A DNA stretch of 64,000 nt, taken from Ulota crispa (lineage: Eukaryota > Streptophyta > Bryopsida > Orthotrichales > Orthotrichaceae). The number at the start of each line of letters is the position of its first letter. Position 1 is the stretch's first letter. A model generated the notes under the pieces. That model worked only from the letters and a program-made list of their open reading frames with translations. It was not told the origin of the DNA and made no database searches. Position numbers and translations under genes: made by a program. The stretch covers positions 14,696,501 through 14,760,500 of the forward strand of contig OY987244.1 of assembly GCA_963920765.1 (NCBI GenBank), written 5' to 3'. This document shows positions 1-64,000 of the stretch, one piece after another.

Positions 1-2584
1 ACTTTATGGCTAATTTTAACAAACAAGATCAGCATGAATTACTCCTCCACTATTACTCCATTGTCTTTCCTCGCAATTTGTTTAGCTAGATGTTGGCTCT
101 CTACTTGCTGGTCTTTCCTTTACCAAATTGCTATATTCTAATATAACACAGCCTTCAGTGCTTACTTGTGATCTTCTATTTGCAAACCTTCAGCCGCTTA
201 GGCACTCCGTTGTTAAAATTTGCTACAGCCAAGGTTGATCTAATTTTGACTTCACAGCCTACCAAACTCCATCTGTCTTAGCTTGCATAGATAATCAATA
301 GAATTTTGCCCCAAATTATCCACAAAGAATATGTATGAATTTTCCGTTTGCATACCAGTGCTTCACCTTGCAGATCCTTTCAAATGCAGCAGTTAAAATT
401 CTTCTCACTATCTCATTCTCTTTCTTTCTTTTCTTTCACAATGTGTTACTTTGTATTTTTATTTTACTCTTATTGTTTTTCTTTTCTTTTCATAATCCCC
501 TCCAAATTTTTATTCCATTTTCACAATTACAAATTACAACACAACATAAACTCTCACATGGACGTACTTGCAAGATCACTCACAAACATGCAACAAAAAC
601 ATAACACAATAATATAATATTAATGTCAATAGAATTTGGGGCTTACAAAAATGCCAAATTTTTAATGTGTTTTCTACTTCCATTTATACTCTCCAAAGTG
701 AAAAGTTCCATCCTTTCCAAAGAATGTGACTTATCAATTTTTTTATTTACTTTTTACTTACTATTATATCTTTTTACTTAAAGCTATTTTTAATCTTTTA
801 AAATATATTAAAGTACTTTCTTCTTTCTTATTTCTTTTAAAATCTAAAGTAGTTCTAAAAGTCATAAAAAACTAATTAAAGCTTATACTTTAATTTTTGT
901 AAATTACATCCTTTGATTAGATCATAGAATTTGTGTAAGTCAAATTGACCAAACTTGATTTATTGCCCATATTATGTGACCACCTTTTAAAATAATTGAT
1001 AAGACAATGGCTTCATACATTATGTTTAGAGCATAATTAGTGGATTGCAAAAAAATGCAATTAATTTGGGAATAAGAGTGTTATCCTTTTATTTAAATCT
1101 TTTAAACAAAAAAATATGTGAAAGTGACACTAGATACAAAACACAAGACTTATTTCACCATTCCTCTTAATTAAGTAACCTTTATAATATTATTTCTTAG
1201 GCCTTGGGTTTTGTGGAAAAAGGCAAAGTTAGTTTCCAATGATGTTATAAACAAATGGTATTGAGATATAACAAAACAAACACATCATATAATACAGAGT
1301 ATAATAATATTTTTATAAAATGTAAAAATTAACACAGTAACATTTTTTCAATGCTTTCAATGCCTTTTACTAAAGATTTTTTAAACCTTGTTTGTTAAGA
1401 ATGGTCATCTTTTAGAGGCAAATCTTATAAAGGATAGATACAAATTGTTGAAATATTGTAAAGTATACTAAAATCAAATCATAGAATGAAATAATAGTTG
1501 ATCTAAAATCAATACATTAAAATGAAAATCAAACATGCATTTGGCATAACCAACCACATTCAACTTTTTAAAAAAATTGTTAGTTTTTTTTTCAACATAC
1601 ATTTTAATATAGATTTAATTTTTTGAGTAGAAGTACCTTAACCATTATGAAGTATTGTTAATGGATTTGAAAAATGTAAAAAATTCATCTTTCATTTGCT
1701 TTCTTAATTGTAGTAATTTGCATTGAACATTGACAATGATTGAAATATCATAATTTACAAGTGTAGGATTTGCTAAATTTATTTTTTGAAATGCCAAAAT
1801 CTCATTATTTAATGTCATCTGATTTGATTTTGTTAAATTTAAAGATAATGAAATTTTCTCAAATATGCTGTAAAATCAATATTTTCTACATGTTTCGTAT
1901 AAAGATCATTTATAGATAGAAAAAAATAATCTTCCACATGATCTAGGAATTATCCATGTTTCACTTTGTAAAGAGCCATAGATAAATTCACATATTTTAA
2001 TAAGTACTTGTCATCAATTTTTGTTACAAAATGTAGTGCTCATAATATATGCTTGTACATATTTCCTTAACAAACCTGTGTGCACATGCAAGAAGCTCGT
2101 TTTGTATTTAAATGATAAAAATAATATTGCACATTTGGATTATGACTATGTTCAAAAAAATAATAGATTTTATTCTTAAAACTTAAAATACAATATCTTT
2201 ATGTTTCATAGCTTTACTTTTCAACACTATGTTTTTAAATATGTCATCTTAACAAGTATTTGAGATATAATCATGATTTTTCAATAAGTTAATATACCAA
2301 TGATGTTGTGCTAAATCTTTTATATTTGTCTATATCACCTAATCTAATTTCTAAGGCGATATATATTTTCTTCATGCTTGTCTTGTTTTCATAATATTAT
2401 GACATGATTCAATTGCTGCATTTGTATTTTGGTTTGTGCAAAGAAACTTTTGTGTAGCTTTTATCCATATACTTGAAAAATAACATTTATAAATAAATAT
2501 TAAGATGTTTACATTTTTTAAATATGTGCATGTACAAGAAGACAATAATCAAATAAAAATGTGATAATTATTTATCATATTTTT
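1..2584. other. AT-rich intergenic DNA, no gene seen
   Basis: Very AT-rich sequence with short, low-complexity open frames on both strands. The longest frames (about 335-617) are T-rich and encode only phenylalanine/leucine-rich translations without recognisable domains. I see no gene, RNA gene or clear transposon terminus here. Confidence 0.6.
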
Positions 2585-3475
2585 TCATTGAAGTTGTTTT
2601 GAAGTAATTTTAGAATTTTCTTGTAAATAATTAAAAATTATTTGATTCAACTTAATAGTTACTCCCGTTACCATTTGCACATCAGCCTTTCTAAATGTAT
2701 TCATGTATATTATTTTACGAAGTTTATGCATAATATCTTGCCAACTTTTTTCCTTGATAACTTTTTTAAAAGATGGTTTAACCAAACGCTTTAAATGTGT
2801 CATAGACAAAGAATTATGACAGTATAATCTCTCCATATTATACTATGAAAACATACACAAGTAAATTAAATTAAACTTGAATATATTTTCAAACATGCAA
2901 AAATTCTATGATTACTTATATTCTAAATAAAAAACCAACAATGCCTTTTCAAATATAAGAAGAATAAATGACATAATAGATTTGCACAAAACAAATGATA
3001 ATTTATAGAATTTCAAAAAACAAAACTTAGATCAAGACCAGAAACAATTCATCAAATAGTATTAATCTCTACATCAACATTATCAACTATAAATGCATTA
3101 GGCTTCCATGTAATATACTATTTTTTCATTGTTGCATCAATTGCTTTTTATCATATTGCCATGTTTATTGCCTTTGCAATGTTTATTATAATCTATACAA
3201 TTGGAATGCCATTTGAAAACAAATCATAAACCATAAATATAAAAAGGTGATATTGCACAAGTTTTAATTAAAAATTTAACAAAAATAAGGTTATAATTAT
3301 CTAAAAATCACATGCTTGTAACTAACATCATCATTATAAAGCATGAAAATTTCACCTTATGTTTATTGGTGCCAAATATAGCATCACAAGCAATAATGTT
3401 ATTTTGTCCAAAATTAAATATTTTTTTCCATTGCCAAAATAGTTGAAAACTTAAGGCATGAGGTTGGTTACATAT
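2585..3475 (-). pseudogene. Decayed Mutator-like (MULE/FAR1-type) transposase
   Basis: Read on the minus strand from about 3475 down to 2585, scattered fragments follow the order of a MULE transposase. Near 3365-3440 the translation gives FWQWKKIFNFGQ followed by ACDAIFGTNKHK, resembling the first catalytic-Asp segment (D-x-T-F-x-T-N-K). At 3190-3255 comes YHLFIFMVYDLFSNGIPIV then a stop, resembling the Y-x-L-x-x-x-V-x-D...G-I-P-V-A-W segment. Near 3080-3110 VDNVDVEINTI resembles the D-D-A-D-x-E-I-N segment. The open frame 2585-2836 resembles the following C-x-x-H...L-K-x-L-x-K helix-rich part. The pieces lie in different frames with internal stops, so this is a dead copy. Fragments further upstream on this strand (to about 3990) may belong to it. 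Family assignment is by eye from motif order. Confidence 0.55.
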
Positions 3476-5818
3476 AATCAAATCCTTTTGGTAAAAAAAT
3501 TAAACTTATATTTTTACAATTCACATTTTTACACTTGTAATGTTTGAAATATGTTTTTGTTTAATATTTTGTACCACTTTGAACCATATTTAGTACATTT
3601 TTTATTTTTAAACAATTAACATGTGTTAAATTCCTTTCTTTATTTATGAACTTTAGCTTTCACTAGTAATAATTGTTGTTCCAAAATTTGTATATGCCTA
3701 AGTCTACAAGCTAGATGTTATTTATTCCATAGCTTTAAGTCTTAAAAAATTTATGCCGCACATTATATATATATTTTAATTGCACTTAGATCATAAAGGC
3801 CATGGTAAAGAAATGCAATTCTATCAATACGGCTATAATAGTAATAATAAATTTGTGCAATATGAGATCACAAATACAATTGTTTCACAAAAAACCTTGC
3901 TAAAAAATCTCTACCAACTTGAATCACTTTTATCACTAATTATTTAACATCTTTTTATAGTCTTGGATTTGTCTATTTTTGAAGAACCCCTTATTTAGCA
4001 TCTCTAAATCATCTGGTCCATATATACAATGATACATACAACACAATTGTGATTAAGAAACAAAGAAAAAAAAATTGCATCATAAAAATAAGAAAATAAA
4101 CACAAAAATGTAAAACAAATTGTATTGTTAAAAACGAATGTATAATACAATAATAGTTAAAAAAACACCATGATTACTTCATAAAAATTTGTTTTTAACT
4201 TGGTCAAAGTGTCAATTTTATATATTTTTTGCATGTCTTTATAAAAAGATGTTAGAGCTTTAACATTGTTGGCTTGAAAATGAATAAAATCATCTACTTG
4301 AGATTATAAGATATAAATTATTTTGACAACACCATTTTTATTGTATCCATGCTTTCTTTTAGCACTTTGCCAATCAACTGCGTTGTATGTCAATTCAAAA
4401 TTTGGATTTTGAAAGACCTAAGGTATATCTCCAAAGCTATTTGTATCTATAATGTCTATATTTAAAGTGTTTGATTATAATATTTGTGTCCATAATGTTC
4501 ATAATATTTGTGTCTATAATGTTCATAATATTTGTAATGTTTGTATTTATAGTTGTTGTGTAAATAGAGATTGCCATAAACAACACATTATGTAACTATC
4601 ACTAACATCAAATAAAAACAAAAACATACACCAAAAACATTTATACAAATATGCTTTCAATGATTATATTAGCAATATACGCACTATGCGTCAATCAAGC
4701 TATCTCTCACTATGCTCACAAGAAAATCCAAGAATATAAGAAAGAACAAGAAAGAAAGTTTATAATTCACAAAAACAACAGCAAGAGTTTTCTCTCTCAA
4801 ACCTTATAATACTTGACTTAGCAAAGAATGTCAAGTCAAGAAAAAAACATTCATTACTCACCAAATCCAAATTGGCCTCAAAATGAGATGTCAATTCAAA
4901 TGAGATGCTAAAGACCCTAGACTTTCCTAAATCAACTAAATACAAAAATCATCTACATAGTGAGCTACATTTGATGTGACATAGCCATGTTGTCACATCA
5001 CATGACACTCATAATATCCAAATTTATAATCTCTTTGTCAAAAATTTGCTAAATTCAACACAATTTGCATTAGCAAATTATAGTTGTAAAATACTGAGAC
5101 CACCATGTAAATGTAATTATTACATGTTCAAAAGCTATAAAACTTCAAAATTCTACTTTCAAGCTAAAAATTCATGCCTTAAGCTTGATTTCTAAAGTTT
5201 GATTTTTTTTTATCACATCTTCATGTTGAACTAGTAAACATATGCTTGGAAAATTGTGCAAAATACTTTACACACAAATGTGAGCACTCATCAAGAGTTT
5301 ATGAATAAGTAAATGCATACTTTAAAATTCAAGGATCTTTTCAATTATAGATTCTTTTAAATTAAAAAAATTAAGAAGATTTTTTATGAATTTTTGAGAA
5401 ACAAAACATTTCATGAAAAATCAAATTGCATCATTGAACAATCATTGTATACAAAATTGTAACTAATATCACAAGAGAAATGAAAAGCAGAAGTAATAAT
5501 CAATTTGAATAACTAAATCTTGAATTTAGATCTATGCATATTGAATGTTTTTAAATATTCTCAACTTTTTAATCACATAATCTAAATTACTTGAACATAA
5601 TAAAGAAAAGAAGAATTTGTGATTTTAACACACTTGAAGTTTTAAAGCATTTTGTACACAACTTCTATATGGTTTTGATGTTTTTGTATTAGTACAATTG
5701 GTATAATCTTAATTTAAAAAAAATTGTATTAAAGCAAACAAATCTTTTCATCTTCTAGTTTGGAGTTAAAAGCTAAGTAATCCAAAAATTTGTTGTTTGT
5801 AAAAACTTATCAACATAT
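3476..5818. other. AT-rich intergenic DNA
   Basis: No gene seen. The 3476-3990 part may be the remaining 5' portion of the decayed transposase on the minus strand (translation near 3800-3930 gives weak similarity only). A short 24-bp tandem repeat at 4477-4543 is listed separately. Confidence 0.5.
4477..4543. repeat. 24-bp tandem repeat
   Basis: Two near-identical 24-bp units (4477-4500 and 4501-4524, one base different) beginning ATAATATTTGTGTC, followed by a shorter third partial unit. AT-rich minisatellite of no evident function. Confidence 0.8.
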
Positions 5819-5950
5819 CACTAGAAGAAAAACATGTCCTAAACAACTGGTTCATAATGACTGCAAATGTCCTAAACGACTAAAATTGAGTCGTTTAGGA
5901 CATTTGCAGTCATTGCGGACCAGTTGTTTAGGACAAGATTTCTTCTAGTG
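5819..5950. mobile_element. CACTA-type miniature inverted-repeat element, copy 1
   Basis: A 132-bp near-perfect palindrome starting CACTAGAAGAAA and ending TTTCTTCTAGTG. The arms contain repeated GTCCTAAACGACT-like words. The CACTA...TAGTG termini match the signature of CACTA (En/Spm-like, CMC) transposons; the element is far too short to code and would be non-autonomous. No clean 3-bp target duplication is visible at this copy. Confidence 0.7.
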
Positions 5951-7322
5951 ATAAAGTACCATACATAATTTCACTAATGAATCTTTAATCCTTCGTTTAG
6001 ATTTTATTCAATTTGCTTACGCCCAACGTAGAAATCATCAAAGTTTTGAACCACAAACTTGGTAAGAAATTGCTCAAAATAACAACAACCAAAGCACTTG
6101 ACAATGAATCCAAATTCGAGCAAAAGTGATTCTACATAATGAAATGCTCATCATCCTACAACTTTTGATATGATGTAAGAATCAAGAGGTTAATGAAATT
6201 GGGACACTTCTTTTCAAATGTAGCGTTCTTATAAGCTCTTCCACATTATTAATTAACCGTCTTATTAGCATGTTTGCATATATATTTGATTTTACCTATT
6301 AATTTTTGCATTAATAAATGGGACGTTTATAATTGACACAAATCTTTTAATACTTTTCCATACACTTTGTAAAAACTAAAAATCTCATGTTCAACCTTTT
6401 TTTTCTCGGTTTGAAATTAAACTGTAAACCTAAATGTTGGGTTCAAAAACAAAGTATGGAATTTAACAAAAGGTTCTTAGTACCCCCAATCCAGCATGAC
6501 ATGATTCACATGGTCTCTTTTTTGAACATTAAGTCTTAAAAAAAGCAACAAAGAATAACACCTTATTTATTGATGATATGTCATATGGCCTCAATAGCTC
6601 CCTTCATAGCACTCCATATTGCCTTTTATGAATTTGTAGCTTGATAATAAAAACAAAACCACAAAATTTTAATCCACTTGGAATTGATAACCAAATTATC
6701 TTGAAACCAAAAAACCCTAATTCTAAATTTGTCTTTTTTCATAATATTTATTTATAACACTATTCTTTGAATATCATTGACTATTGTGCACAACACCTTA
6801 TATCCTCTATCCAAGTTATTACTAAAACACCATATTTCATGAAGTTTTTTTTTTGTTTTTTGTGATTTCCTTTTATGACAAGATATTTGTCATCTTCACA
6901 ATTCATTCTCAAAATCCCAAACTTTAAATCCCATCTCTTCTGTCACAGTAATTTCTCATGACACCATTTAATTGAATTGTAATGCATAAGGCCCTTAATT
7001 TGTAAGCATTATCTAGAACTTCCTAAGTACTTTTTTGATGAGATTTTTTGTATGAAGGAAAAGTAGGAAAAGCTTTAGGAGTAATTGAAAGCCTATAATT
7101 GTTGTAATGGTGGATGTTGTAAGATTTTATTGGCATTTACTAATTTTCACAAAAACTTGATTTTATTTTGCTCAATCAACATCCTAGAATGAAATTGAAA
7201 TCTTAATAGCTCTAATTAATTTTTTTTTATTCTTTTTCTTTTGACAATTTATAGGCTTGTGTTTATAATCTTAAATTTAGACCTCTAATTTTTCCTCTTA
7301 AAGAACAATTTATCCTCAAGTG
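5951..7322. other. AT-rich intergenic DNA
   Basis: No gene, RNA gene or clear repeat structure seen in this span. Confidence 0.5.
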
Positions 7323-7466
7323 CACTAGAAGAAAACAAATGTTCTAAATGACTTGTTTACAATGACTTCGAATGTCCTACAAAACTATATAGTGACTCAA
7401 TTATAGTCATTTAGGACATTTGGTGTTGTTTAGAACTAGTTGTTTATTGCATGTTTCCTTCTAGTG
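7323..7466. mobile_element. CACTA-type miniature inverted-repeat element, copy 2
   Basis: Starts CACTAGAAGAAAA and ends CCTTCTAGTG, 144 bp, a diverged relative of the element at 5819-5950 with the same internal GTCCTAAA-like words. It is flanked on both sides by GTG, a 3-bp direct duplication as expected for CACTA elements. Confidence 0.75.
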
Positions 7467-8131
7467 GTGTTTGTAGGTCCCTTCATGAATGTTGTGGTTG
7501 AATGTCAATCTCCAACATCATCTGGAGGTATTCATTAATAAAATACCCTTTAAAAGGCACTAAATTCCATATCTTGTTCCTCTTGCAATAAAAAAACATT
7601 GTGGCATTGACAATCACACTTGCTAATCAAGTTCTTTCTGCACCAAGCATGCAAAACATAGAAAAGCCAAATATACTACAAGCAAAGAAGGTGGATCCAA
7701 GGCTAAAATTGGTTCATCCAAGGGCAAATGAAGGGCTACAATTGGGTAGTTATAGTTGATCTTAATAAACTTGTTATATTGTAAACTTTATTCCTTCATC
7801 TCTTGGCATAAAAATGGAACATACAACTGAAGGAAAAAAAACATACAAATGCTAGAAGTTACGTCTCTTCATTCAACAAGTTTCATGCAATTAATTGCCA
7901 AATTGACAAACTTGGCTAACAAAACTATGCATGAAATCCATAAGAAACTTGTCTAAGTAAGTTTGCAAGTGCTACAAACTCTGACAGCATCATTAGAGCA
8001 TCAATGATATCAACTTCCAATTTTCTAAGCTAACAGAGAAGCGAGAACAGGTCCTAGCCAAAACAACATGCCATGTAATCGTAGCCAACTATCCACTATT
8101 TAGTCCACTACACTTGTATAAATAAGAAATG
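7467..8131. other. AT-rich intergenic DNA
   Basis: No gene or structured repeat seen. Confidence 0.5.
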
Positions 8132-8490
8132 ACTAGGGAGACACCCCTAAGTTGCTACAAAGACACCTCCTATAACCAACTTATTAAATTTGAGATTATT
8201 ATTACGTTGAAATATGAAAATAAAATCAAAACAAGAATTTTTAGCGCATATCTGTGTCTACAAGCGTTGCAAACATATAACAAGTATGTCTGTTAAACTA
8301 ATTACTCCCTTCATTTATAAATCTAGCTCTTGACCGTGTCACAAATGAGACATATTTGTTGTATGTTTGCAAATGTGGGCTAAAATATTGTTTTGATTTT
8401 ATTTCATATTTCAACATAATAATAATTTCAAATTTAATAGGTTGGGCTATAGGGGGTGTCCACATAGTAACTCAAGGGGTGTCTCCCTAG
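8132..8490. mobile_element. Inverted-repeat element with CTAGGGAGACACCCCT ends
   Basis: The left end (8133 onward) reads CTAGGGAGACACCCCT and the right end is its reverse complement ending at 8490; the arms extend over 100 bp each with moderate divergence and meet in a short central loop. About 358 bp, non-coding. Target duplication could not be identified, so the superfamily is left open; the GACACCCC words repeated within the arm resemble Mutator-type ends. Confidence 0.65.
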
Positions 8491-8507
8491 TTGTTTCCTA
8501 TAAATAA

Positions 8508-8802
8508 AGGAAAATTTCATAGATACCTTGAAGTTTGCAATATTTTCATAAATACACATGTTTTTTCAAAAAATTCACAAATATCCTTGGACTAAAATTT
8601 TCAAGCATTTCTTTGTTGTGCATGCCACTTCCTTCTCCATTTGTGCACACACTACTTCTTTCTTGTTATGCATGCGCACAAAAGAAGAAGGGAAGTGGCA
8701 TGCACAATAAAAAATGTCTAAAACCTATTTGTAATTTTTTTGATAAAACATGTGTATCTATGAAAGTATTGCAAACTTTAGGGATATTCATGAAATGTTC
8801 CC
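8508..8802. mobile_element. Mutator-type MITE, copy 1 (9-bp TSD)
   Basis: A 295-bp hairpin element. The left arm begins AGGAAAATTTCATAGATACC and the right arm is its reverse complement. It is flanked by an exact 9-bp direct duplication, TATAAATAA, at 8499-8507 and 8803-8811. A 9-bp duplication is the hallmark of Mutator-like insertion. Homologous copies lie at 28406-28722 and 61455-61757. The short open frame spanning it (8535-8807) is a by-product of the palindrome, not a gene. Confidence 0.85.
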
Positions 8803-8811
8803 TATAAATAA

Positions 8812-10200
8812 TTGACTTTGTAGCAATGTTGCACTATACACTAGTTGGTTTTTTTGTTGTAAAACCCAAACAATTACTGTACCAAAGTATTGATAGCAAA
8901 ACTTCACATAACAATATCACCTTGATTGTTTCCTTCAAAATCTCTTCAAAGTGCTCTAATTCTTTTCAATTCTTGAACTTTGCATAGATGTGTGTTTGGT
9001 TACTCATATCCCCAACCCATATTGTATTGCCCGTCTATCTACCTTCCTTATTGTTGGCAAGCTAATGTGCATTGCCGCTTCAACTAGTACATATAAGTTT
9101 CAACCATTTCAACATAGTTTTGCTTCCAATGTCGTTATGAGCCTAGTTTGCATTTACCTACTCATGCAATTGCATATCCTTAACAACTAATCTTTAGTCA
9201 TTATTAGCATCATCTTGCTCACAGAAATCACAAACCAAGAGGATCACCAGAAAGCAGGTGCATTAGATGCTTGTAAAAAATTACATGATAAGTAAGCATA
9301 TCAAAAACATACATTAACATAGTTAACAATATATATGAGTCTTTACACCTAAACTTTTTGAACTTTGGCAACTCTATTAAAATTTTTCCCAAAAGAATAA
9401 TCACCCCTTCTAAATTACATAGTGTTCATTCATTATATATGATTATGATTGTTATTGAGAATTGTATAATGATATTTTGCTTCCTAATCGTTTTAACGCT
9501 TTAAGTAATAATTTAAAAATCTCCTACCTCTACTTCTGGTAAAATACAAAATGCTTATGTTTCCAAAGAAAGCAAAAACAAGAGTAGCTAAAAAAAATAC
9601 TTACTCAGTTCTACTAATACATCTAACACCACCAAGCAAGTTATACTGACATGTTGTGACATCAACTGAAACAACTATTGCACTTTGAAATTGACATGAT
9701 TGGAATCTTTTGTAAAGTTTGGTTGATCAGAATTGCTTGCCATCAAGATTTCTTTCTACTACCAAATAATAAACAGTTTAAATATCTTTTGTCCATATTG
9801 CAAACAACATGTGATATTATGGAATTGTAGTTCATTTTCTACAACAAATTATATTTAATACTACAGCTAAATAATGCTTTTTTATCTAATATTTGTGATA
9901 AAATAATGTGCTTGCTTATACTTTAACTATCAAAAATAAGTGGTGAATTACAAAAACTGAACAAATTCTGTTTGACTTTTACTAATTTCAAGCCTAAATA
10001 AATTTAAAAGCAACTCATGCTACCTCCGAATTTGCAAAGAGTGAAACTAAATTTGACAAATTTCATGAAAAGTATTTGAAACGTTCCAATAAGAAACTCG
10101 AAAATGAAAAAGTCATCACCTAAAATTTAAGGAGTTGTTTCAGGAAATATTACCACAAATCAAGTAAGCTTATTGGCTTTCAAAGAGTACTTTCTAAACT
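8812..10200. other. AT-rich intergenic DNA
   Basis: No gene or clear repeat is seen. Base composition changes abruptly to GC-rich at about 10,200, where the EAF1-like gene region begins. Confidence 0.5.
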
Positions 10201-10360
10201 GTTCATTTTTAGCATGGGAACTTGGGGGCTACCAACGCGGGCATGCACCGCACGAACAGGGTGTCAACCCCGCGACGGATACGCATCGCCAGGGGAGCCG
10301 GGTATGAAGGGGAGCAGCGAAGGGAAGGCCGCGGGGGCAGTGGGAAGAGAGACGACGGAG

Positions 10361-10392
10361 GTGAGAGAGAGAGAGCGAGGGAGAGAGAGAGC
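10361..10392 (+). promoter_or_regulatory. GA-repeat tract upstream of EAF1-like gene
   Basis: An almost pure (GA)n tract interrupted by CGAGG. GA repeats near plant promoters are typical binding targets of BBR/BPC factors. The position, in the first 200 bp of the GC island and ahead of the coding exons, fits a promoter or early leader element. Function is inferred. Confidence 0.4.
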
Positions 10393-11886
10393 ACGCAGCA
10401 ACAGCAACATCGACAGCAGCGGCAAAAACACAAAACGCACACCACAACAACAACAAAGCTTTGACTAGAAGCGGCGAAGGCCCGACCACAATTGGCCCCG
10501 CCATGGCCCTGCCCTCCCTCGCCACGCCGCGGCAGCTGGAATTCGCTCTTCTCCTCCGAAAAACCCCTCCCGCATGCCCCTAATTTTCCCCCAAAACCCC
10601 GCCGCGGAGCGCGCGCTCTTCGTCCCCTGGCGGGCTCGTCGTCGTCCGATTCCCATGGGGTCCGTGTCGCGCCTGCGGGATTGCGCGCCCTGCGTCCACC
10701 TCCGGTTCAATCTCGCCTCGCCCGCAGGTACGTCGGGCTGCTTCCAGGATTGTTGATTTTACGTTTTAGGTTTCTAGGGTTCGGGTGGGGTTTCGTTGGG
10801 GCGCGTGAATTTGGGTTCGGTCGGGGGCAATTTCGGGGGGCGAGACAGTTCGCGATCCCCTGGAACGCTTGGGAATCGAGACGGATTGCGGTGGAGTGCG
10901 GGCGTGGAGTGTGACGACGATGGATCTCTCTGTGTGTGCGTGAGCGTGTGTATTTTTGCTGTTTCGATTTCTGGATGAGGCGGGGTTCCGCGTGGCATTC
11001 GTGAATTGACGTTTCTGCTTATCTCACGATGATCGTTCCGGGAAGGAGGAATTTGATTCGTGATCGAGCGGAAACTAGTGGTGGTGGTGGTGGTGTCTAG
11101 GTCAGTCGGGACAGAGTAGGGTTTTTTTCTTTTTTTCTTTTTTTCTATTTTTCGATTTTGGAATTTGGTTTCTAGATGCTGTGATGATTTTTATCATGGA
11201 TTTGAATGTGCCAGCGAGCATCGGGTGATTGCTTTTCGCGCTCTGCATCAGTTGTGGTACTCGGTTCCAATTAGGGAATTTAGCTAATGTGGCGATTGCT
11301 GCTCGACTCCATGTCACTTGTTCGATCCGTGTTTCCCTTGGGGACTTCCGAGGGTTGTGGTCCGTCGTGAGGACGTCTGCCCTGCGGAGACCCATCCATT
11401 TTCGAGGTGCACTGCATCTCAGAGCGTGTAGCATGTCAAATGCATTAAGTGCAGCCCTGTGAATTGTGATGATATTGTGGGGGTAATTATTTCGAATGTA
11501 ACGGGATTGGGCTTTGCTCTCGGGCGGCGTCTGAGAATACATGCAGCGCCGTTGGGCATTCATGGAGCTGAGGACCCGAGCATAGATTTTCTAGCGAGTT
11601 CTATGCAGTGGTCGTCCTGAACGCTACGGAGTTTTGGTGGAAATTGGAGCTCCAGGTGGATTTGAGTCGTTAGAGATGTGATTTTGGGGATTTTGAACGT
11701 GCGTTGTTGCTCGCAGCGTGGGACGCGGTGGACGATTTGTGAGACCGGCAATGGCTGGCCACATCAAATAACAGGTAGGAGAAGAAAAGCGTAGGAAGGG
11801 TGGTGACAGCAGGAAGAGGAGGGATTGAGAAGGCCCCTGATGTACGCCGGGGTGTTGAGAGGCCCGTGGATGCGGAGCCGTGTCCC
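10393..11886 (+). other. Probable promoter and 5' leader of the EAF1-like gene
   Basis: GC-rich sequence of the same composition as the gene that follows. A good donor (GCAG/GTACGT, GT at 10728) and a possible acceptor (GCTCGCAG ending 11716) suggest a leader intron of about 1 kb. Several ATGs with short frames occur upstream of the chosen start, so the leader might carry upstream ORFs. A (GTG)n run sits at about 11081-11096. Splicing here is inferred and transcript ends are not known. Confidence 0.4.
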
Positions 11887-14800
11887 ATGGGCGCAGGAGC
11901 TGGCGCTGCAGCTGCCCTAGGCAAGAACGAGCTGTCGGCGCGTGGCGTAGTACTGGGAAAAGCTCAGGGCGAACTTAGGTGCTGCATTTAAATTTGTATA
12001 TGATAGAGTGTTGGTCGAGTGTTTGCTGCCGTGTGTGCCACCGTATGAGGACGTTGACGGTTTCGTGGTTGCCGTGGATGCGGAAACGGAATTTGGATAA
12101 GTGAAACAAGTCCTTGCATTCCATTTCGACTCAGGCGAGATGTTGCTATTCGGGAGGAGCGCAGAAGGGAGCTAGAGTTTGTGGAGAAGGTATCGTTCGG
12201 AGTATTCTGTGTGAACGTTGGAAGGTGGCGGTGGCTGTGGATTCGTCACTGTTTCAGCGGCCAATGGTATCGTGCAGGCCGGTGTAGACCCGGGGGCGTG
12301 CTTGTGCGTGCACGGTGGAGAGGATTTGGATTTGGAATTTGGGGAAGCTGTTCCGGTTGCGTGGCAGTGTCCTTCACGGACGACCCGGTGGGCTGAGCGG
12401 TCATTGAGGTGTGTGCGGATTCGAGACGTTTGGTGCCTTGGCGCGTGTTTCTGTGGGCGATGTGGCTCGTTCTATCGTCTTTCTCTTTGTCTCTCTGACG
12501 AAGGCATAGCCCGCGTGTTTTAGCGAAGGCGAGGGAGGCGGAAGCCAGAATTTGGTGGCCGCTGGAGAAGCTGCCACTTGGAACGGACGAGGTGCGGGGG
12601 AACGAGGGGCGGCAGACGAGGAGGATTTGGAGAAATCTCCGGAGATCGAACCCGGGGGTGCGAACCGGATCGGTAGTCGAGACGGAGTGGATCGGGCGTC
12701 GAGAGCGAGCGACGCAAAAGCTGGAGCAGTCGGGGAATGTGTTGGTGGGGAGTGGGTGGGATCCGGAAGTCAGATGCATGTGAAAAGAAACAGACCTCGG
12801 AGTCAAAGCGTGGGCAACGGACATGCAGCACCTAAGGTGGCGGAAAACGCGGTGGTTCCGGACAGTGCCATAGCGGATGTGGAGAGCAAGACAGCGTCGG
12901 TGTCCGCAGAAAATGAAGCGATGTTGGACGTGAGCTACGAAGCGCTGCCGCGTCAAAGCCCGCACGGTCTGACGAGGAAATGGAGCGGTTTGATCAGTAG
13001 TCAGGAATTCGAGGCCGGGAAGGAGGCGAGGTGCGGACCGGTGTCGGAGCAGGTCGCAGCGGCAGACCTGAGCTCGAGGGAGCCCAGTCCCACTCATCAT
13101 TTATCTGTACAGCTGGGCGATGGGTGGGTGGATTCGAGCGTGGACCCGGATAAGCGAGAACGAGCGAGTCCGCGTGTAACGAGCGCGGTGCCGGTGGACG
13201 GTCCCACGCCACATGTACAGAGAGTGGGCGAGCTCGGGGGGGCGGTCGGTCCGGCATCTCCCAAGAGCGTGGAGGACACACTCGTGGTAGAATCGGGTTC
13301 CGGAAACTGGAAGGAGGAGAGCGGAGCAGTGGGTCAAGCTGGAAACCAGCAGGTTCGAACGGAGAGGAAGGAAAGGGTGGGCGCGTCTTTGATGGAAAAG
13401 GTGGGCGACGTGCACAGAGTGGACGGAGGGAACGTGTTGCATGCCAACAGCGGCGCGGATGTTGTCGGGGTCCCGAATGTGCATAGGAATGCGGGAGTGA
13501 TGAAGAAGCCCGCTTCTTCGAGGGGAGGAAACCACGGCAGGTTGGCGGGCAGAGACAGGGTAGCACAGGAGGAGAAGAGGGGAGGCGTGCACCAGGTGAG
13601 GGTGAAATGCGAGGACGGGGTGGCCGAGAACAGAGCCAGGCCTTGTGCCGCAGACGCAGAGCCAGGCGGACAGCAGAGCAGCGGCGGTCCAAGTTGTCAG
13701 GAGGAGCTGCGAGCGGAGGGGCAAGCGGGCGCCGTGGTGGGCGGGATGCCGAGAGCCATAGCTAGGTCGTCGAGCGTGTCGGGTTCGTCGAATTGCAAGT
13801 ACCCCGGCGCAGTGGTCCCTCGGGAGAAGGAACAGGATCCGTCGGTGCAAGCGGACGCGGAGAGACGCAGGGCAGAAGTGCAAGCGATAGTGAACAGGGC
13901 GCACGAGGACTACGTGCTGGAGGAGGCCGAGAACCTCGAGGTGGGCCGGATGTCCGGTCCCGCTAGCGCTTTGGTTTTGGTCGGGTAATTGCTGTGGGTG
14001 GATGGAGACGTGTCCGTGAACGCGCAGAACTGACGGTGGTGGCCGGGGTGATTTGGTGTGTGTTTGTCAGACGAAGAGGAAGTTGTTGGAGAAGTGGCAG
14101 TGCGTGAAGAAGTGTTCGGATCCGGCAAGACGGAAGAGCCATTGGGATTTTGTGCTGGAGGAGATGAGCTGGCTGGCAAAGGACTTTTCCCAGGTATGGA
14201 CAGCAACTGGTATCGCGACTTTGTTTGCTGGTGTGTGCGTGAAATTGGGAGGAGTGGCGTCTGGTAAGAAGTGAGCTCGCCTCTTGGATTTGTCCGAGTT
14301 ACGTGGGCAGCGTTGACCAGGAGCAGTGGTTGCCATTCGGTAAGGTGGTGGCAGGAGTATTCGTCGCTGGACATGGACGAAATACAGCGGCAACGAGGCT
14401 GCAGTTGGTTTCCATGGGTATCAGGAGAGCTTGAGATACTCCGTGAACATGCGTGGGAAGTGAGCGGTGTGGTTTCTCAGAGGTGTGGTTGGTGTGAATG
14501 TGTGCAGGAGCGCAGGTGGAAGATGGAGAGCGCCGCTCGCATCTGCCACAGCGTGGCATACGAGAGGAACAAGGACGAGTATGTGGCGGTGGACTTGGCG
14601 AAGAGGCAGCGCAACCGGGCGAGCTTCTTGGCGTTCGCCGTGAACAAGTTCTGGCGCACGGCGGAAGCAGCGTTGACGAGAGGGAAGCCCGGAGGTTTGA
14701 TTTGCGACAAGAGCGTGAAGGAAGAGGAGACCGGAGACGACGCAAACGAAGCCGTTCCGATGGACGTGGACGTGCCGACCCCGAGAGAGGTAATCCTTCC

Positions 14801-17800
14801 CCTCGATATTGGATAGTTGGAAGGGAGGCCACTGGTAATCCGGTAGCGGCGTCTTCGAGGATTCACGCAGCTGCTGTGTCCAGCATTGGTGGTCTTGGCG
14901 CGTGTGGTGTGATTTTAGAAAAGTGTGGCGACGACGCAGGTCGATGAGGAGTGGCAGAGAAGTCCGATCCAGCTGACATGAGCATTGTTGTTTTCTCTGA
15001 GCAGGGTCCGAAGAAGTCATGGCAGTGCGCAAAAGCGGAGGAGGATTCGTTCGGCGTGAAGAGATACGCTGTAAACTATCTGAAGGTGATCGGGTGCGGA
15101 CGGCTGGCGCAAGCCGTGGCTCCGGTGACTCCGGAGCAGTATTTCGAGTGCAACGGCATTCCGTATTTCTTCGACCAGGAGCGTTTTTGTAAGGTGAGGA
15201 TCGGACAGCCTCACGTTCCGCCCAGTGGGCGTTGGCACCTGGAGTGCGGCACGGGGCGTGCTTGCTGTCGCTGGTCCGTTTTGGGCGATCACGGATAGCC
15301 CGTGGTCGGCCGAGCGGACGATTTATTCGCGGGCAGGGCAGATGTTCCGATGGCTGACGATCCGTGGGTTTGGTGTGCTGGAGCAGGAACTGTTGTATTA
15401 TACGGTGCCCGTGGGGGCGATGGAAACTTATCGAGTGTCGATCGAGATGGAGAGGTCGAGAGCCGAAATGGTAGGTTTCGGGGGCTGTTTCCGTGTGGTG
15501 GGTGTGCTTGGATTGGAATGTGTAGAACTAAGATGAGGAATGTGGCCTTGGAGATCGATGGTATGCGCTTCCTGGGAGTTGGAAACCCGAGCACGTACTG
15601 TGGACACGAACGAGGAGTGAGACGTTGGAGTGGTAATTGACGTTGTGGTACGTTTGTAGGAGTATGAAGAGAAGCGTGCAACAGCGGTCTTGGAGGCAGA
15701 GGCACTGGCAGCCGCCGATGCGTCGGGAGATGCATCTCTGGGAAGCGATTTCGGGTTTTCTGACTTTCTGGTGGACGGAGGTTCGCAAGAGTACGAGTTC
15801 CCGTCGAACTTCATGGGCGAGGGAGGTCACGCGCGGATTTCGAAAAAGAAGCGGAAGAAGATTCTGAAGAACAGCAATGCCGGCAGAAGGCTGGAGGGGA
15901 TGGCGTTGCAAGGTACGCCGCCGTGGCGCCGTGGATGCGGGGATCGTAGTTTCGGGTGTCCGGTTCTTCGTAGCGGGTCAAGTTGGTTTCGTCCTCCGTT
16001 TCGGGGGTACGTTGTTTTGAGTTTTGAAATGCAGTCGTTCACGTACTAAAAGGCAATTCCGGGGGTTTTCAGGATTTTCGTACCAATCTTCAGGTATGTC
16101 CACTCCCGACATGGGATTGCAGTCACCTGTGGTGACCGGGAAACGGTCGCTGCCGGGAGAGTTGGGATCCAACAGCGTGCCTGGAAGCATACCGGTGAAG
16201 CGAGCACGATCTTCGGCCACTAACCTGCGACCGCGTGCGAGTCACTCGTGCATTTCACCAGGTATGGTGCTCGGTGATGGTGGGTTTGGGATGCGGGCTT
16301 GTGTTTAGTGGCGGACCTTTTTCTGTGCTCGCGAGACAGTGGTTAGGCAGGCCAGTCTCTTAGGTCGGGACTCCGGTGCTCGCTTTGGTGACGAGGTAGC
16401 TGGAGCCGGTGACGATTGCATCGCAAACCTTCTGGTTCGCGGGCGTGGTGGTGTGGGATGTACCGCAAGTACCTTTGTCCCCCCGCTCGTGGCTCCGTTC
16501 CCTGGCAGTGAGCGGAGCAGGAACCCGAACGGCAGTCCATGTGGGCAGCCATGGCTCCAGGGCTCAATGTTGGGGCGTGATGAAACTCCTTTTTCCAAGG
16601 GTGGGTCGGTTTCTGAACCGCGGTGGTTTTTTGTCAGGTACAGCAGGAGGGTATCCACGAACGGGGCTGGAATCGCAGGAGCCGCAGGAAGATGAAGACG
16701 GGGGCATGCCGGAGGGGTGCAAGAGATCGGACTCCGCCAACGACATTGCCGGCAGCAAAACGCAGGGAGTGGGTGGAATGGGCGGTGGCGGTTTCGGGAC
16801 GAACAAATTGAAGAAGAAGAAGAAGACGAAGGCTTTTCCGGGGCTGTCGAACTCGAGGCCTTTCGAAGGGGGGTTTTCTGCTGGTCCGCCGGGGAAGGTC
16901 CGTACGGGTGCTTTCTGCCCCCAGTCGCAGCGCGTCGGCATGCAGAGCGCAGTCTCGTGGTGTGTGTTTGTTTGATATATGGTGCCCCGGTGGGAGAATG
17001 TACGCGTGGGGTGGGCGGAATCCTCCCCGCGCGAAGTGCGATATGTACGGCCACGCTGAGTGCTGATAGAGCTGTTTTGGGTGTGCAGGGTGGCGATGGC
17101 GACTGTCAGGACCTTGTACGTCTGGAGCAGGTACCAGGATATGGCATGCTTTTTTGCGTTGATAGTGTCTGGGGCCGGTATGTGAATCGCGTGGTGTCCA
17201 CCGGGGCTTTGGAACGGAGTCCCTGGTCTGGTCGGTAAGGAAGCGCCGCGAGTCTCAGCGCGTGTGCTGGTTTCTAAGGTTTTTGTACTGTCAGCGATGT
17301 CTTTCGGGGCCGTGTGGAAGATGCGAGGAGTGTCATCAGAAGCGTGGAATCTAACAGTGTGTGATGGGCTTTTTGGGAACAGATGAAGTGGAAAGGGGAA
17401 CCGAGTTGGCCGCTTCCCGTGACATCGTCGGACGCAAGTCTAGGCAAGGCGCCCAGCATCCTACGATTTCCCCTCATTCTTCTTGGCACTGTCACGGTCG
17501 GTTTGGCTAGGAAGGAAGAGGTCTGTGCGTCCGGGGCGTATCCTGGAGCAGCATGTGTGGTGGTTAGTAGGTGTTTGTCCCGGCGTGGAGGTGTAGCGTT
17601 CTAACGGGGTGCGTTGCATGGAGCAGGAACACCGACGGATACGCCGGGAACGCCCGGGTCGCAGGGTGTGTCAGGGCAGCAGAATGCGAAGAAGCAGAAG
17701 TCGCTGAAACAGACGGAGATAAATTCGGAGGCAGCCACTCCAGCCTCCGCGTCGAATGTGCACACGAGCCAGGCGCTGGCGTGCGCACCGACCGCAAGCA

Positions 17801-20800
17801 AGCTGCTGAAGCAGAGCAGCATGCGGGACCGGAACCGCAGGGCCCGGCCAAATAAGGTGAGGATGTGGTTGCGGAGGTCATATGACCGTGTGGGCGTCCG
17901 TGGTGTTTCCCAGGTGTTTGGAGTATGTGGGCAACCTTGGCCATTGGCACTGTCGTGGGAGTGGGTCGGGAAGGTTGTTTCTGTTGAGGAGGTGTGTCGT
18001 CTTGCGGCGCCCGCGAGGTTCTGACCGACGGCGTTGTGTGCAGGTTCCGACGAATGCACCAGCCGGCGTGGGGATCCCTTGGTCGACGAGCGAAGATCAA
18101 GTAAGTCCGAGCTGGGTGCTTGTTTGGTGCAGACAGGAGGGTGACGAGGAGCTGGTTTTGAGGGCGTGTGTTTGTGGGTGAAGGGGGGATTGGTCGATGC
18201 ATGTGATGGCTGCTTGGGATTGTAGAACAAAGTTGGCCGTGCTGTTTGTTTTCGTGCATAGTCTGTGGGAGTTGCGTGGTACTGCGAGCACTCGGGTTGG
18301 CGGTGACGTGGCCGGAAGACACGGAATGCGGATGGGAAGCACGTTGACTAAAGCCCTGGTGTTTTTGCGTCGTGGTGCAGGCAATTCTGGCTCTGGTGCA
18401 CGATCTGGGCCCGAACTGGGAACTGGTGAGCGACGTGTTGAGCTCGAACTCGCAGATAAAGGTACGTCAAGACAACTCCCCCGGTAGAAGTGGTAGATGG
18501 AGTTACCGGTTGTGCGTTGGCATTGGAGTGACAGAACGCGCAGCTGGTGGGCGCTTGGGGAAGTACGAGGGTTTGTTTGCGATTTGTGGCAGCGGAAAAG
18601 TGACGGTGTGGAGGTGGCATTTGCAGGGTATCTTCCGAAAGCCGAAGCAGTGCAAGGAGCGACACACAGCTCTGACGGAGAGATCCGGTGCAGACGGGAC
18701 GGAAAGCGTGGAGGACCCAAGTTCGTTGCCGTCACAGGGTTCGAAGGTAAGTGTCGTGAGACGCTGTCCTGGAGACTTGGGCAAACACGAGGCGGCAATG
18801 ATTTGAGTGGAGGGAACGAGGGAAACGAGTCCGCACTGTGTAGGTAGTGCGTTGTCCGAAGAGTTGGATTGCGCGCGCATGGTGTAGCTCGGACCCGTGA
18901 GTGGTTGGGAGTGCTGTCTGCTGAGGTATTGTGGCATGGGTGGTAACCAGTTTGCGTGATGGTGTGCAAAGCAGGGGAACGTGAAGGGTCCACGCGTTCA
19001 CGGCGTACCAGAGGAGGACAGTCTGAAGCATCTGGAGTGCATCGTGCAGCTGGTGTCGAAACACCGGGCGCGGAAAGTTTCGGTGAGGACTGGATCACCT
19101 TGTTGGTGGGTTTTCTGCTTTGAGAGAGCTGGGCAGAACCGACGGCGTCCAAAAGCAGTAGAACGCGAGCATTTTTGTGCGTTGAATGGGTCTGAGATGG
19201 TCACGGTGTGGCTGGTGTCCCGAGAGCGAGACAGTGTGAATCAGGTGCTTTTTCCCGGTGTTTGTGGGGTTGGGTTGACGGAGCGCTGACCGCGAGCGTT
19301 GGTGTGCGTGGTTGTGCAGAGCGACAGTCAAGACCAGAAGAGTCTGGGCGTGCAGCACCCGTCTCACGGGATCGCGATCTCTCAGTTCTGCACCGGCGGG
19401 CCTCCAAAGTGAGTGATCGAGAACCTGGTTTTGCCGGAGATAGAGCTGCGTGTGGCGTGGTGTCGTGGTGAATGTGTTCGGCTGTCGTACGGTTGCTTGA
19501 GGGAGTTGGGCAGCTTCATGCGCGGGCTTTGTGGGATCCGTCGAGTGTGAAGCAGCGTCCGTTGTGTCTGTTGATGATGATGATCTGTGTTGATGATGAT
19601 GGTGTGGACGGGTTGTATAAGTGTTGGGTGGGCACTCAACGTTTGGTGGGACATGTGTTTTGATGACAGTCCTTTGGATTTGTGTGATCGAGTGACGAGC
19701 AACGAGGATGCGAGTTCACACTCGTTCCCTGTCCAGCCTGCACAGGGGAGCGCGCTAGGACCTCCGATGGTTGCCGGTTCCGCGATGAGACCGCCGTCGG
19801 GAGGGTTGCCGCTGCTACCCGGCAGCAGCGGGTTCAACCTGGGGCAACCTTCGGTGTCGTCGTCCGCCGCCATGAGCGCCGCGGCTGCACGGTAAGGAGA
19901 CGACGTTGTGAGACTTGTGGTTGAGCGTGTGAGTGGAGTGTAGCTTTGCCAGTTTGGCGACGGCAGAAGTGGTTTGGAGATGTTTTGACGTGCTGGTGAT
20001 TTTGCTGGCTGGCGCGTGCCGATGGGTTTTGTGGAAGTGACGTAGGCAGTGGTTGTCGTTCGTGCTCTCGGACAAGTGCCGTGTTTCGGATCTGATCCTT
20101 CTTCGCGCAATTGTACGGAGCAGACTGTAATACGTGGTAGGTCGGTGGTGTAAAGTCTGCGAGGGTAGTCGCAGGTCCTGCGCCGTGGCGATCAGAAGGA
20201 GAAGTAAACGGTGTTGTGGTTGTGGGTTGCAGAGACGCACAGCGGTTCACGACGAGGTTGTCACCCGAGGAAGCCACTCGTCTGCGAATGGCGGCAGGCA
20301 GCCTATCGGCGTACAACGCACGGCGGCTGCAACAGCAGGCGGTGAGCGGGGGACTGCCGATCCTGAACGGGTTGCCGAGTCCGAGCGAGCTGCCGATGCT
20401 TCCCGCAGGCGGCAGCGGGGCAATGTTGGGTGCGCTGAGCCGCGGTCTGTCGCTGCCTCGGGCCGGTCTGCCGAGCATGGGGTCGCCGGTGGTTTCGAAC
20501 ATGGTTTCAGGTGGTCTGAGCGGCATGGTAGCTCCGGCGGGGAGCTTCGGGCAACCGAACATGTCGAGGAGGACCGGCAATCTTCTGGGCATGCTGCGGG
20601 TAAGTCTGGAAACGCGCCGAGTATGGCGATTGGGGTGACATTTGACATGGTCACGGATGCTTTTACCTGCGTCGTCGTTGCTGCCCAGTTGCGTGGTGTC
20701 TCAGGTGTGAGGAGTGCGCGCGAATCAGAAAGTGGGCACTCCTTGCACCTGTGTCGAGGGCCTTACTGGTCTGCACGAGAGGATGCCGACCCGAGACACC

Positions 20801-21320
20801 GCGTTGGTACGTGGTTGGAGGTTTGGTTTGGTTAGAACACGGAGTTGAGAGCGGATGGTTGTTGCAGGTGGGAGCGTGCACGGAGGAGCAGCGGTTGCAG
20901 ATCCTACAACAACTGCAGTTGCAAGCCCAACAAGGGGACAGCCAAGCTGCTGTGGCGCTGTCGAATATGAGCAGCGACATGGCTGCGATGAGTTCTTCCC
21001 CGCCACAGGTGATGATCCGGGCAGATAGTGAGAGCGTTTGCTTAGTTTTGGCGCGGGGCGCCTTGGTGTGATCCGCTTGGCTGGCCGTAAGGCGACGGGC
21101 GATGGCGAAGCTTTGCAGCAGCATTGCCATGTTTAGAACGGGGGTGGGGATTTGGTGTTGATAGATCGTGAAGGGAGGCGAGTGATGAGTGATATAGTCG
21201 GTGCAGTGTCGATTTGAGAGGAAGTTTAGCAGGAGGGGATGGTGATGGCCATGATTGTGGTCTGAACGTGTGGTGACGTTTGAATTGCCCACAGCCGTTC
21301 TCCCCTCAGCATCAGCCTCT

Positions 21321-21351
<31 letters not shown>

Positions 21352-24332
21352 CAGCTGTTCCAGCAGCAGGCGCAAGCACAGCCACAGCAGCAAGCGGCGC
21401 AGCAGCAGCAACAGCAGCAAGTGCAGAACCAGCAACGAAACCAGTTGGTAACTGTTTGTGATATGTAGCATGGGGAACGGCGCTAAAGTTTTGCTAGGAA
21501 GCCGCGGTACCCGGAAAGAGCTCGGACTGATTGTGAGCGTCTGTGGGTGGTGTGCAGCAGCTGCAGCAGCAACACATGCAGATGCAAGCAAATCCGACGC
21601 AGGTGTATTACGCTGCAGCTGCGGCGGCGCGTATGAAGGAGCACCAACACCGGCAGCAGCAACAGCAGCAGAAGCAGAGGCTGATGGGGGCTGTTCCGCA
21701 AGCGCAGCACGGGCTGGCACCACCTCACGTACCAGGCCTTCCTCCGCAGCAAGTGGGTTCTCAGGCGCACCTGCTACCCCAGCAAGCGCAACACAACGGC
21801 ATCCAAAAGCAGGTGGGTCCCCAGGCAGGTTTGGGCCCGTCAGCGCCAGCTTCGCCGGCCGGGTCGGGGCAGTCGAATCCTGCAAGCTTGCCTGCCGAGC
21901 AGCTGGGGCCGAGCACGGCGTCATCGAGGCCACCGCAGGGAAAGCAAACGCAGACGCCGCAGTCGATGCTGCAGCATCAGGCGAGTCAGAGGAATCCGAC
22001 GGGGCCGAGCCGAGGAGGCGTGGCGCAAGAGGTGTCGGTGCAGACGGGACAGGGGGGCTCGTTTCCCAATAGCGAAAGCAAGCAGGCGGCGAGCGAGGCA
22101 GGCGAGCAGACGCAGCAAGCGGGACAGAAGATGCAGCAAGCGTCCGGACAGGGGCAAGGCGGGAGTGCGTCTCATCCTTCGGGCGTCCCTCAGAGCAAGG
22201 GGCCCGTGCAGTCGCAGGCGCAGCAACATCAGCAGATGCCTCAGGTACACCCTCCTTGAAGCACGTGAGATGTCGCGAGTGCAGAGCACAGTATGTGCCA
22301 CCTTCGTCGGAGCCGCAGGATCGACCAACCTGAGGTCCTCCGGGCACCGAAGCAGGCAGTTTTGGGCGTGTGTGCAGTGGTCGGGTGAGTCGCATCGCGC
22401 TTTGCTGAGAAAGTGACTCGTTGTGAGTGCAGGGCGGGGTTCTGAAGCAACAACAAGGAGTGCCGGTGCATCCAGCCGGTCAAGGCGGTGCGCCGCAGGC
22501 TGGCGCAACAGCAATGGCGAGCCAGCAAGTGCAGCAGCAGCCGTCAATGGTGGCGGGAGCGCTGCAAATGCAGCGAGGCCAGGCGGCCCAGGCACAGCAG
22601 CAGCTACAGCAGCAGCAGGCGCAAAGGAGGTGAGTGCTTTCATCTGAGAGATAGAAACGATGAGATGGGGCTGAAAGTGGGTGCTCACGAGCCTCTCGTC
22701 AGGCAGGTCGAGGGCGGGTGTGCCCCTCCCCGAGAGCGGACGATGGTGCACGTAGCCGGGCGGAGTAGTCGTTTTCCGGACATGACGCGTAGTGGTGGAC
22801 TGCCACGTTCTTTGGGCTCTACGAGCGAGCATGCGAGATGATGCAGTTTGCACGTCCTGAGTGGGTGTACCGTATTGGGCTTGGGATGTTTGTGTGATTT
22901 TCCGATTGCGTTTCCAGGGTTGAACGATGAGATTGTATGGGTACAGGTTGCAGACGCGACATCTGGGTGTGAATCCGTTGGGCATCCCGATGCCAGGACC
23001 ACTGGGAAAGACAGGAATGCAGCAGACAGGGCAAGCGGCTTCGTCGCAGACGGCAGGCCTGGCGAACCACAACCCGTACCAACTGGGCGGAGGAGGCGCA
23101 GTGTCGATGGGCAACCCCGTGGGGTCGAGCAACCCGAGCTCACACGGCGTGGCGGTGAACTCGAGCACGATGGGAGTACCACCTTCGACGCAGTGGAAAT
23201 CCGGTCAAGGCAACACGCCGCTGTCCGGGGGATTGTACAACCTGACGAGGACGAACCACGCGGGAGGGCCAGGCCAAGTGTCCGGGTCGGCGCTGCAGCT
23301 GCCTTCCGTGAACGGGTCGTCGCACGGGAAGCCGTTGGTAGGCATGGCACAGGGCGCCGGTGCGGGCGTGGCGGGCGCGCAGAAGCACTGCATGAGCGCA
23401 GGGGCGAACGGAAGGGCTGCGTCGGGGGCAGCGCAAGCCGCTCCATCGGGGCAGCGGAGCAGTCTAGCAAACGGGTCGGGGATGGCGTCTGCAGCAGCCG
23501 CGGGAAGTGGTCAAATGAGGCCTCCTACAGGCGGCGCGGTTCAAGGAGGCGGGAGTGGCGTGGCGTACTCGAGAGCATCGGCAGCGGAGGCGAGCAACTC
23601 CACGGCGAGTCCGACGCCGGGGAACAGCGAGCAGGTGGGTGACCGATATGGAAGTTCTGGACCGTCGGTGGTTGTGAAGGGCGAGATGTTTGAAACCTTC
23701 TGGGAGCCCGCGTAGATGGGTTGGGGTCGTACAGAGAGAGAGGGGTGTCGTTGTTGGGGTGGGGAGTCGGTTGGCGTGACCGTGAGCATTTCAGCGCATT
23801 TTTGCGGTGGTGATGTGTCGGGAGACCCGTAGAGGTTCGGAGAGGTCGGTTTTGGTGCGCAGGAGCCAGATCCGGTACGACGAATGTTTTGTGTCATCGT
23901 GCACGATCTGTACTCATAGCGGGAGGGTGTTGTGCACCGCGGGTGACGATTAGCAGCTCCGTTTTGAAGGGATGGTGAGTGGCCATGGGCATCGAGCCTG
24001 GCACTCCCACGCCGGTCGTGCGATGAAGTCGGTACGAGGTCTGGAGTAGGCGAGTTGGTGTTGGTAGCATGGGTCAGTACTGGGGACGGAATGAGGTCTG
24101 AAACGGTTGCGGTGTGGTGTGCGTCATCTCACGGATTTGGGATGGGCGTTGTTTGCAGGCCGCGCCAGCGTCTGGTGCACCGATATCGCCGAGACCTGCC
24201 GCCGCCGTCGCCGCCGCGTCGACCGCGTCAGGCTTGGGTGGAGGAAGCGGTTCGTCCGGGAGCTCCGCAGTGCCGTCCGGTGGGCGCGGTCCAGGAGTTG
24301 CAGAAGCGACGACTCCGGCGTCGTCGTCGTAG
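11887..24332 (+). CDS. EAF1: EAF1-like NuA4 histone acetyltransferase scaffold (HSA and SANT domains)
   Basis: Plant EAF1 is the scaffold of the nuclear NuA4 H4/H2A.Z acetyltransferase. Coding exons with consistent phases: 11887-11978, 12135-12189, 12278-12387, 12524-13940, 14071-14193, 14508-14789, 15005-15193, 15387-15470, 15660-15912, 16073-16261, 16638-16897, 17089-17130, 17383-17500, 17627-17856, 18044-18100, 18381-18461, 18627-18746, 18975-19082, 19320-19408, 19670-19891, 20233-20599, 20868-21008, 21295-21447, 21558-22244, 22433-22629, 22947-23634, 24159-24332. They sum to 6528 nt, 2175 aa; Arabidopsis EAF1 is about 1950. The N-terminus shows AQGELR then REERRRELEFVEK, a conserved plant EAF1 block. 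The HSA domain (about residues 559-630) has WDFVLEEMSWLAKDF. KKRKKI and KKKKKTK blocks are basic nuclear-type patches. The SANT domain (about 1155-1215) has PWSTSEDQAILALVHDLGPNW and QCKERH. The C-terminal third is Q/G/S-rich. Exons 12-13 and the start codon (11800 is an in-frame alternative) are the least certain parts. Confidence 0.9.
14071..14789 (+). other. HSA domain exons of EAF1-like gene
   Basis: Two exons (14071-14193 and 14508-14789, phase-0 junctions) encode the helicase/SANT-associated domain, which in NuA4 and remodelling scaffolds binds actin and actin-related proteins. Visible signatures are SHWDFVLEEMSWLAKDF, then ERRWK across the intron, and ARICHSVAYE. The intron falls exactly between the Gln of KDFSQ and ERRWK. 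Confidence 0.85.
18044..18746 (+). other. SANT/Myb-like domain exons of EAF1-like gene
   Basis: Three short exons (18044-18100, 18381-18461, 18627-18746) encode one SANT domain. The three spaced aromatic positions are visible: W in IPWSTSEDQ, W in LGPNWELVSDVL and the F/H of IFRKPKQCKERH. In EAF1 this segment is thought to contact histone tails or help assemble the complex. The following ADGTESVEDPSS segment matches the conserved acidic stretch that trails the SANT domain in plant EAF1. Confidence 0.85.
21295..22629 (+). repeat. Glutamine-rich (CAG/CAA) coding region of EAF1-like gene
   Basis: The exons at 21295-21447, 21558-22244 and 22433-22629 contain runs of CAG/CAA codons giving poly-Gln tracts, plus Gln-Ala-rich low-complexity sequence. 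Poly-Q tails are normal in plant EAF1. CAG runs make this the most length-variable part of the gene; the mixed CAG/CAA usage lowers but does not remove slippage. Confidence 0.85.
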
Positions 24333-25439
24333 TGGGTGGCTCGCCGCACGCGGAGCGTGCAGCTTTGGAGGAAAGCTACATGCGATGCGGTGCTTGTAAT
24401 TTTTCTAGTGTTTGGATCGTGGAGAGGGGAGTTAGAATGCAGGGGTCGTGCAGGTGGGGTGCTGCCACTCGCCCGGTACCCAGCACGGGTTGTTTGAAAG
24501 GAGTGATTCGTAGATTGTCCCCCCTCCGGGGACGAGCCTCTCTGTACATTCTTCTGCCAAGAGGCTGGCTTTGTGCTCTCTTGTTTGGGGGCGCGAGGGA
24601 GGCGTGCACATGATGTCATGTACCATTAGCCCAGATTATCTGTGATGAAAAAAAGCCCATTCTTTTGCATGCATTGTGGGACGCGCTGTTGCTGGAATCT
24701 GTTTGTCGTGGGCGCTGCGGTGCGCGGGCGACCTGGTCCCCGGGACACCGCGAGTCGCTCTCCTCTTGCTCTGGAGCAACTCTCGAGCCTGTGTGATCGT
24801 TAGTCTATAAATTTTGAATCCTTATGGGTCACATTCGACCTTGAGCAACTTTCTAGTGAGTTTTAACTTGTTCAGAATTTGTCCAGTGTTAAGTGTTGCA
24901 CGTTTTGAATCCATCTCAGCATTGGTTCGAGGATTATGTATGAATGTGTATTAGTTCGATTTGAGGTTTAGTTTTCTGGAGGCACAGTAGGAATTGTGCT
25001 GCGAGTGGTTGGCTAAGCGAGTTAATTTTACATGTCATGAATGAGTATATTCGTTGGAATCTTGGTGATTTTATTGGAGCATCTATTGGCAGTGCTTGAA
25101 GTTTATAGGTTCATCTTTTGAAACTACTATGCTACACTAAGTGTATGCGAGTGTGATTTTGTAATCTAGAAGTTTATGTGGAGACATTAGATTATTTTTC
25201 ATGAGTAAGAATGATCCTTGTCGGTACCTTAAAAAGGAATGCTCAGAGGTTTGTTGTTTTGTTTTATCTTTGTCGGAATGTGTTTTGGTTTTTTGTATGA
25301 TTGACCACTATAGTTATAGAGTTGATTGATCTAAAATTGATTGCACTTTGGATTCTTTTTTGGTCGTGATACCTCGTAGTTTTGAGTTGGGGGTATTGTT
25401 CCTAGTTTGACTTGAAGGTGATTCTTTTCTGAATATTGC
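24333..25439 (+). other. EAF1-like 3' region and downstream intergenic DNA
   Basis: GC-rich sequence continues to about 24,790 and probably includes the 3' UTR; no unambiguous polyadenylation signal could be fixed. Beyond it the sequence becomes AT-rich. No further gene is seen. Confidence 0.4.
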
Positions 25440-25710
25440 GTTTAGGCTGCCCGCACTAATTTCTCAACATTTTTCTCTATGTAAATACTTACTGATACTA
25501 CCATAAATTTTGTCGCGAATTATTGAAATAAGCAATTTCAACAAAAGCAAGAGCGCGGCAACAATAACAATGCTGTAGAAAAAAACTACGCCGAAAAAAA
25601 ACTCAGCAGCATCCAAGTCAAAGACCACGTGAGATCCTAATATCTAAAGAGTTGCATGCACCTCCAAGTGGCCAAGTCATGAGGTAATGTATGTCACTCT
25701 AACTGTTAAC
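25440..25710. repeat. Dispersed repeat family D, copy A
   Basis: Shares about 270 bp with copies at 31091-31390 and 40005-40310: an ACTAATTTCTYRACATTT start, an internal run of AACAATAAC-type words, then AGAGTTGCATGCACCTCC and CCAAGTCATGAGGTAA. No terminal inverted repeat was found. It could be a SINE-like or solo-terminus repeat; class unknown. Its tail words (GCACTATTTAGTGTAG) reappear near 26473, so this copy may be interrupted. Confidence 0.6.
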
Positions 25711-26500
25711 CCTTATGTGCGTAGGCTATTTTCACCAAAATTAGAGTTTTGGGAGATCTACAATTTTAATGTATCTTATTTCAATCAACTAAGATGATTC
25801 ACAAAAAGTGACCATTGAAAACAGTGGTACTTCTACTTAGAAAACAACTTGCCTATGTTAGGATCAATTGATTGTGGGAGATGGGAGTTATAACATTTGA
25901 TTAAACATGTGATGGCAAAATCTCAAATTTTGGCAGGTAGTTGCTATTTAATGATTTTTACCAAATTGTAGAAGACTTTGATTAATCTCAATTTTGGTAA
26001 GTAGCAAATCAGATGAGAATGCACACTTACAAATTATTGAAGATTGTAATTTTTTTTATGTTAAGGTTTAGGGCTTCATACTGCTATTGAGTAGAAAGCA
26101 ATGATCAATGCACTTGGTGAGGGTTGCCACAACAAGGGCCTAGAACATGCTTGAACCCTTGCCGGTAAATTTCCTCCTACCACAAAGCACACGTAAGGAA
26201 GCTTGCTATGGGTATTGACCGGTTGTAGCTTGCAAGACACTACTTGCCACCACACCCTATATGATATCTCACCCAATTGAGGCTCTTGAGGCACTTGTTC
26301 AATATTTGGCTTACTTGGTGGTCACTCCACTTACATGGACCACTTGAATGCCTTCATAATTGTAGTTTATAGCAAGATTAAAATAATATATCTACTGCCT
26401 CAAACAAGCCTCTGAAAATCATGTGAGGACACTTTTGATCCTTTGAGGGCGTTCAAGGAAGCAATTTGAATGCACTATTTAGTGTAGATGGTGTATTGCA
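25711..26500. other. AT-rich intergenic DNA
   Basis: No gene seen. The last 40 bases resemble the tail of repeat family D. Confidence 0.4.
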
Positions 26501-27397
26501 CGTGTGTACTTCAGTACAATACCACTTAGTATTGATAGATAGAACCTGTTTTGGCATTCCAAAGAAGTTTGTATTACAAAAAATGTAAAGGTCAATTTAA
26601 TCTCATATTTTTGGTATAAGATTCTCATGCAATCCCAATTGACCATACCAAATCTTGGTTACTAAAAACCAAAATCCTATTTTTGGTAAGTTGTTTTGTG
26701 TCAAAATCATGGTTTTACAAGAAAGTTGATTAAAACATATTGGTGACGAATTTTTGAGATTTGATGGCATGGATGGGTAGGAGACATCCATATGCACATC
26801 TTTCCTTTTAACAAATATCTTCAAAAAGTTTAAAATTTTGTCAATAGAGGTTAAAATGCTCAAGTGATCATGACCAAATTTAGTAAAATAGATAATTCTT
26901 CATGGTGATTAAATTGTGCTATTTGACTCACATATTATGATTAAATCTATACCTTTGAACATGTTGATATGTTTATTTTGCCAAAAGCTAATTAAAAAAT
27001 GGAGATATTTATCTTACTAAATTTGGTCATGATCACTTGAGCATTTTAACCTCTATTGACAAAATTTTAAACTTTTTGAAGATGTTTGTGAAAAAGAAAG
27101 CTGTGCGTATGGATGTCTCCTACCTATCCAAGCAATCAAATCTCAAAAATTCATCACCAATATGTTTTAATCAACTTTCTTGTAAAACCATGATTTTGAC
27201 ACAAAACAACTTACCAAAAATAGGATTTTGGTTTTAGTAACTAAGATTTGATATGGTCAATTGAGATTGCATGAGAATCATATACCTAAAATATGAGATG
27301 AAAATGACCTTTACATTTTTTGTAATACAAACTTTTTTGGAATGTCAAAACAAGTCCTATGTATCAATACTAACTGGTACTGTACATAAGTTACACG
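26501..27397. mobile_element. Large foldback element, family F, copy 1
   Basis: About 900 bp in which the left arm (26501-26900) is mirrored by the right arm (about 26985-27397). The arms meet in an AT-rich centre. Conserved words include TAGTATTGATA near the ends, TTGGCATTCCAAAGAAG, and ATGCAATCCCAATTGACC. The same family recurs at 57381-58252, and diverged relatives lie at 55961-56845 and 56940-57310. The mirrored short frames at 26603-26863 and 27037-27237 give nearly the same peptide because of the palindrome. They are not genes unless an arm is a decayed exon. Confidence 0.8.
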
Positions 27398-28405
27398 TTT
27401 GTGGGTCCTGGTGGAAAACCTCACAAGTAAAAATCTGTCCTTATTTCGGAGTCGATCAACTTTTATGTCCTTCCCACACGTGTGCCTGAAGCAAGGTCTT
27501 TGATACCAAATATGCATTTAGATTTTCCATATTCAATCTTCAGGTGGTCAATTTCTAGAACCAAGTGTTATAGATAAGGTGAGAATTTGAGTTCTTTCGA
27601 TAAGGACCCATGTATACGTGTGTACTATATGAAGACCAGAGTTATGTGAATCTACTTTGAAATACTAGACATAGAATAATATTTCAAGTTTGAAAAGTGC
27701 GTGAATTGGTAATTGGGGTCAAACTGCTTGCTTCATGTGAATCGTTCTAAATACAAGTAGAAATTCCAATCATTTAAATGATAGTATAACTCACTAATCA
27801 AACTTAAGTGAAATGTCATTGAGGAGTACGTTAAGTAGGAAGAGAATTGAAACAAATGATTTTAAGTTGATGTGCATTAAAATGATTCTATAGAGGAGAA
27901 AAAATATTTTCTAACAAGGAAAAACATCACAAAAGTTGAGTCCTAATCATATCTCTCATTCAAAGGTTCATATTTACCATTGGAAGAAAGATAATTTTTA
28001 TTATTGAATATAGTAATCTAAACTAGAGTGCAGAAGAAACTACGTTAATGAGCTCAAAATAGTCCAGTTATCCTAAGTAAATGGGGTCTTTTAAAGAAAC
28101 GACCTTCTCAATAGACAAAAAGAAAGTCAAATTTTGCTTGATCGGATCGAAGTTTTTGTAGTGAAATTAAGGTAATTCTGTGGCAAATGGCATTCAAACT
28201 TAATTGGTGTTTGCAATTTTGGTACATAAATTACTCATTAAATACACACCAATTTTTTTTTTAAACTAAGTGCCAAATTCTATTACTCTTACATGAATAT
28301 GCATTAAATCATTTCTATAAGTGCTAAATGAGCAATATATTCACAAAAAATGACTAGTAAAGTCTTTATTGTTTCAAACCTATATTTTTCTAGGCATACC
28401 TTTTA
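27398..28405. other. AT-rich intergenic DNA
   Basis: No gene or structured repeat recognised. Confidence 0.4.
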
Positions 28406-28722
28406 GGGAAAATTTCATGGATACCCTTGAAGTTTGCAATAATTTCATAGATACCCATGCTTTTTAGAAATTTCACAAATACCCTTGGACCAAGATTTTC
28501 AAGAGATTTTTTTGTTTTGTTGTGCATGACACTTCTCTTCTTTCTTTGTGCGCACACTAGTTCTTTTTGTTATGCATGCACACAAAGGAAGAAGGGAAGT
28601 GACATGCACAACAAATAAAAATTCTTGAAAATCTTGGGCCGAAGGTATCTGTGAAATTTCTATAAAAGCAGGGATATCTATGAAATTATTGCAAACTTCA
28701 TGGGTATCCATGAAATTTTCCC
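28406..28722. mobile_element. Mutator-type MITE, copy 2 (9-bp TSD)
   Basis: A 317-bp hairpin element starting GGGAAAATTTCATGGATACC and ending in the reverse complement. It is flanked by TACCTTTTA (28397-28405) and TACTTTTTA (28723-28731), a 9-bp duplication with one mismatch. The terminal arms contain about three imperfect 30-bp units, each with TTTCAT-x-GATACCC. It lies about 320 bp upstream of the NSF N-domain gene. Confidence 0.88.
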
Positions 28723-29040
28723 TACTTTTTAAATGTTTATTAGACGTTGCTACCAAGGAACGGACTTGAGCGGCATTTCGTCACATTACCACCCAGGCCG
28801 ACTGCCAACTCAGCATATGACAGACTCTTACGAACGTCTAACAAATGGAAGCGAGCCACATCAGCACTGAGCTTTCTTACTTGATGAGCAGGCTTTCTCA
28901 AGTATCATGAGCAAGACTTTGCTGCTGTTGCTGCTGCTGCTTAAACTGAGCATTTTTTGCAACGATCTGTACAAGATTTTGAGGAAGAGTTGCCTGAGGG
29001 AAGAGCAGTAGCAAAAGTTCATCTAATCCAGAGAGTAACT

Positions 29041-32000
29041 ATGTCCGGGGAGAGAAACTTGCCCGGCCTGCGGGTCGTCAGCACGCCGTCGCAGGATCTG
29101 GCGCTTATTAATTGCGCCTTCTGCTCGCGCGGTCAATTTTCGCAGTACAAATTGCCCGAGAACGACTATGGCATGTGTCGTGTCAATGAGCAGCTTACTT
29201 TCAAAGTCTGATATCCTTTATATTATCTGTAGTGTTGTGATTATTTTTCTTGCTTGCTTGCAATCGGATTTGATGCTCGTTTCGTTGCATGTTACTCCCT
29301 CTGTCCCTCTAAAAAGCTCCAAATCGTACAGTCATATTTCTTGTACCACTAAAAAGCTCCCTTTTGCTGATTTAGCGTTTGCCATGTTCAATGATCTCAT
29401 GGGATAAGTTAAGCGATTAGAGAACATTACTCTCCTACCAAGTTTGGCTTTGCCAATATGAGGTACCATTGTTGTTATTAATCTTTAAATTATCAATAAT
29501 AAGGAGCTAGTAGCATACACAAATATGATATTTTTTGAATAGAATTTGGGTGTCCAAATGACAACATCAAAACTAGAGATTTTGTATACATTTGGTAGAT
29601 GGTATATTGATTCTAAAATGCATGTGTCACTAGCACAAAGACTTAAAACAGAGTTATTTTTCACAAGGAAGCTTTTTGGACGTTTTTAGAGGGACAGAGG
29701 GACAGAGGGAGTAAATCTGTTTTTCGTACTTTGATAACAAGCTGCATTGATCTCCGTCAAGGTTTCTGTGATCAATTCGGTTTCCTGTTTACTATGTTTT
29801 ACGCAATAGGATCGTCATTTTCAGCTCAAATTCTGTGGAATAGCCAAAGAATCTTGCTGTAGTCTTGATTAGACTGCTGAATGGTGGTTAATGCATCAGG
29901 TTAGAATTTTTGCATTAAATCCAGCTAGTTAGAGTAGCTTCGATCGTAGAATTTGCGTGAGCATCACTATTTGTTTGATTTACTTGCTGGTGGAGGACAG
30001 TGAAGAGGATAATTGTCTGATAATGTGGTCAGTACCTGGTGACTTATATGTTTGGTATTCTGAGATTGTATTTCATAATGCGATATCCGTGACAGCTGTG
30101 TGTAAATGCCTTGACCTAAGATTACGCCGCATGATTCTATTCAAGAGGGTTCTTTGGCTTTAAATGCCATCCAACGGCGATGCTTGAAGGTTTCGAACGG
30201 GGTCTCTGTGTCTGTCGAAAGGTGATCTTGCATCCTGTACTCTTCTGTAGATTCCTTTTAGCTACACTATTTATTGCGTTTATTACATTCAGGTTGTGGG
30301 TGATGGCACGATCAGGGTAACCAAAAAGGACTGCTTAGGTCTAATTTGGCCATACCCATGATACTTTGACTATTTATTATGTCTTACTAGATAATGTTTT
30401 GCAATTTATTTTTTGGTAAGAAGTTGCTTATACTTGTAGATTAGTAAAAAAAAATACACTTTTTCAAATGATGAATGTTATCATGTCCAAATGAGTGATT
30501 TTGTGAGAAGTTTCAAAACTGTCTTGTCTCATCAAAATGAAGTAAAGGACTCATCCGGATGACAAATTTGGTTAGTAGGAATTAGGTTAATGCATGTATA
30601 GTTGTGCAAGCTTCTATAATTCATGATTTTAAAATGTATTAGTCCATACATTATTAAAATTTGTTGTTATGAATTCTTTTAGGGACAATTTCATACAATT
30701 TTTTTCAAGTCCAATAAAGAACATTAAAAATATGTAATTTTTTTTAAATGGCAAAAGCATGCACATATACTTGTTTCTAGGTGCACATATGGTCAAAATT
30801 ATTAAAATGTAAATAATTCATTTTAGGGAGCCATTACAAATTACAAGTCAAAAAAAGTCTTGATCAGGACATTTGGGTTCTAATCACTTTTATGGTGCAA
30901 AAAAAAAAATCAAGAAAGTCCTTTTGATGGAAGGAACACTTTCTAAATGAATGTCTCAACGTAAGGAACACTGAAGAAAAATGTCTCATCACTTGCAAGT
31001 TCAATTTTTTTGCTAAACAAAAGCAAACAGGACTCACAAGTGCAAGAGAAATAATTATCCTATCCAGAGGTCCAACAGGCCCTTTTAGGGGTACCCTGAT
31101 TGTGCCATCACCCTTGTCCCACACTAGTTTCTTGACATTTTACACTACTTAAATACTTAATGTTGCTATAGTAACTTTCATCAAAAACTACTACAATAAA
31201 CAATTTTTAAAGGTCTTAGCAACAATAATGAAGTTGCGAAACAACAAAGTAGTGACAACCAAGTTGTGAAATCCCAGTTTCTAGAGAGTTGCATATGTCT
31301 TCAAGTGACCAAGTCATGAGTCATGAGGTAACTTACTAGGGTAAGGCAACCTAATTGTCAAGGCAACCAAAATGCAATATTTAGTGTAGGTTTAGGGTGA
31401 TTGCAAGAATGACATGTACTGCTTTTTGTCCCCTTGCTGCATGGCGGGTGGTTTTAGGGGTGTATCTTTTGCTTACTAACTTCTTTTCACATGAAAATTT
31501 AGAGGAAGGTTCACATTGAAGCTACAAACCTACTGTAACTTTTTGGATTTTTTTCAAAATCATTCACTAATTTTAAACAATTTATGATACTATGTCTACC
31601 TTGGCTGTTTTGTGGGTTTTCAGTATTGCATTGAGCCAAAAAAAAGGAATTTGATGCCACAAATTTGGGAAGTTGTTCATCATGCATCATTACACATATT
31701 TGCCAAGGGGTTTTAAGAAAATGTAAATTATATGCCCTCCACTTTCCCTCAAAGTGGGTATCCATTGGACAAGCATTAGGGTTTGGAAACAAACATTCTT
31801 GAAAAAGTATTTGTACCAATTGATGCCCCTCACAATGGACCAAAATGAGTTTTTTTGTTTTAATTTTTTGAATTTTTTTACTATTTTCTAAAAATAAAAA
31901 AGGAAATTGCTTTTTTGTTGATGATTTCTGTCCCTTTATTTTTGTGCATAACTTTTAGAATAAAATTTTCCTATGTCTGAATTTGCACGAGTATGCTATT

Positions 32001-33297
32001 TTAAGTGCTTTACAAATTTTCCATATTTTATTTTATTTTTTAAAAATTTATTTCAAAAGCTCATAGGACTTCAGAGTACTACATAATACTAAGGGTGTTT
32101 GACACAAAATTGGCAAGTCATTCTTGCAACTACCCTTTACTCCTATGTGCGATAGTCGACCATGTTTTCCCGATTTAAATGCAATTACATGCACAATGCG
32201 ATGTACGCTATGCGAGTATTCTTCATTTTCTCGTTGCTTAAGTGGATGGAACATAACTCATGTTTTTGGATGTCCAGGTTTGCACTACCATCTGAAAATT
32301 TCAATTTGGTTTTGGTCCAAGCCGAGCTCGATTTTGTGTCCTCGAAAGGCAAAAAACAAGAGACGGTATGCTGAAATTTCACTACCAAAAGCGTTCCCCT
32401 GTTTCCTTCATCTTGTTTCCAGGTTCAAATTGTCTTGAGACGGTGCAAGATCAGTAAGATATAGATTTGTCCTGTTTCATTAGTTGGAGCTGTCAATATC
32501 ATACGATTGTATGTCTTGCATGCAGAGTGATACATCAATTCTTTCTAAGGAGCTTACAAAGAGTTTCTCAGGCCAGGTACACTTATTTTGCGTCTCTCTA
32601 ATTTTGAGTAAGAAGCTCATTTAAAAATATATAAATGTGACTATCACCGGCACTTTTACTTTGTTATAATTTGCCCCGGGGCTGCCTATAACGATATATG
32701 CAATTTCGGTTATTGAGAAGATTTCTAACGAAACTTATGTCTTTGGACGGTACTCCTGTTGAGATTTGTAATCTTACGGCAAAGAAGTGAACACCATATT
32801 ACGTATATTGAGAAAAACAATACATTCTGGGTCTGGGACTTTCACTATTTCTGCCATTATGTACAATTTAGCATATTACAAAAAAATAAGCATGCACATT
32901 CTTGTGCAATAGTGAAGTCTCAGTGATTGCCTCCAAATTTTTCAAATATTTACAACTTTGAGTTATAGCTATGCCTACATTTATTGTATGTAAGATTAAG
33001 GTGGAGTACAAGAAGGTCCCTCTTTTTTTCCCAATTTACGTAATATGATGCCACTGTGGCACGGAAGGCAATGTAGTGTGAAGTTGGACCAAGCTAACTC
33101 TTTGATCATACTTGCAGGTCTTGACAATCAATCAGAAGGTTGGATTTGAGTACTTGGGCACCAACTTCACGTTTAATGTCGTCTCGGTGCTAGTTGATGG
33201 CCAGAGTGAAGGGCAAGGAAACACAGGTCTTTTAACTGATAACACAACCTGGCAGTTTGAAACTCCTGCTAATTCCGGAATTAAGTTTGGCAATTAG
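29041..33297 (+). CDS. NSF N-terminal domain protein, lacking the ATPase domains
   Basis: Five exons with consistent phases: 29041-29205, 30121-30221, 32278-32365, 32526-32576, 33118-33297; 585 nt, 194 aa. NSF is the cytosolic hexameric ATPase that disassembles SNARE complexes; its N domain binds alpha-SNAP. Matches to plant NSF N domain: DLALINCAFCS; SLALNAIQRR; VSVSVERFALPSENFNL; ELDFVSSKGKK; ILSKELTKSFSGQ; TINQKVGFEYLGTNFTFNV; GLLTDNTTWQFETPANSGIK. In full NSF the chain then runs through a linker into the D1 and D2 AAA+ domains. Here FGN and a stop follow GIK, and no Walker A or AAA+ sequence is seen downstream. It could be a truncated, non-functional copy or a genuine N-domain-only protein. 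Exon 1 uses a weak donor (AAA/GTCTGA). The first ATG of this frame is at 29041. Introns 1, 2 and 4 carry transposable elements. Confidence 0.85.
29295..29711. mobile_element. Stowaway-like MITE in intron 1 of the NSF N-domain gene
   Basis: A 417-bp element starting CTCCCTCTGTCCCTCTAAAA and ending in the reverse complement AGGGACAGAGGGAG, with the sub-motif GGGACAGA doubled at the right end. It is flanked by TA on both sides. The CTCCCTC-y-GTCCC terminus and TA duplication are typical of Stowaway (Tc1/mariner) MITEs in plants. Confidence 0.9.
30298..31113. mobile_element. Inverted-repeat element in intron 2 of the NSF N-domain gene
   Basis: Starts GGGTGATGGCACGATCAGGG and ends with the reverse complement of GGGTGATGGCACAATCAGGG, 816 bp. 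TTGT lies directly outside both ends (30294-30297 and 31114-31117), a possible 4-bp duplication. The interior is AT-rich and non-coding. Superfamily not assigned. Confidence 0.7.
31091..31390. repeat. Dispersed repeat family D, copy B
   Basis: Homologous to 25440-25710 and 40005-40310. Shared words include CTAGTTTCTTGACATTT, TTCTAGAGAGTTGCATATG, CATGAGGTAACTTACTAGGG and AATTGTCAAGGCAACC. It directly follows (and overlaps the right end of) the inverted-repeat element in intron 2. Confidence 0.65.
32791..33052. mobile_element. MITE family G, copy 1, in intron 4 of the NSF N-domain gene
   Basis: The left arm begins ACACCATATTACGTATATTG followed by AGAAAAACA. The right arm is its mirror (CCAATTTACGTAATATGATG). 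About 262 bp, AT-rich, non-coding. The same CCATATT-x-GT-TAATTTGGGAAAAA terminus occurs at 36059-36333 and a related one at 51001-51160. The element ends only about 65 bp upstream of exon 5. Confidence 0.7.
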
Positions 33298-33965
33298 AGC
33301 ATGGTGCCACTATGAGACTAAATTCTTAACTTTCTAGATGATCATAGTTACCATGTGCATCATGGTGACTTTGAAATTAAATAAGTATGCAATTTGCCTT
33401 TAGGGCCGCTTTGTGTGTGCTAATTTAGGGCATCCTCAATGCACCCAAGAAGCACGTTTGGCAATGCCGTCCCTTTGGCTGACTTTTCTTTTTTTGAATT
33501 TAATTTGAGTGTATTCTTAAATTTTGTGAAAGATAGCAAACATTTGATGGAATGTATGTAAATCAACTAATATTCAAATCCACAATTTTCTTATGGTTTC
33601 AAAATAAAATTTTGAATGCACTTCAAATAATAATATTTTCATATTCTACTTTGTCATTTATTAAAAGAATAGATTTAATATGCCGGACTTGTTATTGGGG
33701 TGCATTGAGGACGGCCTTACAACATTGAGGTGCCCTTATCTTAGCACCCCCATCTTTTATGTTCTACAACATGTTCCTCCCACAAGTATCCTATGTGAAT
33801 TACATTATACCTTTTTACATTTTCCCATCGTCTTGTTAATAACCAAACCTTTTAAGATATTAATGCTTCCACTTTGGAGATTTACCCTACTGCGATGCAT
33901 GTCTCAATGGACATTTGAAAATTGAATTTGGATTATTGGCCTTGCAAATTATCATGCATATACAA
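33298..33965. other. Downstream of the NSF N-domain gene
   Basis: No D1/D2 exon is recognisable here. AT-rich sequence without clear repeats. Confidence 0.5.
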
Positions 33966-33974
33966 TTAATTGTA

Positions 33975-34528
33975 GGGAAAACATCAAAAATGTCCCTCAG
34001 TTCTTTCAAAATATCAAAATTATCCTTGGTTTTGTGTCAGAATATCAATTATATCCCTGAAAATCTTTGAAAATATCTAATACTTTTAGTTTTTTTTGTA
34101 CCTCTTTAGTGTAAAGTTTTGTAAATATTGAGGTGACAATGGAAATTACAAAAAGTAGATGAAGTTGAATGTAAGTCAAATCTTGGAAGCAAGCTCTTCA
34201 AGCTTTATATATGGTTTTTGCATTTAAGTTTATTGTGACCAAAGCCATAGCATTGACTAAACAACTCACTTTTCTTTATCAATATCTTTGAAGCAAATGT
34301 GACTTACAAAAACTTCATTAGAGGCACAAGAAAACTAAGGGTATTAAATGTTTTAGGGGTACAATTGATATTTTGCCACAAAATCAAAGGTTTAATTGGT
34401 TTTCTAACATAAAATCAAGGGTATTATTGATACTCTAACACAAAACCAAGGGTGTTTTTGACATTTCAAAAAATAAAGGGGTATATTGATATTTTGAAAG
34501 AAATGAGGGGCATATTTTATATTTTCCC
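33975..34528. mobile_element. Mutator-type MITE with tandemly repeated arms (9-bp TSD)
   Basis: A 554-bp element starting GGGAAAACATCAAAAATGTC and ending in the approximate reverse complement, flanked by TTAATTGTA (33966-33974) and TTAATTATA (34529-34537), a 9-bp duplication with one mismatch. The right arm (about 34365-34510) holds about four units of roughly 45 bp, each carrying ACAAAA-y-CAAGGGT and TTGATA-type words. A different family from the 8508/28406 elements but with the same GGGAAAA ends. Confidence 0.8.
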
Positions 34529-34907
34529 TTAATTATACTATGAAGCATCTTCTTTTAGCCTTGGCGGTGACTATATAATATTATATGATAGCTTCTTCTT
34601 TTTTTACCAACTCTAGCAATATATGAGGTAAACTAATGTTGTGTAACCATAGCCAATTAATCTTTTGAGAAAACAGGTTAGCCAGCAAAGTGGAAGAAAA
34701 ATATAATCATGTAAACAAAAGTAATAAAATTCAACCAAAATTGAATTTTAAAAGAAAATTATACTTGGAAAAGCCTTCCTTTGAAGGATATTAGATAGAA
34801 AGAACTTTGTTCAAAAATAAGTCTTATAGTGTTTCCAAGGAAATAGAATACTTTGGCTAAATGGATTGACATGGACAAACACGAGATAAATCATTAGAGA
34901 AAATCTA

Positions 34908-34994
34908 TCCTAATCAAGTGATCCTAATCAACACAAACATGTCCTAATCAATACTACTATGTTCAAAACGTCCTAATCAAGAAGTCCTAATCAA
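34908..34994. repeat. Cluster of five TCCTAATCAA motifs
   Basis: The exact decamer TCCTAATCAA occurs at 34908, 34922, 34942, 34971 and 34985, with irregular spacing of 14, 20, 29 and 14 bp. Either a decayed satellite or a clustered protein-binding motif; no gene is adjacent to favour the latter. Confidence 0.75.
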
Positions 34995-35184
34995 TACAGT
35001 ATTGTTGATTGGGTCCTATTTTCTTGTATTGAATACGGTTTGTCTTGAGTAAAGGCCACTGCCCATTGCATACTTGCAATGAATAAATCTCTATTAAATT
35101 ATGGCACACAAATAACCTTTTTTTATATGAATCAATTTGGGCCATAACAATGAGTAGCGCTACCGTGCATTGCCCTCCCTCCAA

Positions 35185-35218
35185 ATGAAATGGTGTGGAG
35201 TATTCCACACCATTTCAT
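35185..35218. repeat. Short near-perfect palindrome
   Basis: Two 15-bp arms (ATGAAATGGTGTGGA and its complement) around a 4-bp centre. No terminator role is suggested in a plant nuclear context. Confidence 0.7.
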
Positions 35219-35604
35219 CCACTAGATAAAATATTGTGGAATATTCCACATCCATCTTTAGCTATGGGAACACTTGGCTGAATTTGTCAAAGAGTATATG
35301 AAAGAGAGGTTCAATTTAGTGCACACACATTGATGTATGAGGCCAGCCATGTCAGAAAAAATTTAAAAAAAAAAAATCGTTTTTTCTTTTTTGTGTCAAG
35401 ATGAAGTTTGTGGATGATACCTGAAGAGAGGGAAAGGCATCCTCTCTTCATGCTACTGAATGTTATGGCACGGATATGCTAAGCTATGTTGAAAAACATC
35501 TTGTTTAGTGCAATTTAGTGGAGGATGGATCTTGCAAGTAGAAGTCTGCTTTAAAATAGTCAACAAAAGTAACTCCATAGTCCATAAGTATTGAGTCCAG
35601 ATAT

Positions 35605-35905
35605 TGAACAGACCATGATTTATTCTAGAACCATAAAAATGTTGCAATTGAACAACACCCAATGAAAAAGCTTATCTTTTTTTACAAACAAAAGTAAAAA
35701 TAACTCTTTTATCCCTAGCTAAACTTTTTCATTGAGTATTGTTCAATTGCAACCTTTTTATTATGATTCTAGACTAAATCATGGGTCTCCAAGTCCAAAT
35801 CTGAATTCAAAATTCTCAAATTCAACTTTTTGATGGTAGAAATCTATAATTTACCTCCCATGGGGTGTGCAAATATCAACCCCCGGTGTTCACATATCAG
35901 TTCCC
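35605..35905. mobile_element. Hairpin element, family P, partial copy
   Basis: The core hairpin pairs 35612-35672 with 35712-35786 (shared word CAATTGAACAACACCCAATG). The right flank (TCCAAGTCCAAATCTGAATT and on to GGGGTGTG) matches the complete copy nested at 43371-43770. The corresponding left flank is missing, so this copy is truncated. Confidence 0.65.
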
Positions 35906-36058
35906 TAAATGAATATAAATAAGTTTCATGCTTATTAATACTTGACATTTCACCCACCCACACGTTATTAGATTCATGTGCTTGTTTTCTAGTATAATAG
36001 TGCATATAATCCAAATTTCCAAAGTTTTTCTTTGTGAATATTTTATAATATAAATGCA

Positions 36059-36333
36059 TAAATCACCATATTCGTTAATTTGGGAAAAACCGTACATTTT
36101 GGGACTTTCAAATTTTAAGGTGAAGGTTTGAGGAGGTCTCCTCAAACCTAACTTGTAGCGTTTTTTTTGTACACGTGTCCTCACGTGAAAGGAGGCATTT
36201 GCAAGGGAAAAAATCTTAGCAGCTCAGATTGAATCTGATGCCTTTGAATGTAGTTTAAGGTAACTTTTTGGATTTAAGGTGGAGTACAAAGTGGGACACG
36301 TGTTTTTCCCAAATTAACAAATATGGTGTTATA
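36059..36333. mobile_element. MITE family G, copy 2
   Basis: Terminal repeats CACCATATTCGTTAATTTGG then GAAAAAC on the left and the mirrored sequence on the right, about 275 bp. Homologous ends to 32791-33052. Confidence 0.7.
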
Positions 36334-37173
36334 AGTTTAGATCACATAAAAAAACGAAAATTTCTAGTTCAGTATATAAACCTTCAAAAATACCTTTAAA
36401 AGACGGATATAGTAGAAAGAAGCCTTTATACCTTTTGTAACTTGAAATCGATATTATAAATGTAAAAGAAAATTATCTTGTGAGATTCACAGATTTTCAT
36501 TTAATAACTAATTTGAAAAATAATTTAGAATAACTTGTAGCAAATCATGTTTATTAAGATTTGAGATAAGCAATGGCAATTCAACCGTATAGATATGATA
36601 TGTGAATCAAAGTTAAACTTATATTTGACAATCATCATTTAGCTATTCTACTAGATTCCTTATTGAAATTCACTTTTACATTTTTTGGAAATAGTCCTCT
36701 AGTCTTTAACTCTAAAAATGCCCTAGCAATTTGAATTGGATCAACTGGTGATAATAAAATCATATATCTCATAATTAAAAGAACATACTTGCGCTGTTAG
36801 TTTAATTGCAAGTATCTTAGCTGAGTGATTGCATTATGCAACATAAAGATTGAACATTGCCATAGTTGGCTTTCAATTCGAGAGTGTGCATGAAAAAATG
36901 AGTTAATAAACTAACACAAATAGTTTAAAAGAAACCACTACAATGTGATTTTCACATCTCAAGTCCATTTCAACAACTTCAAATATTTCATCACTTTTTT
37001 GTAATGAGATCTTAAAAGAAAGGTAAAATTTAAGTTTCAAATTTTACAATAATATATTTGTAATAGGATTGGTATATACGGTAATGTGGACATAATACAA
37101 ACTCCAAATTCTCTAAACTTTATTGACGTATCAACTTCAAAATGTTTCTTTCTTTATGTTACTCTTATATTTG
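36334..37173. other. AT-rich intergenic DNA
   Basis: No gene or clear repeat seen. Confidence 0.4.
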
Positions 37174-38435
37174 GGGTAGTCACACCTTCTCCAAGAATGA
37201 AATTTTCATGAAGGATGAGAAGTGGTGGAGTGAAAATAGGAGCCAATGGGAGCACTTCTTCACAAAAGAAGGTGTGACACTCTTTTTGTGGGTGGTGAAG
37301 AATAGAGAAGGGAGAAAGGTTAACCCTTAAAGGACCATGGCCTTTATTATGTCAAAAGACACTCAAAACTGTCACCTCTATGGCAAAGAGTTAAAAAGTT
37401 TGAAAATCAGGCATTTTGCATATCTAATCATAGGATCTTGTGCTAGACTACTATAAAAATATGTCATTCAAAACTCAAGAACTTTGACCGCACAAATTGG
37501 AAGATATATGCACTTAAAGTGTTAAAAACAACTTTTTTTGCACCTTGATTGACTAGATTTTTTAACTTTGAACATTTTTAACTTCAAATTTTTGCACCAC
37601 AGAGTTTGGAATTCTATTTTTGCATGGTGGTAAGTTGAGTTGGGAATCTTGGGAAAAAATTTCAAAAAAGAATACTTAATTTTCATTCTCTAAGAAAACA
37701 TTAGGTAGAAGAAGGTGTGAGATTGAACAAAAACTTAAATTGCTAATAACCCTGCAATGGAATTGAAACGCTATAATCCCAATGGCGAGATTGTTCTAGA
37801 AACCAAACTTCACCCTCTTCGACAATTTTTTTTGAAAAAATATTAAACTTGCATTCAAAAATGAAGTTTATAAGTTATTTTTTCAAGAAGATGCTTGAGT
37901 TGCCCAAAAAATAAGATTGTCCATAACTTTCTCATAACTAGTCCAAATGGAATGAATCAAAGCTTCAGATGTACAAAAAGATATAATATATAAGAAAAAA
38001 AAATTTAATTTTTTTTCAAGTTTTTATAAGAATTTTTTTTGCTGCCCCTAGTCCCCAAATTTGTGTTTATTTGGGCATAACTTTTGCTCCCTGGCATTAA
38101 TTGGAATAAAATATTATTCCCCAAAAGCTAATGTGTTTTTCTATCTTCAAAAAAAGTTTCAAAAAATCAAGACAAAATTTGAAGCTGTAGGTACCTGCCC
38201 AAAATCCTATTTGTCCCCCGTAGGGATAGTGGTCCTTTAGGGGTTAAAGTAGGAAGAACTAAAGTGAAAATATGAGGAGTAACTTCTAAAAATGGAAAAG
38301 TTACAATAAACAAAAATCAACAAAGGTGAAAACAAGACAAGAATGGGTAAAACTTTAACGCGTGGAGATTTCTCCACCCAATTCTGCTCCTTCGAAAGTG
38401 AAGATTGAGAATGGGATGGAGAAGGTGTGACTATC
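37174..38435. mobile_element. Inverted-repeat element split by a TTAA-family insertion
   Basis: The ends read TAGTCACACCTTCTCCA (about 37174) and its exact complement TGGAGAAGGTGTGACTA (about 38419-38435). The TTAA-flanked element at 37320-38247 lies wholly inside, so this host element was interrupted. A second internal AGAAGGTGTGAC word at about 37268 makes the original right boundary ambiguous. Confidence 0.55.
37320..38247. mobile_element. TTAA-flanked CCC-ended element, family T, copy 1
   Basis: TTAA (37320-37323), then CCCTTAAAGGACCATGG; the right end GGTCCTTTAGGGG is followed by TTAA (38244-38247). About 928 bp including both TTAAs. A TTAA duplication with CCY...GGG ends is the signature of the piggyBac superfamily. 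No coding capacity. The homologous copy 2 (41130-42054) lies in the opposite orientation; subterminal sequence such as ACTCAAAACTGTCACCTCTA matches closely. Confidence 0.8.
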
Positions 38436-40004
38436 TCTATTGTATCTCCATAAACCTCTAAAACCTCTAAAATGGACACACCTTGCAACCTCTACTAGAT
38501 AAGAGGATAATTATGAGTATGAGATTTCAAAGCTTGGTGCACTTCTCAACTAAACTTAATTTTTCCTTGCGTCCTTTTTGCAAGACAACAAATCTGATTT
38601 TTACAATGGTTTCGATATTATTTTGTTGTTGATTTCCTTAAAGGAATCCATGCTTGCACTTTTTTGCACCTCACTTACGTGGGCGATTATTATTTGATTT
38701 TTTTAATTAGAGAGCGCAGTTTTGCTTGAGAATAGTTCCGTTTTTTGGAGGAGAAGTGACCTCGAGAAAACTTTTGTTTCCCCTGAGATTTGAAACCCCT
38801 AACCACTAGACATATGAATTGGAACAAAGAGGAAATTTCAGAAGACCCCTTGGCAGGGTTATTTTTCTTGGCAAATTTTTGCCTAAATTTCAGCTGAAAT
38901 TGACACTAGGTACCAATACACTAAGAAATTTGGGAGGAAAAGTGGATGAACTTGCCAAATCCCACCTTCCGCAATCACCTGGTTCATCAAAATTTGGATG
39001 ACACTAGCTTACATTAGTAAACTTATTGTGTGAATAAGCACACGTCGTTCAATCTTTTCTATTTTAGCTGATTTTTCCTTACCTGCGGGAAGTTTGGAGA
39101 GCGGGTCGCTCTATTCTAACAAATAAATAAAAAAACTCTGCCCCTTGTGGGCAAAAAAAAGAAGGGTTATGAGTGACCCGCACCTACATAACATTGTTAA
39201 GTCGGTTTGATTCCTTCCCCAACTGTGCAGGAATATGCCTCCCCATATACTTGGGGGAGGTTTTAGTTGTAATTTCTCAAAGCTCATTGGTCTTGGGAGA
39301 GAGCTGACAAATGATATTAGCTGTGGGATCCTCATTTTTGGGGAGCAAAAGGGACCCCAGTGAAGGTTAACAATGTTATGTACGCTTCCCAAAAAAAGAA
39401 GGTTTTGTTGTTGGTCAAAGCTAAAGCACGGCAGTAGAAGTTCTGAAAAGGAGATTTGTGAAAAAGAGTGGGATTGTAAAAAGGGGTTATGGAAAGGAGC
39501 TGTGAAAAGGAGAGTTGTGAAAAAGTGGGTTTGTGAAAGGAGTTGTGACTTGTGGAAAGAAGATGTGAAAAGGAGGTTGTGAAGGAGGGAGGGGGACAAG
39601 GGCTGGGTTACATGGCATGCCGTTTTGTGGGGCCAGACAATCACTGTGGAAAATCTCAACTTTTTCACTACATTGAATAGGGGGCTTCAAACTTAAACTT
39701 TTTCAGGTGACTTATTCATGGATTCACGTCGATGAATTCACTAGTGAATTGCAAGGTGACCCACCTGTGGACTTCACTCTTAACGTGATTCACGTGAGGA
39801 ATGAACTCCAAAAACTCACCTTTGTGGCTTCTTGTGGCTCCTCTACTTGAATCCTCAAACTTCAAAATTTCTTTTGTAGAAATTTCCGCAAACTCACGGG
39901 TATCTCAGACATTGCGCGTGCGAGGGAAAGAAAGCAATTCACCAGTGAGCACAGATCCTATGAGGTGAGAAGCTTGAATGCCAAATTTTATGTTTGAACC
40001 CCCT
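38436..40004. other. Intergenic DNA with a purine-rich tandem region
   Basis: At about 39435-39590 the plus strand is a run of imperfect units of about 17-20 bp resembling TTGTGAAAAGGAG. The long minus-strand frame over it (39111-39668) is the pyrimidine complement of this repeat and shows no domain. A short CCTCCCC...GGGGGAGG palindrome sits near 39238-39262. No gene seen. Confidence 0.5.
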
Positions 40005-40310
40005 AATATTGCGCTTACATTGCCCCAGACTAATTTCTTGATATTTCACACTATATAAATATCTACTGCTGCTACATTAACTTTTAGTAATAATTACTAC
40101 AGACAACAAAATTTAAAGGGCCTAACAACAACAACAAAGCTGTCGAAATAAAAACTAATAGTGTCCAAGTTGTAAACCATGTGAAATCCACATTTCTAGA
40201 GAGTTGCATGTGCCTCCTAGTGGCCAAGTGATGGGTCATGAGGTAACTTTCTAAGGTAAAGTAACCCAATTGTCAAGGCAACCTAAATGCAATATTGCAT
40301 TTAGTGTAGT
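40005..40310. repeat. Dispersed repeat family D, copy C
   Basis: Homologous to 25440-25710 and 31091-31390 over about 270-300 bp, ending GCAATATTGCATTTAGTGTA. It carries CATTTCTAGAGAGTTGCATG and CATGAGGTAACTTTCTAAGG as in copy B. Confidence 0.65.
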
Positions 40311-41129
40311 CAAAAAATGTATCATTTTAAATATTTATCATTCAGAAATTGAATTTGAAAATTTTAAAGTCACATTTGAATTTGGGTGCCCTTAATTACA
40401 TATTTGGATTCAAATATCTTGATGTTGTATAGACCCACGGAGGAGGATATATTTGACCTTTTCCAACATAGAGGTAGATTATTACTTTTATCCTTATTTG
40501 TAAAAAATGAGATTTTTCACAGTGACTCTAGAGAACAGCATGCCATTGGCTAGATCTATTACACAGCATCCACAACATCCATGTGGGGCCAGGGTGGAAA
40601 ATCTTATTTCTTACACGTCAAATAATATGCAACAGTTTAAATTTTTACCTATCAAGAAATTGATTTTGTGAATTTTGATGTTACATTTGTACTCAGAGAT
40701 TCTAATATAGTTTAGAACCCTAGAGAAGGAAACAATGAAACAATGCCAAAATAGGAGATAAATTATTATTCAACCCTTGTTTGTAAAAAAATCTGTGATT
40801 ATCCACCTTGGCTAGCTCCACGTTGACGTAAGTGCAACAGATCAAATCCACTCCATCTAACCCTACCCAAGGTAGTAGCAATGTTCGGGAAGAACTAGCA
40901 TTTAGTGTATTGATAGTGGCTCCAAATTGCAAAAAAGTTGGTTAAATTTGAAATTGTCAGCAAAATACTTTGTCAAATTTCACAAAATAACAATCATAAT
41001 AATAATAGTAGATTGTATTAAAAATACAATTAATATCCGGTCCATTGTACACCCAGTTCACCCTTAAATGTTTAAGGCACCAAATTCTAGTGTCTAGGAA
41101 ACTTTAAAACCTTGCTAAAGGCAATGATT
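40311..41129. other. AT-rich intergenic DNA
   Basis: No gene or clear repeat recognised. Confidence 0.4.
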
Positions 41130-42054
41130 TTAACTCTTAAAGGATCATTATTCCTACGGGGACAAATGGGATTTTGGGCAGGTACCTACAGCCTCAACTT
41201 TTGTCTTGTTTTTTTTAACTTTTTTTGAAGACAAAAAAACACATTAGCTTTTGGGGAATACAATTTTTATTCTAATTGATGCCATGGAGCAAAAGTTATG
41301 CCCAAATAAGTACACATTTGGGGACTTCGGGCAGGAAAAAAAATTCTTATAAAAACTTGAAAAAAAATTTAAATTTTTTTTTCTTATAGATTATATCTTT
41401 TTGTACATCTGAAGCTTTGATTCATTCCATTTGGACTAGTTATGAGAAAGTTATGAACAATCTTGTTTTTTGGGCAATTCAAGCATCTTCTTGAAAAAAT
41501 AACTTGTAAACTTCATTTTTGAATGCAAGTTCAATATTTTTTTGAAAAAAATTGTGAAGAGGGTGAAGTTTGGTTTCTAGAACAACCTCACCATTGGGAT
41601 TATTGAGTTTCAATTCCATTGCAAGGTCATTAGCAATTTAAGTTTTTGTTCAATCTCGTACCTTCTTCTACCTAATGTTTTTTTTAAAGAATGTAAATTA
41701 TTTTTTTTGTTTTAATTTTTCCCAAGATTCTCAACTCAACTCCCCACAACACAAAAATAGAGTTCCGAACTCTATGGTGCAAAAATTTGAAGTTAAAAAA
41801 GCTCAAAGTTAAATAATCTAATCAGGCAAGGTGCAAAAAAAGTTGTTTATTACACTTTAAATGCAAATATCTTCCAATCTGTGAGGTCAAAGTTCTTAGG
41901 TTTTCTATGACACATTCTTATTGTAATCTAGTACAAGATCCTACGGTTAGATATGTAGAATGACCGATTTTCAAACTTTTTTACTTTTTGCCATAGAAGT
42001 GACAGTTTTGAGTATCTGTTGTCAAAATAAAAGTCATGATCCTTTAGGGGTTAA
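41130..42054. mobile_element. TTAA-flanked element, family T, copy 2
   Basis: TTAA (41130-41133) then CTCTTAAAGGATCATTATTC; the right end ATCCTTTAGGGG is followed by TTAA (42051-42054). 925 bp, the reverse-complement homologue of the 37320-38247 copy along its whole length, including the FTTTTTTTGAAA-like A/T runs and the ATTCCATTTGGACTAGTTAT word. Non-coding. Confidence 0.8.
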
Positions 42055-42350
42055 TGCTTTTAAATATAATTTTTGGAAAGTAGCAATATGAAGTTAGCTT
42101 CAATGTTCAATTCCTATGTCCTCCGTACTAATTTCCAATTACTTTTTATGGAAGATGCTTGCAAGCATGCTCGCTGCAAACTAAAAAGTATGTTGAAAAG
42201 CGTCACTCAAGAGCTGCCATTTTGGAAGAACTAACAGCAACGGTTTAAAATAAAGTCAAAGTTCTCCTCATGAAGGGCCTTTTATCATAAATTCATTACC
42301 TAATAAAATCTAAATGTGTTTTTACTCTAATTTCAATTAGAATGTCACCC

Positions 42351-44170
42351 TAAACCCCTAAGCGCTCAATTTACCATTTTTTTGGTCGCTATTCTTTTTT
42401 GTGGACTGCTTGGGATGCAAAAGAATATTTAAAAATACAATAAAAATGACTTTCAAACAGGAAAGCATGTCTACTTTCCAATCCAATTAGAATCATGTTA
42501 ATCCCAGTTAAAATCTATCAAGGAAAATTTTCCAACAACAAACATTTCAACATTTGCTAGTGTTATGAAATTTACTATTCCAAAAAACTAATGATGTTCT
42601 CTCCTTCAAAAAGATTTCCAATTTGAATTTCAAAAGAAAATGTCTATTTTTAACCAATCATACCAAGTTTTATATTCTATGAATATCAATTGTCATTTTT
42701 TTGAATATTAAATGGTAAATACTTCTAAACTCATCAAATAAGAGCCCAAACCCCATTTTTTAAAGTTTGCCATATGGATTATTACTAAACATCATAATAA
42801 TTGTTTTCAAAATTCATCAAAGTTAGAAGTTAGAACAATATCATTTTATAATGCATATATGTTTTGCCCTTATCCCCTTGGGCATTTAGGTGTGAAAGGA
42901 ACTAGAATCCATCCACCATTGAATTCTCTTTGTTCATGATTATTTTTGGCCAATAATTGGAGCTAAAATTTCCCTTTGTATTAAGTGGTAGCTATTTGAT
43001 TATTGCATTGCAAGCTCAATTGTGAAATTGTTGCAATGGATTTGGAAAGGGAGTCATTAGTTTGAAGTAACATCAATAAATATAAAATCATCATATGTAG
43101 TTGTTTCCCAATTTAGTACCCAAAAGAACCATTTTAACATAAAAAATTTGGGGCGACTACAAAAAAAAAGTACTTTTGTACTCATCCACATTCAATCACA
43201 ACTATCTTAACCCCTAAAGGCCCAAGGGGGTAAGGGCAAAATATAGATGTGTTATAAAATGGTACTTTTGTAACTTTGATGAAGTTTGTTTCAAAAGAGA
43301 AAATAAGAAGAACAATGTTTAGTAATTATCCATATGGTCAAACACTCAAAAAAAGTTTTGGATTTGGGAATTGATAAGCGTACCACACCTTCTTGACTAT
43401 CCAACCACACCCCGGGGTAAATTTTGGATTTCTACCATCAAAAAGTTGAATTTGAGAATTTGGAGTTTAGAATTAAAGTTAGAGACCTAGATTTTTTCTA
43501 GAACCATAAAAAACTGTTGTAATTGAACAGCACCCAATGAAAAAGCTTAGCTTGGGGCAAAAGTATAACTTTTAGTTTTTTTATAAAAAAGATAAGCTTT
43601 TTCATTGGGTGTTGTTCAATTAGAACTTTTTTTGTAATTCTAGACAAAATCACGGTCTCTAAGTCCAAATCTGAATTCCAAATTCTCAAATTCAACTTTT
43701 TGATGGTAGAAATCCAAAATTTACCTTGGGGTGTGGTGGGATAGTCAAGAAGGTGTGGTACGCATATCAACTCTCTTTGGATTTTTATGTAATGAATTTA
43801 GAAGCATTTACCATTTAATATTCACCAAAATTACAAATTTTACTCATACATTTCAAAAATTGGTATGATTGGTTAAAAATAGACATTCTATCCTACACTT
43901 CAAAAATGCAATCTTTTGAAAGGAGAGAACATCATTAGTTTCCCAAAATAGTAAATTTTACAACATTAGCAAATATTGAAGTGTTTGACTTTGAAAAATT
44001 CTCCTTGGTGGAGTTTAACTTGGATTGACATGATTCAAGTTAAGTTGGAAAGTAGTCTTGATTTTCTTAAACAAAAAAATATTTTTCTAAAGAAAAAAGA
44101 AATTGTCTTAGGCAATCCAAAAAAAACGAGCAACGTCCAAAAAATGATCAATTGGGCGATTAGGGGCTAA
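42351..44170. mobile_element. Pair of inverted family-T elements forming a 1.8-kb palindrome
   Basis: The left element runs 42351-42896 (TAAA, CCCCTAAGCGCTCAATT ... CCTTGGGCATTTAGG). The right element runs 43207-44170 (TTAA, CCCCTAAAGGCCCAAGG ... AATTGGGCGATTAGGGG, CTAA). They are inverted copies of each other separated by about 310 bp, and the outer ends also pair. The right element is longer because a 400-bp hairpin element (43371-43770) sits inside it. No coding capacity. Confidence 0.75.
43371..43770. mobile_element. Hairpin element, family P, nested in a family-T element
   Basis: Terminal repeats TTGATAAGCGTACCACACC and the mirrored GGTGTGGTACGCATATCAA, with arms continuing through CTTCTTGACTATCC. 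A 400-bp hairpin with a core around 43500-43635. Comparison with the other palindrome arm, which lacks it, shows it is an insertion. Related to the truncated copy at 35605-35905. Confidence 0.75.
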
Positions 44171-45097
44171 CCCCTAAAGGCCCAAGTGGTTGTTCAACAA
44201 CCACTTGAGAACTCAGGTAGAGTCATATGAAGTTAAATTTTATTGGATTTTCTCAAATTTTTACAAAAGGTGCAAATATGTCTCCTATAAGTGGAGATGT
44301 AATTTTTTCCCCAATCAGATTCTTGGTTCCAAAGTTATGTTACCCAAAAGAATTTGGGCAACTTGAGCATCTTCGGAGAATCTTATGGTAAAACTCTCAT
44401 TAACTTTTGAAATTTGGCAAGTATTTTACTAAAACAATATAATGTACAATTGTCAAAAAAAAAAATTGAAGTCTGACATCACGTTTAGAAGGGAGTCAAA
44501 CTTTGTTAACTATGTTTGGGTAGTTTCAAGAAAGAAAGAATCCTCTAACTTTAGGCTCTACTATCTTTCAATCTATCAATCCAAAACTCTTGAAACTTTA
44601 CTTCACAAATTCCAAATGATTGTCTCTAACTTTTCACGATTTGGATTTCAAACCAAAAACTTCCTCATTGCACAAGAAATCATGAAAAGAATGACTAATG
44701 AGTTGCCAATTCACTAAACCTCTTTGCATTACATGGTGATTTAGAGCAAGCTAGATTGTATTTTTGCTTCTGAAAATTTTCATGAGCAAACCTAACATCA
44801 TCTACTTATGAATGGTCAAAAAGCTCAAAAAATTTACTCTTGCAAGGCTCAAAGTTTGTTGACCTTGTTTTGCAAGAATGAAAACAAACTATTTTTCTCA
44901 CTTCAAACATTATAATCTTACAATCCACGCGGTCTAATGGGCTGAATTTTTTTGCACACATTAGCTTATCTATTTGACACACTTTTGTACAGTCGAATTG
45001 AGAAAAGAAAAAAAAATTCAAATTTGGGCAATGCACTAAAAGTTGGCAGTTTCTGAAGTTTTTTCTCAAAAAACACCCTTGGTTCTTTAGGGGTTAA
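44167..45097. mobile_element. TTAA-flanked element, family T, copy 3
   Basis: CTAA then CCCCTAAAGGCCCAAGTGG on the left; CCTTGGTTCTTTAGGGG followed by TTAA (45094-45097) on the right. 931 bp. It begins directly where the previous element ends. Just inside the left end is a small hairpin (AAGTGGTTG TTCAACAACCACTT-like, 44184-44206). It shares the TTGGGCAACTTGAGCATCTTC stretch with copies 1 and 2. Confidence 0.75.
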
Positions 45098-45202
45098 CAT
45101 CGGCAATACTTTTTAGAATATATTTGGCAGAACCATTTAGGAGTCTGGAAATTCAGACTCTACAGCTACAATAATTTGTTTTAACGTTTAATGATGATCT
45201 TA

Positions 45203-45523
45203 GAGCATCTCTAGTCCCCCACCAATTCGCACTGAGGGCATAACTTGGATCGATGACTGTTTCAAGCCATTTAGAATTCTCTCTAGACACTCAATTCTAG
45301 CCTGTCAAGGACTCAAGGCGAAGGCCCTTCAAAACATTATTCGGCTTTATCCCTTCATTCACCTTGATGATGGTCAAATGACTATATATGGAACATGTAT
45401 GAAGTGCAAGGGGCACCTTTTGAAGAGCAGGGTGGAAATCAAAAATTCTGAAGGCCATTCAACATAAATATAAACTTTGAAAGTGTTAGGTGTGTCGACT
45501 GGCTAGCAATAGTGGAGATGCTC
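45203..45523. mobile_element. PIF/Harbinger-like MITE with GAGCATCTC ends
   Basis: Starts GAGCATCTCTAGTCCCCC and ends GGAGATGCTC, 321 bp; flanked by TTA on the left and TGA on the right, an imperfect 3-bp duplication. The GAGCATCTC-type terminus is common in plant Tourist-like MITEs. Only about 12 bp of the ends pair well. Confidence 0.55.
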
Positions 45524-46932
45524 TGACAACTACAGTTCAGAATTTCCAAAAGGACTTCCTAAATGCCTTCTTAGAAACAAGAAAAAGTAACCTTGGGCGT
45601 GGAGGAGTTAAATATGGGAAATACCGGATGATAACCGATGAAGTCAAAACTTCTCCTCCAAACACTGGATGGCGGAGCACTAGAGCCCAAATTCTCTCCG
45701 AACTATGAGCTGTAGTAGGTGTACTGACATTCAAAGCATTCCATGAAACATATATCACTACAGTACCGATATTTCACAGCACAGTGAAAGCATTGAATCT
45801 AACTGGAACTTAACACTTCACAGTTGCTTCCATGCAGAAAGTTTCTAAAAAGCTCCCAAATTCCTCCAATCCCGGACTGCCTCGATTTGCCGAGGTCGGT
45901 GAGTAGGACCTGGAAGTCTGGAACGAGCGTTTCCTACTTTCCTACACTACCTTTCTAACAATAAATCTTTCCGACAATTCCCACTCTGACGTGGCCGGTT
46001 ACTATCACTGGAGTCAGCACGTGGCATCCTTATCCAGCTGGCAAATTTGCGGCTGCACGACCTACCCCCGAGGCGCTTTCAGGCTTGGCCACGTCGCCTC
46101 GGTTTCTCCGGCCACCGCGTTCTAGTGTCCTTGTCTCGGACGAGCTGCCGACCTATTACCGCGTCCGGTTTGTGCATATGGATGCTGATCAAGTCCTTTC
46201 ACTTCATTCCTGACAATCTGCTGCTCTCGCTCCCCCACTTGCTCCCCGAATCTCAGGTATGGCTCTACGGCCCAGCTTGTCTGAAGTGCCGTTTTCCCAG
46301 TTGTTTCACTTGTCTGCTTCATGTTGCTTGTGTTGGAAGTGTGGCACTGAAAGTCTGAAGAGCCTAAATCTAGTACCACGGGAAACACGGCAAAGTGTGC
46401 CGCACACGGTTCGTCCTGAAGTGCACAGTGCACAGTCTTCGATGCCGTGCTCTGTACCGGGCGTCCTCCCGTGCCAAGCGAGAGCTTGAACTTGAGCCTG
46501 AACTTGAGCTTGAGCTTGAGCTTGAGCTTGAATCCGACCTTGAGCTTGGTTAGCAGAATCAAAATCTCTACTTTCAATGCGAAATGACGAGATCTTATCA
46601 TTTCATCTCTTAGTACATGATGGTCTTCAGATACTGTGAATTTCTGTAGATACACAAGGGCAGTAGAAACCTCATATTACAGATTTACAGTAAGACCAGT
46701 ACAGACAATTTCTGGTTTTTTGCGCTTCGTGGATGTTACTGAGTGCCAAGTGTTTATAGTAGGAGATTTATTGCGATAGGTGGACGAGACAGAGGTCTTG
46801 TTTAAGGATGCTGTGAATGATGTCGATGTATTAGTTGACTGATTTTTCTCTGCGTTGTGGCTGCAGTGAGAGGAGCCAGAGAGCCGTAGATCAGGATCTA
46901 GTACAAAGTTTCAACCCAAGTTACTTGCCGCC
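45524..46932 (+). promoter_or_regulatory. Upstream region of the CASP-like gene
   Basis: GC content rises from about 45,880. The sequence probably holds the promoter and leader of the CASP-like gene; GTTGTGGCTGCAG just before 46866 looks like an acceptor, so a leader intron is possible. It contains a (GAGCTT)n hexamer repeat at 46483-46548. No other coding gene was recognised. Confidence 0.4.
46483..46548. repeat. (TTGAGC)n hexamer microsatellite
   Basis: About ten imperfect 6-bp units of TTGAGC/TTGAAC in the region upstream of the CASP-like gene. Its complement is translated as a Lys-Leu repeat in a minus-strand frame that I do not consider a gene. Confidence 0.85.
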
Positions 46933-48018
46933 ATGGAGACCACAGCACCACCATACAATGGCACCAAGTACAACAGCGGCGCTCCGGGAGTGCCTGTATA
47001 TGAGGCACCACGAAAGGCGCACCGTGCGCATCACTGCATAGATTTCATTCTGCGAGTGTTGACGGCGCTGGCGACGGCCGCAGCCATCGTCACCATTCTG
47101 AAGTCTAACCAGACTATACACTCGGGTACCGGGGCGGTCACTGCTCGTGCTCGCTGGCACGATTTCGGTGCTTTCAAGTACGTCCATTACAAACCAACTG
47201 CCGCTTAACTCTAGACTTAGACACTTTGCCTGGAATCTCTAAGCATCGAGCAACATAGACAGATTTTGACATATGTACTCCATATAAGGTTACTACGAAA
47301 TATGAGCTCAACTTCTGATACAGTAGGGCCTTTTTAAGATGAACCTTTATAAGCTAAAACGCTTAGCTAAGATGAAGAAGATGACGAAGATGACTGTCCT
47401 TGGCGGTTGGGAGCTACAAAAGATCTGTTTGGTTACAATGAATGCTTTCCTTATGCTGTCGGATACCTTCATCTTATCGAAGCACCACTGTAGGTAGGTT
47501 GATCTTGCACGATTCACTGGAGAGAAGACGGGGCGTTGGGTATGAAGAGAAGTATATTGCAGGGAGTTTTGACATGGTAACTAGTGAGAGACGGTAGTGT
47601 TTTAGTGACTGAATTAATGAACTTGGTTGTGTCGTCGTGCAGGTGGTTTTTGCTGGCGAATGCGATAGTGTGTGCATACGCCATCCTAGCAGCTTTGGCG
47701 TCGTTGATTGGCGTGTGCACTCGCAGAGGACCATTGAGCAACACTCCTACAGCCTTTCTGACATTCCTAGTAGACTTTGCGCTGGCGAGTGCGTTGATGT
47801 CAGCCGCTGCGTCGGCGACCACCATAGCCTGGATTGGTTACAAGGGGCAGAACAACGCACGATGGTATTCGCAGTGCGGCGTGGTGAAGACCTTTTGCCA
47901 CCGCGTGGCAGGAGCGCTCATCGCCTCGTTTGCAGGATGGGTGTTTTTGGCTCTCTCCACCATTCTTGCTGCAACAGCACTTCATGCTCTGCGACGTCGC
48001 ACTGCCTACAACTCTTAG
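46933..48018 (+). CDS. CASP-like four-transmembrane protein (CASPL, DUF588/MARVEL-like)
   Basis: Two exons, 46933-47177 and 47643-48018 (GT at 47178, AG at 47641-47642), encode 206 aa. CASP-like proteins are plant plasma-membrane proteins; the Casparian-strip members scaffold lignin polymerisation, while most CASPLs have unknown roles. Four hydrophobic segments are visible: about residues 35-56, 83-106, 121-147 and 168-195. The hallmark Arg in TM1 (R41, FILRVLT) and Asp in TM3 (D126, FLVDFAL) are both present. The second extracellular loop has the conserved tryptophan and two cysteines ([17 protein letters not shown]). Both termini are cytosolic-type, with a basic N-terminal stretch before TM1. 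The start has a good context (GCCATGG). The intron sits just before TM2 (GAF-K/WFLLAN), splitting the Lys codon. The first extracellular loop lacks a recognisable Casparian signature, so I call it CASPL, not CASP. Confidence 0.93.
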
Positions 48019-50327
48019 AGTGAATAAATATCTAGATTAAAGCAACTGAAGCAGCTGCTTGTGCATGTAGTCGCTTTGTTGTACATACGTTATGATTTTT
48101 GTCTTCAGCACTTAGTTCAGGATTTTTGATGACTGTACTTTCAATATATTTAATTCAACTCCCTACTTGACGTGTAAGAGACTGTTGCGTTTCACGAGGC
48201 TGACTTGCCATCATTTTTCTTGCAAAGCGTGCAAAACGGAGTCAGATGCGGTGGAAAAAATAAAATCTAGATATCTTCTTCATGTTTCGCAAAAGGATGC
48301 ATGATTGTAACGTGGAGCTTTCTATTGTATGGTACAATAATTTGGTTTGTTTTATTACATGCAAGACTTATCGAAAGTTGACTAGTATTCTGATGTGGAA
48401 ATGCAGCTCTGGGATATGTTCGAAGTTTTCTGTGATGAGCATGTACTTTCTCCTTGACTGTGAAATTACATTTGCAGCTTTTTAATTTTCCGGAGTTTTA
48501 AACATCTGGGTACTGTTGTAGGATAGTGTACAGCAACATCTGCACAGTGCACAAGGCTTATCAAACTGTTTTTACGGAAATCTTATCATCGAAGTAATTA
48601 TATTTAGACGTAAGGTGGAACCGTGGTGGCACCCATTGCCACCAACGCCCCCATACGGCCAAACCTAACCAATAGGGTGACTGCTATTTCCAGCATCAGC
48701 AAGGATCAATGCTTGGGATGCGTTCTTTTGTCCTTTTGAAGGGTGGGAGTGTGGGACCATATTAGTGGTGCCACATGTCCCAAAGTGAAGTAGGAAGTAA
48801 TGAGCTAAAAGTAGTTTGGATATTATCTCAATTGCATGAGTCTAGATATTGTCCATGGGTCCAAAACACTTTTTGACTCCCAAAATTCACTGTAATTTCA
48901 ATATTCCAAATAAAATTGTGAAGAATTTACAATCCAATATTTCTATCTTCCTACATGGGAAAAGTATTTGTTGCCTCAAACTCATTGTAATTTGCAGCAT
49001 AATTGCTCAAGTTATTGGGCATTGGTGCACCAAGTTTTGTACAGACATATAAAGTAACCACTAAGCAGTCCTTGAGACTGCGGAGCACCTAACAAATAGG
49101 AAAGCAAGAATGACCAACTTCTTTACATTCGCAATTAGACGGTCAATGAGATGCGAACACTTCCACTTCCCCTGCTGACTCAGCTCCCCCCGGTAGTACG
49201 GCAAATGCCAGCAACCTGCCAACTGGCCAGAGCTACAAACCCCCATTGTAGTTGGTAGAGCAGCCCCTTTGCCCTTGCATTTTTGTCCACAGTTATTATT
49301 GCCACCTAACGCTAATTGACGCCGTTTGACGCCTACTAACGCCGCGTGTGGCAACTTGAATTACAAAGACAGAAAACATTGACAACGAGTGACAAAGATT
49401 GCGCCACTACGTGACTACGTCTGTTGCTTTGTTTTTTCTCTCTTTATTTATTTTTGCTCTCGAAGGGAAATTTTGAGCCCTATAATAGGCCATTCCAAGG
49501 TCTCATAAAGATCTCAATATATGTACTTATTGCAACAAATAAATCACTAATCTCCTACTTCCACTCATCTTTTGAGTTCAATGTAAATGAAAGTTAAGTT
49601 GTTATGCCATTCTAATTGGACAAAGTTATAGGTACAAATGTACAATCAAACCATAAATTCTATCTTACTCTATTTGAATAAATGAGTGAAGTATTTGGGT
49701 AATGACTAGTGAGTACATTTACATATTTTATGAATGCAATGTCTTTTGTGTTGTTTTGGATTGTGCATGTGGCTCACGATGTGGCTAAGGTCTTTCATAC
49801 AAGATAACAATAAATATGAATGCTTTTCTTGTACTCATGCTAGCACACCTAACCCGCAAATAATAACTTGCTTTGTCAAATATTGAGGGGCTTTGGAGGG
49901 CTCAAATCTTTCTTAATGCTTTTTTTTTGTTTTGCTTCTTTTGAGGTGAGATGAATTCATTTTTCAAATGGGTAGAGGCCAGAGGGTTGTATGGCACGTT
50001 GGCCTATGCCCTATTGCAATGAAGATGATAAATGGATCCTTATTATGATCATCTTCAAAGTTTGTTGAAGGAAGAAGGTATAATAGCTCTAATTTAGCAA
50101 CATTGAGAGGAACTTTGTTGTTGGCTATGAGCAATTGAGAATTCTTTTGCAATCAATTGAAATTTTCCACTACACTTGTTTTGATTTAGTTATTGTGTAC
50201 GTAAGTCTTGTTTCTCAAAGATTGGCAAGATGGAATTGTGATGCATGGTTATTACTTTGAGGAAAAAGTAGATGCTTTAGAGTACTCATGTTTGATTTCC
50301 ATTCAAAAGACAACATCTACCTACACA
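48019..50327. other. Intergenic DNA downstream of the CASP-like gene
   Basis: 3' UTR of the CASP-like gene, with AATAAA at about 48024, then mixed-composition intergenic sequence. A small region at about 49300-49345 repeats the word GACGCC/AACGCC several times. No gene is recognised. Confidence 0.45.
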
Positions 50328-50605
50328 CATTACAAGAAAAAGGGCCATTTTTTGTTAAGGATTTTGACTACCAAAACACTAAAAGGACTAAGAGTTTTTG
50401 ACTAGACGGATATCACTCAAGTGGCTTAATTTATGACTACATGTAATCATAAATTAAATTATTTATGACCAAATTTAAAAAATTATGATTAAATAAAATT
50501 ATTTATGACTACATGTAGTCATAATGACTAGTCAAAAAGTCCTAGTCGTTTTAGTTTTTTTGTAGTCAAAATCCTTAGTCAAAAATGGCCCTTTTTCTTG
50601 TAGTG
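50328..50605. mobile_element. CACTA-type miniature element with perfect 3-bp TSD
   Basis: Starts CATTACAAGAAAAAGGGCCA and ends TGGCCCTTTTTCTTGTAGTG, the classic plant CACTA terminus CACTACAAGAAA with one changed base on the left. 278 bp, flanked by ACA on both sides. Internal arms contain GACTACATGTA-type palindromic words. Non-autonomous. Confidence 0.85.
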
Positions 50606-51000
50606 ACATCTTTGACAAATGCATTGTTGTGGATGGTGTTGATGAATATGTTGAGATTGTTGGGTCTGTTGTAACCAAGTGTTTAAAAAAATTACTAGTA
50701 TTGTGGTGGACATATTTGGTTTTAGAATTTTTTGAGACATTTCACACCAAATTATTTTGTACTAATTAGAAGTAAATGAGCTCTATGGTTTCTTTAGCAT
50801 GTTTGGTTTCATTGATTGTAGTCATTGGATATGGAAGAATTGTCTTGTCCAATGGCAAGGCCAATACCAAGACAAAGATTGTAGGTGAATTGGAAGGTAG
50901 AACAAATTTAATATGCCAAAATGCAAGAGAGTACAAGAAAATATATGAAGCCTGTTTTTGGTGTATTACAAGCATACTATGGAGAATCATTTGCAATCAT
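50606..51000. other. Intergenic DNA
   Basis: A short frame starting at 50776 begins with a hydrophobic stretch resembling a signal peptide (SLACLVSLIVVIGYG), but it runs on into the next MITE and has no family match. Not called as a gene. Confidence 0.4.
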
Positions 51001-51160
51001 ATAACATGTTATTCATTAAATTGGGAAAAAATGACTGATTTTGGGACTTTTGGATTTTATGTTTTTTAAAGAGTATTCATTGAATACTCTTTAAAGCACA
51101 TAAAATCCAAAAATCCCAAAATGCCACTTTTTCCAATTTAATGAAAAACACGTTCTATAA
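51001..51160. mobile_element. MITE family G, short relative (copy 3)
   Basis: A 160-bp hairpin: TTATTCATTAAATTGGGAAA on the left pairs with TTTTTCCAATTTAATGAAAA on the right, with a perfect inner palindrome around 51067-51095. The TTAAATTGGGAAAAA core resembles family G at 32791 and 36059. Confidence 0.65.
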
Positions 51161-53195
51161 AAATGTGCAATGATTCCACCATGAAAATTCTTTGGATGGC
51201 TCATATCATCAAATATAACATGATTATATGAGTTGAAAAACTAGAATTTGATTTGAATCTTAAACCTTCACTAGAATTGACATGTGCTACTAGTGCATGG
51301 CATGCACTTCATTGCTCTATGTCCTTCAAGCGGTTTGCAAGCCAAGTGGGTGAAATTCAACAACAAAGCAATCACTTACAACTTTGGCTTGACCTAACCC
51401 AATGCTTGTGACACATTACTGAAGGCAACATACAATAAAGGTATGCTTTTTCTTGAAAGATAATTTCACCAAAAATTTAGTGCTTCTCCAATCTCTTTTC
51501 TATGAAACCTTAAAAAAAAGTACAAAAGCCTTTTTAGAAATTTGTATATAAAATTAATCAAAATTTTTTTACTTCCTCCACTTCAAACCTATTACTTCCT
51601 ACCCTTAAAATTTTCATATATCTTAGTCTTTGCTTCCTCCTAATCTTTTTTTCCTCCACACATCTACAAAAGTCTATAAATAAAAAAAAAGTGTACAAAA
51701 ATTAAAAGTACCCCACCCTCTATCTTTTGTTTGTCCCACAACAAAGATGAAAAACACAAAAAACCCCTCCCCCCTGCTAACCCTTTCTATGTGTCTGGCC
51801 TTCCCCCATTTTCCCCCTTTGTCCTCTCTAGCTCTCCTCTCCTTATCCCCACTATCCTTTCCCTCCTCCACTAAGGCATTATTTTTGGGATTGCTAGGTC
51901 TTGGTTGTTGTCCACATTCTATTAGGTAATGAATGGAGGAATAACCCCACATTAGTTTCTATTTGTTAGAGTTGTTGTCTATTGGCTCTACTTTGTTAAA
52001 AAAAACAGGTTGCTCTCCACTCCCTCCTCCCTTGTTTTTGCACTTGGCCTTCCTCCTCTTCATTTCACTTTCACCAATTGCCTCCCAACGTCACCATCTC
52101 CCACCTTCCTTGACTATCACTCAATTTCAATGCATGCTACCTTTATCAACAACAACAAAAATAAAAATCATCAAATAGTGATCGGGATAGTGATGGAGAT
52201 TCTAATTTCAAATAATTAGTATGCCTCTCATGTGCTTTGAGTTGTCTCCCTTTTAGTTTTTAGTGACTTTCACCCTCCTTTTCCATTCTTTTTTCTCTTC
52301 CTTCCCCCTTTGAAATTCAATGTTTTTGATGACCAATAAATAAACACTAGATGCTTGATACCCAATTTTTTGCAATTTTTTTTTGCAAGAAATTGTGTCC
52401 TAATTGACATGTCTGAATTGACAAAATGTGTCCAAAATGACAAAAAAATTGTCAAATTGAACAATTTATGTAGATTTGGCCATGTTAATTTGGACATATT
52501 TTTGTCATTTTGGACAATTTTCCTTGTAGTGAAATTATTTAAACTTTTTGGTGTTAATACAAAATTTAGAATCTCTAATGATGGACATATGTATGATCCT
52601 TTATAATAGAGGCAAGAGATGCTTGCAAGTGAATTTTTCATGACAACAACAAACTTGCCATACTACCAAATTGTTTAATATAATGGTACTTTAGAGAATC
52701 AATAGTCTTCTACATAAATCCAATGCTACATCTGATTCAAACCTAAATACCAAATTTAATATCAAGTCAATCTTCAACCCAAATTTTTACTCTTCAGACT
52801 CTATGGAAACTCCTTGAAACTCTTCTCCCATTCTCTCAACTTGCAACTATTGTAGCAAACCTAAACCACATGGCAGGGCAAGAGACTTAGCATTTCTCCT
52901 TCCTATCCAGACTTGATGAGACCCTCGTCTACCATCAAGTAGCCCACTCTTCCAACCAAGCATTGCTAGCATGTGGTGGGGGGAGTAAATTCTTGCCCAA
53001 CCTTGCTAGCTAGAGTTGTAGGTCAAGAAAGCAGCCCAAGTGGAGATGGTCTTGGAGCATGCTCATGTTGTGCCCCTAAATGGGCGAGTAGTTGTTTGCA
53101 CCTACAAATTTATGTCTTAGATGTTTGTTTAATTCTGATCCTCATTCATTGATGTATGCAAAATTCATCAATTTTGTGACCCAATCTACACAATG
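51161..53195. other. Intergenic DNA with a pyrimidine-rich stretch
   Basis: From about 51,550 to 52,310 the plus strand is strongly C/T-rich (repeated TCCTCC, CCCCTCC, CTCTCC). No convincing protein is encoded: frames in both directions are low-complexity Pro/Leu/Ser. A CACTA-like remnant is at 52381-52531. No gene seen. Confidence 0.45.
52381..52531. mobile_element. CACTA-like miniature remnant
   Basis: The right end GACAATTTTCCTTGTAGTG is a good CACTA terminus. The left end is degraded (TTGCAAGAAATTGTGTCC). The arms contain repeated TGTCCAAATTGAC-like words. About 150 bp. Confidence 0.55.
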
Positions 53196-54125
53196 TTAAC
53201 CCTGTAGTGCCCATCAACCATTTGGGGGGGCACCTCAAATTTTCACTATACGGTTTGCAAAACACATTCAAGGACAAAATCTATGTTTCTAAAATCAAAT
53301 TGGACCGGATATATCAAAGTTATAAACTTTGGCAACATGAACATAAAAAAAAGTTTGATCTATTGGAAGGATTCCACATGAGGATTGTGAAAGGCTTGAT
53401 GATCCAAAAAAACTTGTTGTGCAAAAACATGAGACGCTCTAACTAATTAGTGACAATTGTGCAATTGAAATGTTTGATAGTGGTGAAATTTGTAGAGGCT
53501 ATTGCCCCATTCTAGGTTACTACACTTTTATAAAAAATTCAAAATTCAAGTCAAGCTGTGCATTTCACAGTATGATTTGTGGAATTGAGCATTGGAAGAA
53601 TACAAACATGGCCACACATATACGGTTGAATACAGCATGCATGGTGTTTCCACAAAATCTGATTGGTCACTATCATCTACATTAGGTGTCATTTGAGGTA
53701 CAAAGTCCCACATTTAGCATTGCAAACCTTTGGAGCCTAAGATTTCATGGAATACGCAATGTTGTAGCTGAAATACGCCACAAGTATAACTTCTAAATAA
53801 ATCATGCATCTTTTGTACAACTACTAGAGAGTTAGCACCGGATACTTTGGATGCAATATGTGGGCTTTGGGGCCATGTCACGGTTGTACTGAATTAGTAT
53901 TTCATTTGTTACACCCATATGAGATTCCCAGCTTCATATGTAAAACACACACAACTACCATATTTCTTTATGCCTTGTTTTGAAATTTGTTCCAGTAGGA
54001 GCACAAACTAAACCCTCAACTCTGTTACATTTGGTGTAATTGCAAATTAGATAGAACAAAGATGACAAGAACCACGGAGTACCAAAATCAACCCAAAAGT
54101 GATCAACTAGGCACTAAAGGGTTAA
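53196..54125. mobile_element. TTAA-flanked element, family T, copy 4
   Basis: TTAA (53196-53199), then CCCTGTAGTGCCCATC; the right end TAGGCACTAAAGGG is followed by TTAA (54122-54125). 930 bp, nearly the same length as copies 1-3. Interior AT-rich with short meaningless frames. Confidence 0.75.
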
Positions 54126-54998
54126 TATGTTTAGGGAAGGTCTTCAACAAAGTTTGTGTGTATGCGTGGCTCAATGCGTGAGTGGTTTGCTTGCACAGTT
54201 GATATGTCACCTGTAAACTTGAAGCTTAATTTGGAAGGTATGTTACCTTACGCTTTGACAACTTTAGGTAGAAGAGATTTCTACTCCAAACAATTTCTAT
54301 TTCACAAACTCAACCATAAGTTTTTTTGCATACATTTCAAACATGAATATGTACATTTTCAATGTTTTTGATCCTAAGAAAGCAAGGAAAAATAAATTAA
54401 ACATCAAAACTTGGAATTTATGCATCTTCACAAACATTAAAGTAAGGAATGTGATAAGTGAACCATATTTCTCCAACAAAAATAATGTAGGTATACCCAT
54501 TCCTGACCATGTACCCATGTGATGGTTATTTACATTCTAAAATGACCACCATTGGTACACAGTGACGGAATTGGGTACATGGTCAGTAATGGGTATGAGC
54601 TGGTTTCCATTGAGGGTATGGAGGGATCTAGGCATTGACCTCCAATATCTAACTCTACAAAAGTTGACTAACATTCTTGGACCAGGGTTTTTCTTTGGCA
54701 CTGTTCATGAACAGTAAGAAGCCAATGTGTTAGCACATGTATGGAGAATTTCCAGAGGAAGCAAATGCACGGGTCAAAATTGAATAAAGTAAAATAAAAT
54801 CTGGCTGCAAGAAGCCAAAAAAAAAACCTTGTCTTGGACCTTCCGGACCCTATACCATACATGGTTTTTTTGGTCATGGTTTTTTTTGGTATTGTGCATG
54901 AACAGTAAAACGCTATGTGTCATCTCAAATGAGGAGAAATTTTGGAAGGGCAGAAGTACATTTGCTAGTATGAAATCTCAAAAATTAGAATTTGGCGT
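54126..54998. other. Intergenic DNA with small inverted repeats
   Basis: TACCCATT...GACCATGTACCC at 54491-54516 is mirrored at 54571-54597 (GGGTACATGGTCAGTAATGGGTA), a hairpin of about 110 bp. TGTTCATGAACAGTAA (54705-54719) recurs directly near 54895. No gene seen. Confidence 0.5.
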
Positions 54999-55651
54999 TT
55001 AACCCCTCAACGCTTGAGGGGTGTTTATTTTGCCCCTCTGAATTTTGTTCAGGGATATCAAAAGTTTTTTGAAGATTTTTTGTGTGGTTATTATTATATC
55101 TAAATCGTTGTTGAAGTCTAGTTTCAACATCAAGAGTTTGATCTTGAAAATGAATTAACATGATTTGTCTATTCAAGGATTTGTGCAAGGGTGTCCATTG
55201 CAAATCTTCACTTTCTAGTGTTGAAGGCTCTTGGAAATGAGCCTCAAGTACACTAGAACTTGGAGAAAAAATTGCATTAAAATTTCATTTAAAAAAATTG
55301 TAGAATAGATTTTGAGAAGCCGTAAATTGATTGGGGTTATGCATGTTATACTTTACATACTCATATATTTTTGGTGCTCTCAATTTTAGGTTTGAGATGC
55401 AAAATGAGGATTGAAAGACTTCAAATCACTTTCACAATTTTAACACCCTCATGATCAAACATTATAGTCTTTCAATCCATAAGTGAAATAGTTGTGATTT
55501 CTTTTTGTATGCAATTTATAACATGTCTACTTTGAGTTTGTACAGTTACATTTCAAAGAAAATTGATAAAATTGATCAAAATGCTAGCATTTTGTTCACT
55601 TTCAAGCAAATTTTGAGATACCTTAAAATTCCAAGGGCGTTGAAGGGTTAA
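54999..55651. mobile_element. TTAA-flanked element, family T, short copy 5
   Basis: TTAA (54999-55002), CCCCTCAACGCTTGAGG; the right end GGGCGTTGAAGGG then TTAA (55648-55651). 653 bp. Reverse-complement homologue of 58281-58854 (shared word ATGATCAAACATTATAGTCT). Confidence 0.75.
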
Positions 55652-55960
55652 ACACATGAAATCAAACCATGATACCAGAGCTTGCTTTCAAAAATGTGCT
55701 TCTAGGAGAGTAACCTCATAAATTGTCCATCTAAGGGTTGAATTGAATTTTGGGGAGGTGAAACTTTTTATACTATTTTTCAATAATTTTTTCTTGAAAG
55801 ACAAGAAGAATTGACATCTAACTCAAGTTATTTCATATGTTTGGAGCTTTGTGAAATTAGGTATAACATTTTGAAGTGGAAAGGCCATAGGTCTCTAAAA
55901 CTGCCCACCTTCTCAAATGTACACTACTTGTACATTTTGAAAACCTATGAAAAAAAGCAT

Positions 55961-56845
55961 GTACAATGGGGGGACAAAAAGATTGGGAACACCTTGTTAG
56001 GCCATTCAAAGAATTGTGCCTAATATATAGAGTATAACTAATATTTTATTGTCTTGCATCATTGGTGTTGAATTCTTATGCAACCCCCATCAAGCATATC
56101 AAATTTCAGCTCCTAAAAATCAAAACTCTATTTTTGGTGAATTATTTTACACAAAATTCAATGTTTTACATGATAATTAATTAAAAAATATTGATGATGA
56201 ATTTTTGAGATTGGATTGCATGGGGATGTAAGAAACATCCATACACACATCTTTCCTACCAAAAAGCATCTCCAAAAATCTACAAAATTTCTTCTATAGA
56301 GGTTTTAATGTTGGGACAATAATGAACAAATTTTGTAAACTAGATATAATCATTCTTTAATAAGATTTTGGCAAATTAAACATATTGTCGTGCTCAAAGT
56401 TACAAACTCAATCATAATGGACAAGTCAAATTGCAAAATCTAATTACCATACAATTATATCTATTTTGCAAAATTTGGTAATTATCATCCCAACATTAAA
56501 ACCTCTATAGAAGAAATTTTGTAGATTTTTGGAGATGCTTGTTTGAAGGAAAGATGTGTGTATGGATGTTTCTTACAACCCCATGCGATCCAATCTCAAA
56601 AATTCATCATCAATATTTTTTAATTAATTATCATGTAAAACATTGAATTTTGTGTAAAATAAGTCTTCAAAAATAGAGTTTTGATTTTTAGGAGCTGAAA
56701 TTTGATATGCTTGATGGGGGTTGCATAAGAATTCAACACCAATGATGCAAGACAATAAAATATCAATTATACTCTATATGTTAGGCATAGTTCTTTGAAT
56801 GGCCTACCAAGGTGTTCCCAATCCTTTTGTCCCCCCACTATACAT
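55961..56845. mobile_element. Large foldback element, diverged family F
   Basis: An almost perfect palindrome: GGGGGGACAAAAAGATTGGG at 55968 pairs with the complement near 56815-56838, and arms of about 400 bp match closely through ATGCAACCCCCATCAAGC. The centre lies near 56390. Arm similarity to the element at 26501-27397 is visible in GATGAATTTTTGAGATT and CATCC-type words. High arm identity suggests a recent origin or gene conversion. Confidence 0.8.
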
Positions 56846-57380
56846 TACCCAAAAGAAAGAGTACATAAATCCCTCTCATGGCATCCATAAAAGTTGGTAT
56901 ACCAAAGAATATAATTGGCATTTTATCCTCAGATTTTTTTTATGTGAACCTTATGCAATCATGATCAAGCATACCAAATTTTAGTTACTAAAATCCAAAT
57001 CCTATTTTTGGTAAATTTTTTTGTGTCAAAATCATGGTTTTACAAGAAAATCGATTGAAAAACATTGGTGATGAATTTTTGAGATTTGGTTGCACGGATA
57101 TGTAGGAGACATCCACTTGCACATTTTAGTTTCAAACAAATTTCCAAAAAAATTCAAAAAAAACCCTATAGAGATTTTAATGTTAGGATTATTATGAACA
57201 AATTTAGTAAAATATATATTTCTTTATGGAAATTAGTTTTTGTTATTTGACTCATACATTGTCATTAAGTTTGTACCTTTAAACATGATGACATGTTTAT
57301 TTTGCCAAAAAGTAATTTATTTATAGTACAAACTTCTTTAAATCCTATAGGAGGGACTTGTGTACTCTTTCTTTAGGGTA
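56846..57380. repeat. Partial family-F arm
   Basis: About 56940-57310 reads like one arm of the foldback element (CATACCAAATTTTAGTTACT, TGATGAATTTTTGAGATTTG, GTAGGAGACATCCA) without the opposite arm. No gene. Confidence 0.55.
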
Positions 57381-58252
57381 TTGTACAGTACAAGTTAGTA
57401 TTGATAGGTAACTTGATTTGGCATTCCAAAGAAGTTTGTATAAAAAAATGTAAAAGTCAATTTAATCTCATATTTTTGGAATCTAATTCTCATGCAATCC
57501 CAATTGACCATACCAAATATGGGTTACTAAAAATCAAAATCCTATTTTTGGTACAAGTTTTTGAGTCAAAATTATGATTTTACAAGAAAGTTGGTCAAAA
57601 AACAATGGTGATGAATTTTTAAGATTTGATTGCTTGGATAGGTAGGAGACATCCAAACACGCATCTTTCCTTCTAACAAACATCTTCAAAAAGTTTAAAA
57701 TTTTGTCAATAGAGGTTAAAATGCTCCAGTGATCATGACCAAATTTAGTAAGATAAATATCTCCATTTTTTAATTAGCTTTTGGCAAAATAAACATATCA
57801 AGATGTTCAAAGGTATAGATATAATCATAATGTATGAGTCAAATAGCACAACTTAATCACCACAAAGAATTATCTATTTTACTAAATTTGGTCATGATTA
57901 CTCCCACATTTGAACCTCTATTGACAGAACTTTTAACTTTTTGAAGGTGTTTGTAGGAAGGAAAGATGCGTGTTTGGATGTCTCCTACCTATCCAAGCAA
58001 TCAAATCTTAAAAATTCATCACCATTGTTTTTTGACCAACTTTCTTGTAAAATCATAATTTTGACTCAAAAACTCGTACCAAAAATAGGATTTTGATTTT
58101 TAGTAACCCATATTTGGTATGGTCAATTGGGATTGCATGAGAATTAGATTCCAAAAATATGAGATTAAATTGACTTTTACATTTTTTTATACAAACTTCT
58201 TTGGAATGCCAAAACAAGTTCTACTTTTCAATACTAATTGGTACTGTATAGC
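57381..58252. mobile_element. Large foldback element, family F, copy 2
   Basis: Starts TTGTACAGTACAAGTTAGTA and ends with the approximate complement (TACTAATTGGTACTGTA). About 870 bp, with arms of about 400 bp matching almost base for base (ATGCAATCCCAATTGACC mirrored at 58120). Homologous to 26501-27397. Confidence 0.8.
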
Positions 58253-58280
58253 AAGGGAACATTTGAGAAGATGGGTGGTT

Positions 58281-58854
58281 TTAACCCCTAAATGCTTGAG
58301 GCCTTTTTTGGCCTTCTAGGAATTTTCTCTAGCTTGAACAAAAAGTCAAGATTTTAATAAGTTATCTAAAGTTTTTTAAAATTTTAGCCATGCAAATTCA
58401 AATTAGACATGTTAGAGATCACATAGGAAAAGAAAACACAATAATGTCACTTATGGATTGAAAGATTATAATGTTTGGTCATGAGGGTGTTAAAATTGCA
58501 AATATAACTTGTAGTCTTCCAATCCTCTTTTCACATGTTGGATCTAAAAAGTTGGTCATTAAAAAAATATAAGTTTAAAGAAGACAATATATGCAACTCT
58601 AATCACTTTACGGCTTTTCAAAATCTCTTCTAATTTTTTTTAAATGAATTTCTAGTGTAAAATTTTCTCCAAGATCTAGTGTATTCGAGGCTCTTTTCTA
58701 AGAGCTCTCAACACTACAGAACATCAAGATCCTTGTACAAAATCTTGAATAGAAAAGTCATAATCAATTATTTTCAAAATCAGATTTTTGATGCTAAAAC
58801 TAGACTTCAAGAAGAACATTGCAAAACTATAAACTACTAAAAATAGCAACTTAA
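58281..58854. mobile_element. Family T, short copy 6 (one end clear)
   Basis: TTAA (58281-58284) then CCCCTAAATGCTTGAGGCC. The interior is the reverse-complement homologue of the 54999-55651 element (GGATTGAAAGATTATAATGT). The right end is eroded and abuts the TTAA of the next element. Confidence 0.6.
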
Positions 58855-59578
58855 CCCCTAATGGACCAAAGTCCCCTTTGGGGACATTTTGGGATTTTGG
58901 GCATGTACTTATGGCTAAACTACTTTGTGTAATTTTTTGAAACTTTCATGGAAGATGGGGAATTCAAAGATTTGGGTGGGCATCTAATTTTTTCCTCATT
59001 TTGACTTTTATTGAAGAAGTTAAAAATGAATTTTTGAGAATTTTAGTTTGGCGGGCAATCCAATTTTTTTTTAAAAATTTGTGTTTTTTTAAAATAAAAA
59101 TTCAAAGTTAATTCTGTAGACTTACATATATGTGGGAAGCTTTTAATTATTCAATTCTAATTGATGAGATGAAAGTTATGAGAAGTTTTAGTTTGCGGGT
59201 AGGTGTGGAGAATCTCAAAACAATGCCTACACGCAAACTAAAACTTCTCATAACCTTTATCTCATCAATTAGAATTGAATGATTCAAAACTTCCCACATA
59301 TAAATAAGTCTAAAGAACTAACCTTGAATTTTTATTTAAAAAAAACGCAATTTTTAAAGAAATTTTTGGATTGCCCGCCAAACTAAAATTCTCATAAATT
59401 CATTTTTAACTTCTTCAATAAAAGTCAGAATGAGGAAAAAATTAAATGCCCACAAAGATCTTTGAATTCCCCATCTCCCATAAAAATCTCAAAAAACCAC
59501 GCAAAGTAGCTTAGCCATAAGTACGTACCCAAAATCCCATTTGTTCCCAAAAAGGGGACTTGGTCCTTTAGGGGTCAA
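58851..59578. mobile_element. TTAA-flanked foldback element, family T, copy 7
   Basis: TTAA then CCCCTAATGGACCAAAGTCC; right end GGGGACTTGGTCCTTTAGGGG followed by TCAA (59575-59578). 728 bp and nearly fully palindromic: arms of about 350 bp mirror each other, including AAACTAAAACTTCTCATAAC near the centre at about 59210. It sits about 385 bp upstream of the plastid S17 start. Confidence 0.8.
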
Positions 59579-59962
59579 TTAAATTTGATGAACTTGAAAA
59601 TATTTCCAACACCAAAATTTGGTGCCGCAGGCATTTAGGGGTAGCATGTACAGTTTATGAGCAGACTACCTTAATCAAGTTTTCAAAGTTTTTTCGCCTC
59701 CAGTTCCGGTCCCCAATGGAAACTGGCCCTAAACCTACCTTATCTACACCACAAACTGAAGAAAAATAGAGAGGATCTGAGGAAGGCAACGGGTGCCTCA
59801 GGACGGGTGCTCACATCATCGACCGGCCCACCGAAACGCCGGGTCCCGTCTTCCTTATCCAAAGTGCAACAAGGTCGTCGCTCTTCCGCAAGCATCTCCC
59901 CCATTTCGCCTCAATTTTCATCACAATTGCTGCAATCGAGAGTTGCATACCAATCCGTTCCA
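59579..59962 (+). promoter_or_regulatory. Promoter and leader of plastid S17 gene
   Basis: Short spacer between the foldback element and the gene. The reading frame stays open upstream to 59807 and includes codons in frame with the CDS, but the better start is 59963. No TATA box can be fixed with confidence. Confidence 0.4.
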
Positions 59963-60415
59963 ATGGCGTCCATCACCGGAGCGTCACTCTCCGTGACCAC
60001 GGGCTCGCAACTCTCCCTCGCCTCGTCCATGACCGGAACGAAGCTAGCGCATACAACCCTACCAGCAATGGTAGCGCCCGCGGGGCCATTGCGAATTGAG
60101 GCCATGAAGAAGATTCAGGGCCGCGTGGTGTGCACCTCCAGCGACAAGACCATCGCTGTTGCCGTCACTCGAATTGCCGCTCACTCGAAGTACTTGAAGC
60201 GGATCAAGTCCATAAAGAAGTACCATGCGCACGACCCCGAGAATGAGTGCAATATCGGCGACACCGTCACGCTCGCCAAGTGCAAACCTTTCAGTAAGAG
60301 CAAGACGTTCATCGTGGTGGACCGTATGGTTATTCGACCACGTGGTGCGGGGGCTCCCGTCCCCGAGTTGCCTTCATTCGAGTCTGAGAGTACCGAGACC
60401 TCTGTTGCTGCTTAG
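59963..60415 (+). CDS. RPS17: Plastid 30S ribosomal protein S17 (uS17c), nuclear-encoded
   Basis: A single exon of 150 aa, encoding the chloroplast small-subunit protein uS17, which binds 16S rRNA early in assembly. Residues 1 to about 46 (MASITGASLSVTTGS..., rich in Ser/Thr, no acidic residues) form a typical transit peptide. The mature part shows the family signature: MKKIQGRVV, KTIAVAVTR, HSKYLKRI, KKYHAHDPENECNIGDTV and KPFSKSKTFIVVDRM. A short acidic, Ser-rich C-terminal tail (ESESTETSVAA) follows. Length equals the roughly 149-aa Arabidopsis protein, whose gene is also nuclear. The ATG at 59963 (CCAATGGCG) is preferred to the in-frame upstream codons from 59807 because it gives a normal-length plastid precursor. 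Composition is higher in GC than the surrounding DNA. Confidence 0.96.
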   Translation: MASITGASLSVTTGSQLSLASSMTGTKLAHTTLPAMVAPAGPLRIEAMKKIQGRVVCTSSDKTIAVAVTRIAAHSKYLKRIKSIKKYHAHDPENECNIGDTVTLAKCKPFSKSKTFIVVDRMVIRPRGAGAPVPELPSFESESTETSVAA

Positions 60416-61454
60416 ATTTTTAGGGTTTCGCAAGAAACAATCACTTCCGGAAATCAAAAGGAAATTTATATGTGAGATGGACGGAGGAGCTCCAAGGTAC
60501 TGTAACAGCCTCATATCTCGGCATCTTATTTAATTGAGAGTGGATTCTTTATCTTCAGCAATTCGCAGCACATTCCTTTCAATTATCTTCATTCTTTCTG
60601 TTTTGGAAGTTTTTGAGCAATTGGAGATGGATAGTAAACTGGTTGTAAATGTTTAGAGGACTCTCGGATTTTCAATGTGCACTTGTTCCGTTTGTTTGGA
60701 GAATGGGACCAAAGTTTTGAAGATTTTAAGTTTAGGTTATCTGCAGCATTTAGAGCCGTTGGTATCTCCTGCACTTTCAGTTAGGTTTTCTTGTTTTCAT
60801 CTTAAATGAAGTCGATGTCTCTCGAAAAATAAATCGAATCGTAGTCTGAGCGTTAGAATTTACTATATTGGTTCTCTGCTACCCTAGAAATCTGTAAAGG
60901 ATTAAGAACTTCATAACTTTCTTGAGTAGTAGTAGTGGCATGGTAGTTTTTAAGAATGGTTGCAACTATGGGTTCAATAGAACAAATTATGAATTCTTTT
61001 GCTTTTACTTGTATGTGAAATCAATGTCTTGTTGGTGTGAGAAGTTCCATAAGTTCAAATTTAGTAAAACAAGGTGTTGTAGATTTCATTTCATACCAAT
61101 GCAAAGAGGTTCAGCACGGATTTTCTAGAATGTTGTGTTTCTAGAATTGCAATGTTTCTGAATAGTGCAATGCTTGGCTTGATATCCAATGAGACTAGTT
61201 CGGGAGCATGGTTGTAGACTCTCGCCACGATCAATTAAGTTGGTCGGCAATGAATTGCCAGAAGAATTGTTTTGTTGTCTAGAGAGTTTTGTGATAGTTC
61301 ATTAAGGTTTTTAGTGCAATTCTGTGGGTGTGAGCTTGAATTATGTGGCCTGCTACATTGGGATACTGCATGTGTTGCTTTGATGTATTGACTTGTACAG
61401 AAGTTTTTAGACACTAGAGTCAAGTTTTGAGATCATTAGATACGAAATTTTTGA
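60416..61454 (+). other. 3' UTR of plastid S17 gene and intergenic DNA
   Basis: The first few hundred bases are probably the 3' UTR; AAAAATAAATCG near 60828-60838 could act as a polyadenylation signal. No further gene seen. Confidence 0.4.
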
Positions 61455-61757
61455 AGGAAAATTTCATGGATACCTTTGAATTTTGCATTATTTTCATAGA
61501 TACCCCGCTTTTTCAGAAATATCACAAATATCCTTGAACCAAATTAGGGGTTTGTTTTGTTGTGCATGTTGCTTTCCTTCTCCCTTTGCGCACGCATAAC
61601 TAGAAAGAACTAGAAAGAAGTAGTGTGGGCACACAAAGGGAGAAGGAAAGTGACATGCATAACAAAACAAACCCCTAAATTTTTTGGTCCAAGGTTATTT
61701 GTGACATTTTTGAAAAAGCAAAGGTATCTATGAAAATATTGCAATCTTCAAGGATAG
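61455..61757. mobile_element. Mutator-type MITE, copy 3, right end eroded
   Basis: Starts AGGAAAATTTCATGGATACC and carries the same central hairpin as the copies at 8508 and 28406 (GTTGTGCATG...CATGCATAACAAA). The right arm stops after GCAATCTTCAAGGAT, lacking the last 20 or so bases of the terminus, so no target duplication can be read. Confidence 0.75.
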
Positions 61758-62274
61758 ACTCTAAGTGATAGTAGATAGCTGCATGTCCATTCAAAGTCCA
61801 TTAACCAACAATATTTAGTCAAGTTGTGCTTGTATCATTTACTATCAAATTGAACCAAGTGCACTAATAGATGATTTGTTGATAGAAAGAGCACATTTAC
61901 TATGTTCTACCCCAATTATTTGATCATGTATTTTGCAACAATCAAGGTAAGGCAAATGTTATAGAACATGTGAAGATTCATCAATTTGTTCTCTTAAATT
62001 TGAAATAAATGTGTTTGTGTTGGTAAACTTGATAAAGTTCTAATGAATCTAGGCTAGTATAAGGGTACAACTTTACATTCATACGCATGTTTTGGGGAGT
62101 TTTTGAGTTTCACCAGCTAATGTTCAACATTTCTCATTTTTAACTACAATCTTTGCACTTGATATTATATGTTTTCTTGATTTTTTGCATCCTAAACCAA
62201 CTATCAATACATTAAGTGTAGGTTCTTCTCCTACATTGGTGATGAAAATAAAAATTAATGTTTGTTAACTCTTA
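61758..62274. other. AT-rich intergenic DNA
   Basis: No gene or structured repeat seen. Confidence 0.4.
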
Positions 62275-62632
62275 AACAATGGACGGGTGATTGTGGCGTG
62301 CCTAGCTTGTAGCTTCTACAATGTTTTTGCAGGTGCGCACTAGTAGTAGTGCTTCTAAAGATTGCAAAAGTCAATAGTGCTTGGTGACCTCATGGAAATT
62401 GCAGTAAGGGCAACTTGAGACCTAACACCGTATCTTTAAATTTTTTCATAATTTGAGTTACCAAAAAATATGCGTGCAATTGATGAGGTTATTTTTTACC
62501 TTCCACAATGGACCATGTGTTTATGATCACTTTTGAAAAAAAATCAAATGAAAAATGGCTTTTGTCTTTAGTACAAAATGTTTTTTCCAGGCCAGAGGAC
62601 AAAAAAAGTCCTCCTGGGCGTTTAAGGGTTGG
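62275..62632. mobile_element. Probable family-T element, short copy 8
   Basis: TTAA (62275-62278) then CTCTTAAACAATGGACGGG. The right end CTGGGCGTTTAAGGG is followed by TTGG instead of TTAA. 358 bp. A small hairpin (GAGGACAAAAAAAGTCCTC) lies near the right end. Weaker case than the other copies. Confidence 0.5.
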
Positions 62633-63104
62633 ATTCAATTGCACAACAATTGCATGTTACAAACTTGTGTGAATATGTATGTGAGATGTTTATTTTTCAA
62701 TGGGTATCACTTTGCAGTACGATTGATGACACTTTGTGCCCCTATTTCCAAAACACCATTTCCAATCCAATGCATCATGCAAGTACTCATTGCCAGAGAT
62801 TCGCTTCATATTTCAAAGTTGATTCTGTACTGGAAAATCCGTGTTTACATCTAACTGTTCACAAACTATAGCAAGAGTGATGACCTTCACAGAATACTAC
62901 ATTCAGATACAGATATACTCAGCCTCTGCTAGTAACTTAGAGCAAAAGATTTTCTCTTTGACTTGAAGCTAGCTTCATTATCAAATACCGTTCACTTTGA
63001 AGTAACTAAGCAACAAAGGAGAAAGCGATTCAATCGAGAGGCACAGGCCACACAGTAGTCTCACAAGAATCACCACTTCACTTAGGAACCACATCCTCGA
63101 TCAC

Positions 63105-63450
63105 AAGTCAATTGTTGCTCTGTTGCATTGCTATTCGATCATCGATTTTCAACTCGTTGCTTGTAACATCGCCAACTCATTGTGTTGCACGTCAATTTGT
63201 TGTTTAGAATTGTTGATTCTTGTCATACTATAGAGATTTTTGTCACTTGTCATTCCTTACTTTATAGCTCTATATATCATCTCACAACCTCATAAAGTCA
63301 CAAGTGACAAAAATTGCTGCAACATGACAAGAATCAACAATACTAGACAATAAATTGATGAGCAATACAACAAGTTGGTGGTGTAACAAACAACAAGTTG
63401 AAAATCAATTAACAAATAGCAATGCAACAATGCCAAATTGACTTGTAATC
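63105..63450. repeat. Hairpin repeat in the right-hand end of the window
   Basis: GTTGCATTGCTATTCGATC...TTTTCAACTCGTTG at 63123-63160 pairs with CAACAAGTTGAAAATCAATT...ATAGCAATGCAAC at 63388-63430; the centre contains GTCACTTG/CAAGTGACAAAAAT (63240-63312). About 345 bp. Confidence 0.65.
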
Positions 63451-64000
63451 AAAAATATCCTTGATTGCAACTCTACTCATCACTATTGCAGTGCAGCAAA
63501 TTTTGATTTGTTGACTATTACACCCTCAACTTGTCAAGTTACATAAATTCTAGACATACAAAGTTAGTGAACCTCAAAGAGTTGTAGAGTTATGCATCAA
63601 GTTGCATACCAACATGTTGCTACGTACATTGGAGCACCTGCATGTGCAAACGCCCGTTGCTTTGCACTTGCATAGTGATGAATAACTTTGCAACTCGTTG
63701 AGTTTGACTAACGTTGTACAATGAGAATGTATACAACTTGATGAGTTGAGGGTATAACAAGCAACAAGTCATGTTAATGAATAGCAGTGGAATAGGGACA
63801 AGTAGAATTGCAATTAAGGATATCCTTGATTTCACCCTTACTTGTATTGCATTGCTATTCATTGAGCAATTTCTGACTCGTCGTTTGTTACATTGTCACC
63901 TTGTCAAGTTACATACATTCTTGTCCTTGAGTGTTAGAGAATCTCATTGAATTGTAAATGTTATTTGTCATTGTGCAAGTGCAAAGAAATGGGCTTTTGT
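63441..64000. repeat. Diverged tandem repeat, period about 360 bp
   Basis: CTTGTCAAGTTACATAAATT at 63534 recurs as CTTGTCAAGTTACATACATT at about 63898; the preceding ATATCCTTGATT blocks are also about 360 bp apart. The second unit runs off the end of the window. The unit also resembles the hairpin at 63105-63450, so this may be the edge of a larger satellite-like array. Confidence 0.55.

Follow-up and report, generated by a model that had tools for sequence, protein, structure and literature searches.

The locus raises the question of which kind of transposase could have moved a group of non-coding elements that are flanked by TTAA-like tetranucleotides and carry CCC...GGG ends in a plant-like genome. 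The piggyBac group, which such ends bring to mind, is best known from animals. Within the window (the whole stretch of DNA analyzed, 64,000 nucleotides), at least nine elements with piggyBac-type ends (A1, A2, X, Y, C, D, E1, E2, and F) were delineated in a stretch of ~22 kb at 37320-59645. Their positions in the window, together with those of an insert and of two further features left out of the count, are as follows:

37320..38247, plus strand: A1, 928 bp; both flanks TTAA; TIR CCC(T/C)TAAAGGACCA
41130..42054, minus strand: A2, 925 bp; copy of A1 in opposite orientation; both flanks TTAA; GGATCA in both TIRs
42351..42896, plus strand: X (family B), 546 bp; flanks TAAA/TTCA instead of TTAA; inverted relative of Y
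43207..44170, minus strand: Y (family B), 964 bp, of which 406 bp are a foldback insert; exact TTAA on the left, CTAA on the right
43368..43773, no strand: the foldback insert in Y, missing from X; TA-flanked; a separate TA-type MITE
44167..45097, plus strand: C, 931 bp; CTAA at 44167-44170 common to C and the end of Y
45594..45611, minus strand: lone TIR-like right end TTAACTCCTCCACGCCCA; matrix score 17.8; no clear left partner; left out of the count
53196..54125, plus strand: D, 930 bp; both flanks TTAA; divergent TIR CCCT(G/T)TAGTGCC, matched at both ends
54999..55651, minus strand: E1, 653 bp; both flanks TTAA; TIR CCC(C/T)TCAACGC at both ends
58281..59645, plus strand: E2, inverted relative of E1, broken up by F; exact TTAA on the left, degenerate GCTA on the right; both TIRs CCCCTAAATGC
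58851..59578, no strand: F, a 728-bp foldback nested in E2; flanks TTAA/TTGA
62265..62632, plus strand: G, a possible further element; one poor end (score 8.8) and one good (62632, score 20.8); left out of the count

A previous sequence-only reading of this DNA is partly confirmed in its observations, being largely right with some boundaries wrong, and partly supported in its piggyBac interpretation. The ends that it placed at 37320/38247, 41130/42054, 44167/45097, 53196/54125, 54999/55651, and 58851/59578 were recovered at those positions. Its single 1820-bp element at 42351-44170 was rejected and gives way to X and Y, two inverted relatives. Position 58281, taken for a weaker element, instead opens E2 on its left side; E2 runs on to a right end at 59645 and has F lodged in its body; of another weak element proposed at 62275, one good end is left, that of G. 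Four elements do have lengths near 930 bp, as had been noted (928, 925, 931, and 930 bp), but among these only A1 and A2 are clear copies of one family.

The nine elements share the consensus end [TTAA]CCC(C/T)TAAAGG(C/A)CCA. In a logo of their 18 ends, C occupies position 1 in 18/18, position 2 in 16/18, and position 3 in 18/18, G stands at position 10 in 17/18, and conservation reaches to about position 14, while the 8 bases flanking the ends show no clear pattern. This pattern agrees with the piggyBac description of ends starting CC(C/T) with a TIR of ~12-19 bp (PMC2872659). Exact TTAA is present at 12 of the 18 ends and on both sides of four of the nine elements (A1, A2, D, and E1); at the other six ends the tetranucleotide differs. 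Its outermost T is present at 16/18 ends (p ~3e-6 versus 34.5%). Where Y and C abut, their common CTAA serves both elements. In addition, the left and right TIRs of one element are alike at 112 of 135 positions, versus a mean of 93.9 in random pairings (p 0.0001), with within-element matching also observed in four subsets (p 0.0085, 0.018, 0.0028, and 0.0002). Counts of 8- to 10-mers yielded no subterminal motif common to all families, only the TIR and A+T-rich words.

The concentration of such ends in the window was evaluated at several stringencies. A strict search, requiring agreement at 11 or more of the 14 positions of the motif of the sequence-only reading, TTAACCCCTAAAGG, gave 18 sites versus 3-10 in 30 first-order Markov windows, and 14 facing pairs at a spacing of 200-2500 bp (cross-pairings included; seven of the nine elements are among them) versus 0-2. 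Fifteen of the strict sites are ends of the nine elements and three lie elsewhere, at 41057, 52557, and 57338; D at either end and E2 on its right score too low for the strict threshold. A loose search allowing up to three mismatches found no significant excess (44 sites versus 34.25 +/- 6.11, a number attained in 7 of 100 shuffles), nor did the end matrix at a score of at least 6 (38 matches versus 26-46 in 10 simulated windows).

The nine elements represent five or six families that resemble each other chiefly at their ends. BLAST self-comparison aligned A1 and A2, in inverted orientation, at 89% identity over 932 columns, and K2P distances between copies span 0.11 to 0.38: 0.112 for A1 and A2, 0.336 for X and Y with the foldback insert excluded, and 0.379 for E1 and E2 with F excluded. 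The arms of F measure 353 nt, are 87% complementary, and show kinship with A1 at its right end, and the position of F inside E2 makes one element nested within another. The divergence of E1 from E2 (K2P 0.379) is too great for E1 to serve as an empty-site reference, and the comparison yielded no clean empty site from which to read the target at F. TA-type foldback elements are also present in the window.

In their interiors, C and D are not clearly related, and neither is clearly related to A. A word of 24-25 bp, 92-96% alike, is common to C and E (E ~1e-5); the right parts of C and E align with z 7.4, and the left part of C aligns with the right part of A1 with z 5.5, values that derive from 40 shuffles each with 120 end pairs tried. 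Judging from such alignments, some families (C with E, C with A1) may be remotely akin, which weakens counts that treat the families as independent.

As the sequence-only reading had held, the elements are non-coding: the longest stop-free stretch in each of the nine is 51-99 codons. A Pfam scan of ten intergenic or element ORFs, six of which overlap C, D, E1, and Y, gave no match at the cut-off, and Rfam gave 0 matches at the gathering threshold.

The pairing of a TTAA target with CC(C/T)...GG ends, invoked earlier as the piggyBac signature, is borne out as a hallmark of that superfamily by the available text of two reports (PMC2872659; PMC10813416). The closest counterparts are the coral CMITEs and autonomous AmiPB1-6 elements which, in the sections available of PMC2872659, have TTAA flanks, CCC-starting TIRs of ~14 bp, and several families with variant TIRs, and which resemble the present elements in these features and in non-coding copies. 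For instance, the reverse complement of the AmiPB2 right TIR (CCCTTTATGGACC) and the left end of A1 (CCCTTAAAGGACC) are alike at 11 of 13 positions. When coral piggyBac-type TIRs were scored on the end matrix of the window beyond the CCC, 10 of 15 ranked in the highest 10% among shuffled versions of themselves, compared with 11.5% of 400 CCC-starting control 14-mers; with positions 4-5 also excluded, 7 of 15 did so versus 9.4% of 160 controls, the 15 TIRs all coming from one coral paper, with two identical and several alike (PMC2872659, as available). The same source describes coral MITEs of ~100 bp with a conserved interior, whereas the present elements measure 546-931 bp without inserts and have largely unrelated interiors; moreover, the coral CMITEs have autonomous relatives (AmiPB1-6) and an animal host, whereas the present elements belong to a plant-like host and are known from non-coding copies alone. 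An exact TIR scan of viral contigs found two stretches with one copy of the end each, matches that were read as chance because the two places are alike by eye and look coding.

Other superfamilies could in principle account for parts of this pattern. TTAA around CCCC/GGGG can also be read as T[TA]ACCCC...GGGGT[TA]A, that is, as MITEs of the Tc1/mariner type that duplicate TA (2 bp) and whose TIRs start ACCCC..., with the outer T and A as mere target preference. The tetranucleotide common to Y and C is compatible with this as well, the TA-type foldbacks provide a local precedent, and an empty site bearing one TTAA would look the same under a 4-bp TTAA duplication and under a 2-bp TA duplication with A...T ends. 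Stowaway/Tc1-mariner MITEs likewise share TIRs, small size, and lack of coding capacity with the present elements, but their target is TA. The outermost T, however, would lie outside both element and duplication under this reading and is yet kept like the inner bases, the ends of the window resemble piggyBac ends, and moss Tc1-like elements end CAGT...ACTG (PMC4054914, in its available part), making a Tc1/mariner origin unlikely. PIF/Harbinger (Tourist-like) MITEs are common in plants, with TAA/TTA as the Tourist target duplication (available text of PMC10004981), but with a 3-bp TTA/TAA duplication an element would have ACCCC at one end and CCCC at its other end, and nothing would account for the fourth base being kept; this highly improbable reading was rejected because a 4-bp TTAA lies symmetrically about CCCC ends that are equal.

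Two further candidates share the TTAA target itself. Sola3 is one superfamily with this preference. Movement by a Sola3-type enzyme, or by another undescribed TTAA-targeting superfamily, is favored to the extent that PMC9033089 lists Sola among plant superfamilies and places Sola1 in a moss, but the ends here are like those of piggyBac both in their CCC...GGG and at further TIR positions (PMC2872659), and this origin is judged quite improbable. Kolobok duplicates TTAA too, but its ends are 5'-RR...YY-3' according to the available text of PMC9587614, the opposite of the CC...GG ends found here, in which C predominates at positions 1 and 2; Kolobok-type MITEs were rejected under this rule and are very hard to credit.

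Thus, the elements are most probably old, non-coding, non-autonomous piggyBac-type transposons, MITE-like and foldback, that would have been mobilized by at least one piggyBac-type transposase which another part of the genome encodes or once encoded. This reading of the sequence follows from the shared ends, the TTAA preference, the sharp boundary between end and flank, and the tetranucleotide common to two abutting elements, as well as from the nesting of F in E2, the lack of a long open frame, and the matching of ends within elements. In the mechanism inferred, the transposase would bind the 14-15 bp end CCC(C/T)TAAAGG(C/A)CCA and excise the element at the CCC/GGG boundary by cut-and-paste, and the element would insert into TTAA with precise duplication of that target; the matched ends within elements could stem from kindred transposases that differ slightly in the ends they prefer.

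The literature bears out only in part the expectation of a piggyBac superfamily foreign to most land plants. In a review devoted to land-plant elements the word is absent (PMC9033089), but PiggyBac is counted among seven MITE superfamilies of angiosperms in the available text of one review (PMC10004981), is named among plant class II superfamilies in another (PMC10794571), and is tabulated with 1230 copies for the C-fern genome in the accessible part of that report (PMC6890710). PiggyBac is already listed among plant MITE and repeat classes, and the present elements resemble the plant class of PMC10004981 and PMC6890710 in their superfamily assignment; the available text of those two reports gives no end sequences. 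Plant repeat pipelines that recognize five MITE superfamilies (e.g., PMC12550479, as available in part) offer none to which TTAA/CCC elements belong, and could thus omit a piggyBac component or misfile it under another superfamily. It is possible, if tentative, that a green-plant lineage harbors its own long-resident, diversified piggyBac transposases, along with MITE families of a range of ages and largely non-homologous interiors whose end variants altered together on the left and the right, as though each family followed its own transposase variant or conversion kept the two ends alike. If the transposase resides in the same genome, the genome would hold a piggyBac system native to a plant, with ends that vary naturally and could serve to study how transposases and ends change together.

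As minor observations from the same window, S17 has plastid S17 chains as its best matches, and a CASP domain was found.

Alignment of 18 ends from nine elements, after the ends of every listed element had been read again, gave the consensus [TTAA]CCC(C/T)TAAAGG(C/A)CCA, in which positions 1, 3 and 7 are invariant (C, C and A, each 18/18) and positions 2 (C, 16/18) and 10 (G, 17/18) nearly so; the eight bases outside showed no clear pattern. The elements fall into families A (A1, A2), B (X, Y) and E (E1, E2), with C, D and F single. An interval previously read as one element (42351-44170) proved to be two inverted relatives, X and Y, and a supposed weak separate element at 58281 is the left bound of E2, split by F.

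Elements with terminal inverted repeats (TIRs) starting in CCC, in window positions
A1, 37320-38247: 928 bp; inverted copy of A2
A2, 41130-42054: 925 bp; inverted copy of A1
X, 42351-42896: inverted relative of Y, without a foldback
Y, 43207-44170: inverted relative of X, holding a 406-bp foldback with TA flanks
C, 44167-45097: 931 bp; adjoins Y
D, 53196-54125: 930 bp; TIR variant of its own
E1, 54999-55651: inverted relative of E2
E2, 58281-59645: inverted relative of E1, interrupted by F
F, 58851-59578: foldback inside E2, arms similar to the right end of A1

At a threshold of at least 11 of 14 matches to the end motif, the window holds 18 sites and 14 facing pairs, compared to 3-10 and 0-2, respectively, in each of 30 simulated windows. 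Of these sites, 15 coincide with element ends (the others lie at 41057, 52557 and 57338), and the pairs, which take in cross-pairings, represent seven of the nine elements; D entered from the sequence-only reading and E2 via its kinship with E1. With a looser pattern threshold (window count reached by 7 of 100 shuffles) or a looser matrix count (38 versus 26-46 in simulated windows), the excess was not significant, so lone weak ends are untrustworthy. The elements make up 32% of 37320-59645, and the eight un-nested ones all start within 21 kb, as in ~1% of draws with uniform starts outside 10-25 kb, a figure computed post hoc, once the cluster had been noticed.

The TTAA flanks described earlier are exact at 12 of 18 ends, and at both ends in four of nine elements (A1, A2, D and E1). 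The outermost T is kept at 16 of 18 ends (p ~3e-6), which favors TTAA as the target. Y and C adjoin with a single CTAA common to both (entering the end tallies twice), suggesting that this tetranucleotide is part of neither element alone. By itself, it fits TTAA duplication or TA duplication with A...T ends alike, as would an empty site with a single TTAA.

Within elements, the left and right ends agree at 112 of 135 positions (15 TIR positions in each of nine elements), versus a mean of 93.9 under random pairing among the nine (p 0.0001), and agreement persisted when each family was represented by a single element (two sets; p 0.0085 and 0.018) and in two larger subsets (p 0.0028 and 0.0002). 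Both ends carry GGACCA in A1, GGATCA in A2, CAACGC in E1 and AAATGC in E2. Such matching could come from differing transposase variants, end-to-end conversion or foldback formation.

In excerpts of the literature, TTAA with CC(C/T) ends characterizes piggyBac (PMC2872659; PMC10813416), and TTAA with RR...YY ends characterizes Kolobok (PMC9587614). The 15 piggyBac-type TIRs printed in the excerpted PMC2872659 (eleven families, two sequences identical) were scored on a matrix of the window's ends from position 4 onward. Ten of the 15 ranked within the best 10% of shuffles of the same TIR, versus 11.5% of 400 CCC-starting controls drawn from the window's 1143. Dropping positions 4 and 5 too left 7 of 15 at that rank, versus 9.4% of 160 CCC(C/T)T controls. 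In a separate run, 12 of these TIRs had a mean score of -0.53 versus -12.38 in shuffles. The best single likeness noted was between the right TIR of coral AmiPB2 and the left end of A1 (11/13). The TIR scores support kinship with piggyBac ends, short of independent proof because the TIRs come from a single paper and several are alike.

That piggyBac is unusual in land plants is only partly borne out: excerpts list PiggyBac among angiosperm MITE (non-autonomous small DNA transposon) superfamilies (PMC10004981), plant class II superfamilies (PMC10794571) and C-fern genome repeats (PMC6890710); on the other side, it is absent from a five-superfamily scheme in the excerpted PMC12550479, and the word does not occur in the text of PMC9033089. 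The families are best filed as new ones within an already known kind, with no claim of being unpublished.

A1 and A2 are 89% identical, and K2P divergence is 0.112 for A1/A2, 0.336 for X/Y, 0.379 for E1/E2 and 0.148 between the arms of F. No clear overall similarity was seen between the interiors of families A to E; matches were short or weak, the strongest being C versus E (24-25 bp word; z 7.4), so remote kinship among some families is possible. The four reported lengths of ~930 bp were confirmed, but A, C and D lack clear interior kinship, and their near-equality may be coincidence. As previously stated, the elements are non-coding, with longest stop-free stretches of 51-99 codons. A Pfam scan of ten ORFs, six overlapping elements (C, D, E1 and Y alone), yielded no match at cut-off, and no autonomous partner was seen within the window.

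Two of eight window proteins scanned had domain matches. One is a ribosomal protein S17 of plastid type (59807-60412), whose best four matches include chains named plastid uS17c and chloroplastic S17; the other has a CASP domain (47584-48015). These fit a green plant. The nested E2/F pair ends 318 bp upstream of the likely S17 ATG (59963) and may therefore lie within its promoter.

The foldback in Y (43368-43773; TA flanks; ends GCGTACCACACCTTCTTGAC) has a relative, ~80% alike, at 35610-35869. Palindromic elements of ~870-900 bp, their arms 87-90% alike, occupy 26500-27398 and 57384-58248, with relatives at 55959-56845 and 56879-57317; TA-CAGTAC at three of four ends of the first two suggests a Tc1/mariner-type foldback MITE family. 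A MITE-like palindrome of ~300-320 bp, with ends near GGGAAAATTTCATGGATACC, has three copies (8509-8807, 28404-28724 and 61454-61756), and other palindromic stretches occur at 63099-63450, 63382-63892, 50328-50605, 50999-51158, 8122-8501 and 5816-5953. Foldback elements are dense in the A+T-rich portions of the window, which is mostly 24-40% G+C outside a G+C-rich island (53-63%) at 10001-24000. This island is perhaps a single long gene; near 18.4 kb it includes PNWELVSDVLSS, which may be reminiscent of the plant EAF1 SANT region.
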